A stretch of 64,000 nucleotides of DNA, from contig NZ_MJUZ01000041.1 of NCBI RefSeq assembly GCF_002237645.1, forward strand, positions 62,001-126,000. Reading direction: 5' to 3'. The position numbers and the translations under genes are program-made. Numbering within the stretch: position 1 is the stretch's first letter; every line of letters starts with the position of its first letter. This stretch comes from Desulfovibrio sp. MES5 (lineage in GTDB: Bacteria; Desulfobacterota; Desulfovibrionia; Desulfovibrionales; Desulfovibrionaceae). The notes under the pieces are model-generated. The model saw only the letters and a list, made by a program, of their open reading frames with translations. It was not told where the DNA came from and made no database searches. Positions 1 through 64,000 of this stretch are shown in pieces.

Positions 1-1511
1 CCCCAGCTGAAACGGATGACGAAGGGGAAGAAGATCAGGGCGTGGATGGCCCAGCGCGTGCGCGATTCACGGAACAGGCGGCGTTGCAGCAGCACGTCGT
101 AAAGGAGCGCCAGCCAGCGGTTTTCGCCCTTGCCATGGTGTTCTGGGCGCGGGCAACCGTGGGTCTGGCCTGTGCCGTCGGCAGTGCTTTGCGTGTCTGA
201 TGTCGCGGCAAGGCTTCCCTTGCCAAGATTGGTGGTGGAGAACCAGAACAGCATCAGCGCCACAAAACCCAGCACAAAGATGCTGAATCCCAGGCGGCTG
301 GGCGTATCCTGCACGGTAAAGGCGCCCGCGTGGCAGCCCATGCACAGCACGCTTTTGGCTGGCAGCACGGCGTCTGCCGCGCCCACGCTTCCCGCACCCG
401 CCGGGCTGGCGGCGGAAATCGCCGGGGAATGGCAGCGCACGCAGGAAGCCGTGCCCGAAGGCAGGCGCATGTCGTGCACCATGAAGGGGCCAGCGTCCAC
501 ACGCGCCACAACCATGCCGTTCTTAAGCTCGGGGGTCACGCCCTGCAGGTGGCAGCTTTCGCAGCTTACCCGGCTGTGGGCGTCATGAATGACCGATTCC
601 GTATGGCGCGTGTGGCAGGTCAGGCAGGGCACGCGCTCCTGCCTGTTATGCGGATAGCGCGCCGCGTCCTTGTGGCAGGACAGGCAATCCATATTTTTGT
701 GGGTCATGGCAGCCAGGGCCTGCGCGTCCATGCGGGCGGCTCCGGGCATATCCCTGCCTTCAGGCCCGTGGCAGGTCATGCACAGGGCGCGGGGTTGCAG
801 GGCCAGTGCTTGCTGGGATTGGCCCTGCGGAGCCTGGCCCTTTGGAGTCTGGGCCTGCGAAATTTGTCCCTGCGGACTCTGACCTTGCGAAGTCTGGGCC
901 TGCGGGATTTGGGCTTGCGGGGCAGCCCCTTTGCCAGCATCCGAAACAGCCGCCGCGCCAGAGGCCGCTTGCGCCACCCCGGTCTGCAGGCCGTGGCAGG
1001 TCAGGCAGGCGGCCACATCAGCAGCGGGCACGGGCAAAGCCTTTTTCATCTCATGGCAAACATTGCAGGACTGCGCGATGTTGCCGCCCTTTCTCAGCCC
1101 CTTGGCGCGGGACTCGGCCCCAAGAACATAGTGCGGATTATGGCAGGTAATGCACTGGGCATAATCCTGCCCCTTCACAAGGTTCTTGCCCGCGTGTTTG
1201 CCCTTGGCAAGCTCGGCCTCCACCTCGCTATGGCAGTTGTAGCAGCCCTCGGCGGAAAAAGCCGTGCTGCCAGGCTGATTCAGCCCCTTGGCCGTGGGGT
1301 GTTCGGCGGCTTCGGCAATGTCTGTGTGGCAATCGGTACAGGACAGAGCGCTGTGGGCCGAGGCGTGAAAACGCATCTCGTCAATGAGCCATGAACTGCC
1401 TGCATGGGCGGCGGCGGGTCGAAGCCAGCAGACCGCCAGCACCAGTAGAAAGGCCACCAGAAGCATGGGCAGAGAGGCGGCGGTATGGCGCGTAGTAAAC
1501 CACAACTTCAT
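1..1511 (-). CDS. 11-haem c-type cytochrome with C-terminal membrane domain (3' end cut by window)
   Basis: The gene starts at 1511 and runs off the left edge, leaving about 503 codons. The N-terminus carries a hydrophobic export signal that ends in an AHA site near residue 37. Eleven CXXCH haem motifs follow in one frame: CTDCH, CYNCH, CITCH, CNVCH, CLTCH, CMTCH, CLSCH, CLTCH, CESCH, CVRCH and CMGCH. A Gln/Pro-rich pentapeptide repeat separates the fifth and sixth motifs (806-920). After the last haem come one membrane helix (FVLGFVALMLFWF) and a loop. The cut end (WAIHALIFFPFVIRFSW) looks like the start of a NarI/DsrM-type cytochrome b domain. This suggests a periplasmic electron carrier that exchanges electrons with the quinone pool. 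The exact complex cannot be named because the partner genes lie outside the window. Confidence 0.85.
   Translation of the reverse strand, partial: MKLWFTTRHTAASLPMLLVAFLLVLAVCWLRPAAAHAGSSWLIDEMRFHASAHSALSCTDCHTDIAEAAEHPTAKGLNQPGSTAFSAEGCYNCHSEVEAELAKGKHAGKNLVKGQDYAQCITCHNPHYVLGAESRAKGLRKGGNIAQSCNVCHEMKKALPVPAADVAACLTCHGLQTGVAQAASGAAAVSDAGKGAAPQAQIPQAQTSQGQSPQGQISQAQTPKGQAPQGQSQQALALQPRALCMTCHGPEGRDMPGAARMDAQALAAMTHKNMDCLSCHKDAARYPHNRQERVPCLTCHTRHTESVIHDAHSRVSCESCHLQGVTPELKNGMVVARVDAGPFMVHDMRLPSGTASCVRCHSPAISAASPAGAGSVGAADAVLPAKSVLCMGCHAGAFTVQDTPSRLGFSIFVLGFVALMLFWFSTTNLGKGSLAATSDTQSTADGTGQTHGCPRPEHHGKGENRWLALLYDVLLQRRLFRESRTRWAIHALIFFPFVIRFSW
806..920 (-). repeat. 15-bp tandem repeats coding a QAQ/QGQ pentapeptide linker
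   Basis: About seven or eight imperfect 15-bp units lie inside the cytochrome gene. In the gene frame they code for units such as PQAQI, PQAQT, SQGQS, PQGQI, SQAQT and PKGQA. The linker sits between two groups of haem motifs and has no cysteine or histidine, so it is probably a flexible spacer. Confidence 0.75.
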
Positions 1512-1532
1512 GATCTTCTCCTAGAGCAGATT

Positions 1533-1560
1533 AACTTTGAGAATATCCATTCTCAAAGTT
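1533..1560. repeat. Perfect 12-bp hairpin (family C)
   Basis: AACTTTGAGAAT and ATTCTCAAAGTT flank a 4-nt loop. The hairpin lies between the lipBA stop codon and the cytochrome start. Similar hairpins occur at 49091-49120 and, degraded, near 16836. There is no T-run, so it is not a standard intrinsic terminator. Confidence 0.6.
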
Positions 1561-1737
1561 TACGGCACGCCACTGAGGGCGCGTGCCCACACAACTAACA
1601 AGCTTTTTCGCCACTACGGCGGGGTCTGCTGTGCAGCACCCGAACATGGCATCATGAACAGGCTCTATACATACGGCACTGAAACAATCATCTCACCACA
1701 GGCAAGGCTTGCCCAAATCTCTTTATTACGGGGATTG

Positions 1738-3393
1738 TTACGCAATCCCCTGCGGCGCATTGGCGCACGACATTCCCTGGCGGCCCTGACTGCCCACAAC
1801 CACCTCTGTGGAAGCACTATGAGCTTGGCACGGCTGCAGCCGGGACGCGGCGGCCTGCTCTTCCAGCATGGCTTCCGCCCTGTAGGAGCTGCGCACCAGA
1901 GGCGCTGAGGCCACGCCGGTAAAACCCATGTTCAGGGCCACACGCTTCCAGTGATCAAATTCGTCCGGGGCCAGATAGCGCGCTACGGGCACATGGGCCG
2001 TTGACGGCGCAAGATACTGCCCCAAGGTCAAAAAGCGGCAACCGTTGGCATGCAGATCCGCAAGGGTCTGCCGTATTTCGTCCCACGTTTCGCCAAGCCC
2101 CAGCATAATGCCGGACTTCACGCGCAGTCCCCTCACAGCGGCATGGGCCAGAACCTTCAGCGAAAGGTCGTAGCTGGCGCGGGGGCGCACCTGGGCGAAA
2201 ATGCGCCGCACGGCCTCAAGGTTGTGATTGAAGACGTCGGGCCGCACGTCGCAGACGGCGTCGATGGCATCACGGTTGCCCTGAAAGTCCGGCACAAGCA
2301 CCTCAACGCTGGTATGCGGGCTGGCGGCCCGAACGGCCTTCATGACGGCCACAAAGTGCCCTGCTCCGCCGTCGGGCAGGTCATCGCGGGTCACGGAAGT
2401 TATGACAGCGTGCCGCAGCTTCATGCGCTGCACGGCATGCGCCACATTGTCCGGTTCCGCCGCGTCCGGGGGTTCGGGTTTGCCCTTGCCAACCGCGCAA
2501 TAGCGGCAGCCCCTGGTGCAGACGTCGCCCAGAATGATGAATGTGGATGTGCCGCGCGCAAAACATTCGCCCTTGTTGGGGCACATAGCCTCCTGACAGA
2601 CCGTGTGCAGATGCAGGCCGGACAGCATTTCCTCCACGGGACTGACGTTTTCCTCGGGCTGCAGACGCACCGTGAGCCAATCAGGCCGCCGCTCCTGCGG
2701 TTCGGGGCGCGGCGAAAAACCGAACTCGTCGGCGAACGCGCGCACAAAGCGGCGCGAAACTTCGGCAAAGTCCACATCATGCCCCAGTTCCTGCCGCATG
2801 GAGGTTATGCGCTCGGTGGGATTGCCGCAGGGCGTGATGAGGCCGAACCAGCCTATGTCAGTATTGACGTTGAGGGCCATGCCGTGAAAGGTCACCCATT
2901 TGCGCACGGCCATGCCCACGCTGGCGATCTTGCCGCCATTGACCCACACTCCCGGGCCGTGGACGCCCAACTGCGGCTCAAGCCCGTAGCCGCGCAACAC
3001 GGCGGCAACGGCGGCCAGCAGTTTTTCCATATACAGGTGCAGGTCTTTTTCGTGCAGAAGGATTATGGGATAGGCCACAAGCTGCCCCGGCCCGTGAAAC
3101 GTGGCCATGCCGCCCCGCTCCACCCAGAAGAGCCCCACGCCCTGTCGCTTGAGGTGCTCCTCGCTCACATGCAGGTGTTCGGCCAGACCGCCGCGCCCCA
3201 TGGTGATGACCGGCTCGTGTTCCAGCAACAGCAGGGTGTCGCCGGTGACGCCGTTGATGCGGGAACTCACGCGGCTTTTCTGAAAATCCAGAGCCTCGCC
3301 GTATTCGATACGGCCAAGGTCAAGGATTTCCAGAGGCGTCGCGCATCCTGTCTGAGGCGGAGTATTTTGCGGCAGGGCTTGAACTCTGGACAT
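1738..3393 (-). CDS. lipBA: Fused octanoyltransferase (LipB) - lipoyl synthase (LipA)
   Basis: The protein has 551 residues. Its LipB half (about 20-230) transfers octanoate from acyl carrier protein to a lipoyl-domain lysine. It keeps the K155 region (GGKIASVG) and the catalytic C189 (TPCGNP). The LipA half (about 245-510) is a radical-SAM sulfur inserter. Auxiliary cluster cysteines are C266, C271 and C277, the SAM-cluster motif is CTRGCRYC (292-299), and the C-terminal RSSY ligand motif lies near 501. A 46-residue tail of unknown role follows. I chose the ATG at 3393 because AAGGAAG lies just upstream; an in-frame start at 3459 is possible. LipB and LipA are usually separate genes. Downstream of E2 and E3 genes of a 2-oxoacid-dehydrogenase-type complex, this enzyme probably lipoylates the two E2 proteins. 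Confidence 0.95.
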   Translation of the reverse strand: MSRVQALPQNTPPQTGCATPLEILDLGRIEYGEALDFQKSRVSSRINGVTGDTLLLLEHEPVITMGRGGLAEHLHVSEEHLKRQGVGLFWVERGGMATFHGPGQLVAYPIILLHEKDLHLYMEKLLAAVAAVLRGYGLEPQLGVHGPGVWVNGGKIASVGMAVRKWVTFHGMALNVNTDIGWFGLITPCGNPTERITSMRQELGHDVDFAEVSRRFVRAFADEFGFSPRPEPQERRPDWLTVRLQPEENVSPVEEMLSGLHLHTVCQEAMCPNKGECFARGTSTFIILGDVCTRGCRYCAVGKGKPEPPDAAEPDNVAHAVQRMKLRHAVITSVTRDDLPDGGAGHFVAVMKAVRAASPHTSVEVLVPDFQGNRDAIDAVCDVRPDVFNHNLEAVRRIFAQVRPRASYDLSLKVLAHAAVRGLRVKSGIMLGLGETWDEIRQTLADLHANGCRFLTLGQYLAPSTAHVPVARYLAPDEFDHWKRVALNMGFTGVASAPLVRSSYRAEAMLEEQAAASRLQPCQAHSASTEVVVGSQGRQGMSCANAPQGIA

Positions 3394-3498
3394 GGCGCTT
3401 CTTCCTTGAAAATTGGGTGCTCCGGCCGTCTTGCGGCTGGACCGGCGCTGAACCGGCACGGTTTGCGGCGGGACGGCCGGAGCTGCTGTTACGCGGTA

Positions 3499-4863
3499 TT
3501 ATCCTCTTTTGGGCAGGTACAGGGCCCAGCCGGCGGCGTCGCGCGCGGCGTCGACCACTGTTTCGCAGAAGGCCGGATGCACGCGAAAGCCCTTGGCGAA
3601 TTCACGCACCGTGCATTCGAGCTGCATGGCCAGCACCGCTTCGCCGACAAGCTCCGATGCGCAGCTGCCCACAATGTGCACGCCCAGGATTTCGCCCGTT
3701 TCGGCGTCGGAAACCATCTTCACCGCGCCGTCCACCTCGCCGCGCAGCATGGCGTAACCGTTGATGGAGTACGGGAAGCCGCCCACTTCAACCTCATAGC
3801 CCTTGCGCTCGGCCTGCTCTTCAGAAAGGCCCACTGAGCCCATTTCCGGGCTGCCCCAGATGGCGCGGGAAACCAGGTGGGCCGGGAACTTCGAAGACAT
3901 GCCCATGCAGTTTTCCGCCGCGCAGATGCCCATGGCCGACGCCACATGGCTCAGCATCCAGCCGCCCGTGCAGTCGCCAATGGCGAAGACGGAGGGGCAG
4001 GCGGTGCGGCACTGGCCGTCAACCACGATGCTGCCGTCCTCGCCAAAGCCTACGCCAAGAGCCTCAAGGCCAAGCCCGGCGCTGGCGGCCTTGCGGCCGG
4101 AAATCAGCACCTTGTCCACGTCAACGGTCTGTTCCTTGTCGCCGCTCTTGAGGGTGCAGGTCTTGCCCGCCACCTTGACCAGGGTGTGGCGCGCCAGAAT
4201 CTGCACGCCGCGCTCACGCAAGGACTGGGCCATGCGCTGGCTGGAATCCTGATCCTCATCGGGCAGGATGCGGGGGCCAGGCACGGCATAGACCACCTTG
4301 CTGCCAAGGATGCTCAGTAGGGCGGCCATTTCAACGCCGATATAGGTGGGGTCGGTGACAAGAACCGAAGCCGGGGCTTCCTTCATGTCCAGCAGATCGT
4401 CCGTGGTGAAGGCCGCGCCGGAAAGACCGGGCACATCGGGCATGTCGAGCATGCTGCCCGTGGCCACAATGATGTTTTTGGCCTCAAATTTTTTGCCGTC
4501 CACTTCCACGCTGTTGGGGCCGGTTATTTTTGCCATGCCCGTGATGACTTCCGCGCCGTTGTTGGCCAAAAGAGCTTCCATGCCCATGCGGATGTCATTG
4601 GACACGCCCTTTTTGCGGGCCAGCACCGCGTTAAAGTCCAGCTTGCCCACGGTCAGCTCAAGGCCGAATTCTCCGGCATTGCGCGACTGTTCAAGCAGGG
4701 TGGCGGCGCGCAGCCATATCTTGCTGGGAATGCAGCCGCGCATGACGCAGGTGCCGCCCATATTGCCGCCCTCGACCAGAGCCACCTTACCCTTGAGCTG
4801 TGAAGCGCGAATGGCGGCGGCATATCCGCCGGGGCCACCACCAATAACAAGCACGTCGTACAT
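3499..4863 (-). CDS. lpdA: Dihydrolipoyl dehydrogenase (E3) with altered NAD motif
   Basis: A flavoprotein of 454 residues that should reoxidise dihydrolipoyl groups on E2. The FAD motif GGGPGG is at residues 8-13. The redox disulfide is C39/C44 (GGTCVMRGC), and the catalytic His-Glu pair is H429/E434 (HPAFCE). The NAD-binding loop is odd: the family's GGGYIG reads DPTYIG (171-176), and the acidic residue that normally holds the NAD ribose at the end of the next strand is missing (VVYAVPG). The DNA supports this reading with no frameshift. The ATG at 4863 has AGGAG upstream. It lies 105 bp before lipBA and 257 bp after the second E2 gene, in the acetoin operon. Confidence 0.93.
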   Translation of the reverse strand: MYDVLVIGGGPGGYAAAIRASQLKGKVALVEGGNMGGTCVMRGCIPSKIWLRAATLLEQSRNAGEFGLELTVGKLDFNAVLARKKGVSNDIRMGMEALLANNGAEVITGMAKITGPNSVEVDGKKFEAKNIIVATGSMLDMPDVPGLSGAAFTTDDLLDMKEAPASVLVTDPTYIGVEMAALLSILGSKVVYAVPGPRILPDEDQDSSQRMAQSLRERGVQILARHTLVKVAGKTCTLKSGDKEQTVDVDKVLISGRKAASAGLGLEALGVGFGEDGSIVVDGQCRTACPSVFAIGDCTGGWMLSHVASAMGICAAENCMGMSSKFPAHLVSRAIWGSPEMGSVGLSEEQAERKGYEVEVGGFPYSINGYAMLRGEVDGAVKMVSDAETGEILGVHIVGSCASELVGEAVLAMQLECTVREFAKGFRVHPAFCETVVDAARDAAGWALYLPKRG

Positions 4864-5120
4864 TTTGTTCTCCTGAACGCTGTTTGTATTTCTTCTGTGC
4901 GGGATATGCCCGCAGCCGGAATATCCGCCCGGCTTTCCCGGACCCGAGGCATTTTTGCCTTCCGGCCAATGCCTCCAAAATCCTGGCGCAACCCGCCCGT
5001 AAAACCGTACACAATTCAAGCCTGCATTCCGCCGCCAGCGCGGTTTACTGTCGCATGCGCGCTGCAAACGCGGCATGCCTCACCGTGCCCGGCGCACGAG
5101 CCTTTCAGACCTGGAACGCC

Positions 5121-6503
5121 TCAGAACAGCAGCAGGGCCGGTTCCGCCAGAAACTCGGTCAGCGTCTTCAAAAATTCCGCCGCCGGTGCGCCGTCTTCAA
5201 CCCTGTGGTCAAAGGTGAGGCTCAGGCCCATCATGGAGCGCGCCACAATGGCCCCGTTGCGCACCACGGGCTTTTCCGTCACGCGGCCCACGCCCAGGAT
5301 GCCCGTTTCGCCGGGCTTCAGGATGGGGGTGAAAAAGTCCACCACGGAATGCGCCATGTTGGTAATGGTAAACGTGCCGCCGCTCATGTCGTCGGGGGTG
5401 AGCCCGCCCTTGCGCGCACGCCCGGCCAGCAGGCGGGCCTCGCTGGCGATGCGAAGCAGGCCCATCTCGTCCGCGTGGTGCAGCACAGGAACCACAAGCC
5501 CTTCGGGCAGGGCCACAGCCACGCCCATGTGCACTTCCGCGTGGCGGGTGATGGTGTCGCCCTCAAGGGTGGAATTCATGCGCGGGTGCTTTTTCAGCGC
5601 TCGGGACACGGCCAGGATGAGCACATCGTTCATGGACAGGCGGAAGTCCTTGTCCTTCTTGTACCTGGCCCTGAGGTCGGCAATGATGTCCACGCAGGCG
5701 GTCACGTCGGCCTCGCTGACCAGGGTGAGCTGCGCGGAATTCTGCAGGCTGGCCTGCATGTTGTCGGCAATGATCTTGCGCATGCCTTCCATAGGCACGC
5801 TGCCAGGGCCATCGGCCCCAGACCCACCGGAGCAAGACGCGGACCCGGCCGGGGCCTTGGCCTCCTGGGCCACGAACTTTTCGGGGTGCAGCGCGCGCTC
5901 CACATCTTCACGCACGATCTTGCCGCCCTCGCCGGTGCCGGTGAGCGTTGCGATGTCCAGCCCGGCGCGGGCGGCCACAACAGCGGCCAGGGGCGTAATC
6001 TTTATCTTGCCCACAGCATCAAAACGGGCGCGCACATCACGTTCGAGAATGCGCCCTTCGGGGCCGCTGCCGACCACACAGGCAATATCCACATCAAGTT
6101 CGCACGCCAGCCGCCGTGCGGCGGGAGAGGAGAAGGCCCGCCCGCCTGAGCGTGGGGGCTGGGCGGCGGCTGGCGCGCTCTTTTGGGCAGCGGCAGGAGA
6201 TGCGGCATCAGTATCGCCATCAGGGGAAGAGGCGGCGCCGCCTTCCATTCGGGCGGGATTTTCCCCTGGTTCTGCAATAAGTCCGAGTACCGCGCCTACG
6301 GCCACTTCCTGCTTGGGCTGCACTATGATCTGAAAAAGCACGCCGTCTGCCGGGCTTTCGACCTTGTTGGTGATTTTGTCCGTTTCCACCTCAAAAAGGT
6401 CGTCCCCCTGCTTAACCATGGCGCCTTCGGCCACGAACCATTTGGAAACTTTGCCGGTCTTCATGGTGAGACCCAGTTTCGGCATGGCAAGTTCAATACT
6501 CAC
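5121..6503 (-). CDS. acoC: E2 acyltransferase of acetoin dehydrogenase, with two E3-binding domains
   Basis: A 460-residue dihydrolipoamide acetyltransferase. The N-terminal lipoyl domain has its target lysine at K43 (VETDKIT). A peripheral-subunit-binding domain lies at about 125-158 (PAARRLACEL...GRILERDV), and a second similar one follows directly at about 170-203 (PLAAVVAARA...GKIVREDV). The C-terminal catalytic domain keeps HRVEDG (H433, D437). It would transfer the acetyl group made by E1 to CoA. A second E2 gene (11406-12638) sits at the head of the same operon, so this is a paralogue rather than the only E2. Confidence 0.92.
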   Translation of the reverse strand: MSIELAMPKLGLTMKTGKVSKWFVAEGAMVKQGDDLFEVETDKITNKVESPADGVLFQIIVQPKQEVAVGAVLGLIAEPGENPARMEGGAASSPDGDTDAASPAAAQKSAPAAAQPPRSGGRAFSSPAARRLACELDVDIACVVGSGPEGRILERDVRARFDAVGKIKITPLAAVVAARAGLDIATLTGTGEGGKIVREDVERALHPEKFVAQEAKAPAGSASCSGGSGADGPGSVPMEGMRKIIADNMQASLQNSAQLTLVSEADVTACVDIIADLRARYKKDKDFRLSMNDVLILAVSRALKKHPRMNSTLEGDTITRHAEVHMGVAVALPEGLVVPVLHHADEMGLLRIASEARLLAGRARKGGLTPDDMSGGTFTITNMAHSVVDFFTPILKPGETGILGVGRVTEKPVVRNGAIVARSMMGLSLTFDHRVEDGAPAAEFLKTLTEFLAEPALLLF

Positions 6504-6581
6504 TGCTGTGCTCCTGCTGATTTTATAAATGTTATGGCAAAAGGCTGTTCCGGCGGCTTTTTCATCAGCAACGTGACTGCA

Positions 6582-7361
6582 TCAACGGTAGACCATGCCG
6601 CCGTCGATGAGCACGGCCTGGCCGGTCATGTAGTCCGAATCCGGCCCGGCCAGATAGGACACGAGCGCGGCCACATCTTCCGGGGTTTGCGATCTGCCAA
6701 GGGCGATGCCGTCACAGAATTTCTTGAAGGTTTCGCCCTTGGGCGCACCCGTGATCTTGGAAAAGCCCTCGTCTATCTGCAGCCACATGTCCGTGCCCAC
6801 CACGCCGGGGCAGTAGGCGTTGACGGTGATGCCGTGGGGCGCGAGTTCGCGCGCGGCGGCCTGGGTCAGCCCGCGTACGGCGAACTTTGTGGCGCAGTAG
6901 GCCCCTATGAGTGCAAAGCCGTCGTGCCCGGCAATGGACGAAGCGCTGATGATCTTGCCCTTCTGCTTGCGGGCGCGGAATTTGGCCGCAGCAGCCTGAA
7001 TGCCCCAGATAACGCCGTTTACGTTGACCTTGAAAATCTGTTCCACCTCTTCGGGCGTCACGTCTTCCAGAGCCTTGACCTGGGCTATGCCAGCGTTGTT
7101 GATCATGACGTCAAAACCGTTGAGTTCCTTTTCCGCATGATCCACCGCAGCGAAAACCTGTGCCCTGTCGGTGACGTCAGCCACAAAAACGCTGGCTTTA
7201 CGTCCCAGTTCGCGCACCTCTTTGGCCACGTCCTCCAGCTTGTCCTTGCGCATGTCCACCAGGGCGATATCCGCTCCGTCTTTTGCCAGACGCAGCGCAA
7301 TGCCCCGCCCGATGCCTTGGGCGGCTCCGGTGACCAGCACAACCTTGCCGTTGATAGCCAT
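6582..7361 (-). CDS. budC: Short-chain dehydrogenase, acetoin reductase / meso-2,3-butanediol dehydrogenase type
   Basis: A protein of 259 residues, the usual length for BudC/ButA enzymes. The Rossmann motif TGAAQGIG lies near residue 11, and the structural motif NNAG is present. The catalytic Ser-Tyr-Lys set appears as SASSIAG followed by YCATK. A strong AGGAGG precedes the start. Enzymes of this class interconvert acetoin with 2,3-butanediol or diacetyl using NAD(H). In this operon the likely job is feeding 2,3-butanediol into acetoin cleavage. The stereochemistry cannot be read from the sequence. Confidence 0.88.
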
Positions 7362-7450
7362 GTATCTGTCCTCCTGTATGGTAGGGCATGACCGGGAAGT
7401 TGCCGGGCATGACGTGAAGGGCGTAACCGTAAGGCCAACAATGCTCCGAA

Positions 7451-7765
7451 TCAGGCAAAAATGCCGTCGCCGCTCACGTTGCCGAGGCCGGGGTGCACGT
7501 CAAAGCGCACAACGCCCACGGGAACCTGCACCGCGCGGGACACAAGGGCCGTCCCCTGCACGCCGAACCCGCCGCACAGTTCAATGCAGACGCAGCCTTC
7601 TTCATTGACGGCCTTTTGCGCCGCCGCCACTGCCTGGGCATACGTAGCCACGCCAATGGACAAGAGATCCACAGCGGGAGTGCGCGTCCAGTTTCTGTAT
7701 TCAGCGGGAGAATCCCCCCCTGATTCCATCTTGGTAAGAAAAATGAATGCCGCCTTGAGTTTCAT
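7451..7765 (-). CDS. Small conserved protein of the acetoin cluster (DUF6506-like)
   Basis: A protein of 104 residues with no signal peptide or membrane segment. It begins [12 protein letters not shown] and has the Cys/Gly-rich segment [12 protein letters not shown] in its middle. A good ribosome site (GAAGGGGAG) precedes the ATG. From memory it resembles a small family of unknown function, DUF6506, but I hold that name loosely. It lies between acoX and the SDR gene with the same orientation, so it is probably co-transcribed with the acetoin genes. No function can be stated. Confidence 0.7.
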
Positions 7766-7884
7766 ATGCTCCCCTTCATTTTTGCAGTTGATCCATGCCG
7801 CTCGTGCAGCGTGTGCCGACCCTGGCCTGATGTCATATTTGATGCTGTTGCCGCGTTGCCGTGTTGCCGCACGTGCTGCAAACG

Positions 7885-8898
7885 CTAGCGGGAGTAGCAG
7901 ACCTGCGCCCCGCGCATAAAGAGTCCGCGCTGGCGCGCGTATTCGAGCGTGCGTTGCACATCCACCACGCGCAGCCAGTCGTCCGACAGCCTGACCCCGG
8001 CCCGCTGGCCCTTGCGCACTTCAACCTCGCGTTCGCCGTCCAGCGCCAGGGTGCAGGGCGACCGACGCACGGGGATGACGTCGCCGGGCAGCATCCTGTG
8101 CATGCCGGACACGCCCACATCTGCAAAAAGGCCGGGGCCGATGGCCGCGCGCACGCGACAGGCGAAATCGGGATCAATATCCAGCGCCAGCCCGCGCGGT
8201 TCTTCAGGCCTGATGCTGTCCAGCTGGCCGCCAATGGCGGAAAATCCTATGCAGGCGGGGTTGCAGCGCGAAAAAAAGAGTTGGCTTACGTCGCTCATGT
8301 CCCACAGGGCGCGCGACCCCACAAAAAGATTGTCCGACACGGCCACGTCCACCAGGGCGATGTCCACCGGCGCATCGTCCACCAAAACTTCCAGAAGGCT
8401 GACCTCGGTACAGCCCTCGCCCACAGAGACGCCGCCACAGGCCAGAACGCCCGCAGCCAGACCCGCCACCGTGGCTTCGGTCATGATGGGAAAAACATTG
8501 TTTGTGCCTGTTGAAAGGGGAAGCAACGGCGTGTTGCGCGCCCCCTTGCAGGCGGCGCGGCTGGTGCCGTCGCCGCCAAGCACGATGATGACGGCCACGC
8601 CAGCCTCCTGCATGAGGGCGGCGGCGTTGACCGTGTCCTGCTGCGTATTGTGCAGATAGATATCCACCGGAGTCACGTTTACAGGCGTCTCAAGGGTTTC
8701 CAGATCGCTGAGGGCGCGGGGCACGATGCCGTACCCCTCAGGCATGTAAAGAACATCCCGCACTCCGGCGGCGGCCAGACCAACCAGGATACGGCGCACC
8801 ATGCGCACCTTTTCCTGATTGTCGAAGACGCTGCCGTGCGCGACTATGCGGCGAATGTCCTTGCCTGAAGCTGGATTGGCGATAATGGCTGCTTTCAC
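7885..8898 (-). CDS. acoX: AcoX, ATP-NAD kinase-like acetoin catabolism protein
   Basis: A 337-residue protein of the ATP-NAD/diacylglycerol kinase fold. It has an N-terminal NPASGKDIRR loop and the nucleotide-site motif GGDGTSRAACKG near residue 110, followed by LSTGTNNVFP. AcoX is a regular member of acetoin dehydrogenase operons in other bacteria. Its exact reaction is not settled. The gene lies directly after acoB. Together with acoR it is what distinguishes this cluster from a pyruvate dehydrogenase operon. Confidence 0.92.
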   Translation of the reverse strand: MKAAIIANPASGKDIRRIVAHGSVFDNQEKVRMVRRILVGLAAAGVRDVLYMPEGYGIVPRALSDLETLETPVNVTPVDIYLHNTQQDTVNAAALMQEAGVAVIIVLGGDGTSRAACKGARNTPLLPLSTGTNNVFPIMTEATVAGLAAGVLACGGVSVGEGCTEVSLLEVLVDDAPVDIALVDVAVSDNLFVGSRALWDMSDVSQLFFSRCNPACIGFSAIGGQLDSIRPEEPRGLALDIDPDFACRVRAAIGPGLFADVGVSGMHRMLPGDVIPVRRSPCTLALDGEREVEVRKGQRAGVRLSDDWLRVVDVQRTLEYARQRGLFMRGAQVCYSR

Positions 8899-8919
8899 GT
8901 GAACTCCGGTGGAAATTTC

Positions 8920-8942
8920 GGCCGCAGGCCATACCTGCGGCC
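8920..8942. other. Hairpin between acoB and acoX
   Basis: GGCCGCAGG pairs perfectly with CCTGCGGCC around a 5-nt loop in the 77-bp spacer. It has no T-run. It may tune RNA stability or processing between the two genes. Confidence 0.5.
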
Positions 8943-8975
8943 ATATCTGCTAGAGCATCTTCGGCGTATCCGCTC

Positions 8976-9947
8976 TTAGCGAAGGGATTTGACCGCAGCC
9001 ACAATCTGTTCCGCAGAAGGAATGTAGGCCGCTTCCAGCGGAGGGCTGAAGGGCACGGGGCAATAGGGAGCGCCCACGCGAGCGATGGGGGCGTCCAGAT
9101 AGTCCAGAGCTTCCTCAGCCACCATGGCGGCAATTTCAGCGCCAGCCCCGGCGGTTTTCACAGCTTCCTGAGCCACCACCAGCGCATGGGTCTTTTTGAC
9201 GGAATTAAGGATGATGTCCTTGTCCAGCGGCACGAGGCAGCGGGGGTCGACCACTTCAACGCTGATGCCCTCGGCGGCCAGCTTTTCGGCGGCTTCCAGA
9301 GCCTTGTGCACCATGAGGGACGTGGCCACGACGGTCACATCGGCGCCTTCGCGCTTGATTTCGCCCTTGCCCAGGGGAATTTCATAAACGGCGTCGTCCA
9401 CTTCGCCTTCCACGCCGTAGAGCAACTTGTGCTCAAGGAAGACCACGGGGTTGTCGTCGCGGATGGCGCTGATGAGCATGCCCTTGGCGTCCGCAGGGGT
9501 GGAGGGGATGCACACCTTGATTCCTGGCATATGCATGAACCAGGCTTCCAGGCACTGGGAGTGCTGGGCCGCGGCGCTGACGCCCGCGCCCTGAGGCATG
9601 CGCAGCACCATGGGCACCTTGGCCTTGCCGCCGAACATGTAGTGCATCTTGGCTGCCTGGTTGAAAAGCTGGTCCATGGCTACGCCGATGAAGTCCACAA
9701 ACATGAGCTCGGCAATGGGCCGCAGACCGGCCGCCGCAGCGCCAGCCGCAGCGCCCACAATGGCGCTTTCGGTAATGGGGGTGTCACGGACGCGGCGCTC
9801 GCCGAACGTGTCGAAAAGGCCCTGAGTCACGCCGAAACAACCGCCGAACTTGCCCACATCTTCACCGATGATGAACACATTTTCGTCCCGCTCCATCTCC
9901 TGGCGCATGGCATCGTTGATCGCCTGCAGGTAGGTTTTGATGGCCAT
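8976..9947 (-). CDS. acoB: Acetoin dehydrogenase E1 component, beta subunit
   Basis: A protein of 323 residues from the ATG at 9947, which has GGAGAAAG seven bases upstream; an in-frame ATG at 9959 overlaps that site. The transketolase pyrimidine-binding and C-terminal domains are typical of E1 beta (MRQEMERDENVFIIGEDVG at the N-terminus, then PMVLRMPQGAG). It pairs with the AcoA alpha subunit to form a thiamine-diphosphate enzyme that cleaves acetoin into acetaldehyde and an acetyl group. It is one of four core subunits in this operon. Confidence 0.93.
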   Translation of the reverse strand: MAIKTYLQAINDAMRQEMERDENVFIIGEDVGKFGGCFGVTQGLFDTFGERRVRDTPITESAIVGAAAGAAAAGLRPIAELMFVDFIGVAMDQLFNQAAKMHYMFGGKAKVPMVLRMPQGAGVSAAAQHSQCLEAWFMHMPGIKVCIPSTPADAKGMLISAIRDDNPVVFLEHKLLYGVEGEVDDAVYEIPLGKGEIKREGADVTVVATSLMVHKALEAAEKLAAEGISVEVVDPRCLVPLDKDIILNSVKKTHALVVAQEAVKTAGAGAEIAAMVAEEALDYLDAPIARVGAPYCPVPFSPPLEAAYIPSAEQIVAAVKSLR

Positions 9948-10020
9948 ATCTTTCTCCATTATGAAAATATGAAGGTGGTTCCCTAAATTACTCCGCCGCT
10001 CCAGATGATGCTCCGGAGCG

Positions 10021-10983
10021 TCAGGCGTATACGTCTTCCAGCAGGTCGGCCTCAGTGGGGAAGGGGCTGTCTTCGGCGAACTTCACGGCTGCTTCCACAT
10101 CGGCTGTCACCGAGGCGGTAATGGCGTCCAGTTCCGCCTGGGTGGCCAGGCCGGAGTCGACCAGCTTGGCTGCGAAACGCGGCAGGGGATCCTTGGCCTT
10201 CCATTCTTCCAGTTCCTGCTCGGAACGGTAGACGCAGGCATCACCTTCAAAGTGGCCGCGCCAGCGGTAGGTCTTGCATTCAACAAGCGAGGGGCCCTGG
10301 CCCTTGCGCGCCCGTTCCACAGCTTCTGTCACGGCTTCGTAGACAGCCAGAACATCGTTGCCGTCGACCACAACGCCGGGCATGTCATACCCTGCCGCGC
10401 GGTCGGCGATATCGGTGATGGCCATGGCCCTGTGCTGGGCGCAGGAGATGCCGTATCCATTGTTTTCATTGATGAAGACCACGGGCAGCTTCCAGGCGCT
10501 GGCCATGTTGAGCGCTTCCTGAGTGGTGCCCTGGTTGGACGCGCCGTCACCGAAGAAGCAGGCGCACACGCCCTTGTTGTTCTTGTACTGGCAGCTCAGG
10601 GCCGCGCCCACGGCCAGGGGGCCGCCGCCGCCCACGATGCCGTTGGCGCCAAGAATGCCGATGTTGAAGTCGGCAATGTGCATGGATCCGCCCTTACCCT
10701 TGCAGTAGCCCGTGGAACGGCCATAAATTTCGGCCATCATGAGCTTGAGGTCGCCGCCCTTGGCCAGACAGTGACCGTGCCCACGGTGGGTGCTGGTGAT
10801 CATGTCGGTCTTTTTAAGAGCCGCGCAGGCTCCCGTGGCCACGGCTTCTTCACCGAGGTACAGGTGAACGAACCCGGGAATCTTGCCCGCTGCAAAGAAC
10901 TTTTGCAGTTCGGTTTCAAAAAGGCGGATCTTGGTCATGGTGCTGAACATGTCCAGCAAGACCTTCTTGTCGGGATGTTTCAT
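10021..10983 (-). CDS. acoA: Acetoin dehydrogenase E1 component, alpha subunit
   Basis: A protein of 320 residues with the thiamine-diphosphate motif GDGASNQGTTQE near residue 145, ending in the usual ENN (FINENNGYG). The loop HRGHGH and the segment GGSMH are typical of E1 alpha proteins. A strong AGGAGG precedes the ATG. E1 alpha subunits of pyruvate and acetoin dehydrogenases look alike. The assignment to acetoin rests on the neighbours acoX and acoR and on the two butanediol dehydrogenases. Confidence 0.93.
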   Translation of the reverse strand: MKHPDKKVLLDMFSTMTKIRLFETELQKFFAAGKIPGFVHLYLGEEAVATGACAALKKTDMITSTHRGHGHCLAKGGDLKLMMAEIYGRSTGYCKGKGGSMHIADFNIGILGANGIVGGGGPLAVGAALSCQYKNNKGVCACFFGDGASNQGTTQEALNMASAWKLPVVFINENNGYGISCAQHRAMAITDIADRAAGYDMPGVVVDGNDVLAVYEAVTEAVERARKGQGPSLVECKTYRWRGHFEGDACVYRSEQELEEWKAKDPLPRFAAKLVDSGLATQAELDAITASVTADVEAAVKFAEDSPFPTEADLLEDVYA

Positions 10984-11016
10984 GATGCTCTCCTCCTTTA
11001 CTTGATCAGTGCCTGT

Positions 11017-11379
11017 TCAATCCACATAGACCGACACGGTAAGAGCCGCGCAGGCCATCACAATATCGCTGCATCCCGGTCCGAAAATCGGCACTTCCAG
11101 ACCAGGAACGCGCAATCCGCCGGAAACAATGGTCACGCTTTTGTCGCCAATGGGTATGGCGGTTTTTACGGCCTCCACATCCACGCCCGCAGGGTCGGGC
11201 ACGGCGATTTCAGCGTGCACGTGTACTCCCTGAAAAGACGAACGCCCGAGCACTTCAACCAGACCGCAGAGGCAGGAGCGCGAAATGGCGTCCTTCACGG
11301 CGCGCCTGGCGGCCTTGGTCATGTCCGCGCCGTGCAGGTCAGCTCCGGTGCCGAGTTCAACAATGTAGCGTTGCAGCAT
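11017..11379 (-). CDS. Lin0512-family conserved protein
   Basis: A protein of 120 residues starting MLQRYIVELGTGADLHG, with GAGGAA before the ATG at 11379. The pattern GADLHGxDxTKAAxRAVxDAI, the CLCGL segment and the C-terminal half (GGLRVPGLEVP) match what I recall of the small Lin0512 family, which has no known function. It sits between the first E2 gene and acoA with short spacers. That makes it a likely accessory of acetoin or diol breakdown. Confidence 0.78.
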   Translation of the reverse strand: MLQRYIVELGTGADLHGADMTKAARRAVKDAISRSCLCGLVEVLGRSSFQGVHVHAEIAVPDPAGVDVEAVKTAIPIGDKSVTIVSGGLRVPGLEVPIFGPGCSDIVMACAALTVSVYVD

Positions 11380-11405
11380 GGTTTCCTCGCTTTGTCCGCT
11401 CGGGC

Positions 11406-12638
11406 TTAGCCCAGCATGCGCACCGGTTTTTCCAGCATGTCCGCCAGGGTGCGCAAAAAGCTCATGGCCGGGCCGCCGTCGGTGACCATATGGTTGAAGG
11501 TGAGCGAAAGCGTCATCATCTTGCGCACGCACACTTCACCCTCGAATACGCCCGGTTTTTCCACCACGCGGCCAACGCCAAGGATGCCCGTTTCCGGCGG
11601 ATTCAGTATGGGCGTAAAGCCGTCAACGCCAAGCATGCTCACGTTGGAGATGGTGAAGGTGCCGCCGGATATCTCGTCCATAGAAAGCCCGCCCTTGCGG
11701 GCGCGAGAAGCCGCGTCGCGCACCTTTTCCTTGAGCTGCTCAAGGCTGAAGGTGTCGGCGTTTTTCACATTGGGCACGATGAGGCCGGTATCGAGAGATA
11801 CGGCCATGCCCAGATTGACATGCTTGTGCAGGTGGATGCCGTCTTCACGCAGGGTGCTGTTCATGACGGGGTGGCGCAGCAGAGCGCGGCATACGGCGAA
11901 GGCGATGATGTCGTTGTAGGAAAGGCGGTACTCGGGGTTCTTTTTGTTGCGGGCCAGCATACTCTCACGCAGGGCCACCATTTCGGTCACGTCGGCTTCC
12001 ACAAAAACCGTAAGCTGGGCAGCGCCCTGAAGGCTGGCCATCATATTGTCGGCTATGAGCTTGCGCAGGCCGTCCATGGGCACAATCTCATCTTCGCAAC
12101 AGGGGGCGGAGCTTGCGCAGGAGCCGGAGGCTGCCGGGGCTGCCGGAGCGGCAGGAGCCTTCTGGGCGGCTTCGTGCGCTGCCCGCACGTCTTTTTCGCT
12201 CACGGCCCCGTCACGCCCGGTCCCTTGCACCGAGGCAAGGTCCACGCCCAGTTCCGCAGCCAGCCTGCGCGCGGCGGGCATGGCCCGTACGGACTCGCCG
12301 GATGCTCTGGCGGCGGCTCCGGAAGCCGCGGCTTTTTCTGTTTTGGCAGGAGCTGCGGAGGAGGCGGCATCCGCAGAGGGCTTTGCCGACACGGCTTCGC
12401 CTGATGCGCCAATGATGCCGATGACCTGCATAACCGGCACCACCTCGCCCTGAGGGGAAACTATCTGTAAAAGCACGCCACTGGCGGGAGACTCCACCAC
12501 ATTGGTAATCTTGTCGGTCTCCACCTCCAAAAGCGGCTGCCCCGTTTCCACCGCGCTGCCTTCTGACACAAGCCAGCGCGCAATTTTGCCGGTTTTCATG
12601 GTCAGGCCCCATTTGGGCATCTGCACTTCGTAAGCCAT
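11406..12638 (-). CDS. acoC: E2 acyltransferase of acetoin dehydrogenase, first gene of the operon
   Basis: A 410-residue dihydrolipoamide acetyltransferase with one lipoyl domain (K43 in VETDKIT), one subunit-binding domain (about 118-152, PAARRLAAEL...) and a C-terminal catalytic domain. The active-site motif reads FNHMVTDGG: H383 and D387 are kept, but Asn replaces the usual Asp before His. I chose the ATG at 12638 because AGGAGG sits eight bases upstream; a TTG at 12644 is too close to it. This is the first gene behind the sigma-54 promoter. The second E2 (5121-6503) differs in domain count and motif, so the two may serve different E1 partners or mix in one core. Confidence 0.92.
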   Translation of the reverse strand: MAYEVQMPKWGLTMKTGKIARWLVSEGSAVETGQPLLEVETDKITNVVESPASGVLLQIVSPQGEVVPVMQVIGIIGASGEAVSAKPSADAASSAAPAKTEKAAASGAAARASGESVRAMPAARRLAAELGVDLASVQGTGRDGAVSEKDVRAAHEAAQKAPAAPAAPAASGSCASSAPCCEDEIVPMDGLRKLIADNMMASLQGAAQLTVFVEADVTEMVALRESMLARNKKNPEYRLSYNDIIAFAVCRALLRHPVMNSTLREDGIHLHKHVNLGMAVSLDTGLIVPNVKNADTFSLEQLKEKVRDAASRARKGGLSMDEISGGTFTISNVSMLGVDGFTPILNPPETGILGVGRVVEKPGVFEGEVCVRKMMTLSLTFNHMVTDGGPAMSFLRTLADMLEKPVRMLG

Positions 12639-12780
12639 CCTCAAACCTCCTCATGTGGAGCGATTTTTTATGACAGACGGTACGTTCGGATTGCGGGGCG
12701 GCCCGCGCCAGCCGTAAGGCATTCTTCTTCCGGCAGAAGCCCCGACCCGGCCCATCCATTTGCTGATCTTGTCCAAGTGG

Positions 12781-12796
12781 TGCAACTCTGATGCCA
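12781..12796 (-). promoter_or_regulatory. Sigma-54 promoter of the acetoin operon
   Basis: Read on the minus strand the site is TGGCATcagagTTGCA, which fits the -24/-12 consensus with correct GG-to-GC spacing. It lies about 140 bp before the first E2 gene. The divergent acoR encodes a sigma-54 activator. Confidence 0.85.
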
Positions 12797-12856
12797 TTTT
12801 ATAACATGCTAAAATTAAATATAATTTTATTTACCAACACCAATACACAGTAAAAG

Positions 12857-12873
12857 TGTTCGATAATGGAACA
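12857..12873. promoter_or_regulatory. Possible AcoR upstream site
   Basis: TGTTC and GAACA form a dyad around seven bases, about 60 bp upstream of the -24 element. The half-site ATGGAACA occurs again before the butanediol dehydrogenase gene. Confidence 0.45.
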
Positions 12874-13166
12874 TATTTACATGACAGGATACCAAATACA
12901 GGACACTTCAATATAAAAACATGACATAATCCTGCCATGATAGTTGTAGTTATCTAGTAAAATCCTGCGAAAACCCTATTCATTTTTTCAAAATACTAAG
13001 GTATTACTTACCCCAACTAGATTTGTTCCAGCGTACACAAAGCCGTCACATGTGGTGGGCGCGCCAGACCATATTGGCCAGGCGCGTGACGGTCGCGCGG
13101 AACAGGCCACGGTGCGGCCAGCCGCAGGCGGTTTACGCCACGCGAGCACGGCTAGAGGAGAAGGGT

Positions 13167-15224
13167 ATGTACGTATTGCAGCGCAACGGTGATGTTTTTG
13201 AAATGCGGCAGGAACCCAGAGGATCATCCAAATCCCCACGCCCCGGGCTTTTGCTCGGTGGCGGCTCCTCTAGCGGCAAGCAAAAGCGGGATGTCTGGGA
13301 AACATTCATCAGAACAGGCCATATCGACGACCCCACACTTCCCCGGCCCATCGCCGCATCTTGGCAGCGTTGCCGCAACATGGGCGTCGACCCCCTTTTG
13401 CCCCGATGTTGCGAGTTCACGCCCATGACCCAGATAGAGCCGCTGGCTGATATTTATGCTGACCTCGCGGCAGATGTGGAGCGGCAGATATACGATCAGA
13501 TAAAGGGAAGGGGGCTGCTTATCACAGTGGCTGACGCCGAGGGGCGCATCCTGCGCACCTGTGGCAGCAAGGAAGTTCTGCTTGAGGCCGACCGCCTGCA
13601 TTTCGGGCCCGGAGCCGTGTGGTCCGAGCTCAGCGTGGGCACCAACGCCATCAGTCTGGCCATTAATGACGGCACGCCCGCACAGGTTATGGGGGTGGAA
13701 CACTTTTGCAACAGCCACCAGTCCTGGGGCTGTTCAGCGGCTCCCATTTTCACGCCATTTGGCGACCTGTGGGGCTGCTTTGACATTTCCGGCCCCACCA
13801 GCGCCGACCACAGCCATGCCCTGTGGCTGGTCATGGGTGCTGCCCGCGAAATTGAGCGCCTGCTGCTCAACGCCTCGCTGGCCACTATGGAAAACAAGTC
13901 ACGCAGCCTCTTGAACACCCTGTTCAGTTCCATGCCCATAGGCATACTCATGGTGGATGATGAGGGGCGCATAAGCTACGCCAATACCCTCGCCGCCCGC
14001 ATGCTGCGGTATACGGGCGATCTGCGCGACTGCCGGGCCGACATGTTTTTTCACAGCCCCGCGCAGGCGCAATGGCGACAGAACAATGCCGAAAGCATAC
14101 CGTTGCACTGCACGGCAAACCCGGAACTCAACGCCCAACTCGTGTCCTTTATGGCCAGCGGCGCTGGAAACCGCCATTCCATAATCACCCTGCAGGCCGA
14201 TGCCCCCCGCATTCTGCCGTCGCCCGTCCAGCGAAGCCGCCATGAAGAACCCCGCCCCTTCGGCGACATTCTGTACCGCAGCGAAAAAATGGCCAGCGTT
14301 GTGGCCAGAGCCCGGCATATGGCCCAAAGCCCGGCAGCCATACTGCTGTACGGCGAAACCGGCACAGGCAAGGAGCTTTTCGCCAGGGCCATCCACCAGG
14401 CCAGCGTACAGGCTGACGGCCCCTTTGTGGCAGTCAACTGCGGCGCCCTGCCCCGCGAACTTATTCAGAGTGAACTTTTCGGTTATGAAAAAGGCGCGTT
14501 TACCGGCGCAGCGGAAAAAGGCCGCCCCGGCAAGTTCGAACTGGCCGAAAAAGGCACGCTTTTTCTGGATGAAATTTCGGAAATGCCCCTGGAAATGCAG
14601 GTCAACCTGCTGCGCCCGCTGGAAGAGCGCTGCGTAACCCGTGTGGGCGGCAAACAGAATATCAAGGTGGATTTCAGGCTTATCACGGCCACTAACAGGA
14701 ATCTTGATCAGCTTATGGCTTCAGGGAGTTTTCGGCAGGACCTTTTTTACCGCATTCATGTGCTGGCGCTTGAGATCCCCCCCTTACGCGAGCGCAAGGA
14801 CGACATCGGCCTCATTGCCGAACACCACTGCCGCCGACTGTGCCGCAACTACGGCCAGCCTTTTGGCGGCCTGTCGTCCGAGGCCCTGCGCATTCTGGAG
14901 GACTACGCCTGGCCCGGCAACGTGCGCCAGCTTGTGCACAGCATGGAATTTGCCGTCAATATGGCCCAGGGCGGCTGTATCCTTCCCGAACACCTGCCCG
15001 CCACCCTGCATGCCCGGCATGAGCCGCAGACCGCTGGCGGCGGCGACTGCACCATGGCCGCCCTGCCCCGCATGACGGAGTTCAACCTGGGCAGCATTGA
15101 GGCCCACGCCATCAAGGCCGCCCTGGCCCACTACAAGGGAAACATGCTGCAGGCGGCCAAGGCTTTGGGCATAGGGCGCAACACGCTCTACGCGAAGCTT
15201 CGCAAAATAGACCACTGCAACTGA
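13167..15224 (+). CDS. acoR: AcoR, sigma-54-dependent activator of acetoin genes
   Basis: A protein of 685 residues. A GAF-type sensor domain (about 100-240) comes first, then a PAS-like segment (about 250-300). The AAA+ domain follows, with Walker A GETGTGKE (396-403), the sigma-54 contact loop GAFTGA (443-448) and Walker B GTLFLDEI. A Fis-type helix-turn-helix ends the protein (AAKALGIGRNTLYAKLRK). I chose the ATG at 13167, preceded by GAGGAG. Known AcoR proteins sense acetoin and drive -24/-12 promoters. Two such promoters flank this gene, one for the minus-strand operon and one for the downstream dehydrogenase. Confidence 0.95.
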   Translation: MYVLQRNGDVFEMRQEPRGSSKSPRPGLLLGGGSSSGKQKRDVWETFIRTGHIDDPTLPRPIAASWQRCRNMGVDPLLPRCCEFTPMTQIEPLADIYADLAADVERQIYDQIKGRGLLITVADAEGRILRTCGSKEVLLEADRLHFGPGAVWSELSVGTNAISLAINDGTPAQVMGVEHFCNSHQSWGCSAAPIFTPFGDLWGCFDISGPTSADHSHALWLVMGAAREIERLLLNASLATMENKSRSLLNTLFSSMPIGILMVDDEGRISYANTLAARMLRYTGDLRDCRADMFFHSPAQAQWRQNNAESIPLHCTANPELNAQLVSFMASGAGNRHSIITLQADAPRILPSPVQRSRHEEPRPFGDILYRSEKMASVVARARHMAQSPAAILLYGETGTGKELFARAIHQASVQADGPFVAVNCGALPRELIQSELFGYEKGAFTGAAEKGRPGKFELAEKGTLFLDEISEMPLEMQVNLLRPLEERCVTRVGGKQNIKVDFRLITATNRNLDQLMASGSFRQDLFYRIHVLALEIPPLRERKDDIGLIAEHHCRRLCRNYGQPFGGLSSEALRILEDYAWPGNVRQLVHSMEFAVNMAQGGCILPEHLPATLHARHEPQTAGGGDCTMAALPRMTEFNLGSIEAHAIKAALAHYKGNMLQAAKALGIGRNTLYAKLRKIDHCN

Positions 15225-15271
15225 TCCCGCTGTAGCGCATCTTTCTTTGCTGTCTGCTCCGCCGGTTTTCT

Positions 15272-15312
15272 GCTCCGCCCGGTAATCCGCATAGCGGAAT
15301 TCCGGGCGGAGC
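15272..15312 (+). terminator. Hairpin after acoR
   Basis: GCTCCGCCCGG and CCGGGCGGAGC pair perfectly, with an inner TCCGC/GCGGA stem. It starts 48 bp after the acoR stop. There is no T-run, so it may act as an RNA end stabiliser rather than a clean intrinsic terminator. Confidence 0.5.
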
Positions 15313-15322
15313 GGCGTTCAGG

Positions 15323-15373
15323 TTGTTCCATACCAGCACAGCGCAGGGCGAATTGTGTTCGGGCATGGAACAA
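15323..15373. promoter_or_regulatory. Inverted repeat, candidate AcoR upstream activating site
   Basis: TTGTTCCATACC (15323-15334) is inverted as GGCATGGAACAA (15362-15373) with one mismatch. A further related copy, CATGGTATGACAATC, starts at 15384. The array lies about 110-160 bp upstream of the -24 element at 15481, the usual distance for sigma-54 activators. Confidence 0.6.
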
Positions 15374-15480
15374 CAATCATGCGCATGGTATGACAATCAA
15401 CATGTGCATTTTTTCCCTATCGAGACAGTACGCCGCCTCCCGGCCTTATTACGAAAAATCCGCACCAACTGCCATCTTTA

Positions 15481-15496
15481 AGGCACGACCTGTGCA
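15481..15496 (+). promoter_or_regulatory. Sigma-54 promoter of the butanediol dehydrogenase gene
   Basis: AGGCACgacctGTGCA matches the -24/-12 consensus in the key GG and GC positions and their spacing. It lies 42 bp before the start codon. Confidence 0.7.
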
Positions 15497-15537
15497 AATG
15501 AAAGGGCATCATACACCCTTTTACGAGAGAGGTCGTT

Positions 15538-16608
15538 ATGGCAGAGAGCATGCAAGCCGCAGTGTGGCACGGCAAAAAAGATGTGCGGGTTGAAACGGTG
15601 CCTCTTCCTTCCCCTCCGGCCCCCGGCTGGGTGCAGGTGAAGGTCGAGTGGTGCGGCATTTGCGGGTCTGACCTGCACGAATACCTGGCTGGCCCCATCT
15701 TTATTCCTGTGAACGCTCCCCACCCGCTCACCGGCAAACAGGGAAGCGTGATCCTGGGGCATGAGTTCACCGGCAAGGTTGTTGCCGTGGGCGATGGCGT
15801 CACCGACATCAAGGTAGGCGACATGGTGGCCCCCGATGCCTGTCAGCATTGCGGCGAATGCCAGCCCTGCCGCGAAGGGCGTTACAATGTCTGCGAAAAA
15901 CTGGCCTTTACCGGCCTGCATAATGACGGGGCCTTTGCCTCCTATGTGAACGTGCCCGCCGAATTGTGCTACGTTCTGCCCGAAGGCGTCAGCGCCGAGG
16001 CCGGAGCCGTCATGGAACCGCTGGCCACGGGCTTCAAGGCCGTGCGCATGGCCGGCAGCATACTGGGGCGTACCGTGGTTGTGCTCGGCGCTGGCACCAT
16101 CGGCCTCGGCACCATTATGGCCGCCAAAGCCGCAGGCGCAGGCAAGATCATTGTGGTGGAAATGTCCAAGGCGCGCATTGAAAAAGCCAAAGAATGCGGA
16201 GCGGACGTCATCATCAACCCCAAGGAATGCGACCCGGTGGCCGCCATCAAGGAACTCACCGGCGGATCAGGCGCGGACGTGTCCTTTGAATGCATCGGCA
16301 ACAAAATGACCGGCCCCCTGGCCATTGACGTTCTTCGCAACACGGGGTTGGCGATTATTGTGGGCATTTTTGAAGAACCCAGTTCCTTCAACTTCTTCAG
16401 CCTCAGCGGCACCGACAAGCGCGTCATGGGCACCCTGGCCTACACGCTGGACGACTTCAAGGGTCTGGCCGCTCTCATGGCCAAGGGCGCCATCCGTGCC
16501 GAAAACCTCATCACCGGCAAAATTGAACTCAAGGACATTCTTGAAAAAGGTTTTCTGGAGCTCATCAACAACAAGGACCAGCATATCAAGATACTGGTGC
16601 GCCCCTGA
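15538..16608 (+). CDS. bdhA: Zinc-dependent 2,3-butanediol dehydrogenase
   Basis: A 356-residue medium-chain alcohol dehydrogenase. The catalytic zinc site is C39 (CGICGSD) with GHE near residue 78. The structural zinc cysteines are in the CQHCGECQPC...C segment near 102-118. The coenzyme loop is GAGTIGLG. The motif order and length match (R,R)-2,3-butanediol dehydrogenases, although sorbitol and threonine dehydrogenases are close relatives. GAGAGG precedes the ATG. Its own sigma-54 promoter and its place next to acoR make butanediol the best substrate guess, oxidised to acetoin and fed to the AcoABC complex. Confidence 0.88.
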   Translation: MAESMQAAVWHGKKDVRVETVPLPSPPAPGWVQVKVEWCGICGSDLHEYLAGPIFIPVNAPHPLTGKQGSVILGHEFTGKVVAVGDGVTDIKVGDMVAPDACQHCGECQPCREGRYNVCEKLAFTGLHNDGAFASYVNVPAELCYVLPEGVSAEAGAVMEPLATGFKAVRMAGSILGRTVVVLGAGTIGLGTIMAAKAAGAGKIIVVEMSKARIEKAKECGADVIINPKECDPVAAIKELTGGSGADVSFECIGNKMTGPLAIDVLRNTGLAIIVGIFEEPSSFNFFSLSGTDKRVMGTLAYTLDDFKGLAALMAKGAIRAENLITGKIELKDILEKGFLELINNKDQHIKILVRP

Positions 16609-16614
16609 AGCGCC

Positions 16615-16752
16615 CTGGAGCATTTTACCTTTAAAAAAAGAGTAGAGGCTTTAATGCTGCACGAGAGTGCGGCACGCCGCTACGTGGCGTGGATTCTGCC
16701 TGAAATGGCATTTTTAAACGCCGATTTTGAAATGTGAAACATTTCAAAATTA
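16615..16752 (+). repeat. Repeat family A, copy 1
   Basis: It begins GGAGCATTTTACC and ends CATTTCAAAATTA, with hairpin TGCTGCAC/GTGCGGCA inside. The TTCTGC hairpin is degraded in this copy. It lies directly after bdhA. Confidence 0.75.
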
Positions 16753-17169
16753 CCCCGATTGCGTTGCAAACTCTGAACTTTCGGGCGTAACGGTTTGATC
16801 CTGGAGGAAGTTTTGGCGCATTGGCCTTGGGAATGCCATTCTCAAGACTTGAGGCACGCCGGTCATGGCGCGTGACAGCGCGAACTGACTGTGCTTGCGC
16901 TTTGTGGTGATATCCGCGCCCGCCGCCAGGACATTTCACGCGGTGGCTATGAGGGCGCAGCGATTATGCGAACAGGCCTTCGCACACATTGAAGGCGCCC
17001 GCTTGAGCGCGTCCCGGCGCAGACAGGCTGCGCTAGCGCACCCACGGCGAGCGCCTGCCACGCAGCCACACTGCTGACTCATGGCAACGTCGCTTGCCTA
17101 TGAAGAGGCCCTACGGCTGGCCCGGCATCCTCGTTGAAGGTGTCCAGAACAGGGCATACAGCATGAATG

Positions 17170-17197
17170 TGCGCCGGATATGCATATATCCGGCGCA
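17170..17197. terminator. 12-bp hairpin after the flavodiiron gene
   Basis: TGCGCCGGATAT pairs with ATATCCGGCGCA around GCAT. It lies 120 bp downstream of the roo stop codon on the minus strand. There is no strong T-run. Confidence 0.4.
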
Positions 17198-17316
17198 AAA
17201 CCGTTTGGCCTCAGACCATATGAACCGCAGGGCGCGCACGCTCCGGCCGTAGAAATCAGACCTCGAATCCGGGTGGCAAGGCTACAGCCCCGCTGCACCC
17301 AGTCCTGCGTTGCGGC

Positions 17317-18504
17317 CTATGTCAGCAATGCCTTTACAATGGCTTCGCTTTTATCAAGATCTTCTTTTTCCGGGTTCCATTGCGAACGTATGTTTTCGTC
17401 CACAACCTGAAATCCCGCCTTGGTGAGCTCTTCGCGCAGCACCTTGTTGCCCTCGCCGCTCCAGCCGTAACAACCGAACACAGCGGCCTTTTTATTTTTG
17501 AACTTTAATGAAGCCAGGAAGTGCAACCAGCCAGCCACGCTGGACAAAATGGTGCTGCTGACCGTTGGCGACCCCACGGCTATGGCCCGGGACTTGAGCA
17601 CTTCTGTCATGATTTCATTTTTGTCTGTTTTGGAGATGTTGAATACCTTGACCTCTGTATCAGGGCTGAGCCTCCCCGCCTGCTCCGCAATGGCGTGCGC
17701 AAGGCGCGTGGTGCCCTCCCACATGGTATCGTAAACAATGGTCAGCTGGTCTTCCTGATACTCCTGCGCCCACTGTGCGTATTTTTTGACAATCTGCATG
17801 GGGTTGTCGCGCCAGATGACGCCATGGCTTGGGGCTATCATGTCTATGGGAATGTTCAGACTGGTAATTTCTTCAAGTTTTTTAGTCACAAAGGTAGAAA
17901 AGGGATTCAGGATATTGGCATAGTATTTCATTGCCTCTTTTTCAAGCAGGCACTGGTCGGCCTTGTCGTTAAAAAGCCCTTCAACGGCAAAGTGCTGACC
18001 AAAGGCATCATTAGAGAAAAGTATATTGTCTCCGGTGAGGTAGGTCGCCATGCTGTCAGGCCAGTGCAGCATGCGCATTTCGACGAATACGAGCTTTTTG
18101 CCATTGCCTATATCAAGGGTATCGCCGGTTTTTACCACATTGAAATTCCAGCCGTGCTTTCCGTATTGCCCCTCAAGGCTTTTAACGGCATTGGCCGTGC
18201 AGTAAATGGGCAAATCAGGGCGTTCCTTCATAAGCTCTGTCAGCGCGCCGGAATGATCCACTTCACCGTGATTGGCCACCACGCAGTCAAGTTTTGCGAG
18301 GTCAATTTCTGACTTAAGATTTTCAATAAACTCAAACCGATGCGGCGCCCATACCGTATCAATGAGTACGGTTTTTTCTTCTTCAACCAGATAGGCGTTC
18401 TGGCTTGAACCATTGATGATGGAATATTCGTCTCCGTGAAAGTGTTTCAATTCCCAGTCTATATAACCAACCCAGCTGACATTGGCTTTTACGTGCTTTC
18501 TCAT
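17317..18504 (-). CDS. roo: Rubredoxin:oxygen oxidoreductase (flavodiiron protein)
   Basis: A protein of 395 residues. The N-terminal metallo-beta-lactamase domain holds the di-iron site: H79, E81 and D83 (HGEVDH), H147, D166 and H227. A flavodoxin domain follows from about residue 250 with the FMN loop near SPTVSSTILSS. The enzyme reduces oxygen (or nitric oxide) to water using electrons from rubredoxin in the cytoplasm. It is a classic oxygen-defence enzyme of Desulfovibrio. No rubredoxin gene is adjacent. Confidence 0.95.
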   Translation of the reverse strand: MRKHVKANVSWVGYIDWELKHFHGDEYSIINGSSQNAYLVEEEKTVLIDTVWAPHRFEFIENLKSEIDLAKLDCVVANHGEVDHSGALTELMKERPDLPIYCTANAVKSLEGQYGKHGWNFNVVKTGDTLDIGNGKKLVFVEMRMLHWPDSMATYLTGDNILFSNDAFGQHFAVEGLFNDKADQCLLEKEAMKYYANILNPFSTFVTKKLEEITSLNIPIDMIAPSHGVIWRDNPMQIVKKYAQWAQEYQEDQLTIVYDTMWEGTTRLAHAIAEQAGRLSPDTEVKVFNISKTDKNEIMTEVLKSRAIAVGSPTVSSTILSSVAGWLHFLASLKFKNKKAAVFGCYGWSGEGNKVLREELTKAGFQVVDENIRSQWNPEKEDLDKSEAIVKALLT

Positions 18505-18962
18505 GGCAACATCATCCTTTTGGTTTTGGGTTGCGCGTGGTCGCCAGCGCTATCCATCATCTGAAACGCGGGATTACGCCGTGCAGCCAACGACCGTAGA
18601 AAATGCAAAAAACACAGCCATGCGGCAACGCCCCCTGAAAGCGCCTGCTTTTGCCGTCATCAACCTCACGACACGGCCAAAGCCGGTTCACCCTGAAATT
18701 GCCTGACGGCTCCAAGGCCTGAAACTCGCCCTCGGGACGCAAACACGGCATTTTGCGCTGATGCGCGCCGATGCGGGCTTTCCAAACAGTTGAGAGCGTG
18801 TATCCGCAAAGGCAGTTTGCTCCAGTTTCACACGACTATGGCGATTGAGTAAAGCCCAAAAAAAGAATGCCCCGGTCTGGCAGCGCCAGATCGGGGCATA
18901 ATATTCAATCAGATTGATACGGTCTTTCAGGGCCGTAGCAGCGCTTTGAAAAAAAATGTACG
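18505..18962. other. 458-bp spacer between roo and the FadL-type gene
   Basis: It holds the terminator at 18857-18897 and presumably the roo promoter. I see no gene in it. Confidence 0.5.
18857..18897 (-). terminator. Intrinsic terminator of the FadL-type gene
   Basis: GCCCCGATCTGGC and GCCAGACCGGGGC pair around a 3-nt loop (one mismatch), followed on the minus strand by ATTCTTTTTTT. It lies 65 bp after the stop codon. Confidence 0.9.
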
Positions 18963-20243
18963 TTAGAACGTGTATCCTACCGAGAACATGTAAATGTTTG
19001 CCTGCACATTTTCAGAGTGCCCGCCCTTGATGCCACCGGTATGGATGCCGGAGGACGTGGTAGTGTCATAGTCCACAGGGTAGATCCACAAATGGGCATA
19101 AGCAAGATCGAGGGTCCAGTTGTTCCAGGTGACGCCAGTGCCCAGGCTCATGATGGTGCGGCCATTGGTGGGCATCATGTAGTCGCTGTAGCTTTCATTA
19201 ACCACGGGGGTTTCATAGGCGACGCCAGCGCGCAGGCTCCACCAGTCCAGAGGCTTGTACTCGACGCTGCCGTTGAAATTCCAGCCGTCACGCCATTCCT
19301 TGTTGTTGACCGAGGAATAGTCGTTGCCCATGTTAATGTTCAGGGCATTATAGGTGGACCAGCGGGTAAAGACCGTGCCCACTTCAAAACTCAAATTTTC
19401 AAGTGGCTTATATGAAAGACCCCAGGCGATGGAGTCGGGTAGCTGCAAGGTGGCGTTGGCGTCGCGGTCCCGGGCCACCGGCAGATTGCCTGCCTGGGGG
19501 AGATAGTTGCCTCCCTCATAGCTGAAATCCACGTCGCCATAAAGATTGAGCGTAACCTGGCTCTTGTACGACAGTCCCATGGACCACTGGTCATTGAAGC
19601 GCATGTGCATGCCAAGGTGCGCGCCAACCCCCCAGCCGCTGCCTTCAAGCTGCAAGTCATTATCAAAAATCCTAGGAGACACAGAGGGATTGTAAGTAGG
19701 AATCTTGTTGCCCCTGTAAACATGGGCGTTCATGACTTCAGCGCCCACGGACAGGGAAAGCGTGTCATTGACCTTATAGGCCAGAGTGGGAACAAAGGAC
19801 ATGGTTTTCAGGCCGATGTCATACATATTGTATTTGCCGACCCAATTGCTGTCGAAGGAATTGCCCAGACCAAAACGGCTGAAGGAGGCAAACCCCAGCC
19901 AGACATTGTCATTCAGCTGGTGGCTGACAAAGCCATGCGGGGCTATCCACACATCGGGCTTGGTGGAGGTGTACTTTGTCCCGCCTGCGTCCAAATCGGC
20001 CACAATAGTGCCCATAGGCGCGATGAAGGCCAGTCCGCCCATAATATGGGTGCCGGGTACCTGGGTTATGCCCGCCGCGTTGTAGGCGAGGGTGGAAACA
20101 TCGTCGGCGCGCCCTATGAGGCCGCCAGCAAGAGACACGCCGCGCGCGCTCCATTCATTGAGCGCGAAACCCTCGGCCCGAACAGTGGCCGAACAGCAGA
20201 AAACCAGCGCCAGCAACAGCGCCAATGCGCGAAAAACCTTCAT
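18963..20243 (-). CDS. OmpP1/FadL-family outer membrane protein
   Basis: A protein of 426 residues with a signal peptide ending near residue 23 (ATVRAEG). The mature N-terminus (GFALNEWSARGVSLAGGLIG...NAAGIT) is the conserved plug region of FadL-type channels. The rest alternates short beta strands rich in aromatic residues and ends in the outer-membrane signature VGYTF. Such proteins let hydrophobic molecules, such as long-chain fatty acids or aromatics, cross the outer membrane. The gene stands alone with its own terminator, so the substrate cannot be read. Confidence 0.9.
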   Translation of the reverse strand: MKVFRALALLLALVFCCSATVRAEGFALNEWSARGVSLAGGLIGRADDVSTLAYNAAGITQVPGTHIMGGLAFIAPMGTIVADLDAGGTKYTSTKPDVWIAPHGFVSHQLNDNVWLGFASFSRFGLGNSFDSNWVGKYNMYDIGLKTMSFVPTLAYKVNDTLSLSVGAEVMNAHVYRGNKIPTYNPSVSPRIFDNDLQLEGSGWGVGAHLGMHMRFNDQWSMGLSYKSQVTLNLYGDVDFSYEGGNYLPQAGNLPVARDRDANATLQLPDSIAWGLSYKPLENLSFEVGTVFTRWSTYNALNINMGNDYSSVNNKEWRDGWNFNGSVEYKPLDWWSLRAGVAYETPVVNESYSDYMMPTNGRTIMSLGTGVTWNNWTLDLAYAHLWIYPVDYDTTTSSGIHTGGIKGGHSENVQANIYMFSVGYTF

Positions 20244-20368
20244 CCTTCCCCCCTGTGCCTTGAGCCGTAACGGCCTGTACTCAAGAACTCACCAGACGCC
20301 GCCAGACAAGCCATTCTTGCGAACGGTTTGAAATTGCCCTCAGACGGGCGGACAACACTGGATAAACA

Positions 20369-20399
20369 GCCGTCCTGGTTCCCGGTACGGGAAGACGGC
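20369..20399 (-). terminator. Possible terminator of priA
   Basis: GCCGTC/GACGGC and TTCCCG/CGGGAA form one stem with a 4-nt bulge, 37 bp after the priA stop. Only a weak T-run (TGTTT) follows. Confidence 0.4.
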
Positions 20400-20435
20400 C
20401 AGCCCCACTAACAGCCTGCAAAATGCAATTGCCAT

Positions 20436-22820
20436 TCACAACATATTTACAGGATCAAGGTCAAGAAAAAGTCGTAGGTTTTTGGTAGATTTTTGTGTTG
20501 AGGCAAAAAAATACAGAGCGCGTATGGCCTGCCAATCCTGCCCTTTCACAAGGCAGGAATAACGGCGGCGGCCCCGCAGCAAGGCCAGCGGCGCAGGGGC
20601 AGGCCCCAGCAGTTGCAGGCCAAGCTCCGCCGCCCTGCCACGCATGGCGGCGGCCAGATCGCTCAGGGCAGCCGCGCCGCCGCTGTCCTCCACCGCGTGG
20701 GAAATGCGGATGAGCGCCAGGCGCACAAAGGGCGGATACTTCCGCAGTTTGCGGCGGGCCAGTTCAGCGGCGTAAAACCCCTCATAATCGGCCTCGCGCA
20801 CATATTGCCAGCAGTAGTGGTTCACGTCGCGCGTCTGGATAAGCACCTGCCCGGCCTTGTCGCCCCGCCCCGCCCTGCCGGACGACTGCACCAGCAACTG
20901 AAACGTGCGCTCTGCCGCGCGGTAGTCGGGCAGGTTGAGCCCGAGGTCGCCGTCTGCAATCACCGCCAGGGTCACGTTGGGAAAGTGGTGCCCCTTGGAA
21001 AGCATCTGCGTGCCCACAAGAATGGGGGATTCCTGCCGGGCGAAGGCCGCCAGAATCTCTTCCATCCGCCCCGGACGCCGCGTGCTGTCCCTGTCCAGAC
21101 GCAGCACAGGCCCGCCTGCCAGCACGCTCAGGCGCTCGGCAAGGCGCTCTGTACCCTCACCCATGGGCAGAAAATTCATGCCCTTGCACTCCGGGCAGGG
21201 AGACGGAAATGGCCGGGAGTAGCCACAATAGTGGCAGACCAGCTTTTCGCGTCCCTTATGGTAGGTCAGGCCTATTTCGCAGTGCGGGCAGCGCAACGTG
21301 CGCCCGCAGTCAAGACAGTACATGAGCGGGGCGTAGCCACGGCGGTTGAGCAGAACCACAGCCTGCTCTCCCCTGCTGATGGCCGCCTGCAGGGCCTGCT
21401 CGCTCTGCGGGGCCAGAAGTCCGCCCTCTGCCGTGGCGGCGGGTGAAAGCAAACTGATGTCCACCAGTTCAACCGGGGGCAGGTCGCGCCCGCCCACGCG
21501 CCGGGGCAGACGCAGCACAGGCAGCAAGCCGCTTTCCGCAGCGTGAAATGTTTTCAGATCGGGCGTGGCCGATCCCAGTACCAGCAGACCGTGGGTCTGG
21601 GCCATGCGGAACCAGGCCACTTCCTTGGCTTGGTAGGCAAGACTCTCGTCCTGCTTGAAGGATGCGTCATGCTCCTCATCCAGCACCACGCAGGCCAGAT
21701 GCGGCACAGGCAAAAACAGGGCCGAGCGCGTGCCCACCACAAGGCAGGGCTCCTGCCGGGCCGCCAGTTGCCTGTATGTCGCCTCACGCCGGGCCGGCGA
21801 CTGATAGCCGTGATGGAAAAAAAGCGGAACGTCCGGCAAAGCGCAACTGGCGTCACGCCGCAGCTTGTAGGCCAGCGCCACTTCCGGCGCGAGCAGGAGC
21901 ACGCTTTTGCCCGCCGCAAGGCAGGCTCGGGCCAGATCAAGATATACGGCGGTTTTGCCGCTGCCGGTCACGCCGTAGAGCAGGCGCGAAGCCGCCTTTT
22001 TTTCCCGCTGGGCCGCCTCAAGCGCGGCCTTCATGTCGCTCAAGGCAGCGGCCTGATCGTCATTGAGGCTAAAGGGCGCGGGCGGAGGCGGCAAAAGGCT
22101 TTGCTCCACGGCTTCCACTTCATCTTCGGCGTCCTGCCGCGTCAGCGCAACGTGCCCCGCAGACAAAAGAGATTGCAAGGGCGTGCTGACGCCCTGCCCC
22201 AGGGCACGGGTAAGATTGCGACGGCTCACGGCCCCGTGCTCAAGCAAATATTCCAACACCTCCAGCTGCCGCGACGCCGAAGCACGCACTGGCCAGGGCG
22301 GGTCCACACGCAGGACGCAAAATTCTTCGCTGGCAGCGTCTGATCCTGGGGGCAGCAGTCTTGCCGCGCCCTGGGCCAAAGCCTGCGCAAGCTCGCGCCG
22401 CATGGCATCATCCGCCCCACGGATGCGGGCCAGCGGCCATGAGGCCGCACCCTTTTCATGCAGGAGCCGCAGCCGCACCCGCGTGAGACGCAGGCCCTGC
22501 GGCAGCGCATGGCCAAGGATATGCCCGGGGCTCAACGCCTGCCGCAGGGCGAGGTCTTGGGCAAGAGCCAAAAGATCGGCTGTAAGCAGGGGCTGCTCTT
22601 CAAGGGGCCAGCAAACGCTCTTGCAGGCCACGCCCTCGGGCAAATCAAGGTTGTCGCTGGTTTCAAGCACCACCCCGGCGCGCAGGGCGGCCTTTTCGCC
22701 CCGCCCAAGGGGTATGGCCACACGCAGGCCGGGCCGCCAGAAATCCTGAGGAAATTCCGGCGGCAGAGCGTAGCTCAGGGTAGCGTATGGGGGACTCAGA
22801 AGAGCGATGCTGGCGTACAT
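20436..22820 (-). CDS. priA: Primosomal protein N' (PriA helicase)
   Basis: A 794-residue replication restart helicase that reloads the replisome at stalled forks. The N-terminal DNA-binding domain begins MYASIALLSPPYATLSYALP. Walker A is GVTGSGKT and the DEAH-type box reads DEEH. The zinc-binding cysteines appear as CLDCGRTLRCPHC and CHYCG...CPEC. Helicase motifs (GTQMLSKGHHFPNV, QSSGRAGRGDKAG) follow. I prefer the ATG at 22820; an in-frame start at 22880 exists, and neither has a strong ribosome site. Confidence 0.95.
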   Translation of the reverse strand: MYASIALLSPPYATLSYALPPEFPQDFWRPGLRVAIPLGRGEKAALRAGVVLETSDNLDLPEGVACKSVCWPLEEQPLLTADLLALAQDLALRQALSPGHILGHALPQGLRLTRVRLRLLHEKGAASWPLARIRGADDAMRRELAQALAQGAARLLPPGSDAASEEFCVLRVDPPWPVRASASRQLEVLEYLLEHGAVSRRNLTRALGQGVSTPLQSLLSAGHVALTRQDAEDEVEAVEQSLLPPPPAPFSLNDDQAAALSDMKAALEAAQREKKAASRLLYGVTGSGKTAVYLDLARACLAAGKSVLLLAPEVALAYKLRRDASCALPDVPLFFHHGYQSPARREATYRQLAARQEPCLVVGTRSALFLPVPHLACVVLDEEHDASFKQDESLAYQAKEVAWFRMAQTHGLLVLGSATPDLKTFHAAESGLLPVLRLPRRVGGRDLPPVELVDISLLSPAATAEGGLLAPQSEQALQAAISRGEQAVVLLNRRGYAPLMYCLDCGRTLRCPHCEIGLTYHKGREKLVCHYCGYSRPFPSPCPECKGMNFLPMGEGTERLAERLSVLAGGPVLRLDRDSTRRPGRMEEILAAFARQESPILVGTQMLSKGHHFPNVTLAVIADGDLGLNLPDYRAAERTFQLLVQSSGRAGRGDKAGQVLIQTRDVNHYCWQYVREADYEGFYAAELARRKLRKYPPFVRLALIRISHAVEDSGGAAALSDLAAAMRGRAAELGLQLLGPAPAPLALLRGRRRYSCLVKGQDWQAIRALYFFASTQKSTKNLRLFLDLDPVNML

Positions 22821-22995
22821 GTGGGGCAGAGTTAACCAATACCGGGGGGAAAGCAAGCCTCCCCCGGCCGCAAAAATCACGGCCCGATGGAGAATAAATG
22901 AAAGGCAGTCATCTACTGGGGCACACTGCGCCCTGTCAGACGGCGCACAGACGCCAGAGATTTTTCAAGGTGAAATGTTTTGAGTAGAGACACTC

Positions 22996-23156
22996 TGAAA
23001 TGGCGTGATGCCTGGAGGGCGTCGTCTCTGGCGCCCCAGTTTCGGATTTAAAAACATTTTGTGCTATGCTGAAATGCCATAAGAGTTTTAGGGCGTGGGG
23101 CGTGTGAGAGGAGACCCTTTTGCAAAAGGGTCCCTCCCCCACAAAACATCCCCCAA
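22996..23156 (+). repeat. Repeat family B, copy 1
   Basis: It has the leader GAAATGGCGTGATGCC, then AAGAGTTTTAGGGCGTGGGG and the palindrome core ACCCTTTTGCAAAAGGGT. The core ends about 17 bp after the galU stop codon, counted along galU transcription. Confidence 0.8.
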
Positions 23157-23166
23157 TAAAACTATC

Positions 23167-24039
23167 CTAGTGAAATTGCACAAAATTTTTGAGCAGATTC
23201 AGCAAATCGTAGCGCAATTCTTCATCCTGAAGGGCAAAATAAATATTGGCCGTCAAAAATTCGGCCCAGTCGCCAGCGTCAAAGCGCATGCCTGACATAC
23301 GCACCGCCATCATGCCCTTGTCCTGAGCCAGAGCCTGAAGGGCGTCGGTCAACTGAATTTCACCCCCATGGCCAGGGGTGACTTTTTCAAGATAGTCAAA
23401 AATATCGGGAGTAAGCACATAGCGTCCCACAATGGCCATGCGGGAAGGCGCTTTTTCTCTGGCGGGTTTTTCCACCATATTCTTGACCCTGAACACGCCG
23501 GGGGCCACTTCATCGCCTTCGATGATGCCGTAGCGGCTGACCTTTTCCCACGGAACTTCCATAACGCCGATGACGGGCATTTTTTCCGCCATGGCCACTT
23601 CAATAAGCTGCGCGATGCCGGGCACTCCGCCAAACATGAGGTCGTCGCCCACCATGACGGCAAAGGGATCATCACGCACAAGCTCGCGCGCGCAGAGCAC
23701 CGCATGGCCAAGGCCAAGCTGCTTTTTCTGGCGCACGGACATGATGTTGACCATTTCAGCCACCTGGCGCACTTCGGCAAGCTTGTCCAGCTTTCCGGCG
23801 CGTTCCAGCACGGATTCCAGCTGCAGGTTGTAGTCAAAATGGTCTTCAATAACGCTCTTGTCGCGGTTGGTTACAAAGATCACGTCCTGGATATTGGCCT
23901 TCTGGGCCTCCTCAACCACATACTGGATGACAGGCTTATTGTAGATGGGCAGCATTTCCTTGGGAATATTCTTGGTCGCAGGCAATGAGCGCGTACCCCA
24001 TCCGGCTACGGGAATAATAACCTTGCGAATATCCTTCAT
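23167..24039 (-). CDS. galU: UTP-glucose-1-phosphate uridylyltransferase
   Basis: A protein of 290 residues. The nucleotide-binding N-terminus IPVAGWGTRSLPATKNIPKE has the Gly-rich loop and the KEMLPI segment. VGDDLM is the metal-binding region. It makes UDP-glucose for polysaccharide and lipopolysaccharide synthesis. It lies downstream of glmM on the same strand but is separated by 658 bp with its own structured spacer, so it is probably transcribed separately. Repeat B follows its stop codon. Confidence 0.95.
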   Translation of the reverse strand: MKDIRKVIIPVAGWGTRSLPATKNIPKEMLPIYNKPVIQYVVEEAQKANIQDVIFVTNRDKSVIEDHFDYNLQLESVLERAGKLDKLAEVRQVAEMVNIMSVRQKKQLGLGHAVLCARELVRDDPFAVMVGDDLMFGGVPGIAQLIEVAMAEKMPVIGVMEVPWEKVSRYGIIEGDEVAPGVFRVKNMVEKPAREKAPSRMAIVGRYVLTPDIFDYLEKVTPGHGGEIQLTDALQALAQDKGMMAVRMSGMRFDAGDWAEFLTANIYFALQDEELRYDLLNLLKNFVQFH

Positions 24040-24697
24040 GCTCGCCTCCGCTGTTTGTTTAGCTTGCTATATATTCGGTCAAAACTGGAACGGATGCAAC
24101 AACCGAAGTGCAGCGGCGCGGATCATAGGGATGCGAAACTTGCGTCGCAGGCAACCACGACCGATGCGGGGCCGCCGCACCATCCCGGCATCCACGGCAA
24201 ATCCGCTGCGCCGTTCCATTTTTGGGCACAGTGGCCTGACAACTAGAGCATTTAACACTTGAAATGCGCATGTACGGCAGGCAAAAGCCTGCCTGTTCGC
24301 ATTTCGTGGCAAGGGTTTTCCTGAAAATCCCTGCAGAGCAGTCAATCCATTTCATTCGTAGCCTGCTCAAAATAACCAGAATTCCGCCCGCCGTCAGCGC
24401 TGTTTCACGTTGCCATTGCGCTGGCGACGCTGTGAGCCGACAACGATGTAAAAACCTCGCCGTAATGGCGTAAACGCCGCCTGGCCGCGCTGTTACGCGC
24501 CGCTGCGGGCGCGCCAAAAGCTTTGAAAAGCCTTTTTCAACGTTGACCGGCTCTGGATCAGATTACCTATCAAATGCTTCATATCTCAATTTGGCATTCT
24601 GCCGAAAATACGATTTTCGGCAGAACCGCGCCATATGGCTGGCGCTGCACTCACATGCAGCGCCAGAGCATGCGCCCTTTTTTAAGGAAAAAACGTT
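24040..24697. other. 658-bp structured spacer between glmM and galU
   Basis: It contains repeat A (24553-24700) and the nested hairpin at 24261-24305. No ORF with start and ribosome site stands out. The galU promoter must lie here. Confidence 0.5.
24261..24305. other. Nested hairpin upstream of galU
   Basis: The outer stem GAAATGCG/CGCATTTC encloses a perfect inner stem GGCAGGC/GCCTGCC with an AAAA loop. It is preceded by TAGAGCATTTAAC, the opening word of repeat A, so it may be a variant of that family. Confidence 0.55.
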
Positions 24698-24700
24698 CTA
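24553..24700 (-). repeat. Repeat family A, copy 2, overlapping the glmM stop
   Basis: The TTCTGCCGAAAA/TTTTCGGCAGAA hairpin and an 11-bp stem CTGGCGCTGCA/TGCAGCGCCAG are both perfect. Its terminal TAG is the stop codon of glmM. Confidence 0.8.
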
Positions 24701-26050
24701 ACGCAGCTCGCGCGCAACCACCTGCGCCAGATCTTCGGCGTATTCACGCACCTTGTCCGCATTTTCGCCTTCCACCATCACACGGCAGAGGGCTTCAGTG
24801 CCGGAGTAGCGCAAAAGCACCCTGCCGCGTCCGCCCAGCTCCTTCTCCACCTGTGCCACGGCTTCGCCAATGGCCGGGCGTTCTTCGAAGGGCAGACGCT
24901 TTTCAACCCGCACGTTGATGAGCTTTTGCGGAAAGGGCGTCAGCAGGCCAGCCAGTTCGGAAAGGGGGCGCTCTTTTTCGCGCATGATGCGCAGTATCTG
25001 CAGGGCGGCCAGCAGGCCGTCGCCCGTTGTGCTGTACTTGTGGAAAATAAGATGCCCGGACTGTTCGCCGCCGAGCATGGCCCCTTCACGGCGCATGGCT
25101 TCCATGACGTACCTGTCGCCCACCTTGGTGCGCAAAAGGCGGCCGCCATGCTCGCTCATAAAGATTTCCAGGGCCATATTGCTCATGGCTGTGGCCACCA
25201 GCAGATTGCCCGGCAACTCGCCCCTGGCCATCATGGCCTGGGCGCAAAGGGCCATGATCTGGTCGCCGTCCAGAATAACGCCGCGCTCATCCACAACGAT
25301 AAGACGGTCGGCATCGCCATCCAGCGCCAGACCCACGTCTGCCCGCACCTCACGAACCTTGGCGGCCACCACTTCAGGATGGAGGGAGCCGCAATGCTCG
25401 TTGATATTGGTGCCGTCAGGGCTTGTACCGATACGGAAGACCTCGGCTCCAAGCTCTTCAAGAGCCAGGGGGGCCACCTTGTAGCTGGCGCCGTTGGCGC
25501 AGTCCACCACAATGCGGAGGCCGGACAGCGTCAGATGCGCCGGAAAACAGCTCTTGGTATACACTATATACCGGCCGCCGGCGTCCTCGATCTTGGTGGC
25601 CCGGCCCACGCCGCGGGAATCGGGATAGGGCCAGGAGAAGCCTTCGTCCAGCACCATGGCCGATATTTCATCCTCAGCCAGGTCGGGCAGCTTGTAGCCA
25701 TCGGCGTCAAAAAACTTGATGCCATTGTCATGAAAAGGATTGTGCGAAGCCGAGATAACCACGCCAAGATCCGCCCGCATGCTGCGCGTCAGAAACGATA
25801 TGGCGGGCGTCGGCAGCGGCCCGGTCATGATGACCTGCATACCCGCCGCGCACAGACCGGCCGTGAGGGCTGATTCGAACATATAGCCCGAAAGGCGCGT
25901 GTCCTTGCCGATAACCACCTTATGCTGATGCTGCCCCCGCCGGAAGCGCACCCCGGCGGCCAGACCCAGACGCAAGGCCACATCCACGGTCATCGGATAA
26001 TTATTGACCGTACCGCGCAAACCATCGGTGCCGAAAAGACGATCGGCCAT
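24698..26050 (-). CDS. glmM: Phosphoglucosamine mutase
   Basis: A protein of 450 residues, the usual length. It has FGTDGLRG at the N-terminus and the phosphoserine loop [17 protein letters not shown]. The metal-binding loop is DGDADR, and RYSGTE lies near the C-terminus. It converts glucosamine-6-phosphate to glucosamine-1-phosphate for peptidoglycan and lipid A. The ATG at 26050 has AAGGAG upstream. It is the last gene of the cdaA-cdaR-glmM block, in which GlmM of other bacteria binds and inhibits the cyclase CdaA. Confidence 0.96.
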
Positions 26051-26110
26051 GCCATCTCCTTCAGGCCGCAAAGCGGCCTCCAACCCCCTGCAACCTGCCG
26101 GGAGGCCGGG

Positions 26111-27043
26111 CTATTTTTTCTTCCGGCTTACCGTAACTTCTTCTGTGCCAGGGTTCAAGAGCGTCATGCCCTCCGGCAGGCGAAAGCGTATCTCAACCTT
26201 GCGGCTCTCCCCTTCCACCATATCGGGCGGGCTGACCGTGGCTTCCAGCTGCTTGAGATACTGGGCATTTTTGGCCAGAGCCTCCGGCACCTCAATGTGC
26301 ACGGTGACTTCCGCTGGCGTCACCGTGTACTGACGGCGGTTTTCAGCCAGAATTTCCACCTTGCAGCTATGGGTTATCTCAGAGCGGCCGCTTGTGATGC
26401 TGTACTGCACCTTGACCGTCGGCGGCAGAGGGGTGACGAGTCCCGGCGTGTCCAGCGTAACCACCTGCTGCACAGTGCTGCCGGCGGCCTTGGCGTCCGC
26501 CTGAATGGACACAGGCACGCTGGTGATGTCTTCCACCACGGCCTCGGGCCCGCGCAAAACCACATTGGACGGGCTGACTTTGACGTTTTCCACCGTCAGC
26601 GCGCCGTTGCTCAGGGACGAACCCACAGCGACACGAACAGGCACCGAGCGTTCTATCAGGTTGTCAGCCTTAACCACAATGCGGGGCGGCTGCACGTCTA
26701 TGAGCTCAAAGGCGCGAAAGCCCGGACCCAGATGTTCGGCGGTCAGGGGCACCACAGTAACGCCCTTTTTGATATGGGAAAGGTCAACAGCCTGAATCAG
26801 CTTGCCCTGCGTCACGGATCGCAACAGGGTTTCCGGCCCGCGCAGACGAATCAGAACCTTGTTTATGAGGCCATCGGTGATCACGAGGTTGGACGGTATG
26901 CCGTAATAGTCCAGAGTGACTTCAAGCTGTGCTTCAACGCGCTCACGCACGCTGACCACGTACCACATGCTCACGGCAGCCAGAACGGCCACCAGCATGG
27001 ACATAAGGTGCGGCGAACGCCGGGAGGAACTAAAGAACTTCAT
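26111..27043 (-). CDS. cdaR: CdaR/YbbR-domain regulator of the diadenylate cyclase
   Basis: A protein of 310 residues with one N-terminal membrane helix (HLMSMLVAVLAAVSMWYVVSV) and several extracytoplasmic YbbR repeats. These are marked by motifs such as VxLRGPE (VLIRLRGPETLL, VVLRGPEAVVED). The start ATG at 27043 follows GAGG and overlaps the end of cdaA by 14 bp, which implies translational coupling. In Gram-positive bacteria CdaR binds and modulates CdaA at the membrane. The same arrangement here suggests the same role. Confidence 0.9.
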   Translation of the reverse strand: MKFFSSSRRSPHLMSMLVAVLAAVSMWYVVSVRERVEAQLEVTLDYYGIPSNLVITDGLINKVLIRLRGPETLLRSVTQGKLIQAVDLSHIKKGVTVVPLTAEHLGPGFRAFELIDVQPPRIVVKADNLIERSVPVRVAVGSSLSNGALTVENVKVSPSNVVLRGPEAVVEDITSVPVSIQADAKAAGSTVQQVVTLDTPGLVTPLPPTVKVQYSITSGRSEITHSCKVEILAENRRQYTVTPAEVTVHIEVPEALAKNAQYLKQLEATVSPPDMVEGESRKVEIRFRLPEGMTLLNPGTEEVTVSRKKK

Positions 27044-27764
27044 TGAGAACCTCACGCAAACGGGTGGCATCCAGGGCGCGCATAAGTTCGCCCTTCATGG
27101 CCACAGAAATTTCGCCCCGCTCTTCTGAAACGACAATGGTTACAGCGTCAGTTTCTAAGGTTACTCCGAGAGCCGCCCTGTGGCGGGTGCCGAAGCTCTG
27201 CCCCTTGGCCTCGGCCAGGGGAAGGATGCAGGCGGCGGCCATAAGTCTGCCGTTGCTGATGACCACAGCGCCGTCGTGCAGAGGGGCCTTGGGATAAAAA
27301 ATGTTCATGAGCAGCTGACGTGAAAGCTGCGCGTCAACGCGCACGCCTTCGCGCTTGATCATATCGCCAAGGCGCATGCTGCGCTCAACCACAATAAGAG
27401 CGCCCACACGCAGGCGGGCCATTTCCACGCAGGCCATGACCACTTCTTCAACACCGTCTTTCAAAAGCTGTTTTCGGCGGAACAGACGTCGTGTGCCCAT
27501 TTCGCCCAAGGCCTGCCGGATGTCGGATTGAAAAATGACCACAATAAGAATGAAAAGGGAGCTGAAGATATGCTGTAATAGCCAGTTCAGCGTATACAGC
27601 CCCATGGCCTTGGCAAAAAAGAACAGGAGGGTCAGCACGCCAAGGCCGGTTAGTACAGCCAGGGCGCGCGAGCCGCGCACCAACTGGATAAGCTGGTACA
27701 AAAGCACGCTGACCACGCCTATATCCAGAAGATCGCGCCATTCAATGGGTATATTGTCCAGCAC
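27030..27764 (-). CDS. cdaA: Diadenylate cyclase CdaA
   Basis: A protein of 244 residues with three N-terminal membrane helices and a DisA_N catalytic domain. The two signature motifs are present: DGA (LHDGAVVI) and RHR (GTRHRAALG). It joins two ATP into cyclic di-AMP at the membrane. The start is GTG at 27764 with AAGGA nine bases upstream. Gene order cdaA-cdaR-glmM is conserved in Firmicutes, and finding it behind ftsH and folP is notable in a proteobacterial-type genome. Confidence 0.95.
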   Translation of the reverse strand: MLDNIPIEWRDLLDIGVVSVLLYQLIQLVRGSRALAVLTGLGVLTLLFFFAKAMGLYTLNWLLQHIFSSLFILIVVIFQSDIRQALGEMGTRRLFRRKQLLKDGVEEVVMACVEMARLRVGALIVVERSMRLGDMIKREGVRVDAQLSRQLLMNIFYPKAPLHDGAVVISNGRLMAAACILPLAEAKGQSFGTRHRAALGVTLETDAVTIVVSEERGEISVAMKGELMRALDATRLREVLNEVL

Positions 27765-27890
27765 CGTTTATGATCCTTGACCTGAAGATATCAGAACTTG
27801 TATGGCCGCGCCCGCCAGGCCATGACGCCGGGCAGTTCGTCCCTTCCGTTTTCACACATTTTCGCCTGAACGACAGCCTGCGGAGCACCC

Positions 27891-29279
27891 CTACCGGGCG
27901 ACCTGCCGCGTATGCCCCCGACGGCGTTCCTTATCCAGATACATGGCCTTGTCGGCCCGTGAAAGCAGCTCGTCAAGCGTCTTCCCGTTTTCAGGATAGC
28001 CTGCCCTGCCCACGCTGAAAATGATAGGCTCGTCCAGCCCTTCGTCGGGCAGACCGTTTGCCAGGGTTGCGGCGGCCCTGTCCAGCGCGGCAGTCATCTG
28101 CGCATCTGTGTACCCGCTGAACAGCACCAGAATGAACTCGTCGCCGCCCATGCGGGCAAACACACTGCCTGGCGGCGCGACGGACTGTATGACAGCCGCG
28201 AAATGTTGCAATACTCGGTCGCCAGCTTTATGTCCATAGGTATCATTAATAGCTTTAAAGCGATCTAAGTCTAAGTAATACAATATGAATTTTTCACCTT
28301 GTTCTTCCACCGCACGGGCCGCCATGGTATAAAAAAGCCCGCGCCTGTTGAAGGCGCCGGTAAGCGTGTCTTTATACACCATTTCTTCAAGGCGGCAGTG
28401 GGCTTCGGCCAGGTCCCGGTTTTTCTGGGCAAGCGAGGCAAGCAAAAGGCTGAGCAGCGCGGCGGAAAAAATATAGAACCAGTTTTCAAAAAATCCGTGC
28501 CATGCTTCATTGTAGGAGATGCGAAACTGCCAGTTGGCGTCGAAAATCTGTAAAGGCATGTTCATGTGCGGCGCGTCTTCATCAAAAGGGCGGGCACTGG
28601 CGGCAATGGACATCCACTCATGTTTCTGGCGATCGAAGTACAGGATGTCATAGCTCAAACCCTGCTTTTCAATCAGGTCAAGATCGGCAACATCAAGTAG
28701 CTGCGGGAACTTGAGCGCAATGAAGGCCATACCCCAGAACCTGTCCTGACCGTCGCCATCCTTCAAGAACACCGGCAGAATCCCCACCAGCGCCTTCGTG
28801 CCGTCAGGCAGTTGCAGCGGGCCGAAAACACTGATGTCCTCATGACTGCGTGAAGCGACAGTGGCTTCACCATACGGGGGATCGAGAAGGTTCATTCCCA
28901 ACAGGGCTTCATGCCCCTTCAGGGGATACACATAGGAGATGACCCCGGCAGGAGCCACACCCAGGATATCCATGTGCTCGGTATGGGAAAGATACTGGGC
29001 AACGTCGTCAAAACCGGCCACCTGCCCGTCATTATGGACGACAAGAGCGGCCAGGGCCCGCGCTTTGAAAAGCAGGCCGGAGAGATCCGCCCTCAGATCA
29101 TCCCTTTGCGCCAGGATGATGTTTTCCAGACGGGAGAATTCCACCTGCGCCCGACGCTGCACAAGAAAAAACACCGCAATCAGACAGCAGCACAGGCTCG
29201 TCACGAATACCGTCAAAAAGGTTCCGGATTTTCGCACGGCATTGAATGTTGTTTGTGAATGACCGCGGACGCATGCCAT
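27891..29279 (-). CDS. Membrane CHASE-GGDEF diguanylate cyclase
   Basis: A protein of 462 residues. Two membrane helices (FLTVFVTSLCCCLIAVFFLV and FYIFSAALLSLLLASLA) flank a periplasmic CHASE-like sensor (GVAPAGVISYVYPLKGHEAL). The GGDEF domain starts near YKDTLTGAFNRRG and has the intact signature RMGGDEF. The RxxD inhibitory site just before it is not seen (PPGS in its place), so product inhibition is probably lost. It should make cyclic di-GMP. It lies between folP and cdaA on the same strand, 126 bp before cdaA. The start at 29279 is a best guess, with only a weak ribosome site. Confidence 0.9.
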   Translation of the reverse strand: MACVRGHSQTTFNAVRKSGTFLTVFVTSLCCCLIAVFFLVQRRAQVEFSRLENIILAQRDDLRADLSGLLFKARALAALVVHNDGQVAGFDDVAQYLSHTEHMDILGVAPAGVISYVYPLKGHEALLGMNLLDPPYGEATVASRSHEDISVFGPLQLPDGTKALVGILPVFLKDGDGQDRFWGMAFIALKFPQLLDVADLDLIEKQGLSYDILYFDRQKHEWMSIAASARPFDEDAPHMNMPLQIFDANWQFRISYNEAWHGFFENWFYIFSAALLSLLLASLAQKNRDLAEAHCRLEEMVYKDTLTGAFNRRGLFYTMAARAVEEQGEKFILYYLDLDRFKAINDTYGHKAGDRVLQHFAAVIQSVAPPGSVFARMGGDEFILVLFSGYTDAQMTAALDRAAATLANGLPDEGLDEPIIFSVGRAGYPENGKTLDELLSRADKAMYLDKERRRGHTRQVAR

Positions 29280-29313
29280 GCTTTTACTCTGTTTGAGCAA
29301 TGATTATTATGAG

Positions 29314-30189
29314 TTATGATCCACCAAAAGCTGTGGCTACCGCAAGCGCCTGCCTGGCTTCAGCCACATGGTGCACCCTGTGCCAGAATATGCCCCTGGC
29401 CCACAGAAGCGCCGTGGCAGCCACGGTGGCGGCGCCGCGACGCGACGGCGGCAGTGACAGCAGGCCGCCGAAGACCGACTTCATAGACAGGGCCATAAGT
29501 ACGGGCCTTCCAAAGCCGAGCCAGTCTTCAGGGTGAGCCAGCAGTTCGAGATTGTGCGCCAGGGTCTTGCCAAACCCTATGCCAGGATCAAGCACAATGC
29601 GGTTTTCCGGCAGCCCTGCCCGTACCAGACGTGCAAGGTTGCGCTCAAAAAACTCCCGAACTTCACGCCGGACATCATCATAGCGAGGGTTTTGCTGCAT
29701 GGTCTCCGGACGTCCCTGGCTGTGCATGAGCACATAGCCCGGCTTGTATTGCACAAGCACGTCCAAAAGACCGGGATCAAAGGCGCAGGCTGAGATATCG
29801 TTGATTATGACCGCCCCCAGATCCAGAGCAGCCGCGGCTGTGGCCGCATGGTAGGTATCGACCGAAACGGTTGTCCAGGGGGCATGGCGGCGCAGTCCCA
29901 TAAGCACGGGCGCAAGGCGCTGTATTTCTGCCTCCGGCGGCAACTCGGCCGCGCCAGGCCGTGAGGATTCTGCGCCAAGATCCAGAATGTCCGCGCCCTG
30001 CTCAATCAGGGTCAGGGCATGCTCAAGACCGGCGGGCGGCATGTGGTGCACGCCCCCATCGTAGAAGGAATCTGGCGTAAGATTGACAATGCCCATAACG
30101 CCAAAGGGGGAAGGCGTCTTTAACGCCCGCCCCCCCTTAACGTACCAGGTTGCGTCCTCTACCGACGCCTCCGGGAATGCATTTTTCAT
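29314..30189 (-). CDS. folP: Dihydropteroate synthase
   Basis: A protein of 291 residues with MGIVNLTPDSF near residue 32, then DLGAESSRPG and LDPGIGFGKT, and the C-terminal MALSMKS region. It joins 4-aminobenzoate to dihydropterin pyrophosphate in folate synthesis and is the sulfonamide target. Its ATG shares one base with the ftsH stop codon (TAATG), so the two genes are translationally coupled. Confidence 0.95.
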   Translation of the reverse strand: MKNAFPEASVEDATWYVKGGRALKTPSPFGVMGIVNLTPDSFYDGGVHHMPPAGLEHALTLIEQGADILDLGAESSRPGAAELPPEAEIQRLAPVLMGLRRHAPWTTVSVDTYHAATAAAALDLGAVIINDISACAFDPGLLDVLVQYKPGYVLMHSQGRPETMQQNPRYDDVRREVREFFERNLARLVRAGLPENRIVLDPGIGFGKTLAHNLELLAHPEDWLGFGRPVLMALSMKSVFGGLLSLPPSRRGAATVAATALLWARGIFWHRVHHVAEARQALAVATAFGGS

Positions 30190-32249
30190 TACTGCTGTCG
30201 CTTGTTGTCGTCTTTATCGCTCTGGTCTGCGGCTTCGCCGGACTGGGGTTCAACGCCCCCGGCCGATGTGGGCGCTTCATGCGGCGCAACGGAACCGTCC
30301 ACCGGGTCAGGCTCAAGCGTGAACTCGGCAGGCTTGCTGGCAGAAGCGCCAGCAGCATCAGCGACATCGCCGCTCTTGCCATTTCCGCTGCCTTTATTGG
30401 GACGGCTCGGCGCTTCGGAATACTTTATGGGCTTGCCATTGTTGTCCAGAGGCGGCAGTTCCTTGTCTTCCAACAGAAGATCAAGCTCTTCGCCCGTGAT
30501 GGTTTCGCGGTCAAGCAGGGCCTGCGCAATGCGGTGCAGTACTTCTTCATTGTCCTTGAGCAGTTCTCTGCAGCGCTCGTGCGCTTCATCGACAATGCGC
30601 TTGACTTCAGAGTCAACCAGACGCGCGGTGCTTTCGCTGAAGTTCTTGTTCTGCACCCATTCGCGCCCGATGAAGACTTCTTCACCTGTTTCACCGATGG
30701 CCAGCGTGCCGACGGCTTCGCTCATGCCCCACTCGCACACCATCTTGCGGGCCATGCGCGTGACGCGTTCAATGTCGTTGGAAGCGCCGGTGGTGATATC
30801 GTCAAAAATAAGCTCTTCAGCCACACGGCCACCCAGCAGCACCACAAGGGTATTGCGCAGATATGAACGCGAATAGCCGTGGCGGTCTTCTTCGGGCAGC
30901 TGCATGGTCACGCCAAGGGCGCGGCCGCGCGGGATGATGGTGACCTTGTGCACCGGGTCCGACCCAGGCAGCAGACGGGCCGCCAGGGCGTGGCCACCCT
31001 CATGATAGGCGGTGATGCGCTTTTCATCATCGGACAAGATAAGGCTGCGACGCTCGCGGCCCATGAGCACCTTGTCCTTGGCATATTCAAAGTCGTGCAT
31101 GTCCAGCCTGTCCTGGTTCAGCTTGGCGGCCTGCAAAGCCGCTTCGTTGACCAGATTTTCCAGATCCGCGCCGGAGAAACCGGGTGTGCCGCGCGCCAGA
31201 ACGTCCAGATCCACGTCGCCAGCCAGGGGCGTACGCTTGGTGTGGACTTCAAGGATGCGGCGTCTGCCACGCAGGTCGGGCGTGGGCACGACCACCTGAC
31301 GGTCGAAACGGCCGGGGCGCAGCAAGGCCGGGTCCAGCACGTCGGGACGGTTGGTGGCGGCAATGAGGATAACGCCTTCATTGCTTTCAAAACCGTCCAT
31401 TTCAACCAGCATCTGGTTCAGGGTCTGTTCGCGTTCGTCGTGCCCGCCGCCGAGCCCAGCTCCGCGCTGACGGCCCACGGCGTCAATTTCGTCAATAAAG
31501 ATAAGGCAGGGGGCATTTTTCTTGCCCTGCACAAAAAGGTCGCGCACGCGCGAAGCGCCCACGCCCACAAACATTTCCACAAAGTCCGAACCGGAAATGG
31601 AAAAGAAGGGAACCCCCGCCTCACCAGCCACGGCTCGCGCAAGAAGGGTCTTGCCCGTGCCTGGAGGCCCCACAAGCAACACGCCCTTGGGAATGCGCCC
31701 GCCAAGGCGGGTAAATTTTTTGGGGTTGGACAAAAACTCCACAACTTCGGCCAGTTCGTCCTTGGCCTCATCGATCCCGGCCACATCGGCAAAAGTGACC
31801 CGTGCGCTGTCCTGACTGAGCATACGCGCTTTGGAACGGCCAAAATTCATGGCCTTGCCGCCGCCGCCCTGCATCTGGCGCATAAAGAAAATCCACACGC
31901 CCACAAGAAGCAGCATGGGGAACCACGAAACCAGCAGGGTCATATACCAGGGCTGTTCTTCAGGCGGTTCTGCCTTGACCTCCACCTTTTTTTCAATAAG
32001 GCGGTTGACGAGCCCCAGATCCTGCGGAGCATATGTCTGAACAGTTTTGCCGTCTGATGTTTTACCTGTGAGCGTGTGACCTTGCATCGTAACAGACAGT
32101 ATCTGCCCGCCCTCGACCTGATTCAGAAAGTCTGAATAAGGCACCCGTTGCATTACGCCCTGCGGCTGCTGGAACATATTAAAAAGCATAACCATCGCCA
32201 GGACGATAATAGCCCATAGCATCAGGTTGCGACTCATCTGGTTCAACAT
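30189..32249 (-). CDS. ftsH: ATP-dependent zinc metalloprotease FtsH
   Basis: About 686 residues. Two membrane helices ([19 protein letters not shown] and [20 protein letters not shown]) bracket a small periplasmic part. The AAA+ domain has Walker A GPPGTGKT and IFIDEIDA. The protease domain has HEGGH. The C-terminus is long and low-complexity (about 70 residues, Ser/Gly/Asp-rich). It degrades misfolded membrane proteins; its known partners HflK and HflC are encoded at 58.5-60.5 kb. Start choice is uncertain: the ATG at 32249 fits relatives, and 32258 is an alternative. Confidence 0.95.
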
Positions 32250-32453
32250 TGCCTCCATTACGTTTTCCGCGCGCAGCAACGCGCGGCCAGGACCCAGATA
32301 TAGGCCCACGCAAGCAGAGAAATACTACCTGCACGTAGCCGCTGTCAAATGGACGGACTCCACGCTCACCGGCATTACCTTTTTTCACATATAATGCCTG
32401 CTTATGGTTTGGCAATGGCAAAAAGACACTTTGAAAAGATCGCGCCCTGCCAC

Positions 32454-32482
32454 TTGCGGGGTTTTTCATTTTCGCTTAACAT
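32454..32482 (+). promoter_or_regulatory. Possible selC promoter
   Basis: TTGCGG and TAACAT are separated by 17 bp and end 14 bp before the tRNA. Confidence 0.4.
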
Positions 32483-32496
32483 ACAGGGAATTATGC

Positions 32497-32590
32497 GGAG
32501 ACGTTTCGTCACCGGTGTGGCGCCCGGTCTTCAAAACCGGTGGCAGGCTTTACGGTCTGTGGTAGGTTCGACCCCTATACGTCTCCGCCA
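32497..32590 (+). tRNA. selC: tRNA-Sec (anticodon TCA)
   Basis: The acceptor stem GGAGACGT pairs with ACGTCTCC over 8 bp, followed by GCCA. The anticodon loop CTTCAAAA holds TCA. The variable arm is long, and GGTTCGACCCC forms the T loop. The 94-nt length and 8-bp acceptor are those of selenocysteine tRNA. It reads UGA in selenoproteins, which must lie outside this window. Confidence 0.95.
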
Positions 32591-32697
32591 AATGCTTATT
32601 CTGCAGTCCGGAGGCTGACGGCAGGCTACGCCTGCGCAACTCTGCTTATCTTTTCGTTTTATCCCACTTATCCCACAATCCACCCAAGAGAACCAAT

Positions 32698-32734
32698 ACC
32701 CCTTTGAGGCTTTGCCCAAAGGGGTTTTTATTTG
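32698..32734 (+). terminator. Intrinsic terminator after selC
   Basis: CCCCTTTG and CAAAGGGG pair around a short loop and are followed by TTTTTATTT. Confidence 0.85.
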
Positions 32735-33215
32735 CGTTTTTTGTCGGACATCGCCCCAGGGCATTGACCGCCCTGCCCGCTTCATACCCCTTCATTGTGC
32801 CGCACTTTCCCTGGGCTTGCCGCTCTCTTGCAACTGTTTTTTGCAAGCCAGTGCAGATTCATTTTTTTCATTTTTGGCTTGCCGCCACAAAATCTGAGTG
32901 AACATATTTTGTTATATTCGTGTGCTCCCCTGCCATGAACACTAACTTATGGGCGGAATAATCTACTATGGAATGCTGTGCGCCAGGCATTGTACGCCAC
33001 TTACATCTTGAACGTCAGCACGGCTTTTTACAACAGCGATCTGAACAGATTTCATGCCATGCAAGAACGTGACGCATCAGGATCAGATCTCTTTAATTTA
33101 GGCGAATACATCCCATAACATACTATTTTTATAATATATTTCATGTTTCTAATTGTTGACATGCGACGCATTTCTTATACCATTCAATCATACCAATATT
33201 ACGCTAGGAGTTTTT

Positions 33216-34841
33216 ATGGACAGAAGATTTTTCCTTCAATTATCCGCCATTGCAGCTGCTAGCTCATTGGTAGGATGGAAATTCGCAGGAGCAGCACCAA
33301 AAACAGAAGATGGCGCCTACGATGCCATTGTTGTAGGAGCGGGCTTGGGAGGATTGACCAGCGCTGCTTATCTGGCAAAAAATGGATTCAAGGTACTGTT
33401 GCTTGAGCAGTATGATGTGCCCGGGGGCTATGCCACGTCTTTTCTGCGCGGGTCGGACAAGGGTGATTTTTTGTGCGAGGTTTCTCTGCATTCTTCCGTG
33501 CTCGGATCTGGAGATACCAAGGCGTTATTGGATGACCTCGGCATCTGGGACAAGCTGGAGTTGATCGACCATCCGCACGCATGGTCTTCACGCTTCCCTG
33601 ATCTGGCGGTGGATATTCCCGCCAAATGCGGCCTTGAAGGGTTCAAATGGCAGATGACGGACATGTTCCCGGCCGAGCGCCAGGGCCTGAATGACTATTT
33701 TGGGATGTGGCAACGTGTCATGGATGAATCTGCGGCTCTGGCCAAAGGGCTGTCCGCATCGGACGAGGCGCGCTTCCCACAATTGTTCCCCACTTTGTGG
33801 GACATCAGGGACAAGACGGTGGGGCAGCTTCTTGACGCTCATATACATGACCCCCGGCTCAAGGCTCTTCTGGGGCAAAGCTGCAGCTACTACGGCCTGC
33901 CGCCTTCGCGCCTCTCGGCCTTCTATTACCTGGAACCCACGGGCGACTACATTGAAAGCGGCGGTTCCTATATCAAGGGCACGTCGCAAACATTGTCAAA
34001 CGCGCTGGCCGGGGTTGTCACGGCTGCTGGCGGCGAAGTGCGCTATGGAGCCAGGGTTGAATCCATAGTGCTTGCCAATGGAAAAGCGGCAGGCGTCAAA
34101 ACCACCGACGGGCGGGAATTCAAGGCAAAGGCCGTGGTGTGCAACGCCAGCGCGCCGCAGGTTTTCAACAAGCTCCTGCCGCAGGGAAGCGTTGCCAAAG
34201 AAGAGAGCGACAAGCTGAATACCTATTCCTTCAGCCCCGGCAGCGTCATCGTGTGGCTTGGACTTGACCGGGACATTACCAAACAGTTCCCGTACCCCGA
34301 AGTTTCCTACTACGCCAGCGTGGACTTGGACGCCAATTACAAGGAAGCCATGCAGGCCAATTTTGACAAGTCAGGTTTTTCGCTCATGGTTTACGACAAT
34401 CTGGAGAAGGGATTTTCTCCAGAGGGCTGCACGAGCCTCAGCATAGTGGCCAGTTGCTCGCAAGACGTATGGAAAGAGATGGAGGCGGATTATCTGGCGG
34501 GCAACAGCCCTGCCTATGACAAAAAGAAACAGGAACTGACCAACCTGCTCATCGCTCAGGCCGAAAAGCTGGCCATTCCCGGTCTGTCCAGCATGATTAT
34601 CATGAGCGAAAGCTCCACGCCATTGACCAATTACCGCTTCACGCTCAATCCGGGTGGCGCGCTCTATGGCTACAACCAGAGTGTCGACAACTCCTTCATG
34701 ACCCGTTTGCCCAACAAAACAAAGGTGCCGGGCGTGTATCTTGCCAGCGCCTGGGGCTCGCCGGGCGGAGGATATGGAGGCGTGCTGCTGGGCGGAAAGG
34801 CAGCTTTCAAGGAAGTTACGGACTATTTGTCACAGGGATAG
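33216..34841 (+). CDS. Tat-exported phytoene-dehydrogenase-like FAD oxidoreductase
   Basis: A protein of 541 residues. A twin-arginine signal opens it (MDRRFFLQLS, then a hydrophobic stretch to about residue 28). The FAD motif VVGAGLGGLTSAAYLAKNG is at about 40. The C-terminal segment (VYLASAWGSPGGGYGGVLLGG) is typical of the CrtI/carotenoid isomerase/retinol saturase group. The ATG at 33216 has GGAG upstream. No carotenoid genes are near, so the substrate is unknown. The Tat signal means it is folded with FAD in the cytoplasm and then exported; tatA lies 7.5 kb away. The promoter region is AT-rich. Confidence 0.88.
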   Translation: MDRRFFLQLSAIAAASSLVGWKFAGAAPKTEDGAYDAIVVGAGLGGLTSAAYLAKNGFKVLLLEQYDVPGGYATSFLRGSDKGDFLCEVSLHSSVLGSGDTKALLDDLGIWDKLELIDHPHAWSSRFPDLAVDIPAKCGLEGFKWQMTDMFPAERQGLNDYFGMWQRVMDESAALAKGLSASDEARFPQLFPTLWDIRDKTVGQLLDAHIHDPRLKALLGQSCSYYGLPPSRLSAFYYLEPTGDYIESGGSYIKGTSQTLSNALAGVVTAAGGEVRYGARVESIVLANGKAAGVKTTDGREFKAKAVVCNASAPQVFNKLLPQGSVAKEESDKLNTYSFSPGSVIVWLGLDRDITKQFPYPEVSYYASVDLDANYKEAMQANFDKSGFSLMVYDNLEKGFSPEGCTSLSIVASCSQDVWKEMEADYLAGNSPAYDKKKQELTNLLIAQAEKLAIPGLSSMIIMSESSTPLTNYRFTLNPGGALYGYNQSVDNSFMTRLPNKTKVPGVYLASAWGSPGGGYGGVLLGGKAAFKEVTDYLSQG

Positions 34842-35346
34842 CAAGCGGGCAACAGATTCATTTTTATAGCAAATCAGAACCAGGCGAGCCTACCTCATCC
34901 CTGGACACAGACAAAGAAAGGGCGCTTTTAAGCGCCCTTTCTGTCTACATAAGGATTTGAACGGATCAGTTAACGGTCGGCCATATTCCCAGGCGAAACT
35001 CTTGTGCTTTTGGCGCAACAGGTTCTTTCGTGAGCGGGCGGCCTTTCCCAGCCCGCCTGATCCAGAGCCGCCAGGGCCTGAAGCTCGGCCAAAGTCAAAA
35101 ACGGTTACCGGCACGACGTGGCTTCAGCCTTTAGCCAAAAGCCCGCGATCTGCGCTGAGCCTATCAGCCAGGCCTCTGGCGGCACACTGCTGCACGGCGG
35201 CGAAAAACAGCAATCCTGGGGCTTCAGGCAATCCCGGAGGTGCAGTGATCACTGGCGGTTGCAGTGCGGCCAGTCAGACTCACACTGCCGAATCTCCCTG
35301 TGCGTCCACGCGCCGCAGCGCAGATTATTTCCCGTATTTCATAATA
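34842..35346. other. 505-bp spacer with a hairpin and no recognised gene
   Basis: AAAGGGCGCTT/AAGCGCCCTTT (34916-34942) is a likely terminator of the oxidoreductase gene. An open frame at 34957-35361 has no ribosome site and a random-looking composition. Confidence 0.5.
34916..34942 (+). terminator. Hairpin terminator after the Tat-exported oxidoreductase
   Basis: AAAGGGCGCTT and AAGCGCCCTTT pair around a 3-nt loop, about 75 bp after the stop. The T-run is weak. Confidence 0.6.
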
Positions 35347-37434
35347 TTATACGGAGCTTGATTTTTTCATTTCTTCCATCAGGCGATTAAGCACATCAGC
35401 CTGGGTGGAAACCTCCTGCACGGCCTTGGCAGACTCGTGCATGATGTTGACCACTTCGCCGGAAATGCCGTTGATATTCGTCAGCGAGCGGTTAATTTCC
35501 TCGGATGTGGCCGACTGTTCCTCGGCGGCCGTGGCAATGGCGTGCACCTGATCAGCCGTGACGTCAGCCATGCTGACGATTTCCTGCAAAGCTGTGCCTG
35601 ACAGGTTGACCAGACGGGTCGCCTCTTCAACAGAGACCACAGCCTCATCCATCTGACTGGTGCTTTCTCTGGCCGAGGCCTGGATAGCAGCGATTGTCCG
35701 GCCCACTTCCGTGGTGGAGGCCATGGTTTTTTCGGCCAGCTTGCGTACCTCGTCGGCCACAACGGCAAAGCCCCGTCCGGCGTCGCCAGCGCGGGCCGCC
35801 TCAATGGCGGCGTTCAGGGCCAGCAGATTGGTCTGGTCCGCAATGTCGGAAATGACGCCCATAATCTGGGTAATGCCCTTGGCGTCATCATCCAGCTGCG
35901 CCATATTCTGCCGCAGCTTGAGCGATTGCTGGCGCACGGTTTCCATGCCGTTAATGGCCTCATGCACGACGGAAGCCCCGCTGCCCGCCTTTTCACGGGT
36001 GGCGCCGGAAGCGTCGGAGGCCTGTCCCGCGTTTCTGGCCACTTCCAGTACGGTGGCGTTCATTTCTTCCATGGCGGTTGCGGTTTCCGTAATATGCGAG
36101 GCCTGCTGGCCCGCTCCGCGTTCGGCCCGGAGCACATGCCCCTCAAGCGTCTGCGTTGTTTCACCCATAGCTTTCACCACGCCCTCAAGCTGGGTCGCCG
36201 CCGCCAGCATGCCCTCGGCCTTGGCCCGCTCGGCCCTGATCTTGGCCTCTTCGGCCTGCTCCATGGCCACACGGGCTTTTTGCGATTCTTCCTGGGCGCG
36301 CTGGCTGGCCTGCTCGGACTGGCGCAGCATTTTGTCCAGATTGGCTATCATTATATTAAGGGCCGTACACAAGGCCCCCAGTTCGTGTCGCATGCCCGTG
36401 AGCTGCGGTACGTCAAGCCTGCCGGAGGCAACCTCGTTGGCATAGTTGATGAGCGTCCTGATGGGCCCATTGATGGAACGTATGACCAAAACAACCATAA
36501 GCAGGATCAACAGCACCGCTCCACCCATGACAAGGTACATACGGGTGAGCGTGGCGGATGCCTGCTCATAGGTCTGGTTCATGTTTTTTTCGAGAGCGGC
36601 GAACTCTATGTCGCGTACGTTGGCCATGGTATCAATGATCGACGTCATGTTCTTGAAGAACACCTCGCCGGAAAAACCAAAGTTGCCCTCCCCGTAATGG
36701 GCCAGCACGGCATAAAAAGCCTTGTCGGCGTCCTGCCAGGGCTGAGAGCTTTGCATTGCGTTCAGAGTTTTTCGCCCTTCGGGCACCAAAACCATTGTCT
36801 TGGAAAAGACATTGGCGTCCATCTGGGCCTTGAGCGCCACCAGCCGCTGAAAGGCTTCCAGCGTTATGCCCTTGTCTGCGGTGAGCACGCCGGAAAGAGC
36901 GGCGCGCAACCGGCCAGCGCTTTCTTTGGCGTTTTCCAGAAGTTCCACCGTGGTGAATATTTTGTCGATGCCAAGAAAATTGCGTAAATTGGCAACGATT
37001 TTCTCATGTTCCATTACACGGGCAATGAGGCCGGTATAGGCAGCCAGCATATCCACAGGCTTGCCGCCCTGCTCTACCTTCTGGCGCACGGCCGCCACCT
37101 CTTTGAGCGTGGCGTTGAAATCCTGCACCTGCTCGGCGCTCAGGGGGGCGGCGCTGATGGTTGCGGGCAGATCGGCCAGAATGGCGTCCACTTGCTTGCG
37201 TTGCCTGTCCATGTCGCTTCTGTTCGCGCCAGCCAGAAAGGCGCTGGTCAGGCCGCGCTCTTTCTGTAGTTCGTGGATGAGGTGCGAAGTGGGAATAACC
37301 AGGTCAATGTTATGCCTGATTTCAACAATGGCGTCTTTTTCATTACTCCAGATGCGGGAGTAGATGACGCTTAAAACTAAAAAGGCCAGCAAAGGAACAC
37401 AACTGATGCACAAAAGCTTATGCGAAATTTTCAT
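35347..37434 (-). CDS. Methyl-accepting chemotaxis protein with NIT sensor domain
   Basis: A protein of 695 residues. The first membrane helix is near residues 8-28. A periplasmic NIT (nitrate/nitrite-type) domain follows, with the signature [16 protein letters not shown]. The second helix is [22 protein letters not shown] segment and an Ala/Glu-rich coiled coil precede the signalling hairpin tip ([20 protein letters not shown]). No CheR-tethering pentapeptide is seen at the C-terminus (MKKSSSV). The ligand is probably nitrate or nitrite if the domain keeps its known function. Confidence 0.93.
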
Positions 37435-38357
37435 ATCTTCACCCTGGAGAAAGTATTGCTTTCCAAATCGGTCGACTCAGTTGAAAGATTAGAGCCAGCA
37501 AATTATTGCAACGAGTTTTCGTGCGATGTCACTTGCGATGAAAACAAGACAATCTATATTTTAATACACAAAAACGTTATTTACTGAAACTGTTTTCCTA
37601 CAAAGAGCGTATCACACTATACCAGGCCATGAAACAGTAATTTTATTACATTAAAAAACATGGTATTATACGATAGTATGACTTGTATTTCAGGTTTGAA
37701 ATCATATTTTATCCATAAAAACTCTGTCTGATGGCACTTTAAACAGCCCATGTTTCTCCATCAATTCCACGACAAACAATACATAAAAACATAAGCGGAG
37801 AGAAAATTATTTTTAGCAATATTCAAGGTACTACTCTACTTTTCAACAAGCAAAACAACCGCCTTTGCGTCGAGATGCACAGAAATGCGGCTTTGATCTC
37901 CACATCCATTGGATAAATACTGCATACCACATTCTTTCCCCATGCGTGCGCATCAGACGAATGCCGTAAAGCGCGTAAACTGCGGGCGCTGCCTTCAAGG
38001 GCAGCTTGTTGCCTGGCCCTACAGCCGCCACGCAGGCCAGAAGCATGTCTTCCCCGATCAGGCATCCCGGCCCCGTCATCCCGGCCCAGTCGTGCCCCTC
38101 AGGCCGAGCTGCCTATACTAACAGGAATGCAACGGGCTCATGACTGGATCGCAGAGCCACAGACAGGCAAGTATAAAAACTGATCCTCTGCAACATGATA
38201 GAAATAAATATATTTACGGCAGTAAATGACATATCGACAAATCAGTTCTGACAGAATGAACCCTATTTTTCTTTATTGATAATCTTTCTTGCACACCCTC
38301 AATAAATAAAATATGAATCGTGCGTAGGCTATAATATCCCATCCTCGCGAGTTTCTT
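37435..38357. other. 923-bp AT-rich spacer between divergent MCP and MFS genes
   Basis: 37435-37860 is far more AT-rich than the surroundings. It should hold the promoters of both genes. No ORF with a ribosome site and no clear RNA were seen. It may be imported or regulatory DNA. Confidence 0.5.
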
Positions 38358-39587
38358 ATGCACACCGAATCCAGGGCACGATCCCTGACCTTCCTTTCCT
38401 TGCTCTGTTTTGCGCTGGCCGACGTACGTGACGGTCTGGGGCCATTTTTTGGAGTTTTTTTGCAAAGCAAAGGCTGGCTGCCGGACGAAATCGGCTATGT
38501 CATGACGGCCGGCGGGCTTGCTGGCATGCTTTGCACCACCCCTCTGGGCGCGCTTGCAGACAGGGCCGACAAAAAGCGGCTGCTCCTTGGCTCCACGGTT
38601 ATTCTGATTGTTGTGGCTTGCGGCGGCATCTTTTTATGGTTCAACACCGTTTCCGTCTGGTCATCCAGAATATTGCAGGGCGCTCTGGCAGCGGCCATTG
38701 CCCCGACCCTTTCCGGCATAACCCTGGGCATGGTCGGCCAGAAGGGATTGCCTGCGCGCCTTGGCAAGAATGAGGCATGGAACCATTTTGGCAACGGCGC
38801 TACGGCTGTTCTCGGAACTGTTGTCGGCTATTACTACGGCATTCCTGGCGTCTTTTTTGTCATGGCAGGCATGGGGGTGCTCTGCATTATTTGCCTCGGC
38901 GGCATCAACCCCGCGCACATTGACAATGCAACGGCGCGCGGCCTTGAAGAAACCCAAGGAAAGCCAGAAACCGCGCCAATCCCCCTGCGGGCGCTTTTTT
39001 CTGACCGCGCCCTGCTGGCCATAGCCATTACCCTAGCGTTTTTTCATCTCGGCAACGCGGCCATGCTGCCCCTTCTGGGGCAATCGGCCGTCGCCCGCTT
39101 TGCCGTGAATCCTGCGGCCTACACCGGAGTGACAGTAATCATTGCCCAGGTGACCATGATAGCCACAGCGCTCCTCGGCGCGTGGATAGCGCTTCGGCGC
39201 GGTTATGGCATGCTGTTCTTGATCGCATTGCTGGCTCTGCCGGTGCGGGGCCTTGTGGCCGGTTTTTACGACAGCCCCTGGAGTGTTGTGCCTGTGCAGA
39301 TTCTGGACGGCATAAGCAGCGGCCTGATGGGCGTTGCCACGCCGGGTATTGTGGCCAGAATCTTGCGCGGCAGCGGGCACGTCAATCTGGGCCTGGGTTT
39401 TGTGCTTACCATTCAGGGCATCGGCGCGGCGTTCAGCACAACGTACGGCGGCCTGTTCGCGCACTATATCAGCTACAGCGCGGCATTTTTGGCCCTGGCA
39501 GTCGCTCCGTGCGTGGGTTTGGCGGTCTTTATTTTCGCGAGCAGGCGGTACCGCTCGCTTACGAACGCAGCTACGGCTTTCAGCTGA
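38358..39587 (+). CDS. Major facilitator superfamily transporter
   Basis: A protein of 409 residues with about twelve membrane helices. The loop between helices 2 and 3 has the MFS motif GALADRADKKRLLL. The N-terminal helix carries charged ADVRDGLGPFFGVFL. The substrate is not evident, and no substrate-specific neighbours help. The ribosome site before the ATG is poor (GCGAGTTTCTT). Repeat B follows the stop codon. Confidence 0.88.
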   Translation: MHTESRARSLTFLSLLCFALADVRDGLGPFFGVFLQSKGWLPDEIGYVMTAGGLAGMLCTTPLGALADRADKKRLLLGSTVILIVVACGGIFLWFNTVSVWSSRILQGALAAAIAPTLSGITLGMVGQKGLPARLGKNEAWNHFGNGATAVLGTVVGYYYGIPGVFFVMAGMGVLCIICLGGINPAHIDNATARGLEETQGKPETAPIPLRALFSDRALLAIAITLAFFHLGNAAMLPLLGQSAVARFAVNPAAYTGVTVIIAQVTMIATALLGAWIALRRGYGMLFLIALLALPVRGLVAGFYDSPWSVVPVQILDGISSGLMGVATPGIVARILRGSGHVNLGLGFVLTIQGIGAAFSTTYGGLFAHYISYSAAFLALAVAPCVGLAVFIFASRRYRSLTNAATAFS

Positions 39588-39636
39588 CGCGCCGTGCCGA
39601 TGCGGGCAAACCGATTTTGGGGAACACGTTGAAATA

Positions 39637-39777
39637 CTTTTGGGGGCCCTTTTGCAAAAGGGTTCCTCTCCCATGCCCCCTCTAAAACTCTTATTGCATG
39701 TAAGTATGCTTCAAAGGGATTTTCTGATCTGAAGCGGGAGTTTCTGAGACAGTGCCTTCCCGGCACACAGCATCTCA
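39637..39777 (-). repeat. Repeat family B, copy 2
   Basis: The palindrome core CCCTTTTGCAAAAGGG (39647-39662) starts about 60 bp after the MFS stop. CTAAAACTCTTAT and a tail ending GCACACAGCATCTC follow, matching copy 1 in the opposite direction. Confidence 0.8.
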
Positions 39778-39914
39778 AGGGTCGCCTGCGCCAGCTGCTG
39801 CCAAAGTCAGATGCACTAAACAGGACAATCTGTTTCCCTGCCTCGATGGGAATACTGGCTGAGTGTCTTTGAAAGGCATCGTACAACGCATACAAACGCA
39901 GCAGACAGGGCTGT

Positions 39915-40061
39915 TTAGAGCTTTTTAACTTTGAAAAAGTTTGAATGCTCTAACGCTGCGCGAGAATGCGCGCGCCATAACATGGCGTGGGTTCTGCAGA
40001 AAATTGCATTTTTCTGCAGAATGACAACTTTGAAATGTGAAGCATTTCAAAGTTAATCTGG
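39915..40061 (+). repeat. Repeat family A, copy 3
   Basis: It runs from TAGAGCTTTTTAACTTT to AAAGTTAATCTGG. The stem TTCTGCAGAAAA/TTTTCTGCAGAA and the closing hairpin AACTTTGAAATG/CATTTCAAAGTT are both perfect. Confidence 0.85.
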
Positions 40062-40238
40062 CCTAGTGGGCCTTTGGCGCCCGCAAGGTTTCATTTGGCG
40101 ACGCCAGAACACCCGGATGGGGTTATTACAGGGGCAAAATCTTGCAACCTATACCACAAATAAGAGTAACTAACTAAATATATTTATATTTTTATTTCCT
40201 TAACAAATCATTGCTACCGCTCCGGGCAGCAAACAATA

Positions 40239-40266
40239 TTGACTATCTATTATCAACTGCTATGCT
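40239..40266 (+). promoter_or_regulatory. Sigma-70 promoter of sodB
   Basis: TTGACT and TATGCT are separated by 16 bp in an AT-rich stretch, 79 bp before the sodB start. Confidence 0.55.
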
Positions 40267-40344
40267 GGGAATTAAGAACTTTCTGGGGAGGAGGCATCGG
40301 TCTGTCAATTTTTCAACACGAAAACATACCATAAGGAGTTAACC

Positions 40345-40932
40345 ATGGAACGAGTTCTGCCCGAACTTCCCTATGCTATGAGCGCCCTTGCACCCGCCAT
40401 CTCACAGGAAACACTGGAATATCATTATGGCAAGCACCACAGGGCCTATGTTACGAATCTGAACAATCTTCAGGAAGGCACCGACTATAAGGACATGCCG
40501 CTTGAAGAGATCATCAAAAAAGCCCCTGATTCGCCCATTTACAACAATGCCGCTCAAGTTTGGAATCACACGTTTTTCTGGAACTGTATGAAGCCCAATG
40601 GCGGCGGAAAGCCCGAAGGCGCATTGGCTGATGCCATTGCCGCACAATGGGGCAGCTTCGACAAATTCAAGGAAGAGTTTTCGGCCAAAGCTGCCGGCAA
40701 CTTCGGCTCAGGCTGGACATATCTTGTCAAAAAATCCAGCGGCGCGCTGGAAATCCAAAACCTGGGGGCTGCGGGCAACCCGCTGCGCACCGGCGATACC
40801 CCTGTTATGACGATCGATGTATGGGAGCATGCTTATTATATTGACTATCGTAACGCCCGCCCCAAGTTTATTGAAGCTTTTTTGGAAAAGCTGGTTAACT
40901 GGGAATTCGCAGCCAAAAACTTTAAAGGCTGA
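40345..40932 (+). CDS. sodB: Iron superoxide dismutase
   Basis: A protein of 195 residues without a signal peptide, so cytoplasmic. The metal ligands are H27, H75 (QVWNHTFFW), D158 and H162 (DVWEHAYYIDY). Gln71 before the second ligand fits the iron-type enzyme. AAGGAG precedes the ATG. It removes superoxide, which complements the oxygen-reducing Roo protein elsewhere in the window. Confidence 0.96.
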   Translation: MERVLPELPYAMSALAPAISQETLEYHYGKHHRAYVTNLNNLQEGTDYKDMPLEEIIKKAPDSPIYNNAAQVWNHTFFWNCMKPNGGGKPEGALADAIAAQWGSFDKFKEEFSAKAAGNFGSGWTYLVKKSSGALEIQNLGAAGNPLRTGDTPVMTIDVWEHAYYIDYRNARPKFIEAFLEKLVNWEFAAKNFKG

Positions 40933-40950
40933 CCCTCTTGAGACGATCTG

Positions 40951-40986
40951 AAATAAGGGGGCACGCTTGCGCATGCCCCCTTATTT
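40951..40986 (+). terminator. sodB terminator
   Basis: AAATAAGGGGGCA and TGCCCCCTTATTT form a perfect 13-bp stem, 19 bp after the stop. Confidence 0.9.
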
Positions 40987-41184
40987 GGTTTGAGCGCCCC
41001 GCAGCACCTTCGCATAGGGCATGCACATAACGGCGGCAAAAAACATACGACGCCTGCCCGCGCATGCCGCTCCAGTACTAGGCCCCAAACATCTCCCCGC
41101 CGCCATTCCCGCAAATGTGGATAACAGGCGCGCATGACGTACAGCCCCCGACAAATATTTTTGTATTTGCTCAGGGACTCCAGA

Positions 41185-41328
41185 CCAGATTACCGTTGAA
41201 CTACTTCACATTTCAATTTTTATTGCCGAAAAATGTGATCTTCGGCAGAGTCCACCCTAGGTTGCGGCGCGCTGCGCTCTTGTGCAGCAGCAGAGTATGT
41301 AACTTTTTCAAAGGTAAAATACTCTAAA
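41185..41328 (-). repeat. Repeat family A, copy 4
   Basis: It begins CCAGATTACC and ends AAAATACTCTA. The central hairpin has CTGCCGAA and TTCGGCA arms. Confidence 0.75.
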
Positions 41329-41407
41329 CCGCACCTGTCGTTCCACAACATACCAATAAAACCCACAGTTGCGTTAAAGCACCTGTATGACCCTGGAGAA
41401 TCCGTAT

Positions 41408-41878
41408 ATGAAAAACATTCTTGGCCTTGTTCTCACTGCCGCCCTTACCCTCTGCGCCACCCTTGCCCTGGCTAACGAGGTGAAAACCCCCCATTTTTCC
41501 ATCACGCTCCCCAGTGACTGGACACAGCCCAACGAAATCATCAGTCAGCAGGGTTCCAGCGTTGTTTTATTTCAGAACACCACAGACGGCACTGCCGTGA
41601 CCGTTACTGTGGTTGACGCTCCTATGAGCGCCAAGGACGTGGCCGAACAGACCATCAAAGGCATGAAGAGCGGCGGCATTGCCGCCACCGCCCCCAAGGA
41701 AGAAAACGGCTTCTACGTGTCGTCCTTTGAGCAGGACGGGGCCAAGGGCATCTCGTACTTCGGCTCCAACGGCAAAACCTTTGCCGTGACCTCCATTGTC
41801 GGCCCTGACCTGAATACAGGAAAAGCCCTGCTCAAGAATCTCAAGGTCACTGACGCAAAACTGATCCCCGCGTTTTAG
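41408..41878 (+). CDS. Small exported protein, possibly DcrB/PsbP-like
   Basis: A protein of 156 residues with a clear signal peptide (MKNILGLVLTAALTLCATLALA, cleavage about residue 22). The mature part starts NEVKTPHFSITLPSDWTQ and alternates strands, as in DcrB or PsbP-like folds (an inference from pattern only). GGAG lies eight bases before the ATG at 41408. It is a single gene between sodB and tatA, and repeat B follows its stop. Its function is unknown. Confidence 0.75.
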   Translation: MKNILGLVLTAALTLCATLALANEVKTPHFSITLPSDWTQPNEIISQQGSSVVLFQNTTDGTAVTVTVVDAPMSAKDVAEQTIKGMKSGGIAATAPKEENGFYVSSFEQDGAKGISYFGSNGKTFAVTSIVGPDLNTGKALLKNLKVTDAKLIPAF

Positions 41879-41909
41879 GTTTTAGAACAGTGTCACGTTA
41901 AAATGCTTT

Positions 41910-41950
41910 GTGGGGGAAGGACCCTTTTGCACAAGGGTCTTCTCCCCCAC
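41910..41950 (-). repeat. Repeat family B, copy 3 (core only)
   Basis: GTGGGGGAAGGACCC and GGGTCTTCTCCCCCAC flank TTTTGCACAA, followed by CCCCCTAAAACATTTAT. It starts 32 bp after the stop of the exported protein gene. Confidence 0.8.
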
Positions 41951-42208
41951 CCCCCTAAAACATTTATCGCAAGAGCGTGCCCTGGCCGTGGGGCATAGCC
42001 GCCTTGACTGCGCCTGCAAAGCCTGCTCTCACACGCTGGAACCCGCCAACATGGGCCAGTACCGGCCAATGTGGGGCAATCGGGCCAGTACGGGCATGCC
42101 GCAAGCGGCAAGAGCCTGCATTTGCGACGGCTATCAGTTCTCCCATAGCGGCAGCGCATCCAGCGCTAAAGGCAGTCATTTGGGCCGGGCATTCTGCGGA
42201 CCGACAAT

Positions 42209-42246
42209 GCAAACAAAACCCCGGCCAACGCCGGGGTTTTGTTTGC
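42209..42246. terminator. 17-bp perfect hairpin, terminator downstream of tatA
   Basis: GCAAACAAAACCCCGGC pairs with its complement around CAAC. T-rich arms on both strands would let it work in either direction. Confidence 0.8.
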
Positions 42247-42264
42247 ACATGCAGCGTCAGCCAC

Positions 42265-42296
42265 GCAAAAGCCCCGGGCCAAGACCCGGGGCTTGC
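42265..42296 (-). terminator. Second hairpin terminator of tatA
   Basis: AGCCCCGGG and CCCGGGGCT pair around a 6-nt loop and are followed on the minus strand by TTTTG. It lies 35 bp after the tatA stop. Confidence 0.8.
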
Positions 42297-42330
42297 ATAA
42301 ACCGGTTAAAAGTCGTTCTGATCCGACCTG

Positions 42331-42525
42331 TTAGGCGGACTTATTGTGATCGTTTCCGTTATTGCGAGCGGTTATGTCAATTTCGTCCGGCTCCGTGGTC
42401 GCCTTCTTGAAATTTTTGATAGCCCTGCCAAGTCCGCCGCCTATTTCTGGCAATTTTTTAGAGCCAAACAACAACATTACCACTACCAGCACGACCAGCA
42501 AATGCTGTATACTCAATGCGCCCAT
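42331..42525 (-). CDS. tatA: Sec-independent translocase subunit TatA
   Basis: A protein of 64 residues. It has one N-terminal membrane helix ([14 protein letters not shown]), the conserved hinge [22 protein letters not shown], an amphipathic helix and a polar tail. It forms the pore part of the twin-arginine export system. tatC is not next to it, so it is a stand-alone tatA/E gene. AGGAAGGA precedes the ATG. The exported oxidoreductase at 33216 is a local candidate client. Confidence 0.92.
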
Positions 42526-42790
42526 AAAAACCGTCCTTCCTGTTAAAGGCCGTAAGTTGGCTGCCGGAGCAGAGCCCTACATTCAGCCATTTTCAAGATT
42601 ATACTCTCTCACGAAACAAAAGCAAACAGCCAGAAAGCGTTTATTATGGCCTACTTCAGATTTTTTTATTCGCACCGGGGCAGAAAAACGTATATTCGAC
42701 CGTATGATACTCATTGTGTATTACCCCAGATGAGGCTATATTTTTCTCCCACGAAATTTTCTTCCGTTAAAATCTTATCTCAGGACTAGC

Positions 42791-44572
42791 ATGACCGCAT
42801 CGTTTGAAGAGCTGGGTTTATCCCGCGAATTATTGAAAGCCGTTGAAGATCTGGGCTTTGAAGAGCCCTCCCCCATACAGATACTGGCTATTCCCTCCCT
42901 GCTTGCAGGCCGGGATGCGCTTGGTCAGGCACAGACAGGCACCGGTAAAACGGCAGCCTTTGGCCTGCCCATTCTTGAAAAGCTGACGTCCGGCAAAAAC
43001 GTGCAGGCTCTGGTGCTTTGCCCTACGCGCGAACTGGCCATTCAGGTGTCAGAAGAGTTGAACAAGCTCGCCACCCACAAGCGCGGCGTCGCCATTCTGC
43101 CCATTTATGGCGGCCAGCCCATTGAACGGCAGCTTCGCGCCCTGGCCAAAGGCGTGCAGGTCGTGGTGGGCACACCGGGCCGGGTTATGGATCACATGAA
43201 GCGCGGCACTTTGAAGCTGGACTCCATCCGCGTGGCCGTGCTGGACGAAGCCGACGAAATGCTGGACATGGGCTTTCGTGAAGATATCGAAGCCATCCTT
43301 GAGCAGACCCCGGCCGACTGCCAGCGTGTGCTGTTTTCGGCCACGGTGCCCGCTCCCATCCGCGAACTGTGCAAGCGCTTTTTGCGTGATCCTGAGATGC
43401 TCACCATCGCTCAGAAGATGCTTACGGTTCCTGCCATTGAGCAGGTCTATTACGAGGTTCGGCCTCACCAGAAAATGGACGCGCTTTGCCGCCTGCTTGA
43501 CTCGCAGGGTTTTCGCAAGGCTCTTGTCTTCTGTTCCACCAAGCGCAGCGTTGATGAAGTCACCCTGCACCTGCAGCAGCGCGGCTATCAGGCTGACGGC
43601 CTGCACGGCAACCTTGCCCAGTCGCAGCGTGACCGCGTGATGCAGCGCTTCCGCACTGACGGCCTGGACGTGCTTGTAGCTACGGACGTGGCGGCGCGCG
43701 GCCTTGACGTGGACGACGTGGATGCCGTCGTCAACTATGACATCCCCCACGATGTGGAAAAATACGTACACCGCATTGGCCGCACGGGCCGCGCTGGCCG
43801 TGTGGGCAGCGCCTTCACCTTTGTGACCATGCGCGAACACTACAAGATGCGCGACATCATCCGCTGCACCAAGGCCCGCATTACCGAAGGCCGCCTGCCG
43901 AGCCTGCGCGATGTGGACAGCATCCGTACTTCCCGGCTGCTGGATGAAGTGCGTCAGACCGTTGAAAGCGGCACGCTTGAGCGCTGGCTCATGCTGGTGG
44001 AAGAATTTTTGTCCGCGCAGTTTCCCGATGGCGAAGTCACCAACCGCGACATCTCTGCGGCCCTGCTCAAACTTCTGATGCAGAGGGATTTTGGCGATCA
44101 GGACAAGCCCCTTGAGCAGGACCCCCTGGCCATGGCCCCCCGGCGTTCGTCAAGCGAGCCGTCCGGCAGGCGCGATGGGGACAGGCCCGACACAAGATCG
44201 CAACGGCGCGAAAATGACGGCCCCATGACAAAGATCCATATCAATGTCGGTCATATGCAAAAGGCCAGTCCCCGCGAACTGGTTGGCGCGATCACGGGCG
44301 AAACGGGCATTTCAAGCCGCAACATTGGCGCAATCAGCATCCAGAAAGGCTTCAGCCTTGTGGAAATCGCCTCGGATCTGGCGGAAGATGTGATGACCGT
44401 ACTCAACAAGGGCGTGTTCATCGCTGGAACGCGCGTGACGGCAAAAATGGACAGCGGCAGGCCGGGAACGCCCCGTCCCCGCAAGCCCGGCGCTGCCGGT
44501 TCACGCCGCCAGCCGCCAGCCCGGTACAGCAAAAAACCGCGTGGCTTTCTGGGCGACCGCGACGAGCAATAG
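42791..44572 (+). CDS. deaD: DEAD-box RNA helicase, DeaD/CsdA type
   Basis: A protein of 593 residues. The helicase core has Q motif PSPIQ, motif I AQTGTGKT, motif II DEAD (VLDEADEMLDMGF), motif III SAT and motif VI HRIGRTGRAGR. A C-terminal RNA-binding domain of the DbpA/CsdA kind lies at about 475-555 (KIHINVGHMQKASPRELVGAI). A basic Arg/Pro-rich tail follows. It remodels RNA in ribosome assembly, cold adaptation or decay. Confidence 0.95.
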   Translation: MTASFEELGLSRELLKAVEDLGFEEPSPIQILAIPSLLAGRDALGQAQTGTGKTAAFGLPILEKLTSGKNVQALVLCPTRELAIQVSEELNKLATHKRGVAILPIYGGQPIERQLRALAKGVQVVVGTPGRVMDHMKRGTLKLDSIRVAVLDEADEMLDMGFREDIEAILEQTPADCQRVLFSATVPAPIRELCKRFLRDPEMLTIAQKMLTVPAIEQVYYEVRPHQKMDALCRLLDSQGFRKALVFCSTKRSVDEVTLHLQQRGYQADGLHGNLAQSQRDRVMQRFRTDGLDVLVATDVAARGLDVDDVDAVVNYDIPHDVEKYVHRIGRTGRAGRVGSAFTFVTMREHYKMRDIIRCTKARITEGRLPSLRDVDSIRTSRLLDEVRQTVESGTLERWLMLVEEFLSAQFPDGEVTNRDISAALLKLLMQRDFGDQDKPLEQDPLAMAPRRSSSEPSGRRDGDRPDTRSQRRENDGPMTKIHINVGHMQKASPRELVGAITGETGISSRNIGAISIQKGFSLVEIASDLAEDVMTVLNKGVFIAGTRVTAKMDSGRPGTPRPRKPGAAGSRRQPPARYSKKPRGFLGDRDEQ

Positions 44573-45321
44573 GGCAACCGCCCCTGACCAGAGTTAAAAA
44601 CCGTCCGTTCACTGCAGTGTGAACGGGCGGTTTTTCTGTTTACGGCGCCGTTCCACCAGCCATTCCCCCCAGCGCGGCCCCCATCTGCACGGCACGCTCG
44701 CGCATTTCTTTTCCTCGCTCCGGGGCTGGCTGTCCCAATCCACGCTTTCTGAGAAAAATGCTCGTCTGGCTGTCGTGCGCTGGCGCGGGGCATGCAGTCG
44801 CAACGTCCCCGTTCTTGTTCACGGGGCCGCATGAACAGCTGGCGAAATCGACATGCCCATACCCGCGCAACGGGCAAAAACGCCAGTGGCCATTGCATGC
44901 GGCTGTCCGCCGTAATCGCTGTGCCGGACACAGTGAAAATGCTTACACTCCAAAAGGTAATCTGCTATGCTGACTCCAGACTCCGTAATGACGGGCTGGC
45001 GGCGGCATGCGCGCCTTTACATTCACAAGCGCGCTGCCATCTTGCCAGGCAGGCTACATGACCCGCCTGGGCAGCGCCAACATACTCTTAGCGTGCATCA
45101 TAAGCTGCAAGAAACCAGTTGGTTATCATATTCGCCACTCTTCGGCATGGGCATATTTTTTCTCTAACTTGCCATAATATAAAACTTCAGGCAGTTAAAA
45201 GTATACATCATAGTGGTCAGTTATCTACTTCTTTATGTGCTCTTTAGAGCCCGTCATTTGTCGTCGGCCGTCAACTGCTCTTAACAGGCTGGCATTTAAG
45301 TTTATTATAAGGAGTGGACTC
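44573..45321. other. 749-bp spacer after deaD, no recognised gene
   Basis: After the deaD terminator there is about 300 bp of coding-like GC-rich sequence open on both strands but without a convincing start. An AT-rich stretch leads into the MCP gene. It may be a decayed gene. Confidence 0.45.
44594..44638 (+). terminator. deaD terminator
   Basis: AAAAACCG...CCGTTCAC pairs with GTGAACGG...CGGTTTTT around a short loop, with one mismatch, followed by TTTTCTGTTT. Confidence 0.9.
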
Positions 45322-47415
45322 ATGAGACGTGGCTTGATGACTAAAATGATCCTTTTCATCCTTGTCCCGGCGATTCTTGGTCTGGTGCTGCTCGCTGGCA
45401 TGAGCTACAAAATGTCAGAAAAAATCCTGCGCACGCAGATTGAAACCGACATGACAACGGTGTTGCAGACCCAGGCCTCAGGCGTACATGCCGTTATTAT
45501 GGGATTAAGAGATTCCCTTGCCATAGTATCACAGAACAACAGGATCACGCAGTACATAAATCTCTACAACACTGGCGAGCCAGACGTCCTTTCCTCACCG
45601 CAGGCCGCAGCGGTGGATAACGCCTTGCGCGAATTCACCGAAGTCAGCGGCAATATCGTCTACGGTGCGCTTATAGCTCCAGACGGAAAGGTGATCGCCC
45701 ACCATGTCAGAGGGCAGAGCGGCCCCAGCAAGACCGTTGGAACGGATTTTTCCACGCGCCCCTATTTTCCCAAAGCCTTGAAGGGCAACACCAGCATCTC
45801 GGATGTGGTCAGCCTCACCACAGGGCAGCCCACAACGGTTATTGCCCTTCCGGTTAAACGCGAAGGCAAGATAGTTGGCGTCGTTACCGTGGGCATTGAC
45901 GACGCCAATCTGGCGGACGAAACGACCAACCTCGTCAAGGTGGGACAAAAGGGCTTTGCCTTTATCTATGACATGAACGGCAAGATGATCATGCACCCGG
46001 ACCCCAAGGTGCGCACCCGCGAAGACGGCGCGCTGGCTCATGTGCGGGAGATGGTCGGCACAAAGCATGGCCGCGTCACATACACCGATGCCCAGGGCGA
46101 GGCCAAGATCATCTATTTCCAGCAGTTGCCTGAAGAAAACTGGATTATCGGCCTTGAACTCGACAGCAACGAAATACTTGCGCCGGTGCAGCAGTTGTTC
46201 ACCAATGCCCTGCTGCTGGCAGGGGGGTGCGTGTTGATTGTCGGGCTCATGATCATTGTTTCAGCGCGCGGCATTGCACGCATGGCCCGCGGTTTTTCCC
46301 ACATGGCTGAGGCCGTGGCCGGAGGACAGCTGGATACGGACGAGAAAAGACAGCTTCTGCTCAAGCACGCCCGAAACCGCAAGGACGAATTCAGTGTTCT
46401 TGCTCAGGGCATGGAACATATGGTTGCCAACATAAAAAGCCTGCTTGAAGAAGGTGAACAAAAAACGCTGGCCGCCGAGCAGGCCGCCGCTGCGGCGCAA
46501 CAAGCCACAGTACAGGCCGAAGAGGCGGCACAGCGCGCCGAGCGCGCCAAGCGCGAGGGTATGCTTGCCGCTGCGGAACAGCTGGAAGGGGTGGTTTCCA
46601 TCATTTTCTCCGCCTCCAGCCAGCTTTCTGCCCAGATTGAGCAGTCCGACCACACGGCGGTGGGGTCGGCCCAGCGCCTGGGCGAAGCCGCCACTGCCAT
46701 GAACGAAATGAACGCCACCGTGCAGGAGGTTGCCCGCAACGCTTCCGCCGCCGCGTCCGTGTCAGCCGAAACCAAGGTCAATGCCGAGACCGGGGCAAAA
46801 ATCGTGCAAAGCGCCCTGCAAAGCATCGATCAGGTGCACAAGGTTTCGCTTGAGCTTAAAGAAGACATGGCAAAGCTCAGCGAGCACGCGCAGGCCATCA
46901 ACCGCATCATGAGCGTCATTTCGGACATAGCCGATCAGACCAACCTGCTGGCGCTTAACGCCGCCATTGAAGCGGCCCGCGCCGGCGATGCCGGACGGGG
47001 CTTTGCCGTGGTCGCCGATGAAGTGCGCAAGCTGGCCGAAAAAACCATGGCCTCAACCCACGATGTGGGCGGCGCCATTGCCGCCATACAGGAAAGCGTT
47101 TCCCAGAGCGTTTCCGCCATGGACAAGGCCCTGCACGAGGTGGAGACAGCCACCCTCTTTGCCAACCAGTCCGGCGACGCCCTGCGGCAGATCGTCACCA
47201 ATGTTGAAGCCTCGGCGGATCAGGTGGGCGCAATCGCCACGGCCAGCGAAGAGCAGTCCGCTGCCAGCGAAGAGATCAACCAGTCCATCACGCAGGTAAA
47301 CGAGATGTCCAACCAGACGGCCCAGGCCATGGGTGAAGCCGCGCAGGCGGTGGCCGAGCTGGCGCGGCAGGCGCAAGCCCTCAACCAGCTTATCGCAGAG
47401 ATGAAACAGGGATAA
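45322..47415 (+). CDS. Methyl-accepting chemotaxis protein with Cache sensor domain
   Basis: A protein of 697 residues. Its first membrane helix is [20 protein letters not shown] double-Cache type periplasmic domain follows ([17 protein letters not shown], then [17 protein letters not shown]). The second helix is [22 protein letters not shown], an Ala-rich coiled coil and the signalling hairpin ([20 protein letters not shown]) complete it. AAGGAG precedes the ATG at 45322. The region from coiled coil to hairpin is close to that of the MCP at 35347-37434, so the two share a common ancestor but sense different ligands. Confidence 0.93.
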
Positions 47416-47795
47416 GGCGCGTTCAGGCCAGCCCTGAGCCAGCGTCGGGGGCCGCCATAGTCGGAACGGCAACCAGGGCAGCCCTTGCCCGCTGCGTCAG
47501 GCGAAGAGTGCGGGGTGCAGCCCACTGGCAAAAGGCAGGTTTTTGCGGCATGGTGGTCATGACCAATGGCAAGAATACGCGTACCGAGCGGGATTTATTG
47601 CTCTTGTATAACAGATTGCCTTTACGGATACATATTCGCCAAGGCTGCGGCGCGTAACTCTGCGGGTGCGCAGTGCATGACAGCGCTGATGCGCCGCGCG
47701 GCACGGCCAGACCACGCAGCCCGTGCATTTTCTAAGTAAAATCACGTCTCCCCTCTCGCTACGGCCCGACGATCTCACAACAAAAGGCAGACCTC
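47416..47795. other. 380-bp spacer before modD
   Basis: No terminator with a T-run, no riboswitch and no gene were recognised. It must hold the modD promoter. Confidence 0.45.
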
Positions 47796-48671
47796 ATGCA
47801 TATTCCCAAATCTTCTTCGTGGTTTGACGGCCTGCTGGCCGACGATTGCCCCGGCCCGGACCTGACTGTCGAAATGCTGGGCATTGGGGCGCATACCGGA
47901 GCCATGTTTTTCAGCCCCCGCCAGCAAGGCGTTATCAGCGGTGTGGAAGAAGCCGAACAGTTGCTGCTGCGCTGCGGCCTCTCTGTTACACGGCTGATCA
48001 ACAATGGCGACGTTGCCGAAGCGGACCAGGTATTTCTTGAGGCCAGGGGAAGCGCTGCGGGCCTGCACCGGGGCTGGAAGGCAAGCCAGGCGCTTATGGA
48101 ATACATGTCGGGCATTGCGCGGCGTTGCGCCTTTATGGTGGAGCGCGCCGCCGCCGTGCGCCCTGGCGTGCGGGTAGCCGTAACGCGCAAAAGTTTTCCC
48201 GGAGCCAAAGCCCTGTGCCTTGAGGCGGCAATGAACGGCGGAGCCATTATTCACCGCCAGAACCTTTCAGACTCCATCCTGGTTTTTTCACAGCATCTAC
48301 AGTTTTTCGCCAATGACAACCAGCAGACGCCCATGGAGTTTTTTGCCCGTCGCGTGCAGGACCTGCGCGCCAGCATGCCTGAAAAAAAACTCTCCGCCGA
48401 GGTGGACAACCTTGAGGACGCCCTGCTCACCGCCGCCGCCGGAATAGACATTGTTCAGTGCGAAAAATTCTCCTGCGCGGACCTGGCCGCTACTGTGGGA
48501 GCTTTGCGGGGCACGCGCCCGGACATTCTCATTCTGGCCGCAGGGGGCATTACGGGCGAAAACGCCACGGAATACGCGGCCACGGGCGTGGACGTACTCG
48601 TGACAACCTGGCCCTATTTCGGCAGACCAGCGGATATCGGGGTAGTTATGGAAGCTGACGGCGGCATGTAG
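47796..48671 (+). CDS. modD: ModD, quinolinate phosphoribosyltransferase-like protein of molybdenum loci
   Basis: A protein of 291 residues with the fold of nicotinate-nucleotide pyrophosphorylase. It opens LLADDCPGPDLTVEMLGI and has conserved CGL...INNGD, VTRKSFPGAKAL and AAGGITGENATEYAATGVDVL. ModD is usually found with molybdate transport genes and its reaction is unknown. Here it stands alone. A strong terminator follows. Confidence 0.85.
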   Translation: MHIPKSSSWFDGLLADDCPGPDLTVEMLGIGAHTGAMFFSPRQQGVISGVEEAEQLLLRCGLSVTRLINNGDVAEADQVFLEARGSAAGLHRGWKASQALMEYMSGIARRCAFMVERAAAVRPGVRVAVTRKSFPGAKALCLEAAMNGGAIIHRQNLSDSILVFSQHLQFFANDNQQTPMEFFARRVQDLRASMPEKKLSAEVDNLEDALLTAAAGIDIVQCEKFSCADLAATVGALRGTRPDILILAAGGITGENATEYAATGVDVLVTTWPYFGRPADIGVVMEADGGM

Positions 48672-49133
48672 CCGTTGCGTAGCAAAAAGCCCGCGCAAAG
48701 AGCTATCTCTTGCGCGGGCTTAATTTTTCAGCATGCCTGGCGGGCTGCACACTGCCTGGCTACGGGCAGCAATGTTGCAAAACGCGGTTCTCTCTAACCC
48801 CGCTCGCCTGGCCCCACCCGTTGCTAACCAGGTTTGCCACCCGGTTTGCCCACCCTTGCCCTACACTACCTGCCCTACCCGGCCTGACATCACCCGGCTT
48901 GTCGCGCGCTGGCAACCCTGCCTCATCGACCTGGGGAATGAAAAGGGGATTAAAACCTGCGGGCACAGCACACCGCCACATCCAGAGCCTGTCGCCTAAA
49001 ATTGCTCTGGCGACGGCAAGAGGCAGCTTTCGCCGTGAAGCCCCACGCGGCGGAGGGGCAGCAGCATTGTCGCACGTCGTGTCAGGCGTACCGTAAGCTT
49101 TGAGAATGCATTTTCTCAAAGCTTTTACCGTCT
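48672..49133. other. 462-bp spacer after modD
   Basis: It has the modD terminator and a C-rich, G-poor stretch (48798-48895). A family C hairpin, AAGCTTTGAGAA/TTCTCAAAGCTT, lies at 49094-49123. No gene is seen. Confidence 0.5.
48685..48722 (+). terminator. modD terminator
   Basis: AAGCCCGCGCAA and TTGCGCGGGCTT form a perfect 12-bp stem followed by AATTTTTC, 14 bp after the stop. Confidence 0.92.
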
Positions 49134-49628
49134 TCAGGAAGCGGCGCTCTCCCTGTGCGCGGCAGCCCTGGCCGCGATACGCAAAAACTTTTCGCCCAGT
49201 ACGCCGGGCGCGATCTTTGCCTTGGCCCCGGACGAGGTGCGCACGCTGCCCGCAAGCTCCATTGGCTCGCTGTTGTATGCGCCCCGCAAGGCTTCTTCCA
49301 TGGCCTGACGCAAAAGCTCAAAAGAAGCCTCAACTTCGGGGTAGCTGTTGTCTTCACGCCAGGGGAGCAGCAATGTGCGCGTCCAGGCATGCCCCTTGTG
49401 CGAGGGGGCTTCCAACACGTGAAAGTTTTTGGGGCAGTAGTTTGCGGCGCGTTCCAGCAAACCGGGATAGCAATAGTCCTGCCGGTCTTCCTCGGGTTTG
49501 GGAATGCGCGAAACAATGCTCACCACGGGCAGAGCCAGCGCCTTTTCGTGATCTTCAAGGTGAACGCAGTAACTGAGTACAGGCCGCAGGTTGCCGCGTT
49601 TTTTGGTTATTTTCCATTCAATCTGCAT
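49134..49628 (-). CDS. Unknown protein, third gene of the MoxR-VWA module
   Basis: A protein of 164 residues, soluble, starting MQIEWKITKKRGNLRPVLSY. The ATG at 49628 lies inside the end of the upstream VWA gene (about 11 bp overlap), so translation is probably coupled. It has scattered Cys and a C-terminal basic helix. I recognise no domain. Position and coupling suggest a partner or substrate adaptor of the MoxR/VWA pair. Confidence 0.7.
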   Translation of the reverse strand: MQIEWKITKKRGNLRPVLSYCVHLEDHEKALALPVVSIVSRIPKPEEDRQDYCYPGLLERAANYCPKNFHVLEAPSHKGHAWTRTLLLPWREDNSYPEVEASFELLRQAMEEALRGAYNSEPMELAGSVRTSSGAKAKIAPGVLGEKFLRIAARAAAHRESAAS

Positions 49629-51147
49629 GGTTTGCTCGCAAAGGCACAGGCGTGCCCGGTTGTTGGCCCGGCAAACGGGACGCATGGCCCGTCAGCGTTA
49701 CAAGTTCGCCAAAAGGCGGCGCGTCGGGCCGGGGTTCGCTGCACACCCACAGCACGGGGTAGTCTGGTTCATCAGGAAAACGGCTGCATTCAAGATCTGT
49801 AAACCAGACAAGGCAGGTGGGGCGCAGTTGCCGCTCGTCAATATGCGCGCAGACGGGGCGGTAGTCCGTGCCGCCGCCGCCAACGGGCGTCAGGCTTGAG
49901 GGCATGCTCATGCGGTCAAAGGTCATTTCGCCCTGAATTTTTGTATCGTGGAACAGCACGGTGAGCATGGTGTCATAGGCATCCAGCACAGAAAACAGCT
50001 CGGAGCAGAACAGCGACAGGGCCGCCTCATCCACGGAGCCGGAACAGTCCACGGCCAGAACCACATGGGGCAGGCGCGCCTCGCGCCGGGCTGGCAGATA
50101 GATATGCTGGTACAGGTAGCGCCTGTTGGGTGTGGACCACGCATAGTCATTGTCCGCGCACTGCTCAAGAAAGCGCCGCAGGAGTTCGCGCCAGTCCAGT
50201 TCCGGGCGGCGCTCCCTTTTGAGCAGCCGCGTGAAGCCCGCAGGCAGGCTGCCCATATGTCTGGCCCGCTGCACCGCTTGCGAAAGGGCCACGTCGGCCT
50301 CCTGCTCCATCAATTTCAGGGCGTGCTCGTTCTCCAGACCCTGCAAGTCGGGGTGGTCGCGCACCTCGCCGGTAAAAGAGGTTTTGCCCTCCCCTTTTAC
50401 CGGAGCACCCGATTTTTTGTTTTTTGCTGCCTTTGTGCCGGCCTGGGCCTGATCTTCTCCATCCTGTCCGGGATGTTCTTTTTTGCCGCCCTGAGAGCGC
50501 GCGGCGCTTTTGCCGCCCAACTCCTTGCCGCCGTCAAAATTCATGGCCCCCGCGCCCGCTTCATCCTGACCGTCCGCACGGGCGGAATCATTGTCGGCCT
50601 CGCCTTTGGAGGCGCTTTCCTGAAGGGCCGCAAGGGCCTCATAAATATCATCCGCAGACATGCCCGCGTAGGTTGGGTCGTGCGCAAAGCCCTCTGGCAG
50701 GTCAAAGCCCGCTTCAAGCAGAATATGGTTTATGGCCAGATCGCAGGCGCGGTTCCACAATTTTTCTTCACGGCTCTTGCGGCGCAGATGATGCCCAAAG
50801 GCCAGATGCATAACTTCGTGAGCCTGGGCCGCCACAAGTTTGGCCTCTGGCAGGGTGGCCGCGTATGCAGGATTGAAACCCAGGTTTTTGCCGTCCGTCC
50901 ACATGTCCGCGCAGCTCGTGTCTTCCTTGAAGCGCAGGCGCAGGGCCAGGGAACCGAAAAAAGGATGATCCAGCACAAGGGCCGTTCTGGCTTTTTTCAT
51001 GGCAAGGGCAGCCTTGCCAGAGAGCGCTTCCGGCCCGGCAGAGGCGGGCGCGGCCGGGCAGGCAGCGACTGCGGCTGGGGCAGGGGCTTCCGGCCCGGGA
51101 TCAGCAGGCCCGGACTCAAGGTTTACGGCACTGGCGTCTTGCTTCAT
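49618..51147 (-). CDS. VWA-like metallopeptidase (DUF2201 type)
   Basis: A protein of 509 residues. An N-terminal putative metallopeptidase domain has an HExxH motif (AAQAHEVMHLAFGHH). A long charged, low-complexity linker (about 195-275) follows. A C-terminal VWA-like domain opens VVLAVDCSGSVDEAALS, which fits a DxSxS metal site, and has GGGGTDYRPV. Proteins of this type pair with MoxR ATPases, which act as chaperones that load or activate partners. The gene starts 3 bp after the MoxR stop. Confidence 0.88.
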   Translation of the reverse strand: MKQDASAVNLESGPADPGPEAPAPAAVAACPAAPASAGPEALSGKAALAMKKARTALVLDHPFFGSLALRLRFKEDTSCADMWTDGKNLGFNPAYAATLPEAKLVAAQAHEVMHLAFGHHLRRKSREEKLWNRACDLAINHILLEAGFDLPEGFAHDPTYAGMSADDIYEALAALQESASKGEADNDSARADGQDEAGAGAMNFDGGKELGGKSAARSQGGKKEHPGQDGEDQAQAGTKAAKNKKSGAPVKGEGKTSFTGEVRDHPDLQGLENEHALKLMEQEADVALSQAVQRARHMGSLPAGFTRLLKRERRPELDWRELLRRFLEQCADNDYAWSTPNRRYLYQHIYLPARREARLPHVVLAVDCSGSVDEAALSLFCSELFSVLDAYDTMLTVLFHDTKIQGEMTFDRMSMPSSLTPVGGGGTDYRPVCAHIDERQLRPTCLVWFTDLECSRFPDEPDYPVLWVCSEPRPDAPPFGELVTLTGHASRLPGQQPGTPVPLRANHAD

Positions 51148-51150
51148 GAC

Positions 51151-52143
51151 CTACATCAGCACTTCGGCATTTTTTTCTGCCCAGCGTGAAAAGGCCTCGG
51201 AGTGCACGAGGTCCGTATCCTGACACACGGCGTCGCGCATGAGCAATACGCCGAATTCCGAAGGCAGGCGTTCGGCATAGGCCGTCAGCGCTTCGATGGT
51301 TTCTGTGCTGGCCCTGAGGCTCAAGGCCTCGCACATGGCGTAGAGGGCGGCGGGCTCAAGGGGAACCATGGCTGAAGCCGGAGCGGCCAGCACTTCATCC
51401 ACCGTGGGCAGTTCGCGCCATACGGAAAGAAAGCCCATAAATTCCGCAGCGCCAGCCGAACCCACCGTGCCCTGAAACAGTTCGTACTCCACATCGGCGT
51501 CGGGCCGGGCATCAAGAATGCGCGACACAAACTCCCAGGAGCGCGGCGAAGCAAAGGCCTTTTCCGCCTTCTGCGGGTCAAAATCGTGCAATAAACGGGG
51601 TCGAAAGCGCAAAAACGCGCAAACTTCAGCGCGTATGCCAGCCCCCTGCGCCCAGGAGAGCCAGTCGTCCAGATGGGCGTCGCACTCCAGGTGCACCAGA
51701 CGGTTGGCCAGGGCCGACGGCATGCGGTACGACACGGCCTTGTCCTTTTCCCTGTTGCCCGCCGCCACGATGGACCAGCCGTCGGGCAGGCGGTACTCAC
51801 CAATGGCGCGGTCAAGAATGAGCTGGTAGCAGGCGGCCTGCACCAAAGGGGGCGCGGCGTTGAGTTCATCCAGAAAAATAATGCCCTCTTCCGGGTCCGA
51901 AGGCGTGGGCAGAAAGGCTGGCGGGCACCACACCGAAAGCCCTTGATCGGTAATGCGCGGCAGCCCGCGCAGATCGACAGGATCAAGCAATACGGCGCGA
52001 ATGTCGCGCAGGGCCAACCCCCTGGCCTGGGCCACCTGGGCTACTATCTGGCTTTTGCCTACCCCCGGCGCGCCCCAGATGAAAACCGGCTGCCGGATGG
52101 AAAGAAGAGAGTTCAGGGCTGAGACTATTTGCGAAGGAGTCAT
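51151..52143 (-). CDS. MoxR-type AAA+ ATPase
   Basis: A protein of 330 residues with Walker A GAPGVGKS near residue 25, Walker B GIIFLDEL and the sensor region AAGNREKDKAVSYRMP. It is the first gene of a three-gene operon with the VWA metallopeptidase and an unknown protein. MoxR ATPases are thought to remodel or mature target enzymes together with VWA proteins. The target here is not evident from neighbours. Confidence 0.92.
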   Translation of the reverse strand: MTPSQIVSALNSLLSIRQPVFIWGAPGVGKSQIVAQVAQARGLALRDIRAVLLDPVDLRGLPRITDQGLSVWCPPAFLPTPSDPEEGIIFLDELNAAPPLVQAACYQLILDRAIGEYRLPDGWSIVAAGNREKDKAVSYRMPSALANRLVHLECDAHLDDWLSWAQGAGIRAEVCAFLRFRPRLLHDFDPQKAEKAFASPRSWEFVSRILDARPDADVEYELFQGTVGSAGAAEFMGFLSVWRELPTVDEVLAAPASAMVPLEPAALYAMCEALSLRASTETIEALTAYAERLPSEFGVLLMRDAVCQDTDLVHSEAFSRWAEKNAEVLM

Positions 52144-52318
52144 GATAATCCTGTGTGCATTTCAGACAGATGGTTAAGAATGCCTGCACACTGCCCTATA
52201 TGAAAATGAAAGTCAATGTCACAGAACTGCGATGCGAGCACTCCCACTGGGCAATCGTCCGGCGACTGCGAAGGCAAGCCCCCCGCTCCGCTGGTGCTGC
52301 GCTAAAGCAAACATTTTT

Positions 52319-52468
52319 GAGATGGTGTGATGCCGGACGACGCGACCTCTGAAAGCACCGCTCCGGGTCAGCAAGCTCTTTGCGATATACCAAGATTTGA
52401 TAAGAATTTTAGGGGGTGGGGGCGTGGGAGAGGGACCCTTTTGCAAAAGGGTCCCTCTCCCACAAAAA
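52319..52468 (+). repeat. Repeat family B, copy 4, with a 40-bp perfect palindrome
   Basis: The leader GAGATGGTGTGATGCCGG leads to AAGAATTTTAGGGGGTGGGG. The core at 52424-52463 (GTGGGAGAGGGACCCTTTTG and its exact complement) has two 20-base arms with no loop. It lies 40 bp after the stop of the EamA transporter gene. Confidence 0.9.
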
Positions 52469-52502
52469 CTCCGAGCCTGGCCCGCACATCTTTTGCACGA
52501 CA

Positions 52503-53438
52503 CTACCGACTGCCCTGTCCCCGCCGCTGCAGGGACTCTGCTTTTCTTCGCACGCCGAACTGCCGGATTTCGGACACCACAAGGCCCGCCAGGGTCAGGG
52601 CTGTGCCCAATGCCGCCATCCAGGTTATGCGCTCTTGCAGTATGAGGGCGGCGGTAATGACCGTCACTACCGGCACAAGATAAATATACACGCTGCTCTG
52701 CACCGCTCCCAGCCGCTTGATGGCGAACGTCCAGGCCACAAAGCACAGGGCCGACGCGCCGAGGCCCAAAAAGACCACGTTGCTCCAGTTCACGACAGCG
52801 CCAAACCGGGCAAGATCCCAGTGAAAATTCATGAAAGGCAGGCAGGGAAGCATGAACAGCAGTCCGTAGAAAAAACAGCGCCGCGTCACCTGAAGGCTTT
52901 TGTAGCCAAGGGCCAGAATCTTGCGGGTAAGTATGGAGTAAAAAGACCAGGCCAGCCCTGCCAGCACTGCCAGCAGGTCTCCAATGGGATTAAGCTGCAA
53001 CTGCGTGCTGCCGCTGAAGCTTATGAGGCCAATGCCCGCAATGGCCGCCGCGAAGCCAAGAAAGAAGTTGAGGCCAGGTTTTTCAGCCTTCAGCAGCCAG
53101 AAAGACAGCAAGGCCGTGAAAAACGGCGACACGCCCACAATAACGCCTACATTGGATGCGAACGTGTGGGTAAGGGCGATATTTTCCAGCAGAAAATACA
53201 ACGTTACGCCAGCGAGCCCCGCTCCGGCGAACAGCCACTCCTGCTTGCGCTCCGTAAGCCGCAACGCATGCGGGCAGGCCAGCCACAGGGCCGCAAAACC
53301 CAGGGCAAAACGGAAAAAAAGTATCTCGATGGGGCTGAAGTCACGCAACAGCACCTTGGTCGAAATAAACGTGGTGCCCCATACAAGAGTGCAGAACAGG
53401 GCCGCAAGATGGCCGGGCAGTTTTTTACTATCAGACAT
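52503..53438 (-). CDS. EamA-family (drug/metabolite) transporter
   Basis: A protein of 311 residues with ten predicted membrane helices in two EamA repeats. The first begins LAALFCTLVWGTTFISTKVLL and the second DLLAVLAGLAWSFYSILTRK. The C-terminal tail is basic. Members export amino acids or other metabolites. No specific substrate can be assigned. Confidence 0.9.
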   Translation of the reverse strand: MSDSKKLPGHLAALFCTLVWGTTFISTKVLLRDFSPIEILFFRFALGFAALWLACPHALRLTERKQEWLFAGAGLAGVTLYFLLENIALTHTFASNVGVIVGVSPFFTALLSFWLLKAEKPGLNFFLGFAAAIAGIGLISFSGSTQLQLNPIGDLLAVLAGLAWSFYSILTRKILALGYKSLQVTRRCFFYGLLFMLPCLPFMNFHWDLARFGAVVNWSNVVFLGLGASALCFVAWTFAIKRLGAVQSSVYIYLVPVVTVITAALILQERITWMAALGTALTLAGLVVSEIRQFGVRRKAESLQRRGQGSR

Positions 53439-53849
53439 AAGACCGTAACTGTTGGAGGATACCCGTCATAAAGGCGCTGCAATCTCCCGCCGCGCAGCAT
53501 TGTCTGCGTCAGGGAAGCCACAGCCCGCCCCGGTAGCGCGCAATGACGCGCTACCGGGGCGGGCCGGTCAGTGCCATGTCCTTGCCATATCCCCAGGCTT
53601 GCAATAAGGCTGCCTGCAAAAGCTGCCCCTGAAGCGGATTACCGCTGAGGATACGCATCCCAAAGGCCGCAATTCACCCGCTGCAACGCGCGCCGGCGCA
53701 GACAGACTGCACTTGCGGCGGGCGCTCACGCGGTTGTCGGAACAATTTCACGCGCAGACGTCAGGCGACCAAGGAGCCGTACGGCTGGCGTCCAGAAGCC
53801 TTATGGCTGCCACAGCATCGCCTGTGACCATGCCCGACGCTGCGAAAAA
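53439..53849. other. 411-bp spacer between ddl and the EamA gene
   Basis: It holds the hairpin at 53523-53564 and a stretch (53690-53800) that resembles 17000-17140. No gene is seen. Confidence 0.45.
53523..53564. other. 18-bp perfect GC-rich hairpin
   Basis: GCCCGCCCCGGTAGCGCG pairs exactly with its complement around CAATGA. No T-run follows on either strand. It lies about 85 bp upstream of the EamA start and 285 bp after the ddl stop. Confidence 0.65.
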
Positions 53850-54764
53850 CTATTTTTTGGCGCAGTCCGCCAGGCCCAGTTCCATAAGGCGCTCAAGCAA
53901 CTGGCCAAAATCCAGCCCTATGGTTCTGGCTTCACGCGGCACAAGGCTGGTCGCGGTCATGCCGGGCAGCGTATTGACCTCCAGAAGCGTGAGGCTTTCA
54001 TCCGGGCCAAGGATGAAGTCTGCCCGGCTGTAGCCCCTGAGGCCAAGCGCCTTGTGCGCGGCCAGGGTCAGCTCCTGCACGCGAACCGTAATCTCGTCGC
54101 CGATGGGCGCAGGGCATATTTCGCGTGCGCCGTCCTGCGCGTACTTGCTTTCGTAGTCGAAAAAATCGCCAGCCACAGGCTCGATAAGAATGGGGGGCAA
54201 AGGCTCGTCGCCCAGGATGCCGCACGTCACTTCCTTGCCATGCAGCACTGGCTCCATAATGACCTCTTCACCGGCAGCGAATATCTGGCCCATGACGTCG
54301 TCAAGCTCGGCGCGGTTGGCGGCGCGGCCAAGCCGCAGTGAAGACCCGCCGGTATTGCTTTTGACAAAAAGAGGATACGGCAGGCGCGGCTGCCAGCCCT
54401 TTTCGGGCGGCACGGGCACAAATTCCCAGTCGGCGGTGGGCAGGCCAGCAAGGAGGAACAGCTGCTTGGCCGCGCACTTGTTGAGCGCCAGAAAAGAACC
54501 CGCCGGGCCGGAGCCCTGATAGGGGCAGTCCACGCGCTCAAGCATGGCCTGCACAAGACCGTCCTCACCCGGCGCGCCGTGCAGGTTGATGAGGGCGAAA
54601 TCATGCTTTCTGGCTTCATCCAGCAAGCGGTTGAAGTCGGCAAGAAGGTCAAAAAAAGTGACTTGATGGCCGCGCGCTTCCAGGGCCGGAACCATGGCCC
54701 GCGCGCCGTTCAGTGAAACCTGACGTTCAGGGGACCAACCGCCCGCAATCAAAAGAATCTTCAT
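53850..54764 (-). CDS. ddl: D-alanine--D-alanine ligase
   Basis: A protein of 304 residues with the N-terminal motif LLIAGGWSPERQVSLNGA, HGAPGEDG and the ATP-grasp segments (PLFVKSNTGGSSLRL). The C-terminal LLEVNTLPGMT holds metal ligands. It joins two D-alanines for peptidoglycan. The ATG at 54764 overlaps the end of the HD-domain gene by 38 bp, so the two are translationally linked. Confidence 0.95.
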   Translation of the reverse strand: MKILLIAGGWSPERQVSLNGARAMVPALEARGHQVTFFDLLADFNRLLDEARKHDFALINLHGAPGEDGLVQAMLERVDCPYQGSGPAGSFLALNKCAAKQLFLLAGLPTADWEFVPVPPEKGWQPRLPYPLFVKSNTGGSSLRLGRAANRAELDDVMGQIFAAGEEVIMEPVLHGKEVTCGILGDEPLPPILIEPVAGDFFDYESKYAQDGAREICPAPIGDEITVRVQELTLAAHKALGLRGYSRADFILGPDESLTLLEVNTLPGMTATSLVPREARTIGLDFGQLLERLMELGLADCAKK

Positions 54765-55383
54765 ACAGAGTCCACCCCAACTGCGCCGAGAGCGCGCTTT
54801 CAATATTTTTTCCCTGACGGAAGGCGGCGTAAATTCCTTCACGGGCAGCCTCGCTGTGGCCATAGCGACCCAGCAGGTCGTCGTACCGCTCCTCCAGGCT
54901 GACGCAGGCATCATGCCTGACCCTTTTGTCAGCATACATCACGAAAAATGGCAGAGCGCAGATGCTGCTTCCTTCAGGAAGCGGCCACGGCCACCAGACA
55001 TGCATCATAACGCCCTGAGCGATGGCGTAATTGCCGGTTTCTGCCACTGTCCAGGCAGCGCCCACCTGGGCATGGCTGCCGCCGTGGCGCACGCAATAGG
55101 TCTTGGCTATGTCGTGCAGCAAGCCTCCGGCGCGGACTTCATCCACATTGACGCCAAATCCGAGATCTGCGGCTCTGGCAGCCAGAGACGTGGCAATGTG
55201 GGCCACCAGCAAGGAATGCCGCCGGATGTTAGGCAGCATGTCGTATTTGTCCCAAAGGGCGAAACAGGCCTCATCACCGGGAACGGTGTTCGCCTGCCGC
55301 CCCAGGCCGGGCAACCGTGGAAGATCGGCCAGAGGACGTGACGTCCCTGCCGTGGAGGAGTCGGACCGCGATGTGCACTTCAT
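54727..55383 (-). CDS. HD-domain phosphohydrolase-like protein
   Basis: A protein of 218 residues with the metal-binding HD pattern RRHSLLVAHIATSLA then GGLLHDIAKTYC. It has no signal or membrane segment. It resembles small HD hydrolases that act on nucleotides or other phosphate esters. The overlap with ddl suggests co-regulation with wall synthesis. The start is uncertain; the N-terminal 35 residues look poorly conserved, so a later start is possible. Confidence 0.85.
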   Translation of the reverse strand: MKCTSRSDSSTAGTSRPLADLPRLPGLGRQANTVPGDEACFALWDKYDMLPNIRRHSLLVAHIATSLAARAADLGFGVNVDEVRAGGLLHDIAKTYCVRHGGSHAQVGAAWTVAETGNYAIAQGVMMHVWWPWPLPEGSSICALPFFVMYADKRVRHDACVSLEERYDDLLGRYGHSEAAREGIYAAFRQGKNIESALSAQLGWTLYEDSFDCGRLVP

Positions 55384-55463
55384 GTCGAAAGTATGCCACC
55401 CGATGGGCGCGATGGCAAGAAAAGCTGCGGGGAACGTGCGTTCCTGACGTGCGCCCGCCTGGA

Positions 55464-55610
55464 CCAGATTCCCACTGAACCATGTGATATTTCAATTTTC
55501 CATTCTGCCGAAACATGTGATCTTCGGCTGACTCCGCACCCCGTAGCGCCACGCTGCTCACGCGCGCAGCGCTGGAGCATTTACCCTTGTTCAAAGGTAA
55601 AGTGCCCCAA
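55464..55610 (-). repeat. Repeat family A, copy 5
   Basis: It begins CCAGATTCCC. The hairpin has TCTGCCGAAAC and CTTCGGCTGA arms (imperfect), and it ends GGTAAAGTGCCCC. Confidence 0.75.
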
Positions 55611-56024
55611 AAAAACGTGCGTCCGGCGCTCGCTAGAACGCCGGACGATTTGCGGGCACACTTACCGCAAATACCCACTTCATGCCCATGTCCGGCTTGC
55701 GCCGACGCGATGGAGAATGAACGGGCCGGAGCCGGGCACAGCCCGGCATCGTGGCTTTGGCATTTCTGCAAACAAGAGTGTTCCAGAGATGTTCCTGTTG
55801 ACGGGACAGGCAGCCACGCATGGGGCAAAGCCCCATATCTTGTTTATCGACTGATGAAAGAATTCCTTGAGAGAAACCGGCGCCCTTGAACAGGGTTACC
55901 TTTATGAATATATGTTTTCAAATATCATGTCACGCCTTTTGAGGCGCTTCAGCGAGAACAAAACGCGCATGTCAGCGTGGAGCCGCGTGCCGAGCAGGCC
56001 GGGGAAATTCTACCCTACTCTGCT

Positions 56025-56174
56025 CCGGATCAGATCCCCATGAAATACTTCACAGTTCGATTTGTCATTCTGCTGAAGAATACGATTTCCAGCAGAATTC
56101 ACGTCACGCTATGGCGCGCTGCGCTCTTGTCAGCGTCAGGACATTTGACCTTTTTCAAAGGGAAAATGCGCTAT
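56025..56174 (-). repeat. Repeat family A, copy 6
   Basis: It begins CCGGATCAGATCC. The hairpin arms TTCTGCTG and CAGCAGAA are perfect, and it ends GGGAAAATGCGCTA. Confidence 0.8.
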
Positions 56175-56450
56175 TTTCCATATTGCCATGGTCAGATCAT
56201 TGCCGCAGCGTTGCGGCTTGCGGGCGACGTTTTTATTGTTTGCGCCGCGCTCGCAGTGATCCGGCAGTGAACACGGCTTCCGTCCGCTCCTGGGGGCGCT
56301 GCCGTCGTTCATCCGCCTCTGCGCCATTGGCGTCCGTTCAGGCAGCAGGCGGAGGATATAAGGGCGACACGGCTTTGGGAGCCTTGGCTCCAGAAATACG
56401 GATGCCGCGCCAGCCCCTATGAAAGACGGCTATTCGGGCAGCGAAAGAGC

Positions 56451-57737
56451 TTAACGGGGCGTTTTCTGGCTGCCCGACGGTACGCCGCCGGATGCCGCCT
56501 TGCCCTTGGGCAGAGCTTTTCCGCCCTGTCCGGCGGTTCCGCTGTTGCTGACCTTGGCCTTTGGAGCGGTTTTTCCCGGTGTGCCAGGGCCGTCGGCTTT
56601 AACGGGAGCCGCAGGTTTGGCAACGAGGTCAGCCAGGGCCAGAATGGTGTTGGCGTAGACCACCGATTTATTGTAGGCCATAAGCACTTTGTGCTGCTGG
56701 GCGCGGTTTATGCCCGGCTTCCAGCCATGGCGCGCAAGATAGTTGGACAGGCTGGCCACGGCGTCGGGAACGTGAAACAGATCCACCTTGCCGTCTCCGT
56801 CGCCGTCCGCGCCATAAGCCGCAATGTTGGAAGGCATGAACTGGCACAGGCCCACGGCCCCGTAAATGGAGCTCGGCAAATACCGGGGGTCCAGATCATC
56901 CTGCAAAATATGGGTTACCAGAGCGCGCACTTCCTTATAGGCCCAGTCGGCGCGCTTGGGCATGGTTTCGTCAAACCAGGGCAGATGCTCTTCATAACCC
57001 GGCATGCGGGGCAGCCATTGGCTGATATCGTCAGGCTGGCGGCTTACCGCCATGCTCGCCAGAGTGAACAACGCGTTTTCGGGCACATCGGCAAGAATCT
57101 TGCCCAGGCGCGTCTCCACAAAAAGAAGAGCCACAGCCACGGACGAGGGCACGCCAAATCTGGCCTGGGCCTGACTGAAGGCCAGCTTGTGCTCGGCCAC
57201 AAAATCGCGGCACAGGCGCGCGTTCTGTTCTGTTACGACGCCTTTATAGTATTGCATTGTCGGAGGCGTTACGGAGGGCGGCTTGGGCATGAAGCGGCTT
57301 TTATACAGCTCAAGCATTTTGCGGCCCATAGGCGACTGGCTGGGCAAGGGCGCCAGGGTGGCCAGCAGGGCGTCCACCCTGGGGCCTAAAAGCCCATCGG
57401 CGGCAAGCCGCTGGGCCAGCGGCTGCCACACGACGGGAAGCCCTTCACGGCTCTGTCCGGCAGGGGCGCCGGACGGAGGTTGCAGAGTTTGACCGGTAGG
57501 CGTCACAGCGGCTTCGCCGCTTTGATGAACGCCCGGCAGAACGCCCTTTGCCTGAAGGTCAGTGGCAGTGGTGTTGCCATATCCCGCAGATGTCGGGCTG
57601 GCCTGGTCTGGGGGGGACACGGGCTCGGTGTGCGCGCCGCCACAGGCAGCCGCAAGCATACAGCACGTCAGACAGCAGATCAGCCAGACATTCCTGAACA
57701 AAGGCAACGCCACGTCACCAACCTGGCTCAGGCTCAT
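56451..57737 (-). CDS. mltB: Lytic murein transglycosylase B-type lipoprotein
   Basis: A protein of 428 residues. The signal peptide ends in a lipobox (LAAAC), so it is a lipoprotein. After a Pro/Gln-rich linker, the catalytic domain has the active-site Glu in LLFVETRLGKIL. It then has GAVGLCQFMPSNIAAYGADGDGDGKVDL, as in MltB/SLT_2 enzymes. The C-terminal 60 residues are Lys/Pro/Gly-rich. It cleaves glycan strands of peptidoglycan. Its ATG at 57737 lies 2 bp after the stop of the CI-like regulator gene. Confidence 0.92.
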   Translation of the reverse strand: MSLSQVGDVALPLFRNVWLICCLTCCMLAAACGGAHTEPVSPPDQASPTSAGYGNTTATDLQAKGVLPGVHQSGEAAVTPTGQTLQPPSGAPAGQSREGLPVVWQPLAQRLAADGLLGPRVDALLATLAPLPSQSPMGRKMLELYKSRFMPKPPSVTPPTMQYYKGVVTEQNARLCRDFVAEHKLAFSQAQARFGVPSSVAVALLFVETRLGKILADVPENALFTLASMAVSRQPDDISQWLPRMPGYEEHLPWFDETMPKRADWAYKEVRALVTHILQDDLDPRYLPSSIYGAVGLCQFMPSNIAAYGADGDGDGKVDLFHVPDAVASLSNYLARHGWKPGINRAQQHKVLMAYNKSVVYANTILALADLVAKPAAPVKADGPGTPGKTAPKAKVSNSGTAGQGGKALPKGKAASGGVPSGSQKTPR

Positions 57738-57739
57738 TC

Positions 57740-58432
57740 TTAAAGTTCCTGAAGAATCCATACCACCCGACCTAACAGACGCTTGGCCAGCAGGTCCGGC
57801 GTGAGTGCAGTTTCAGGAAAATCCGACGAATCAGAGCGCAATATATAACCATCCTGGGAGCCATTCAGGAACACGCGCCGCAGGATCACGCCCTCGTTGG
57901 GCGCGAAAAGCGCGTATATGCGTCCCGAAATCACGTCCTTATCCAGGGTGTCCACTCCAAGAAGAGCGTCGGACATCACCGTGGGGATCATGTTGGTTCC
58001 ACGCATGCGCAGCACACATAGTCCGTCTCGCGTAAATGAATGCGGCAGGGATATCTTGCCCGCTATATCCAGAGACGGTCTCGGCTGGTCGTCGCTATAA
58101 TCAGAGCGCATCTGATAAATGGAAGCCACAATTCCTCTGGCCAAAGTATCGCCGTAGTGGGCGGCGCTTTCAGCCAGTGAGGCAGGGGCGTCCTGCGGCA
58201 TATAGCCCTGTTCGGTACGCAGGTACATTGGGCCTATGCCCTGTTTGAGCCAGTCGGGGTTTAGCCCGAACTTTTCAAACAGTTTCATAAACCAGTCGCC
58301 AGGCACTGAATTACGTCGTTTGGCATCAGAGATGCTCGACTGACGTATGTCCAGCACTTCGGCTAATTCAACCTGGGTGCGGCTGTTTGTCGCCAGCTTG
58401 ATACGTTCGTATATTTCTGCAAAGGCAGGCAT
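57740..58432 (-). CDS. CI-like repressor with a degenerate S24 peptidase domain
   Basis: A protein of 230 residues. An N-terminal helix-turn-helix (QVELAEVLDIRQSSISDAKRR) is of the phage CI type. A C-terminal LexA/S24-like domain follows. The self-cleavage serine motif reads GTNMIPT, with Asn147 where Ser is expected. The expected lysine position in GVILRRV is Arg. So self-cleavage is unlikely and the domain may serve for dimer formation or ligand sensing. It lies in an operon between hflC and mltB. The ATG at 58432 is preceded by a 35-bp gap. Confidence 0.88.
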   Translation of the reverse strand: MPAFAEIYERIKLATNSRTQVELAEVLDIRQSSISDAKRRNSVPGDWFMKLFEKFGLNPDWLKQGIGPMYLRTEQGYMPQDAPASLAESAAHYGDTLARGIVASIYQMRSDYSDDQPRPSLDIAGKISLPHSFTRDGLCVLRMRGTNMIPTVMSDALLGVDTLDKDVISGRIYALFAPNEGVILRRVFLNGSQDGYILRSDSSDFPETALTPDLLAKRLLGRVVWILQEL

Positions 58433-58467
58433 GGTCTTGGACTCCGTAACGCGGCGAAACCGCGTCA

Positions 58468-59316
58468 TCAATGTTGAGGATTAAGAAGAGGCGCTTCGTT
58501 GGCCAGCACCATCTTGCTGTTCTCCTTGAGAGATTTTCGCATGGCTTCCAGCCAGCGTTGGTACGCGTAAAACTGGGGAGCCTTGTTATAGGATTGTGCG
58601 TAGACAGAGGCGGCTTTGGCATCGCCCGTGCCTCGCGTAATCTGCGCTTCGCGCGCAGCTTCAGCCAAAATGACAGCGCGCTGGCGGTCTGCATCGGACC
58701 GGATACGCGTGGACTCTTCTTCACCTTCAGAGCGGTACTGCTTGGCCTGGCGTTCACGCTCGGCCCGCATACGCCCAAAGATGGCACGCTGGTTTTCCGG
58801 CGGCAGGTCTGTGCGCTTGATACGCACGTCCAGCACTTCGACACCGTAACTGTGCATCAGGGCTGAAACTTTATTTGTCACTTCCTTCATGATGGCCGCG
58901 CGGTGAGATGATACAACTTCTGTAAGCGTGTATGCGCCCACCAGGGCCCGCAACTGGGAGTAAACAACATCGTCAAGTCGTGCTTGCGCGCCAGGGATGG
59001 TGCGCATGGTACGATAAAACTGCAAAGGATTAATAATCTTCCAGCGGGCGTAGTTATCAAGCACAATGGCCTTCTTATCTACCGTAAAGGCCTCACGCGA
59101 GCGGGCTTCGTAGTCCAGCACCCGCGAGTCGAAGTACACCACATTCTGGATAAAAGGCATCTTAAAGTGCAGTCCGGGTTCATACACCCTATCCAGGGGT
59201 TCACCCAGTTGCAGTACCAGGGCTGTCTGCGTCTGATGCACAGTAAAAAAACATTGACTGCCCACAACCGCGACAACCAGCAACACTATCACTATTGTCA
59301 AAGAATTATTACGCAT
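58468..59316 (-). CDS. hflC: HflC, FtsH modulator
   Basis: A protein of 282 residues with one N-terminal membrane helix (SLTIVIVLLVVAVVGSQCFF) and an SPFH/prohibitin domain. A helical segment rich in Arg/Glu/Ala follows (RAERERQAKQYRSEGEEES). Together with HflK it forms a periplasmic cage that controls FtsH access to membrane proteins. Start ATG and hflK stop share a base (TGATG). Confidence 0.95.
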   Translation of the reverse strand: MRNNSLTIVIVLLVVAVVGSQCFFTVHQTQTALVLQLGEPLDRVYEPGLHFKMPFIQNVVYFDSRVLDYEARSREAFTVDKKAIVLDNYARWKIINPLQFYRTMRTIPGAQARLDDVVYSQLRALVGAYTLTEVVSSHRAAIMKEVTNKVSALMHSYGVEVLDVRIKRTDLPPENQRAIFGRMRAERERQAKQYRSEGEEESTRIRSDADRQRAVILAEAAREAQITRGTGDAKAASVYAQSYNKAPQFYAYQRWLEAMRKSLKENSKMVLANEAPLLNPQH

Positions 59317-60479
59317 CACTTCTTCTCCAAAACCCGGGGGGCAGCAGGCGCGCTCAGTCCGGGCAAGGTCAGGTAGGGCAGGGCCCGCGATGCCGCTGGG
59401 CCGTCCATGAGCACCTTTTCGTCAGCGTTGGCAAGAATGTCTTCCATTGCTTCGTAATAAAGGCGCTGTTCCGTAACCTTGGGAGCCTTGCTGTGCTCCG
59501 CGCTCAGGGCGTCGAAGCGGGCGGTTTCACCTTCGGCGTTGCGCACGCGCGTGGCCTGATAGGCTTCCGCCTCGTTGAGCATGGCCGCCGCCTGACCCCG
59601 TGCCTTGGGCAGAAGTTCGTTGCGGTAGGCTTCAGCCTCATTGATGATGCGGCTTTTGTCCTCTCTGGCGCTGGCCACATCCTTGAATGCGTCAATAACT
59701 TCCTGCGGGGGGTGCACGTCCTGCAACTGCACGGCCAGCACCTGAATGCCCGCTCCGTAACGGTTAAGAATCGTCTGCAAAAGCTGCGTGGCTTCGCTCT
59801 GGATCTTCAGCTTGCCATCAGTGATGGCCGAGTCGATCTGGCTGTTGCCGATAACCTCGCGCATGGCCGCCTCGGCCGCGTTGCGAACGAGGGCCGTGGG
59901 CGCGCTGACGTTAAAAAGATACTGAACCGGGTCGTCAATCTTGTATTGCACGCTGAACTGGACGTTGACAATGTTTTCATCCCCGGTGAGCATCGACGCT
60001 TCTTCCGGAACGGTGCGTACCTGTCCCTGCTGGAAGGTCGCGCTCTGCCCCACGGAACGGAACCCTACCTCACTGCGAAGCACCTGGGTTACCTGAGGCT
60101 TGTATACGCTTTCAATGGGCGCGGGCAGCGCATAGTGCGGCCCGGGGCCTTCAGTACGGTCATATTTGCCAAACCGCAGCACAACGCCCTGTTCGTCAGG
60201 GTTGATTATATATATGCCTGACAGCAGCCAGAGAACCACCACGCCAAGCCCTACAAGCAAAAACCCTCTCCCGTTGGGGAACCGTAACTGCGAAAGCTTC
60301 TTGAAGGGGTTGTCGTCCCCTCCGCCGGGTCTATTAAAAGGGGTACGCTTTGCCCGAGGGGCTTGCTGGCGTTCCTGCCCTTCGTCATCGGGTTCTGTCT
60401 CTCGTTGTGGTCGGGGGGGAGGATTGCCTCCCTGCTGCCGTTGCCGCTTTTCTTGTAGCTTATCCCAATCCCAATTCAT
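59316..60479 (-). CDS. hflK: HflK, FtsH modulator
   Basis: A protein of 387 residues. The N-terminal Pro/Gln/Arg-rich cytoplasmic segment begins MNWDWDKLQEKRQRQQGGNPP. One membrane helix follows (GFLLVGLGVVVLWLLSGIYII), then an SPFH domain opening DEQGVVLRFGKYDRTEGPGPHY and a long charged helix. It is the first gene of the hflK-hflC-repressor-mltB operon. Its partner protease FtsH is encoded at 30.2-32.2 kb. Confidence 0.95.
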   Translation of the reverse strand: MNWDWDKLQEKRQRQQGGNPPPRPQRETEPDDEGQERQQAPRAKRTPFNRPGGGDDNPFKKLSQLRFPNGRGFLLVGLGVVVLWLLSGIYIINPDEQGVVLRFGKYDRTEGPGPHYALPAPIESVYKPQVTQVLRSEVGFRSVGQSATFQQGQVRTVPEEASMLTGDENIVNVQFSVQYKIDDPVQYLFNVSAPTALVRNAAEAAMREVIGNSQIDSAITDGKLKIQSEATQLLQTILNRYGAGIQVLAVQLQDVHPPQEVIDAFKDVASAREDKSRIINEAEAYRNELLPKARGQAAAMLNEAEAYQATRVRNAEGETARFDALSAEHSKAPKVTEQRLYYEAMEDILANADEKVLMDGPAASRALPYLTLPGLSAPAAPRVLEKK

Positions 60480-61004
60480 GACGGAGTTTTACCTTTTTTA
60501 CGTCGTAGCATGATCCCGACTTTTTGAAGCCAGGAAACACCTACGTTTTAGTATGGTGTGAAGTGGTAAAAATAGGGCATGAATGCTGCGCGGTCAAGAA
60601 CACCGTGCCAGTTGCGTAAACAAGTGCATACTGGATAAGGTATAGACCTTTCTTCGTCAAGACTACCTAGTAATTTACTAGGCTGGCTTGCGAACTTCCG
60701 TATTCTCCCTTCTATTCACACCGTAAAGCTCACGCACGAAATTCAAAAAATCGGGCAATCCATAACTGCAAGGTATACGAAACCGCCGAGGCCTGACGTT
60801 GCATTTGCAATATTTTTAAAAATTTTTGCGTATTTTATGCAAAAATCATTGGACTGCCGAACTTTGCGCCAAATCCAGGCTGGCGTAAGCGCGGCCGCAG
60901 GCCGCAAAAAGGCGGCCAGACGCACCCTCGCGGCGCTGCGGTTACATGCCGCAAGGCGCGCCGGGTGTTCTGCCCGCAGAGACAATGTCGCAATGCGCGT
61001 AGCG
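60480..61004. other. 525-bp spacer upstream of hflK
   Basis: It contains the dyad at 60665-60681 and presumably the hflK promoter. No gene is seen. Confidence 0.5.
60665..60681. promoter_or_regulatory. 17-bp perfect dyad upstream of hflK
   Basis: CCTAGTAA and TTACTAGG flank one base. It lies about 185 bp before hflK. It is operator-like in size and could bind the CI-like regulator encoded in the operon. Confidence 0.45.
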
Positions 61005-61265
61005 TTAGTGTGCCAGTTGCACTACATACCCTGTATCGGCATCAACGCTTGGGCTGCGCAGCCTGGCTCCGGCAAAGGGCACAACCCGCATCACATCCAC
61101 CACCTCAGCTTTGACGACAAAACCGGGAGCATACAGCAGACCGTCCCGAACTTTCTGACCTCCGCCCTCCTGCCAAAGCAGCAGGCCGAAAAATAGCCCA
61201 CAACCCGCAAGGGCAGTGCACAACACAACATAAGGAAATCTGGCAGCCTCGCTTGCCTTGTTCAT
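61005..61265 (-). CDS. Small single-pass membrane protein
   Basis: A protein of 86 residues with one membrane helix near the N-terminus (FPYVVLCTALAGCGLFFGLLL). A short, probably extracytoplasmic part (APGFVVKAEVVDVMRVVPFAGARL) follows. A good AAGGAG lies before the ATG, which supports it as a real gene. No family is recognised. It lies downstream of the RNase J gene on the same strand, 582 bp away. Confidence 0.65.
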   Translation of the reverse strand: MNKASEAARFPYVVLCTALAGCGLFFGLLLWQEGGGQKVRDGLLYAPGFVVKAEVVDVMRVVPFAGARLRSPSVDADTGYVVQLAH

Positions 61266-61847
61266 GACAGCTCCTTGCGGCAGTTTTTACCGCCGTCAAT
61301 ATCTTGTCATGAAAAAAGCAAGATCCATGCCGTTAAGGCGCATGTCGCGCGGCATTATCCGGCAGGGGCTTCTTAAAAAAGACGAAAGCCTCACCTCAAG
61401 CCCACGCCAGACAACGCGAATTTCGCGGCACACTCCCCCAGTAAACGCCGGAACCCACAGCAGCGCTCAAAAGCGCGCCAGAGCCTTTGCCCTCTGTTCC
61501 GCACGGGCTGAAGCCACAATCCTGAAATTTCCGGTCTGGCCGCGCGCCCAGGACAAGCGCCAGGACCTCTGGTCCAGCAGCGCCATGCCGAAGGTCTGCG
61601 CAGCCAGTGGCCGCCGTCGGGCCGTCTGGCCCCGAGGGCCTAACGGCACGTAACAGCCCATATTGGCCCATACTGCCCGTAACGGCCAGTCATGCCAGCC
61701 AAGATCAGGCCACAGACGCAAACATATATTTGCAGCGCATACGGCGCGCCCTTTACGACGTCTGGCAACTCAGACAAACCGCGTCTGGCCTTCACGACAG
61801 GCGTCTGCCCGGCGCAGCCGCCAGAGCGGTTTTGCCTTGAAGCCGCG
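61266..61847. other. 582-bp spacer downstream of the RNase J gene
   Basis: Frames are open on both strands, but no start with a ribosome site is seen. 61650-61690 has GGCCCATA/GGCCAG-type short repeats. No terminator with a T-run is visible. Confidence 0.4.
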
Positions 61848-63539
61848 CTAAACCTCGCTGATAATGGCCACCACCACAGGATCGCGCTCAAGCACGCGGC
61901 GGAAGAACCGCCGCAGCGACGAGCGTATGCCCTCCTGCATGCGATTGAGCTGTCCGGGACGAGCCGCTTCAATTTCGTCCAGCACAAGGCACTTGGCGTC
62001 TTCAAGCAGATGGCTGTAGTGCTGCTCGAACACAAATCCCTTGGAAATCATCTCCGGCCCGTGCAGTACGCTGCCGGTTTCAGAATCCACGACCAGCACG
62101 ACAATAACCATGCCCTCATCGCCGAGGATGCGGCGCTCACGCAACACTGCGTAGCCCACGTCGCCAACGCCCTTGCCGTCCACGAGCGTACACTCCACGG
62201 ACACCTTCTGCTCCAGCCTGAACGAGTCTTCCAGCAGGGTCAGGGGCTGCCCGTCCTCCAGAAGAATGACGTTCTCTTCTTTGACGCCACACTCCACAGC
62301 CAGACGGCCATGCTTTACGAGGTGCTGGTACTCGCCGTGCACGGGCACAAAAATCTCGGGCCGTACGGCCTCGAACATTGCCCGCAGTTCTTCGCGCTGG
62401 GCGTGGCCCGAGGCGTGTATGGCGTGGACGCTTTCATACAGCACTTCCGCGCCCATGCGATACATTTCATTGATGAGCTTGGACACGGCCTTGGCGTTGC
62501 CCGGTATCATGCGCGAACTCATGACCACGGTATCGCCCTTGCGGATCTCAAGCTGCCGGTGGCCGCCAAGCACCATGCGCGACAAGGCCGACATGGGTTC
62601 GCCCTGCGCGCCCGTGACCACAAGAACCTGTTCGTTGTCAGGAAGGTCGGGCACGCCGTTGTGGGCGTTGAAAAACTGCGGCGGCAGCTTGGCGATGCCA
62701 AGATCGCGGGCCATCTCTATATTGTTGGCCAGGGATTTTCCGCTGATGACGACAGTGCGCCCGAATTCGCGCGCGAGGTCGAACACTTCCTGTATCCGCT
62801 GGATATGACTTGAAAAAAGCGTAATGACAATGCGTCCTTCCGCCCTGGCAAAGATCTTTTCCAGCGAATCCTTCACTTCCCGTTCCGTGAGGGAATGCCC
62901 CTCACGCATGACGTTTGTGGAGTCTGAAAGTAGAAGGCGCGCGCCCTGCGGCCCCGCGAAATCGCGAAAAACGCCAAGATCAGTGCCCGTGCCGTCAAGA
63001 GGATGCGGATCAATCTTGAAATCGCCGCTATGGACGACGCGCCCGATGGGCGTTTCCACCCCAAGGCCGAAGCCTTCAGGAATGGAGTGACAGACCGGAA
63101 AAAAATGGAAGGTCAGATCGCCCAGCGGCAGCACCGTTTGCGCGTCCACGGGGCACAGTTCCGCCCAGTCGAGAATTTCACGTTCGCGCAGCTTGTGTTC
63201 CACAAGGGCAAGGGTAAACCGCGAACCATAGATCCGCGTGCCCTTGAGTTCGGGCAAAAGCCAGGGCAGAGCCCCTATGTGGTCTTCGTGCCCATGCGTG
63301 AGCACAATGCCGAGCAATCTATCCTTTACGGCGCTGACTGCGCCAAAATGCGGGATAACCACGTCCACGCCCAGATGGGCGTCGTCAGGAAACATGAGGC
63401 CGCAATCCACCATGACCACACCGCCAGCTGTTTCCCACAGCTGACAGTTAAGGCCGATTTCCCCAAGGCCCCCCAGGGGCGTAATAGTAAGGTAGGGTTC
63501 TTTCATTCCTCTTTCGCTTGTGCTTGGCGCTCCAGGCAT
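61848..63539 (-). CDS. rnj: Ribonuclease J
   Basis: A protein of 563 residues. The metallo-beta-lactamase domain has LTHGHEDHIGALP, then the beta-CASP region (SSRMIPGN...HASGHAQREEL). The N-terminal ITPLGGLGEIGLN is the RNase J signature. It has both 5'-3' exonuclease and endonuclease activity on RNA in related enzymes. Start 63539 directly follows the stop of the TolC-like gene (coupled). The ATG at 63506 is the alternative, but its AGAGGA touches the start codon. Confidence 0.93.
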   Translation of the reverse strand: MPGAPSTSERGMKEPYLTITPLGGLGEIGLNCQLWETAGGVVMVDCGLMFPDDAHLGVDVVIPHFGAVSAVKDRLLGIVLTHGHEDHIGALPWLLPELKGTRIYGSRFTLALVEHKLREREILDWAELCPVDAQTVLPLGDLTFHFFPVCHSIPEGFGLGVETPIGRVVHSGDFKIDPHPLDGTGTDLGVFRDFAGPQGARLLLSDSTNVMREGHSLTEREVKDSLEKIFARAEGRIVITLFSSHIQRIQEVFDLAREFGRTVVISGKSLANNIEMARDLGIAKLPPQFFNAHNGVPDLPDNEQVLVVTGAQGEPMSALSRMVLGGHRQLEIRKGDTVVMSSRMIPGNAKAVSKLINEMYRMGAEVLYESVHAIHASGHAQREELRAMFEAVRPEIFVPVHGEYQHLVKHGRLAVECGVKEENVILLEDGQPLTLLEDSFRLEQKVSVECTLVDGKGVGDVGYAVLRERRILGDEGMVIVVLVVDSETGSVLHGPEMISKGFVFEQHYSHLLEDAKCLVLDEIEAARPGQLNRMQEGIRSSLRRFFRRVLERDPVVVAIISEV

Positions 63540-63544
63540 TCGGG

Positions 63545-64000
63545 TCAGCGCCTCATGAGTTCCGGTTGAAATTCGCCCATGGCCACATACAATTGCGACA
63601 GGGCAGTAAGGTAGTCGGCCTTGGCTCCCGTCAGGGCTGCCTGGGCCGTGGTGAGCTTGGACGATGCGTCCAACACGTCAAAGTTGGTGCCCACCTGTTC
63701 CTGGTAGCGGGCCAAAGCCACATGGTAGGCCTCGGTGGCCTGCTCCACGGTTTTTTCCGCCACATTAATGCGTTTTTCTGCTTCGCGCACGGCCAGCAAC
63801 TTGGACTTGATGTCATACCCCACGCTGAGCTTCAGATTTTCCGCCTCATAGCGCATCTTGGTGACAAGCCATCCGGCTTCCTTGTCAGCGTAATAGGTAG
63901 TGCCCCACTGAAAAACATTCCAGGTGGCGCGCGCGCCCACTTCCCAGGTCTGCGAACGCGAGCCGTTGCCGCCGTCCTTTTGCAGGTCGGGCGTGTTGCC
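63545..64000 (-). CDS. TolC-family outer membrane efflux protein (C-terminal part)
   Basis: The last 151 residues of a protein that starts beyond the right edge. The long amphipathic helices (SVGYDIKSKLLAVREAEKRINVAEKTVEQATEAYHVALARYQEQVGTNFDVLDASSKLTTAQAAL) are those of the TolC/outer-membrane-factor repeat. The sequence TNFDVLDA is typical. The stop lies 5 bp before the RNase J start. This type is the outer duct of type I secretion or drug-efflux systems. Confidence 0.9.
   Translation of the reverse strand, partial: GNTPDLQKDGGNGSRSQTWEVGARATWNVFQWGTTYYADKEAGWLVTKMRYEAENLKLSVGYDIKSKLLAVREAEKRINVAEKTVEQATEAYHVALARYQEQVGTNFDVLDASSKLTTAQAALTGAKADYLTALSQLYVAMGEFQPELMRR

Follow-up and report, generated by a model that had tools for sequence, protein, structure and literature searches.

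Element H, an amplified hairpin repeat with a mirror-repeated, putative third strand at gene 3' ends in Desulfovibrio sp. MES5

REP sequences and BIMEs, which are associated with RAYT transposases, are short palindromic repeats between genes that sometimes occur as inverted pairs. A strand folding along a hairpin as the third strand of a triplex requires a mirror repeat, and not a direct or inverted repeat. Intrastrand triplex motifs of this kind were counted in 5,246 genomes and plasmids by Holder et al. (2015, PMC4666352). According to the parts of that article used here, no stable triplex was found in vivo in E. coli, earlier work cited therein found the E. coli motif to be without terminator activity, and the main text makes no mention of Desulfovibrio. 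Whether any intrastrand triplex motif is kept for its triplex had stayed open. In the portion of Kingsford et al. (2007, PMC1852404) drawn upon, D. desulfuricans G20 is counted among the heavy users of intrinsic terminators. Here, we describe a repeat, termed element H, found in 64,000 nucleotides of Desulfovibrio sp. MES5 (contig NZ_MJUZ01000041.1, positions 62,001 to 126,000; "the window").

On the sense strand, H comprises a purine arm R, the tip CCCTTTTNNAAAAGGG, a pyrimidine arm Y, a short turn, the strand Y' (a mirror of Y) and the tail AAAACYYTTAT; the conserved unit is a stem of about 18 bp, the C-rich strand and this tail. The four copies in the window are composed of the following parts:

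23102..23142, minus strand: copy 1 hairpin (R arm, CCCTTTTGCAAAAGGG tip, Y arm), 3' of a galU-like gene
23091..23101, minus strand: copy 1 C-rich third strand, GCCCCACGCCC in sense
23079..23090, minus strand: copy 1 tail TAAAACTCTTAT
22995..23078, minus strand: copy 1 second module, end GGCATCACGCCATTTCAG, 4 mismatches to the module end
39642..39672, plus strand: copy 2 hairpin with shortened 5' arm, 3' of an MFS gene
39674..39682, plus strand: copy 2 C-rich strand
39683..39694, plus strand: copy 2 tail TAAAACTCTTAT
39695..39778, plus strand: copy 2 second module, diverged, 9 mismatches to the module end
41910..41950, plus strand: copy 3 hairpin, 3' of a gene for a small exported protein
41951..41955, plus strand: copy 3 C-rich strand, shortened
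41956..41967, plus strand: copy 3 tail TAAAACATTTAT
52424..52463, minus strand: copy 4 hairpin, a perfect 40-bp palindrome, 3' of an EamA gene
52412..52423, minus strand: copy 4 third strand, GCCCCCACCCCC in sense
52400..52411, minus strand: copy 4 tail TAAAATTCTTAT
52317..52399, minus strand: copy 4 second module, end GGCATCACACCATCTCAA, 6 mismatches over the 25-nt module end

The cores are located at 23115-23130, 39647-39662, 41922-41937 (1 mismatch) and 52436-52451, and the hairpin centres of copies 1-4 lie 44, 67-74, 52 and 59 nt from the stop codon, respectively. The galU-like gene matches the Pfam family NTP_transferase, the MFS and EamA genes match MFS_1 and EamA, and the small exported protein upstream of copy 3 is without a Pfam match. 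A first-pass annotation of the window had proposed four palindromic copies, including a perfect 40-bp palindrome; a core is indeed present at each of the four sites, the perfect palindrome spans 52424-52463, and the family was confirmed genome-wide. The tail which that annotation assigned to three copies exists, yet all four carry it (CTAAAACTCTTAT with 0, 0, 2 and 1 mismatches), always on the gene-distal side. Likewise, the word GAGATGGTGTGATGCC (here GGCATCAC...CATCTC) is real, and it constitutes the end of a second module that follows 20 of 54 copies. The statement that no T-run follows the palindromes holds at the stem base, where a U-tract is absent; a T-rich part begins only after the C-rich stretch, which measures about 12 nt in full copies, and the AAAAC that follows. 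Of the features of a canonical intrinsic terminator, H has the G/C-rich stem-loop, and it lacks the U-tract directly after the stem.

The window copies are members of a large family. The 3.47-Mb genome contains 198 cores (CCCTTTTGCAAAAGGG, at most 2 mismatches), as opposed to 2 for a reversed-pattern control; this is the unbiased density figure. The 42 copies in a 464-kb sample are an inflated count, since the 20 stretches of the own genome outside contig C11 were picked around known copies. With at most 1 mismatch the core occurs 171 times in this genome and 0, 0, 1, 2 and 0 times in five genus mates drawn. Within the window alone, the core has 4 matches when up to 3 mismatches are allowed; shuffled sequence gave 0.51 on average, and 1 of 100 shuffles reached at least 4. 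The 64-bp form of H (at most 3 mismatches) is present in 3 of 61 genus genomes, the own genome included, while a tip-and-tail pattern finds matches in 27 of 149 family genomes and 13 of 44 genera (control pattern: 8 matches overall); of the family matches, at least that in genome G017 looks random. The named loci with an H-like element include Desulfovibrio sp. STF2_171 and Nitratidesulfovibrio liaohensis, and a relative, G178, harbours three H subfamilies with 28, 10 and 6 copies in 400 kb. Among 297 genomes of the phylum, 19 matched the H architecture; three belong to the own family and the other 16 have one random-looking match each. Three of five Clostridia genomes (reached via loci L044, L048, L051, L063 and L066) also matched, most of their elements being too short for mirror testing. 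Rfam 15 (gathering score) yielded a tRNA-Sec away from the H copies as its sole match in the window and no match at 12 loci with H-like elements, and H had no match in collections of plasmids, phages and viral contigs.

The Watson-Crick stem is borne out by the variation among copies. Across 57 aligned copies (61 minus four with a score below 25; two at contig edges had been skipped earlier), two-sided changes occur at 14 of 17 stem pairs, a value reached by 0 of 500 shuffles, and 94.1% of the cells are paired, compared with 53-70% for slid partners. A typed 140-nt consensus folds with an ensemble energy of -64.4 kcal/mol (z -4.8), and copy 3 with a z of -2.8. The consensus from 35 copies is AAATGCTTTGTGGGGGAGGGACCCTTTTGCAAAAGGGTCCCTCCCCCACGCCCCCACCCCCTAAAACTTTTATTG, and weaker conservation continues for about 100 bases. 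This stretch is the second module, whose end is found within 9 mismatches in the 20 of 54 copies from the own genome and its relatives (excluding copies below 30 bits and three at edges), whereas reversed control sequence never falls below 11 mismatches. A candidate outer stem, GAAATGCTTTG / TAAAACTTTT, can be drawn by hand. The reversed tail as a partner is present as an exact pattern in 2 of 38 copies of the own genome.

A feature absent from the first-pass annotation is the mirror relation between the C-rich strand and the 3' arm of the hairpin. It is seen in diverged homologues: in G138 the C-rich strand mirrors the 3' arm (CCTCTCTCG/GCTCTCTCC), in G088 the mirror reads GGCTTCTCCCCCCGG-A-CCCCCCTCTTC, and in one G066 element it fits by eye throughout a 17-nt arm, if A may replace T. 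In the own genome alone the mirror is nearly homopolymeric C and not significant (p 0.20). A per-element shuffle of 39 strings from 22 genomes, obtained by the tip-and-tail scan of the family and excluding near-duplicates and the G017 match, yielded a median p of 0.03 for the mirror and 0.27 for a direct repeat, with Fisher p-values of 8e-10 and 0.007, respectively; all of these p-values, including those of the permutations below, are optimistic on account of related genomes and subfamilies. Re-pairing arms and third strands among 33 elements gave scores of 133±10 compared with an actual mirror score of 239.5, which 0 of 5,000 permutations reached. This set goes back to 36 strings (30 from the tip-and-tail scan, G104 being dropped, and six from other comparisons), of which three could not be split; one element stems from an Oscillospiraceae MAG (Clostridia; L048), nearly all elements coming from Desulfovibrionaceae. 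A second set comprised any hairpin with a tail, irrespective of the tip, in stretches of three other genera. Its 25 elements (among the 43 hairpins listed, repeats excluded), which partly overlap the first set through G178 and G088, scored 207.5 compared with 115.9±11.5 upon re-pairing, and again 0 of 5,000 permutations reached this value.

When both were given equal freedom, the mirror outscored the direct repeat by 19 to 2 with 11 ties (32 elements), and by 20 to 1 with four ties among the 25 elements of the second set. Watson-Crick pairing of R with Y' needs a direct repeat and was rejected on these counts. The direct-repeat signal also exceeds its own permutation (232.5 compared with 192.6±5.6), as expected of short C/T patterns. 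Moreover, Y and Y' agree in length (Spearman 0.79, n=32), differing by 1-3 nt in 28 of 32 elements. The automatic stem length correlates weakly with the distance to the tail in other genomes (Spearman 0.43, n=46) and negatively in the own genome (-0.50, n=22), because, we think, the stem ends were misjudged; the comparison of Y and Y' was used instead, and the weak result stands. Three consecutive purine or pyrimidine blocks, the third mirroring its neighbour, which is the layout that defines an intrastrand triplex motif, are hence present across genera. We know of no copying process that yields mirror repeats, and therefore selection on a triplex-capable shape is the simplest account: judged by comparison between genera, the mirror is apparently kept by selection and the layout of an intrastrand triplex preserved. 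The antisense strand also bears four G-runs; a G-quadruplex was set aside, since it requires no arm mirror and leaves that of H unexplained.

Opposite the lone A-T pair of the stem, a purine-motif triplex on the antisense strand tolerates both A and T, and T is the sole base tolerated by a pyrimidine motif on the sense strand. The third-strand base facing this pair (in sense) is A in 24 and T in 5 of the 29 copies, out of 57, that could be parsed by a C-X-C pattern; A in 15, T in 6 and G in 1 of 22 among the 26 matches listed for the own genome (29 found); and A in 6 and T in 5 of 11 strings from G495. In the second set, a third-strand A faces T eight times, C once and G twice, and of the 267 facing positions, 222 are compatible with a purine-motif triplex (C/C, T/T, T/A) and 45 are not. 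As A at the facing position suits the purine and not the pyrimidine motif, and T suits the former as well, the data favour the template DNA strand of the upstream gene as the likelier triplex former. Part of the triplex rules behind this argument comes from the consulted sections of PMC4666352.

In the own genome, H is oriented and placed at gene 3' ends, as had been surmised from the window. Within the 464 kb, 41 copies were placed using a simple codon-usage gene caller; 39 have a called upstream gene, and 36 of these are co-oriented with it (24 in convergent and 12 in tandem gaps). Two of the remaining three are counter-oriented tandem copies, and one is without a gene called on the far side. 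Convergent gaps of at least 80 bp number 42 in the sample, compared with the 24 H copies in convergent gaps, and no copy was placed in a divergent gap of these 464 kb. A random placement or orientation of further copies, which was to speak against the pattern, was not observed in the 464 kb of this genome; in other genera the orientation is looser. Among 44 copies in G178, 17 lie in convergent gaps and 11 in tandem gaps in the direction of the upstream gene; a further 10 tandem copies run counter to it, 5 are divergent and 1 is within a gene. The gaps of at least 100 bp in G178 comprise 30 convergent, 88 tandem and 37 divergent ones. In one G178 subfamily, 15 of 28 copies are, by pattern, joined tail to tail by another hairpin built in the same way, and these pairs account partly, not wholly, for the weak orientation bias. 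None of the four family members in G088 is co-oriented with the preceding gene, the neighbours being backed by Pfam. At 30 loci of tip-and-tail elements, 21 of 29 with an upstream gene called are co-oriented according to crude gene calls; for one of these, L157, Pfam matches at that site contradict the call.

The idea that H inserts next to existing terminators does not describe the rule: none of the 24 copies located within 80 nt of the stop codon has a canonical U-tract terminator between stop codon and hairpin, and 3 of the 12 more distant copies have one. Among gene ends without H, a terminator is present within 58 nt at 2 of 58 where the genes converge and at 11 of 121 where they are in tandem, and within 150 nt at 19 of 58 and 30 of 121, to which the far H copies are similar. 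The missing canonical terminators ahead of H are therefore uninformative, as stretches of equal length without H also have few.

The amplification of H is clear, and in this respect the proposed mobile module is an amplified repeat; a matching transposase was not found among the Y1 family, to which the search was confined. This search yielded four matches in the own genome, three interrupted and one short. One was classified as IS200/IS605-type (95.9 bits, cut-off 55), the REP-associated model scoring 28.5 bits, below its cut-off of 80. The TTGAAATG and TTGAGATG ends, inspected for MITE-like terminal repeats, resemble each other weakly by eye, the right end being present in the 20 of 54 copies mentioned above, and no target duplication was seen in the flanks inspected. 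Judged by the galU-like protein, the nearest relatives are G134 (99%), G173 (98%) and G138 (97%), where H is present at 5 of 5 (one a weak remnant), 4 of 14 and 1 of 11 comparable 3' ends, respectively; these are under-counts, because the HMM was built on copies of the own genome. At the galU locus, G134 has H and G173 has none; in its place, G138 seems on inspection by eye to have a hairpin with CCTTTCTT after it. A clean empty site was not encountered: where H is missing the whole gap differs, and hence insertion and replacement are not separable.

We tentatively prefer, at somewhat less than an even chance, the reading that H is an amplified 3'-end element of the terminator class, which would end the upstream transcript or fix its 3' end, and for which the third strand would matter. 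The third strand alongside the stem would be provided by Y' or, on the template DNA strand, by the complement of Y'; the structure would thereby run directly up to a nearly pure A/U stretch, resulting in a weak RNA-DNA hybrid, and the triplex would stand in for a stem abutting a U-tract. Points that weigh against this reading are the weak orientation bias in G178, the lack of co-orientation in G088, the non-significant mirror within the own genome, the 45 misfits in the second set and the negative in vivo result of Holder et al. for E. coli. A REP- or MITE-like selfish repeat, tolerated only between genes and biased to 3' ends through selection against promoter copies, is less likely. It would account for 198 near-identical cores here versus 0-2 in five genus mates, for the 64-bp form in just 3 of 61 genus genomes (own included), for three subfamilies numbering 28, 10 and 6 copies within 400 kb of G178, for the second module accompanying 20 of 54 copies, and for an orientation bias that is weak in G178 and nil in G088. 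However, neither a clean empty site nor a target duplication was seen, no mover emerged among Y1 transposases (the sole family searched), plasmids, phages and viral contigs gave no match, and mere copying would not demand a mirror that covaries from genus to genus, for which a structural role is needed.

Such a role might be confined to DNA, with an intrastrand triplex stalling polymerases or promoting rearrangement as considered for the E. coli TM/BoxC/PIT motifs. The strand logic is the same as in these motifs, as far as described in the sections of PMC4666352 used, and a purine-motif DNA triplex accommodates the A or T opposite the lone A-T pair; but the E. coli motif is reported there without strand bias, H is strongly oriented here and the AAAAC tail would be left without an obvious role, which renders this account improbable. 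Slightly less probable still is an RNA 3'-end protector, namely a stable hairpin stopping exonucleases after termination elsewhere, e.g., by Rho. The very stable hairpin (z -4.8 for the consensus, -2.8 for copy 3) and the C-rich, G-poor stretch past the stem are in line with it, yet the mirror covariation and the matching lengths of Y and Y' would go unexplained. Returning to the terminator-class reading, a wider version is doubtful and carries slightly less weight than the selfish repeat: Desulfovibrionaceae, and in a shorter form some Clostridia, might possess a distinct terminator, in which the mirror strand forms a triplex with the hairpin, either in RNA or on the template DNA, the structure reaches the A/U hybrid, a stem-adjacent U-tract becomes unnecessary and convergent genes are served by inverted pairs joined at their tails. 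The joint change of mirror strand and hairpin from genus to genus constitutes comparative evidence for third-strand selection, and the 3'-end position offers a simple reporter assay for the role of H. If H ends transcription, terminator prediction that seeks a stem-adjacent T-run would miss it.

Compared with known systems, H would be filed, on sequence grounds, under the intrastrand triplex motifs, with differences from the E. coli motif, and most likely acts at transcript 3' ends. Like PIT, BoxC and TM, as far as covered by the sections of PMC4666352 used here, it combines a G/C-rich hairpin and a mirror third strand on one strand and is repeated between genes, its antisense strand reading R'-R-Y, the class I order of that work. 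In contrast, the E. coli TM reads Y-R-R' and is reported without strand bias, and H has a longer stem, carries AAAACYYTTAT as a conserved tail and is strongly oriented at gene 3' ends of its own genome. With the uptake-sequence terminators of Neisseria and Pasteurellaceae (PMC1852404, in the portion drawn upon), H shares repeated inverted sequences at gene 3' ends, which in those bacteria are terminator hairpins; theirs, however, are paired uptake signals in T-tailed terminators, whereas H has a C-rich strand in place of the T-tail and a core that is rare in the genus mates drawn. A literature search of limited scope found nothing on triplex terminators or these repeats. H further resembles REP/BIME elements as a short palindromic intergenic repeat with inverted pairs in G178, yet differs in that no RAYT was identified, the one classified among four Y1 matches being IS200-type. 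Finally, H shares with canonical intrinsic terminators the G/C-rich hairpin past the stop codon and differs from them in that its U-rich part is off the stem, separated in full copies by about 12 C-rich nucleotides and AAAAC.

In Desulfovibrio sp. MES5, the cores (palindrome centres) of H, the amplified hairpin at gene 3' ends, lie no more than about 50 bases from the start of contigs C4, C17, C18 and C44, and the H repeat therefore probably breaks the assembly. The window also harbours a tRNA-Sec gene (32497-32586) and a third repeat family of approximately 145 bp, GAGCATTTTACTTTGAAAAAG... ...TTGAAATGTGAAGTATTTCAAAG, which occurs both with and without H and shares 74-81% identity with the query copy:

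39918-40060, copy of the third family
41182-41324, copy of the third family
16657-16748, copy of the third family
24556-24692, copy of the third family
56041-56169, copy of the third family

Another repeat of 150-160 bp, GGAAACGCTGATTTATTCCG... ...CGCGTTTCC, is found in the same genome (L024:13556-13716) and at many sites in its nearest relatives, G134 and G173, with between-species identities of mostly 90-99%. This imperfect palindrome is sometimes immediately preceded by a TAG stop codon, and in one case (merged stretch C5b, L033:64-216) abuts a truncated H tail. The repeat is likely a MITE.

In G178, a genome from another genus, two unlike triplex-type hairpins (layout with a mirror third strand) form tail-to-tail pairs with complementary tails (L216-L235), and in several convergent gaps such a pair occupies the whole space separating both stop codons.

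Another family occurs in uncultured Clostridia and has the same core as H. Most of its members read CATTGGGGACAGACCCTTTTGCAAAAGGGTCTGTCCCCAATG, an almost symmetric palindrome, and A/T runs frequently border it. The Clostridia MAG genomes behind loci L048, L051 and L063 carry hairpins whose tip is TTTT..AAAAGGG and which also have a short C-rich stretch and AAAAYYTTTA; two tail-to-tail pairs are among them (G492 contig C11; G489 contig C60):

L047, L050, L053-L055, L058, L060, L061, L065, L068, L070, CATTGGGGACAGACCCTTTTGCAAAAGGGTCTGTCCCCAATG family
L196-L198, L200-L202, L204-L206, L208-L210, L212, L213, L215, TTTT..AAAAGGG-tip hairpins

The layout of hairpin, C-rich run and tail crosses phyla, either by descent or by convergence.
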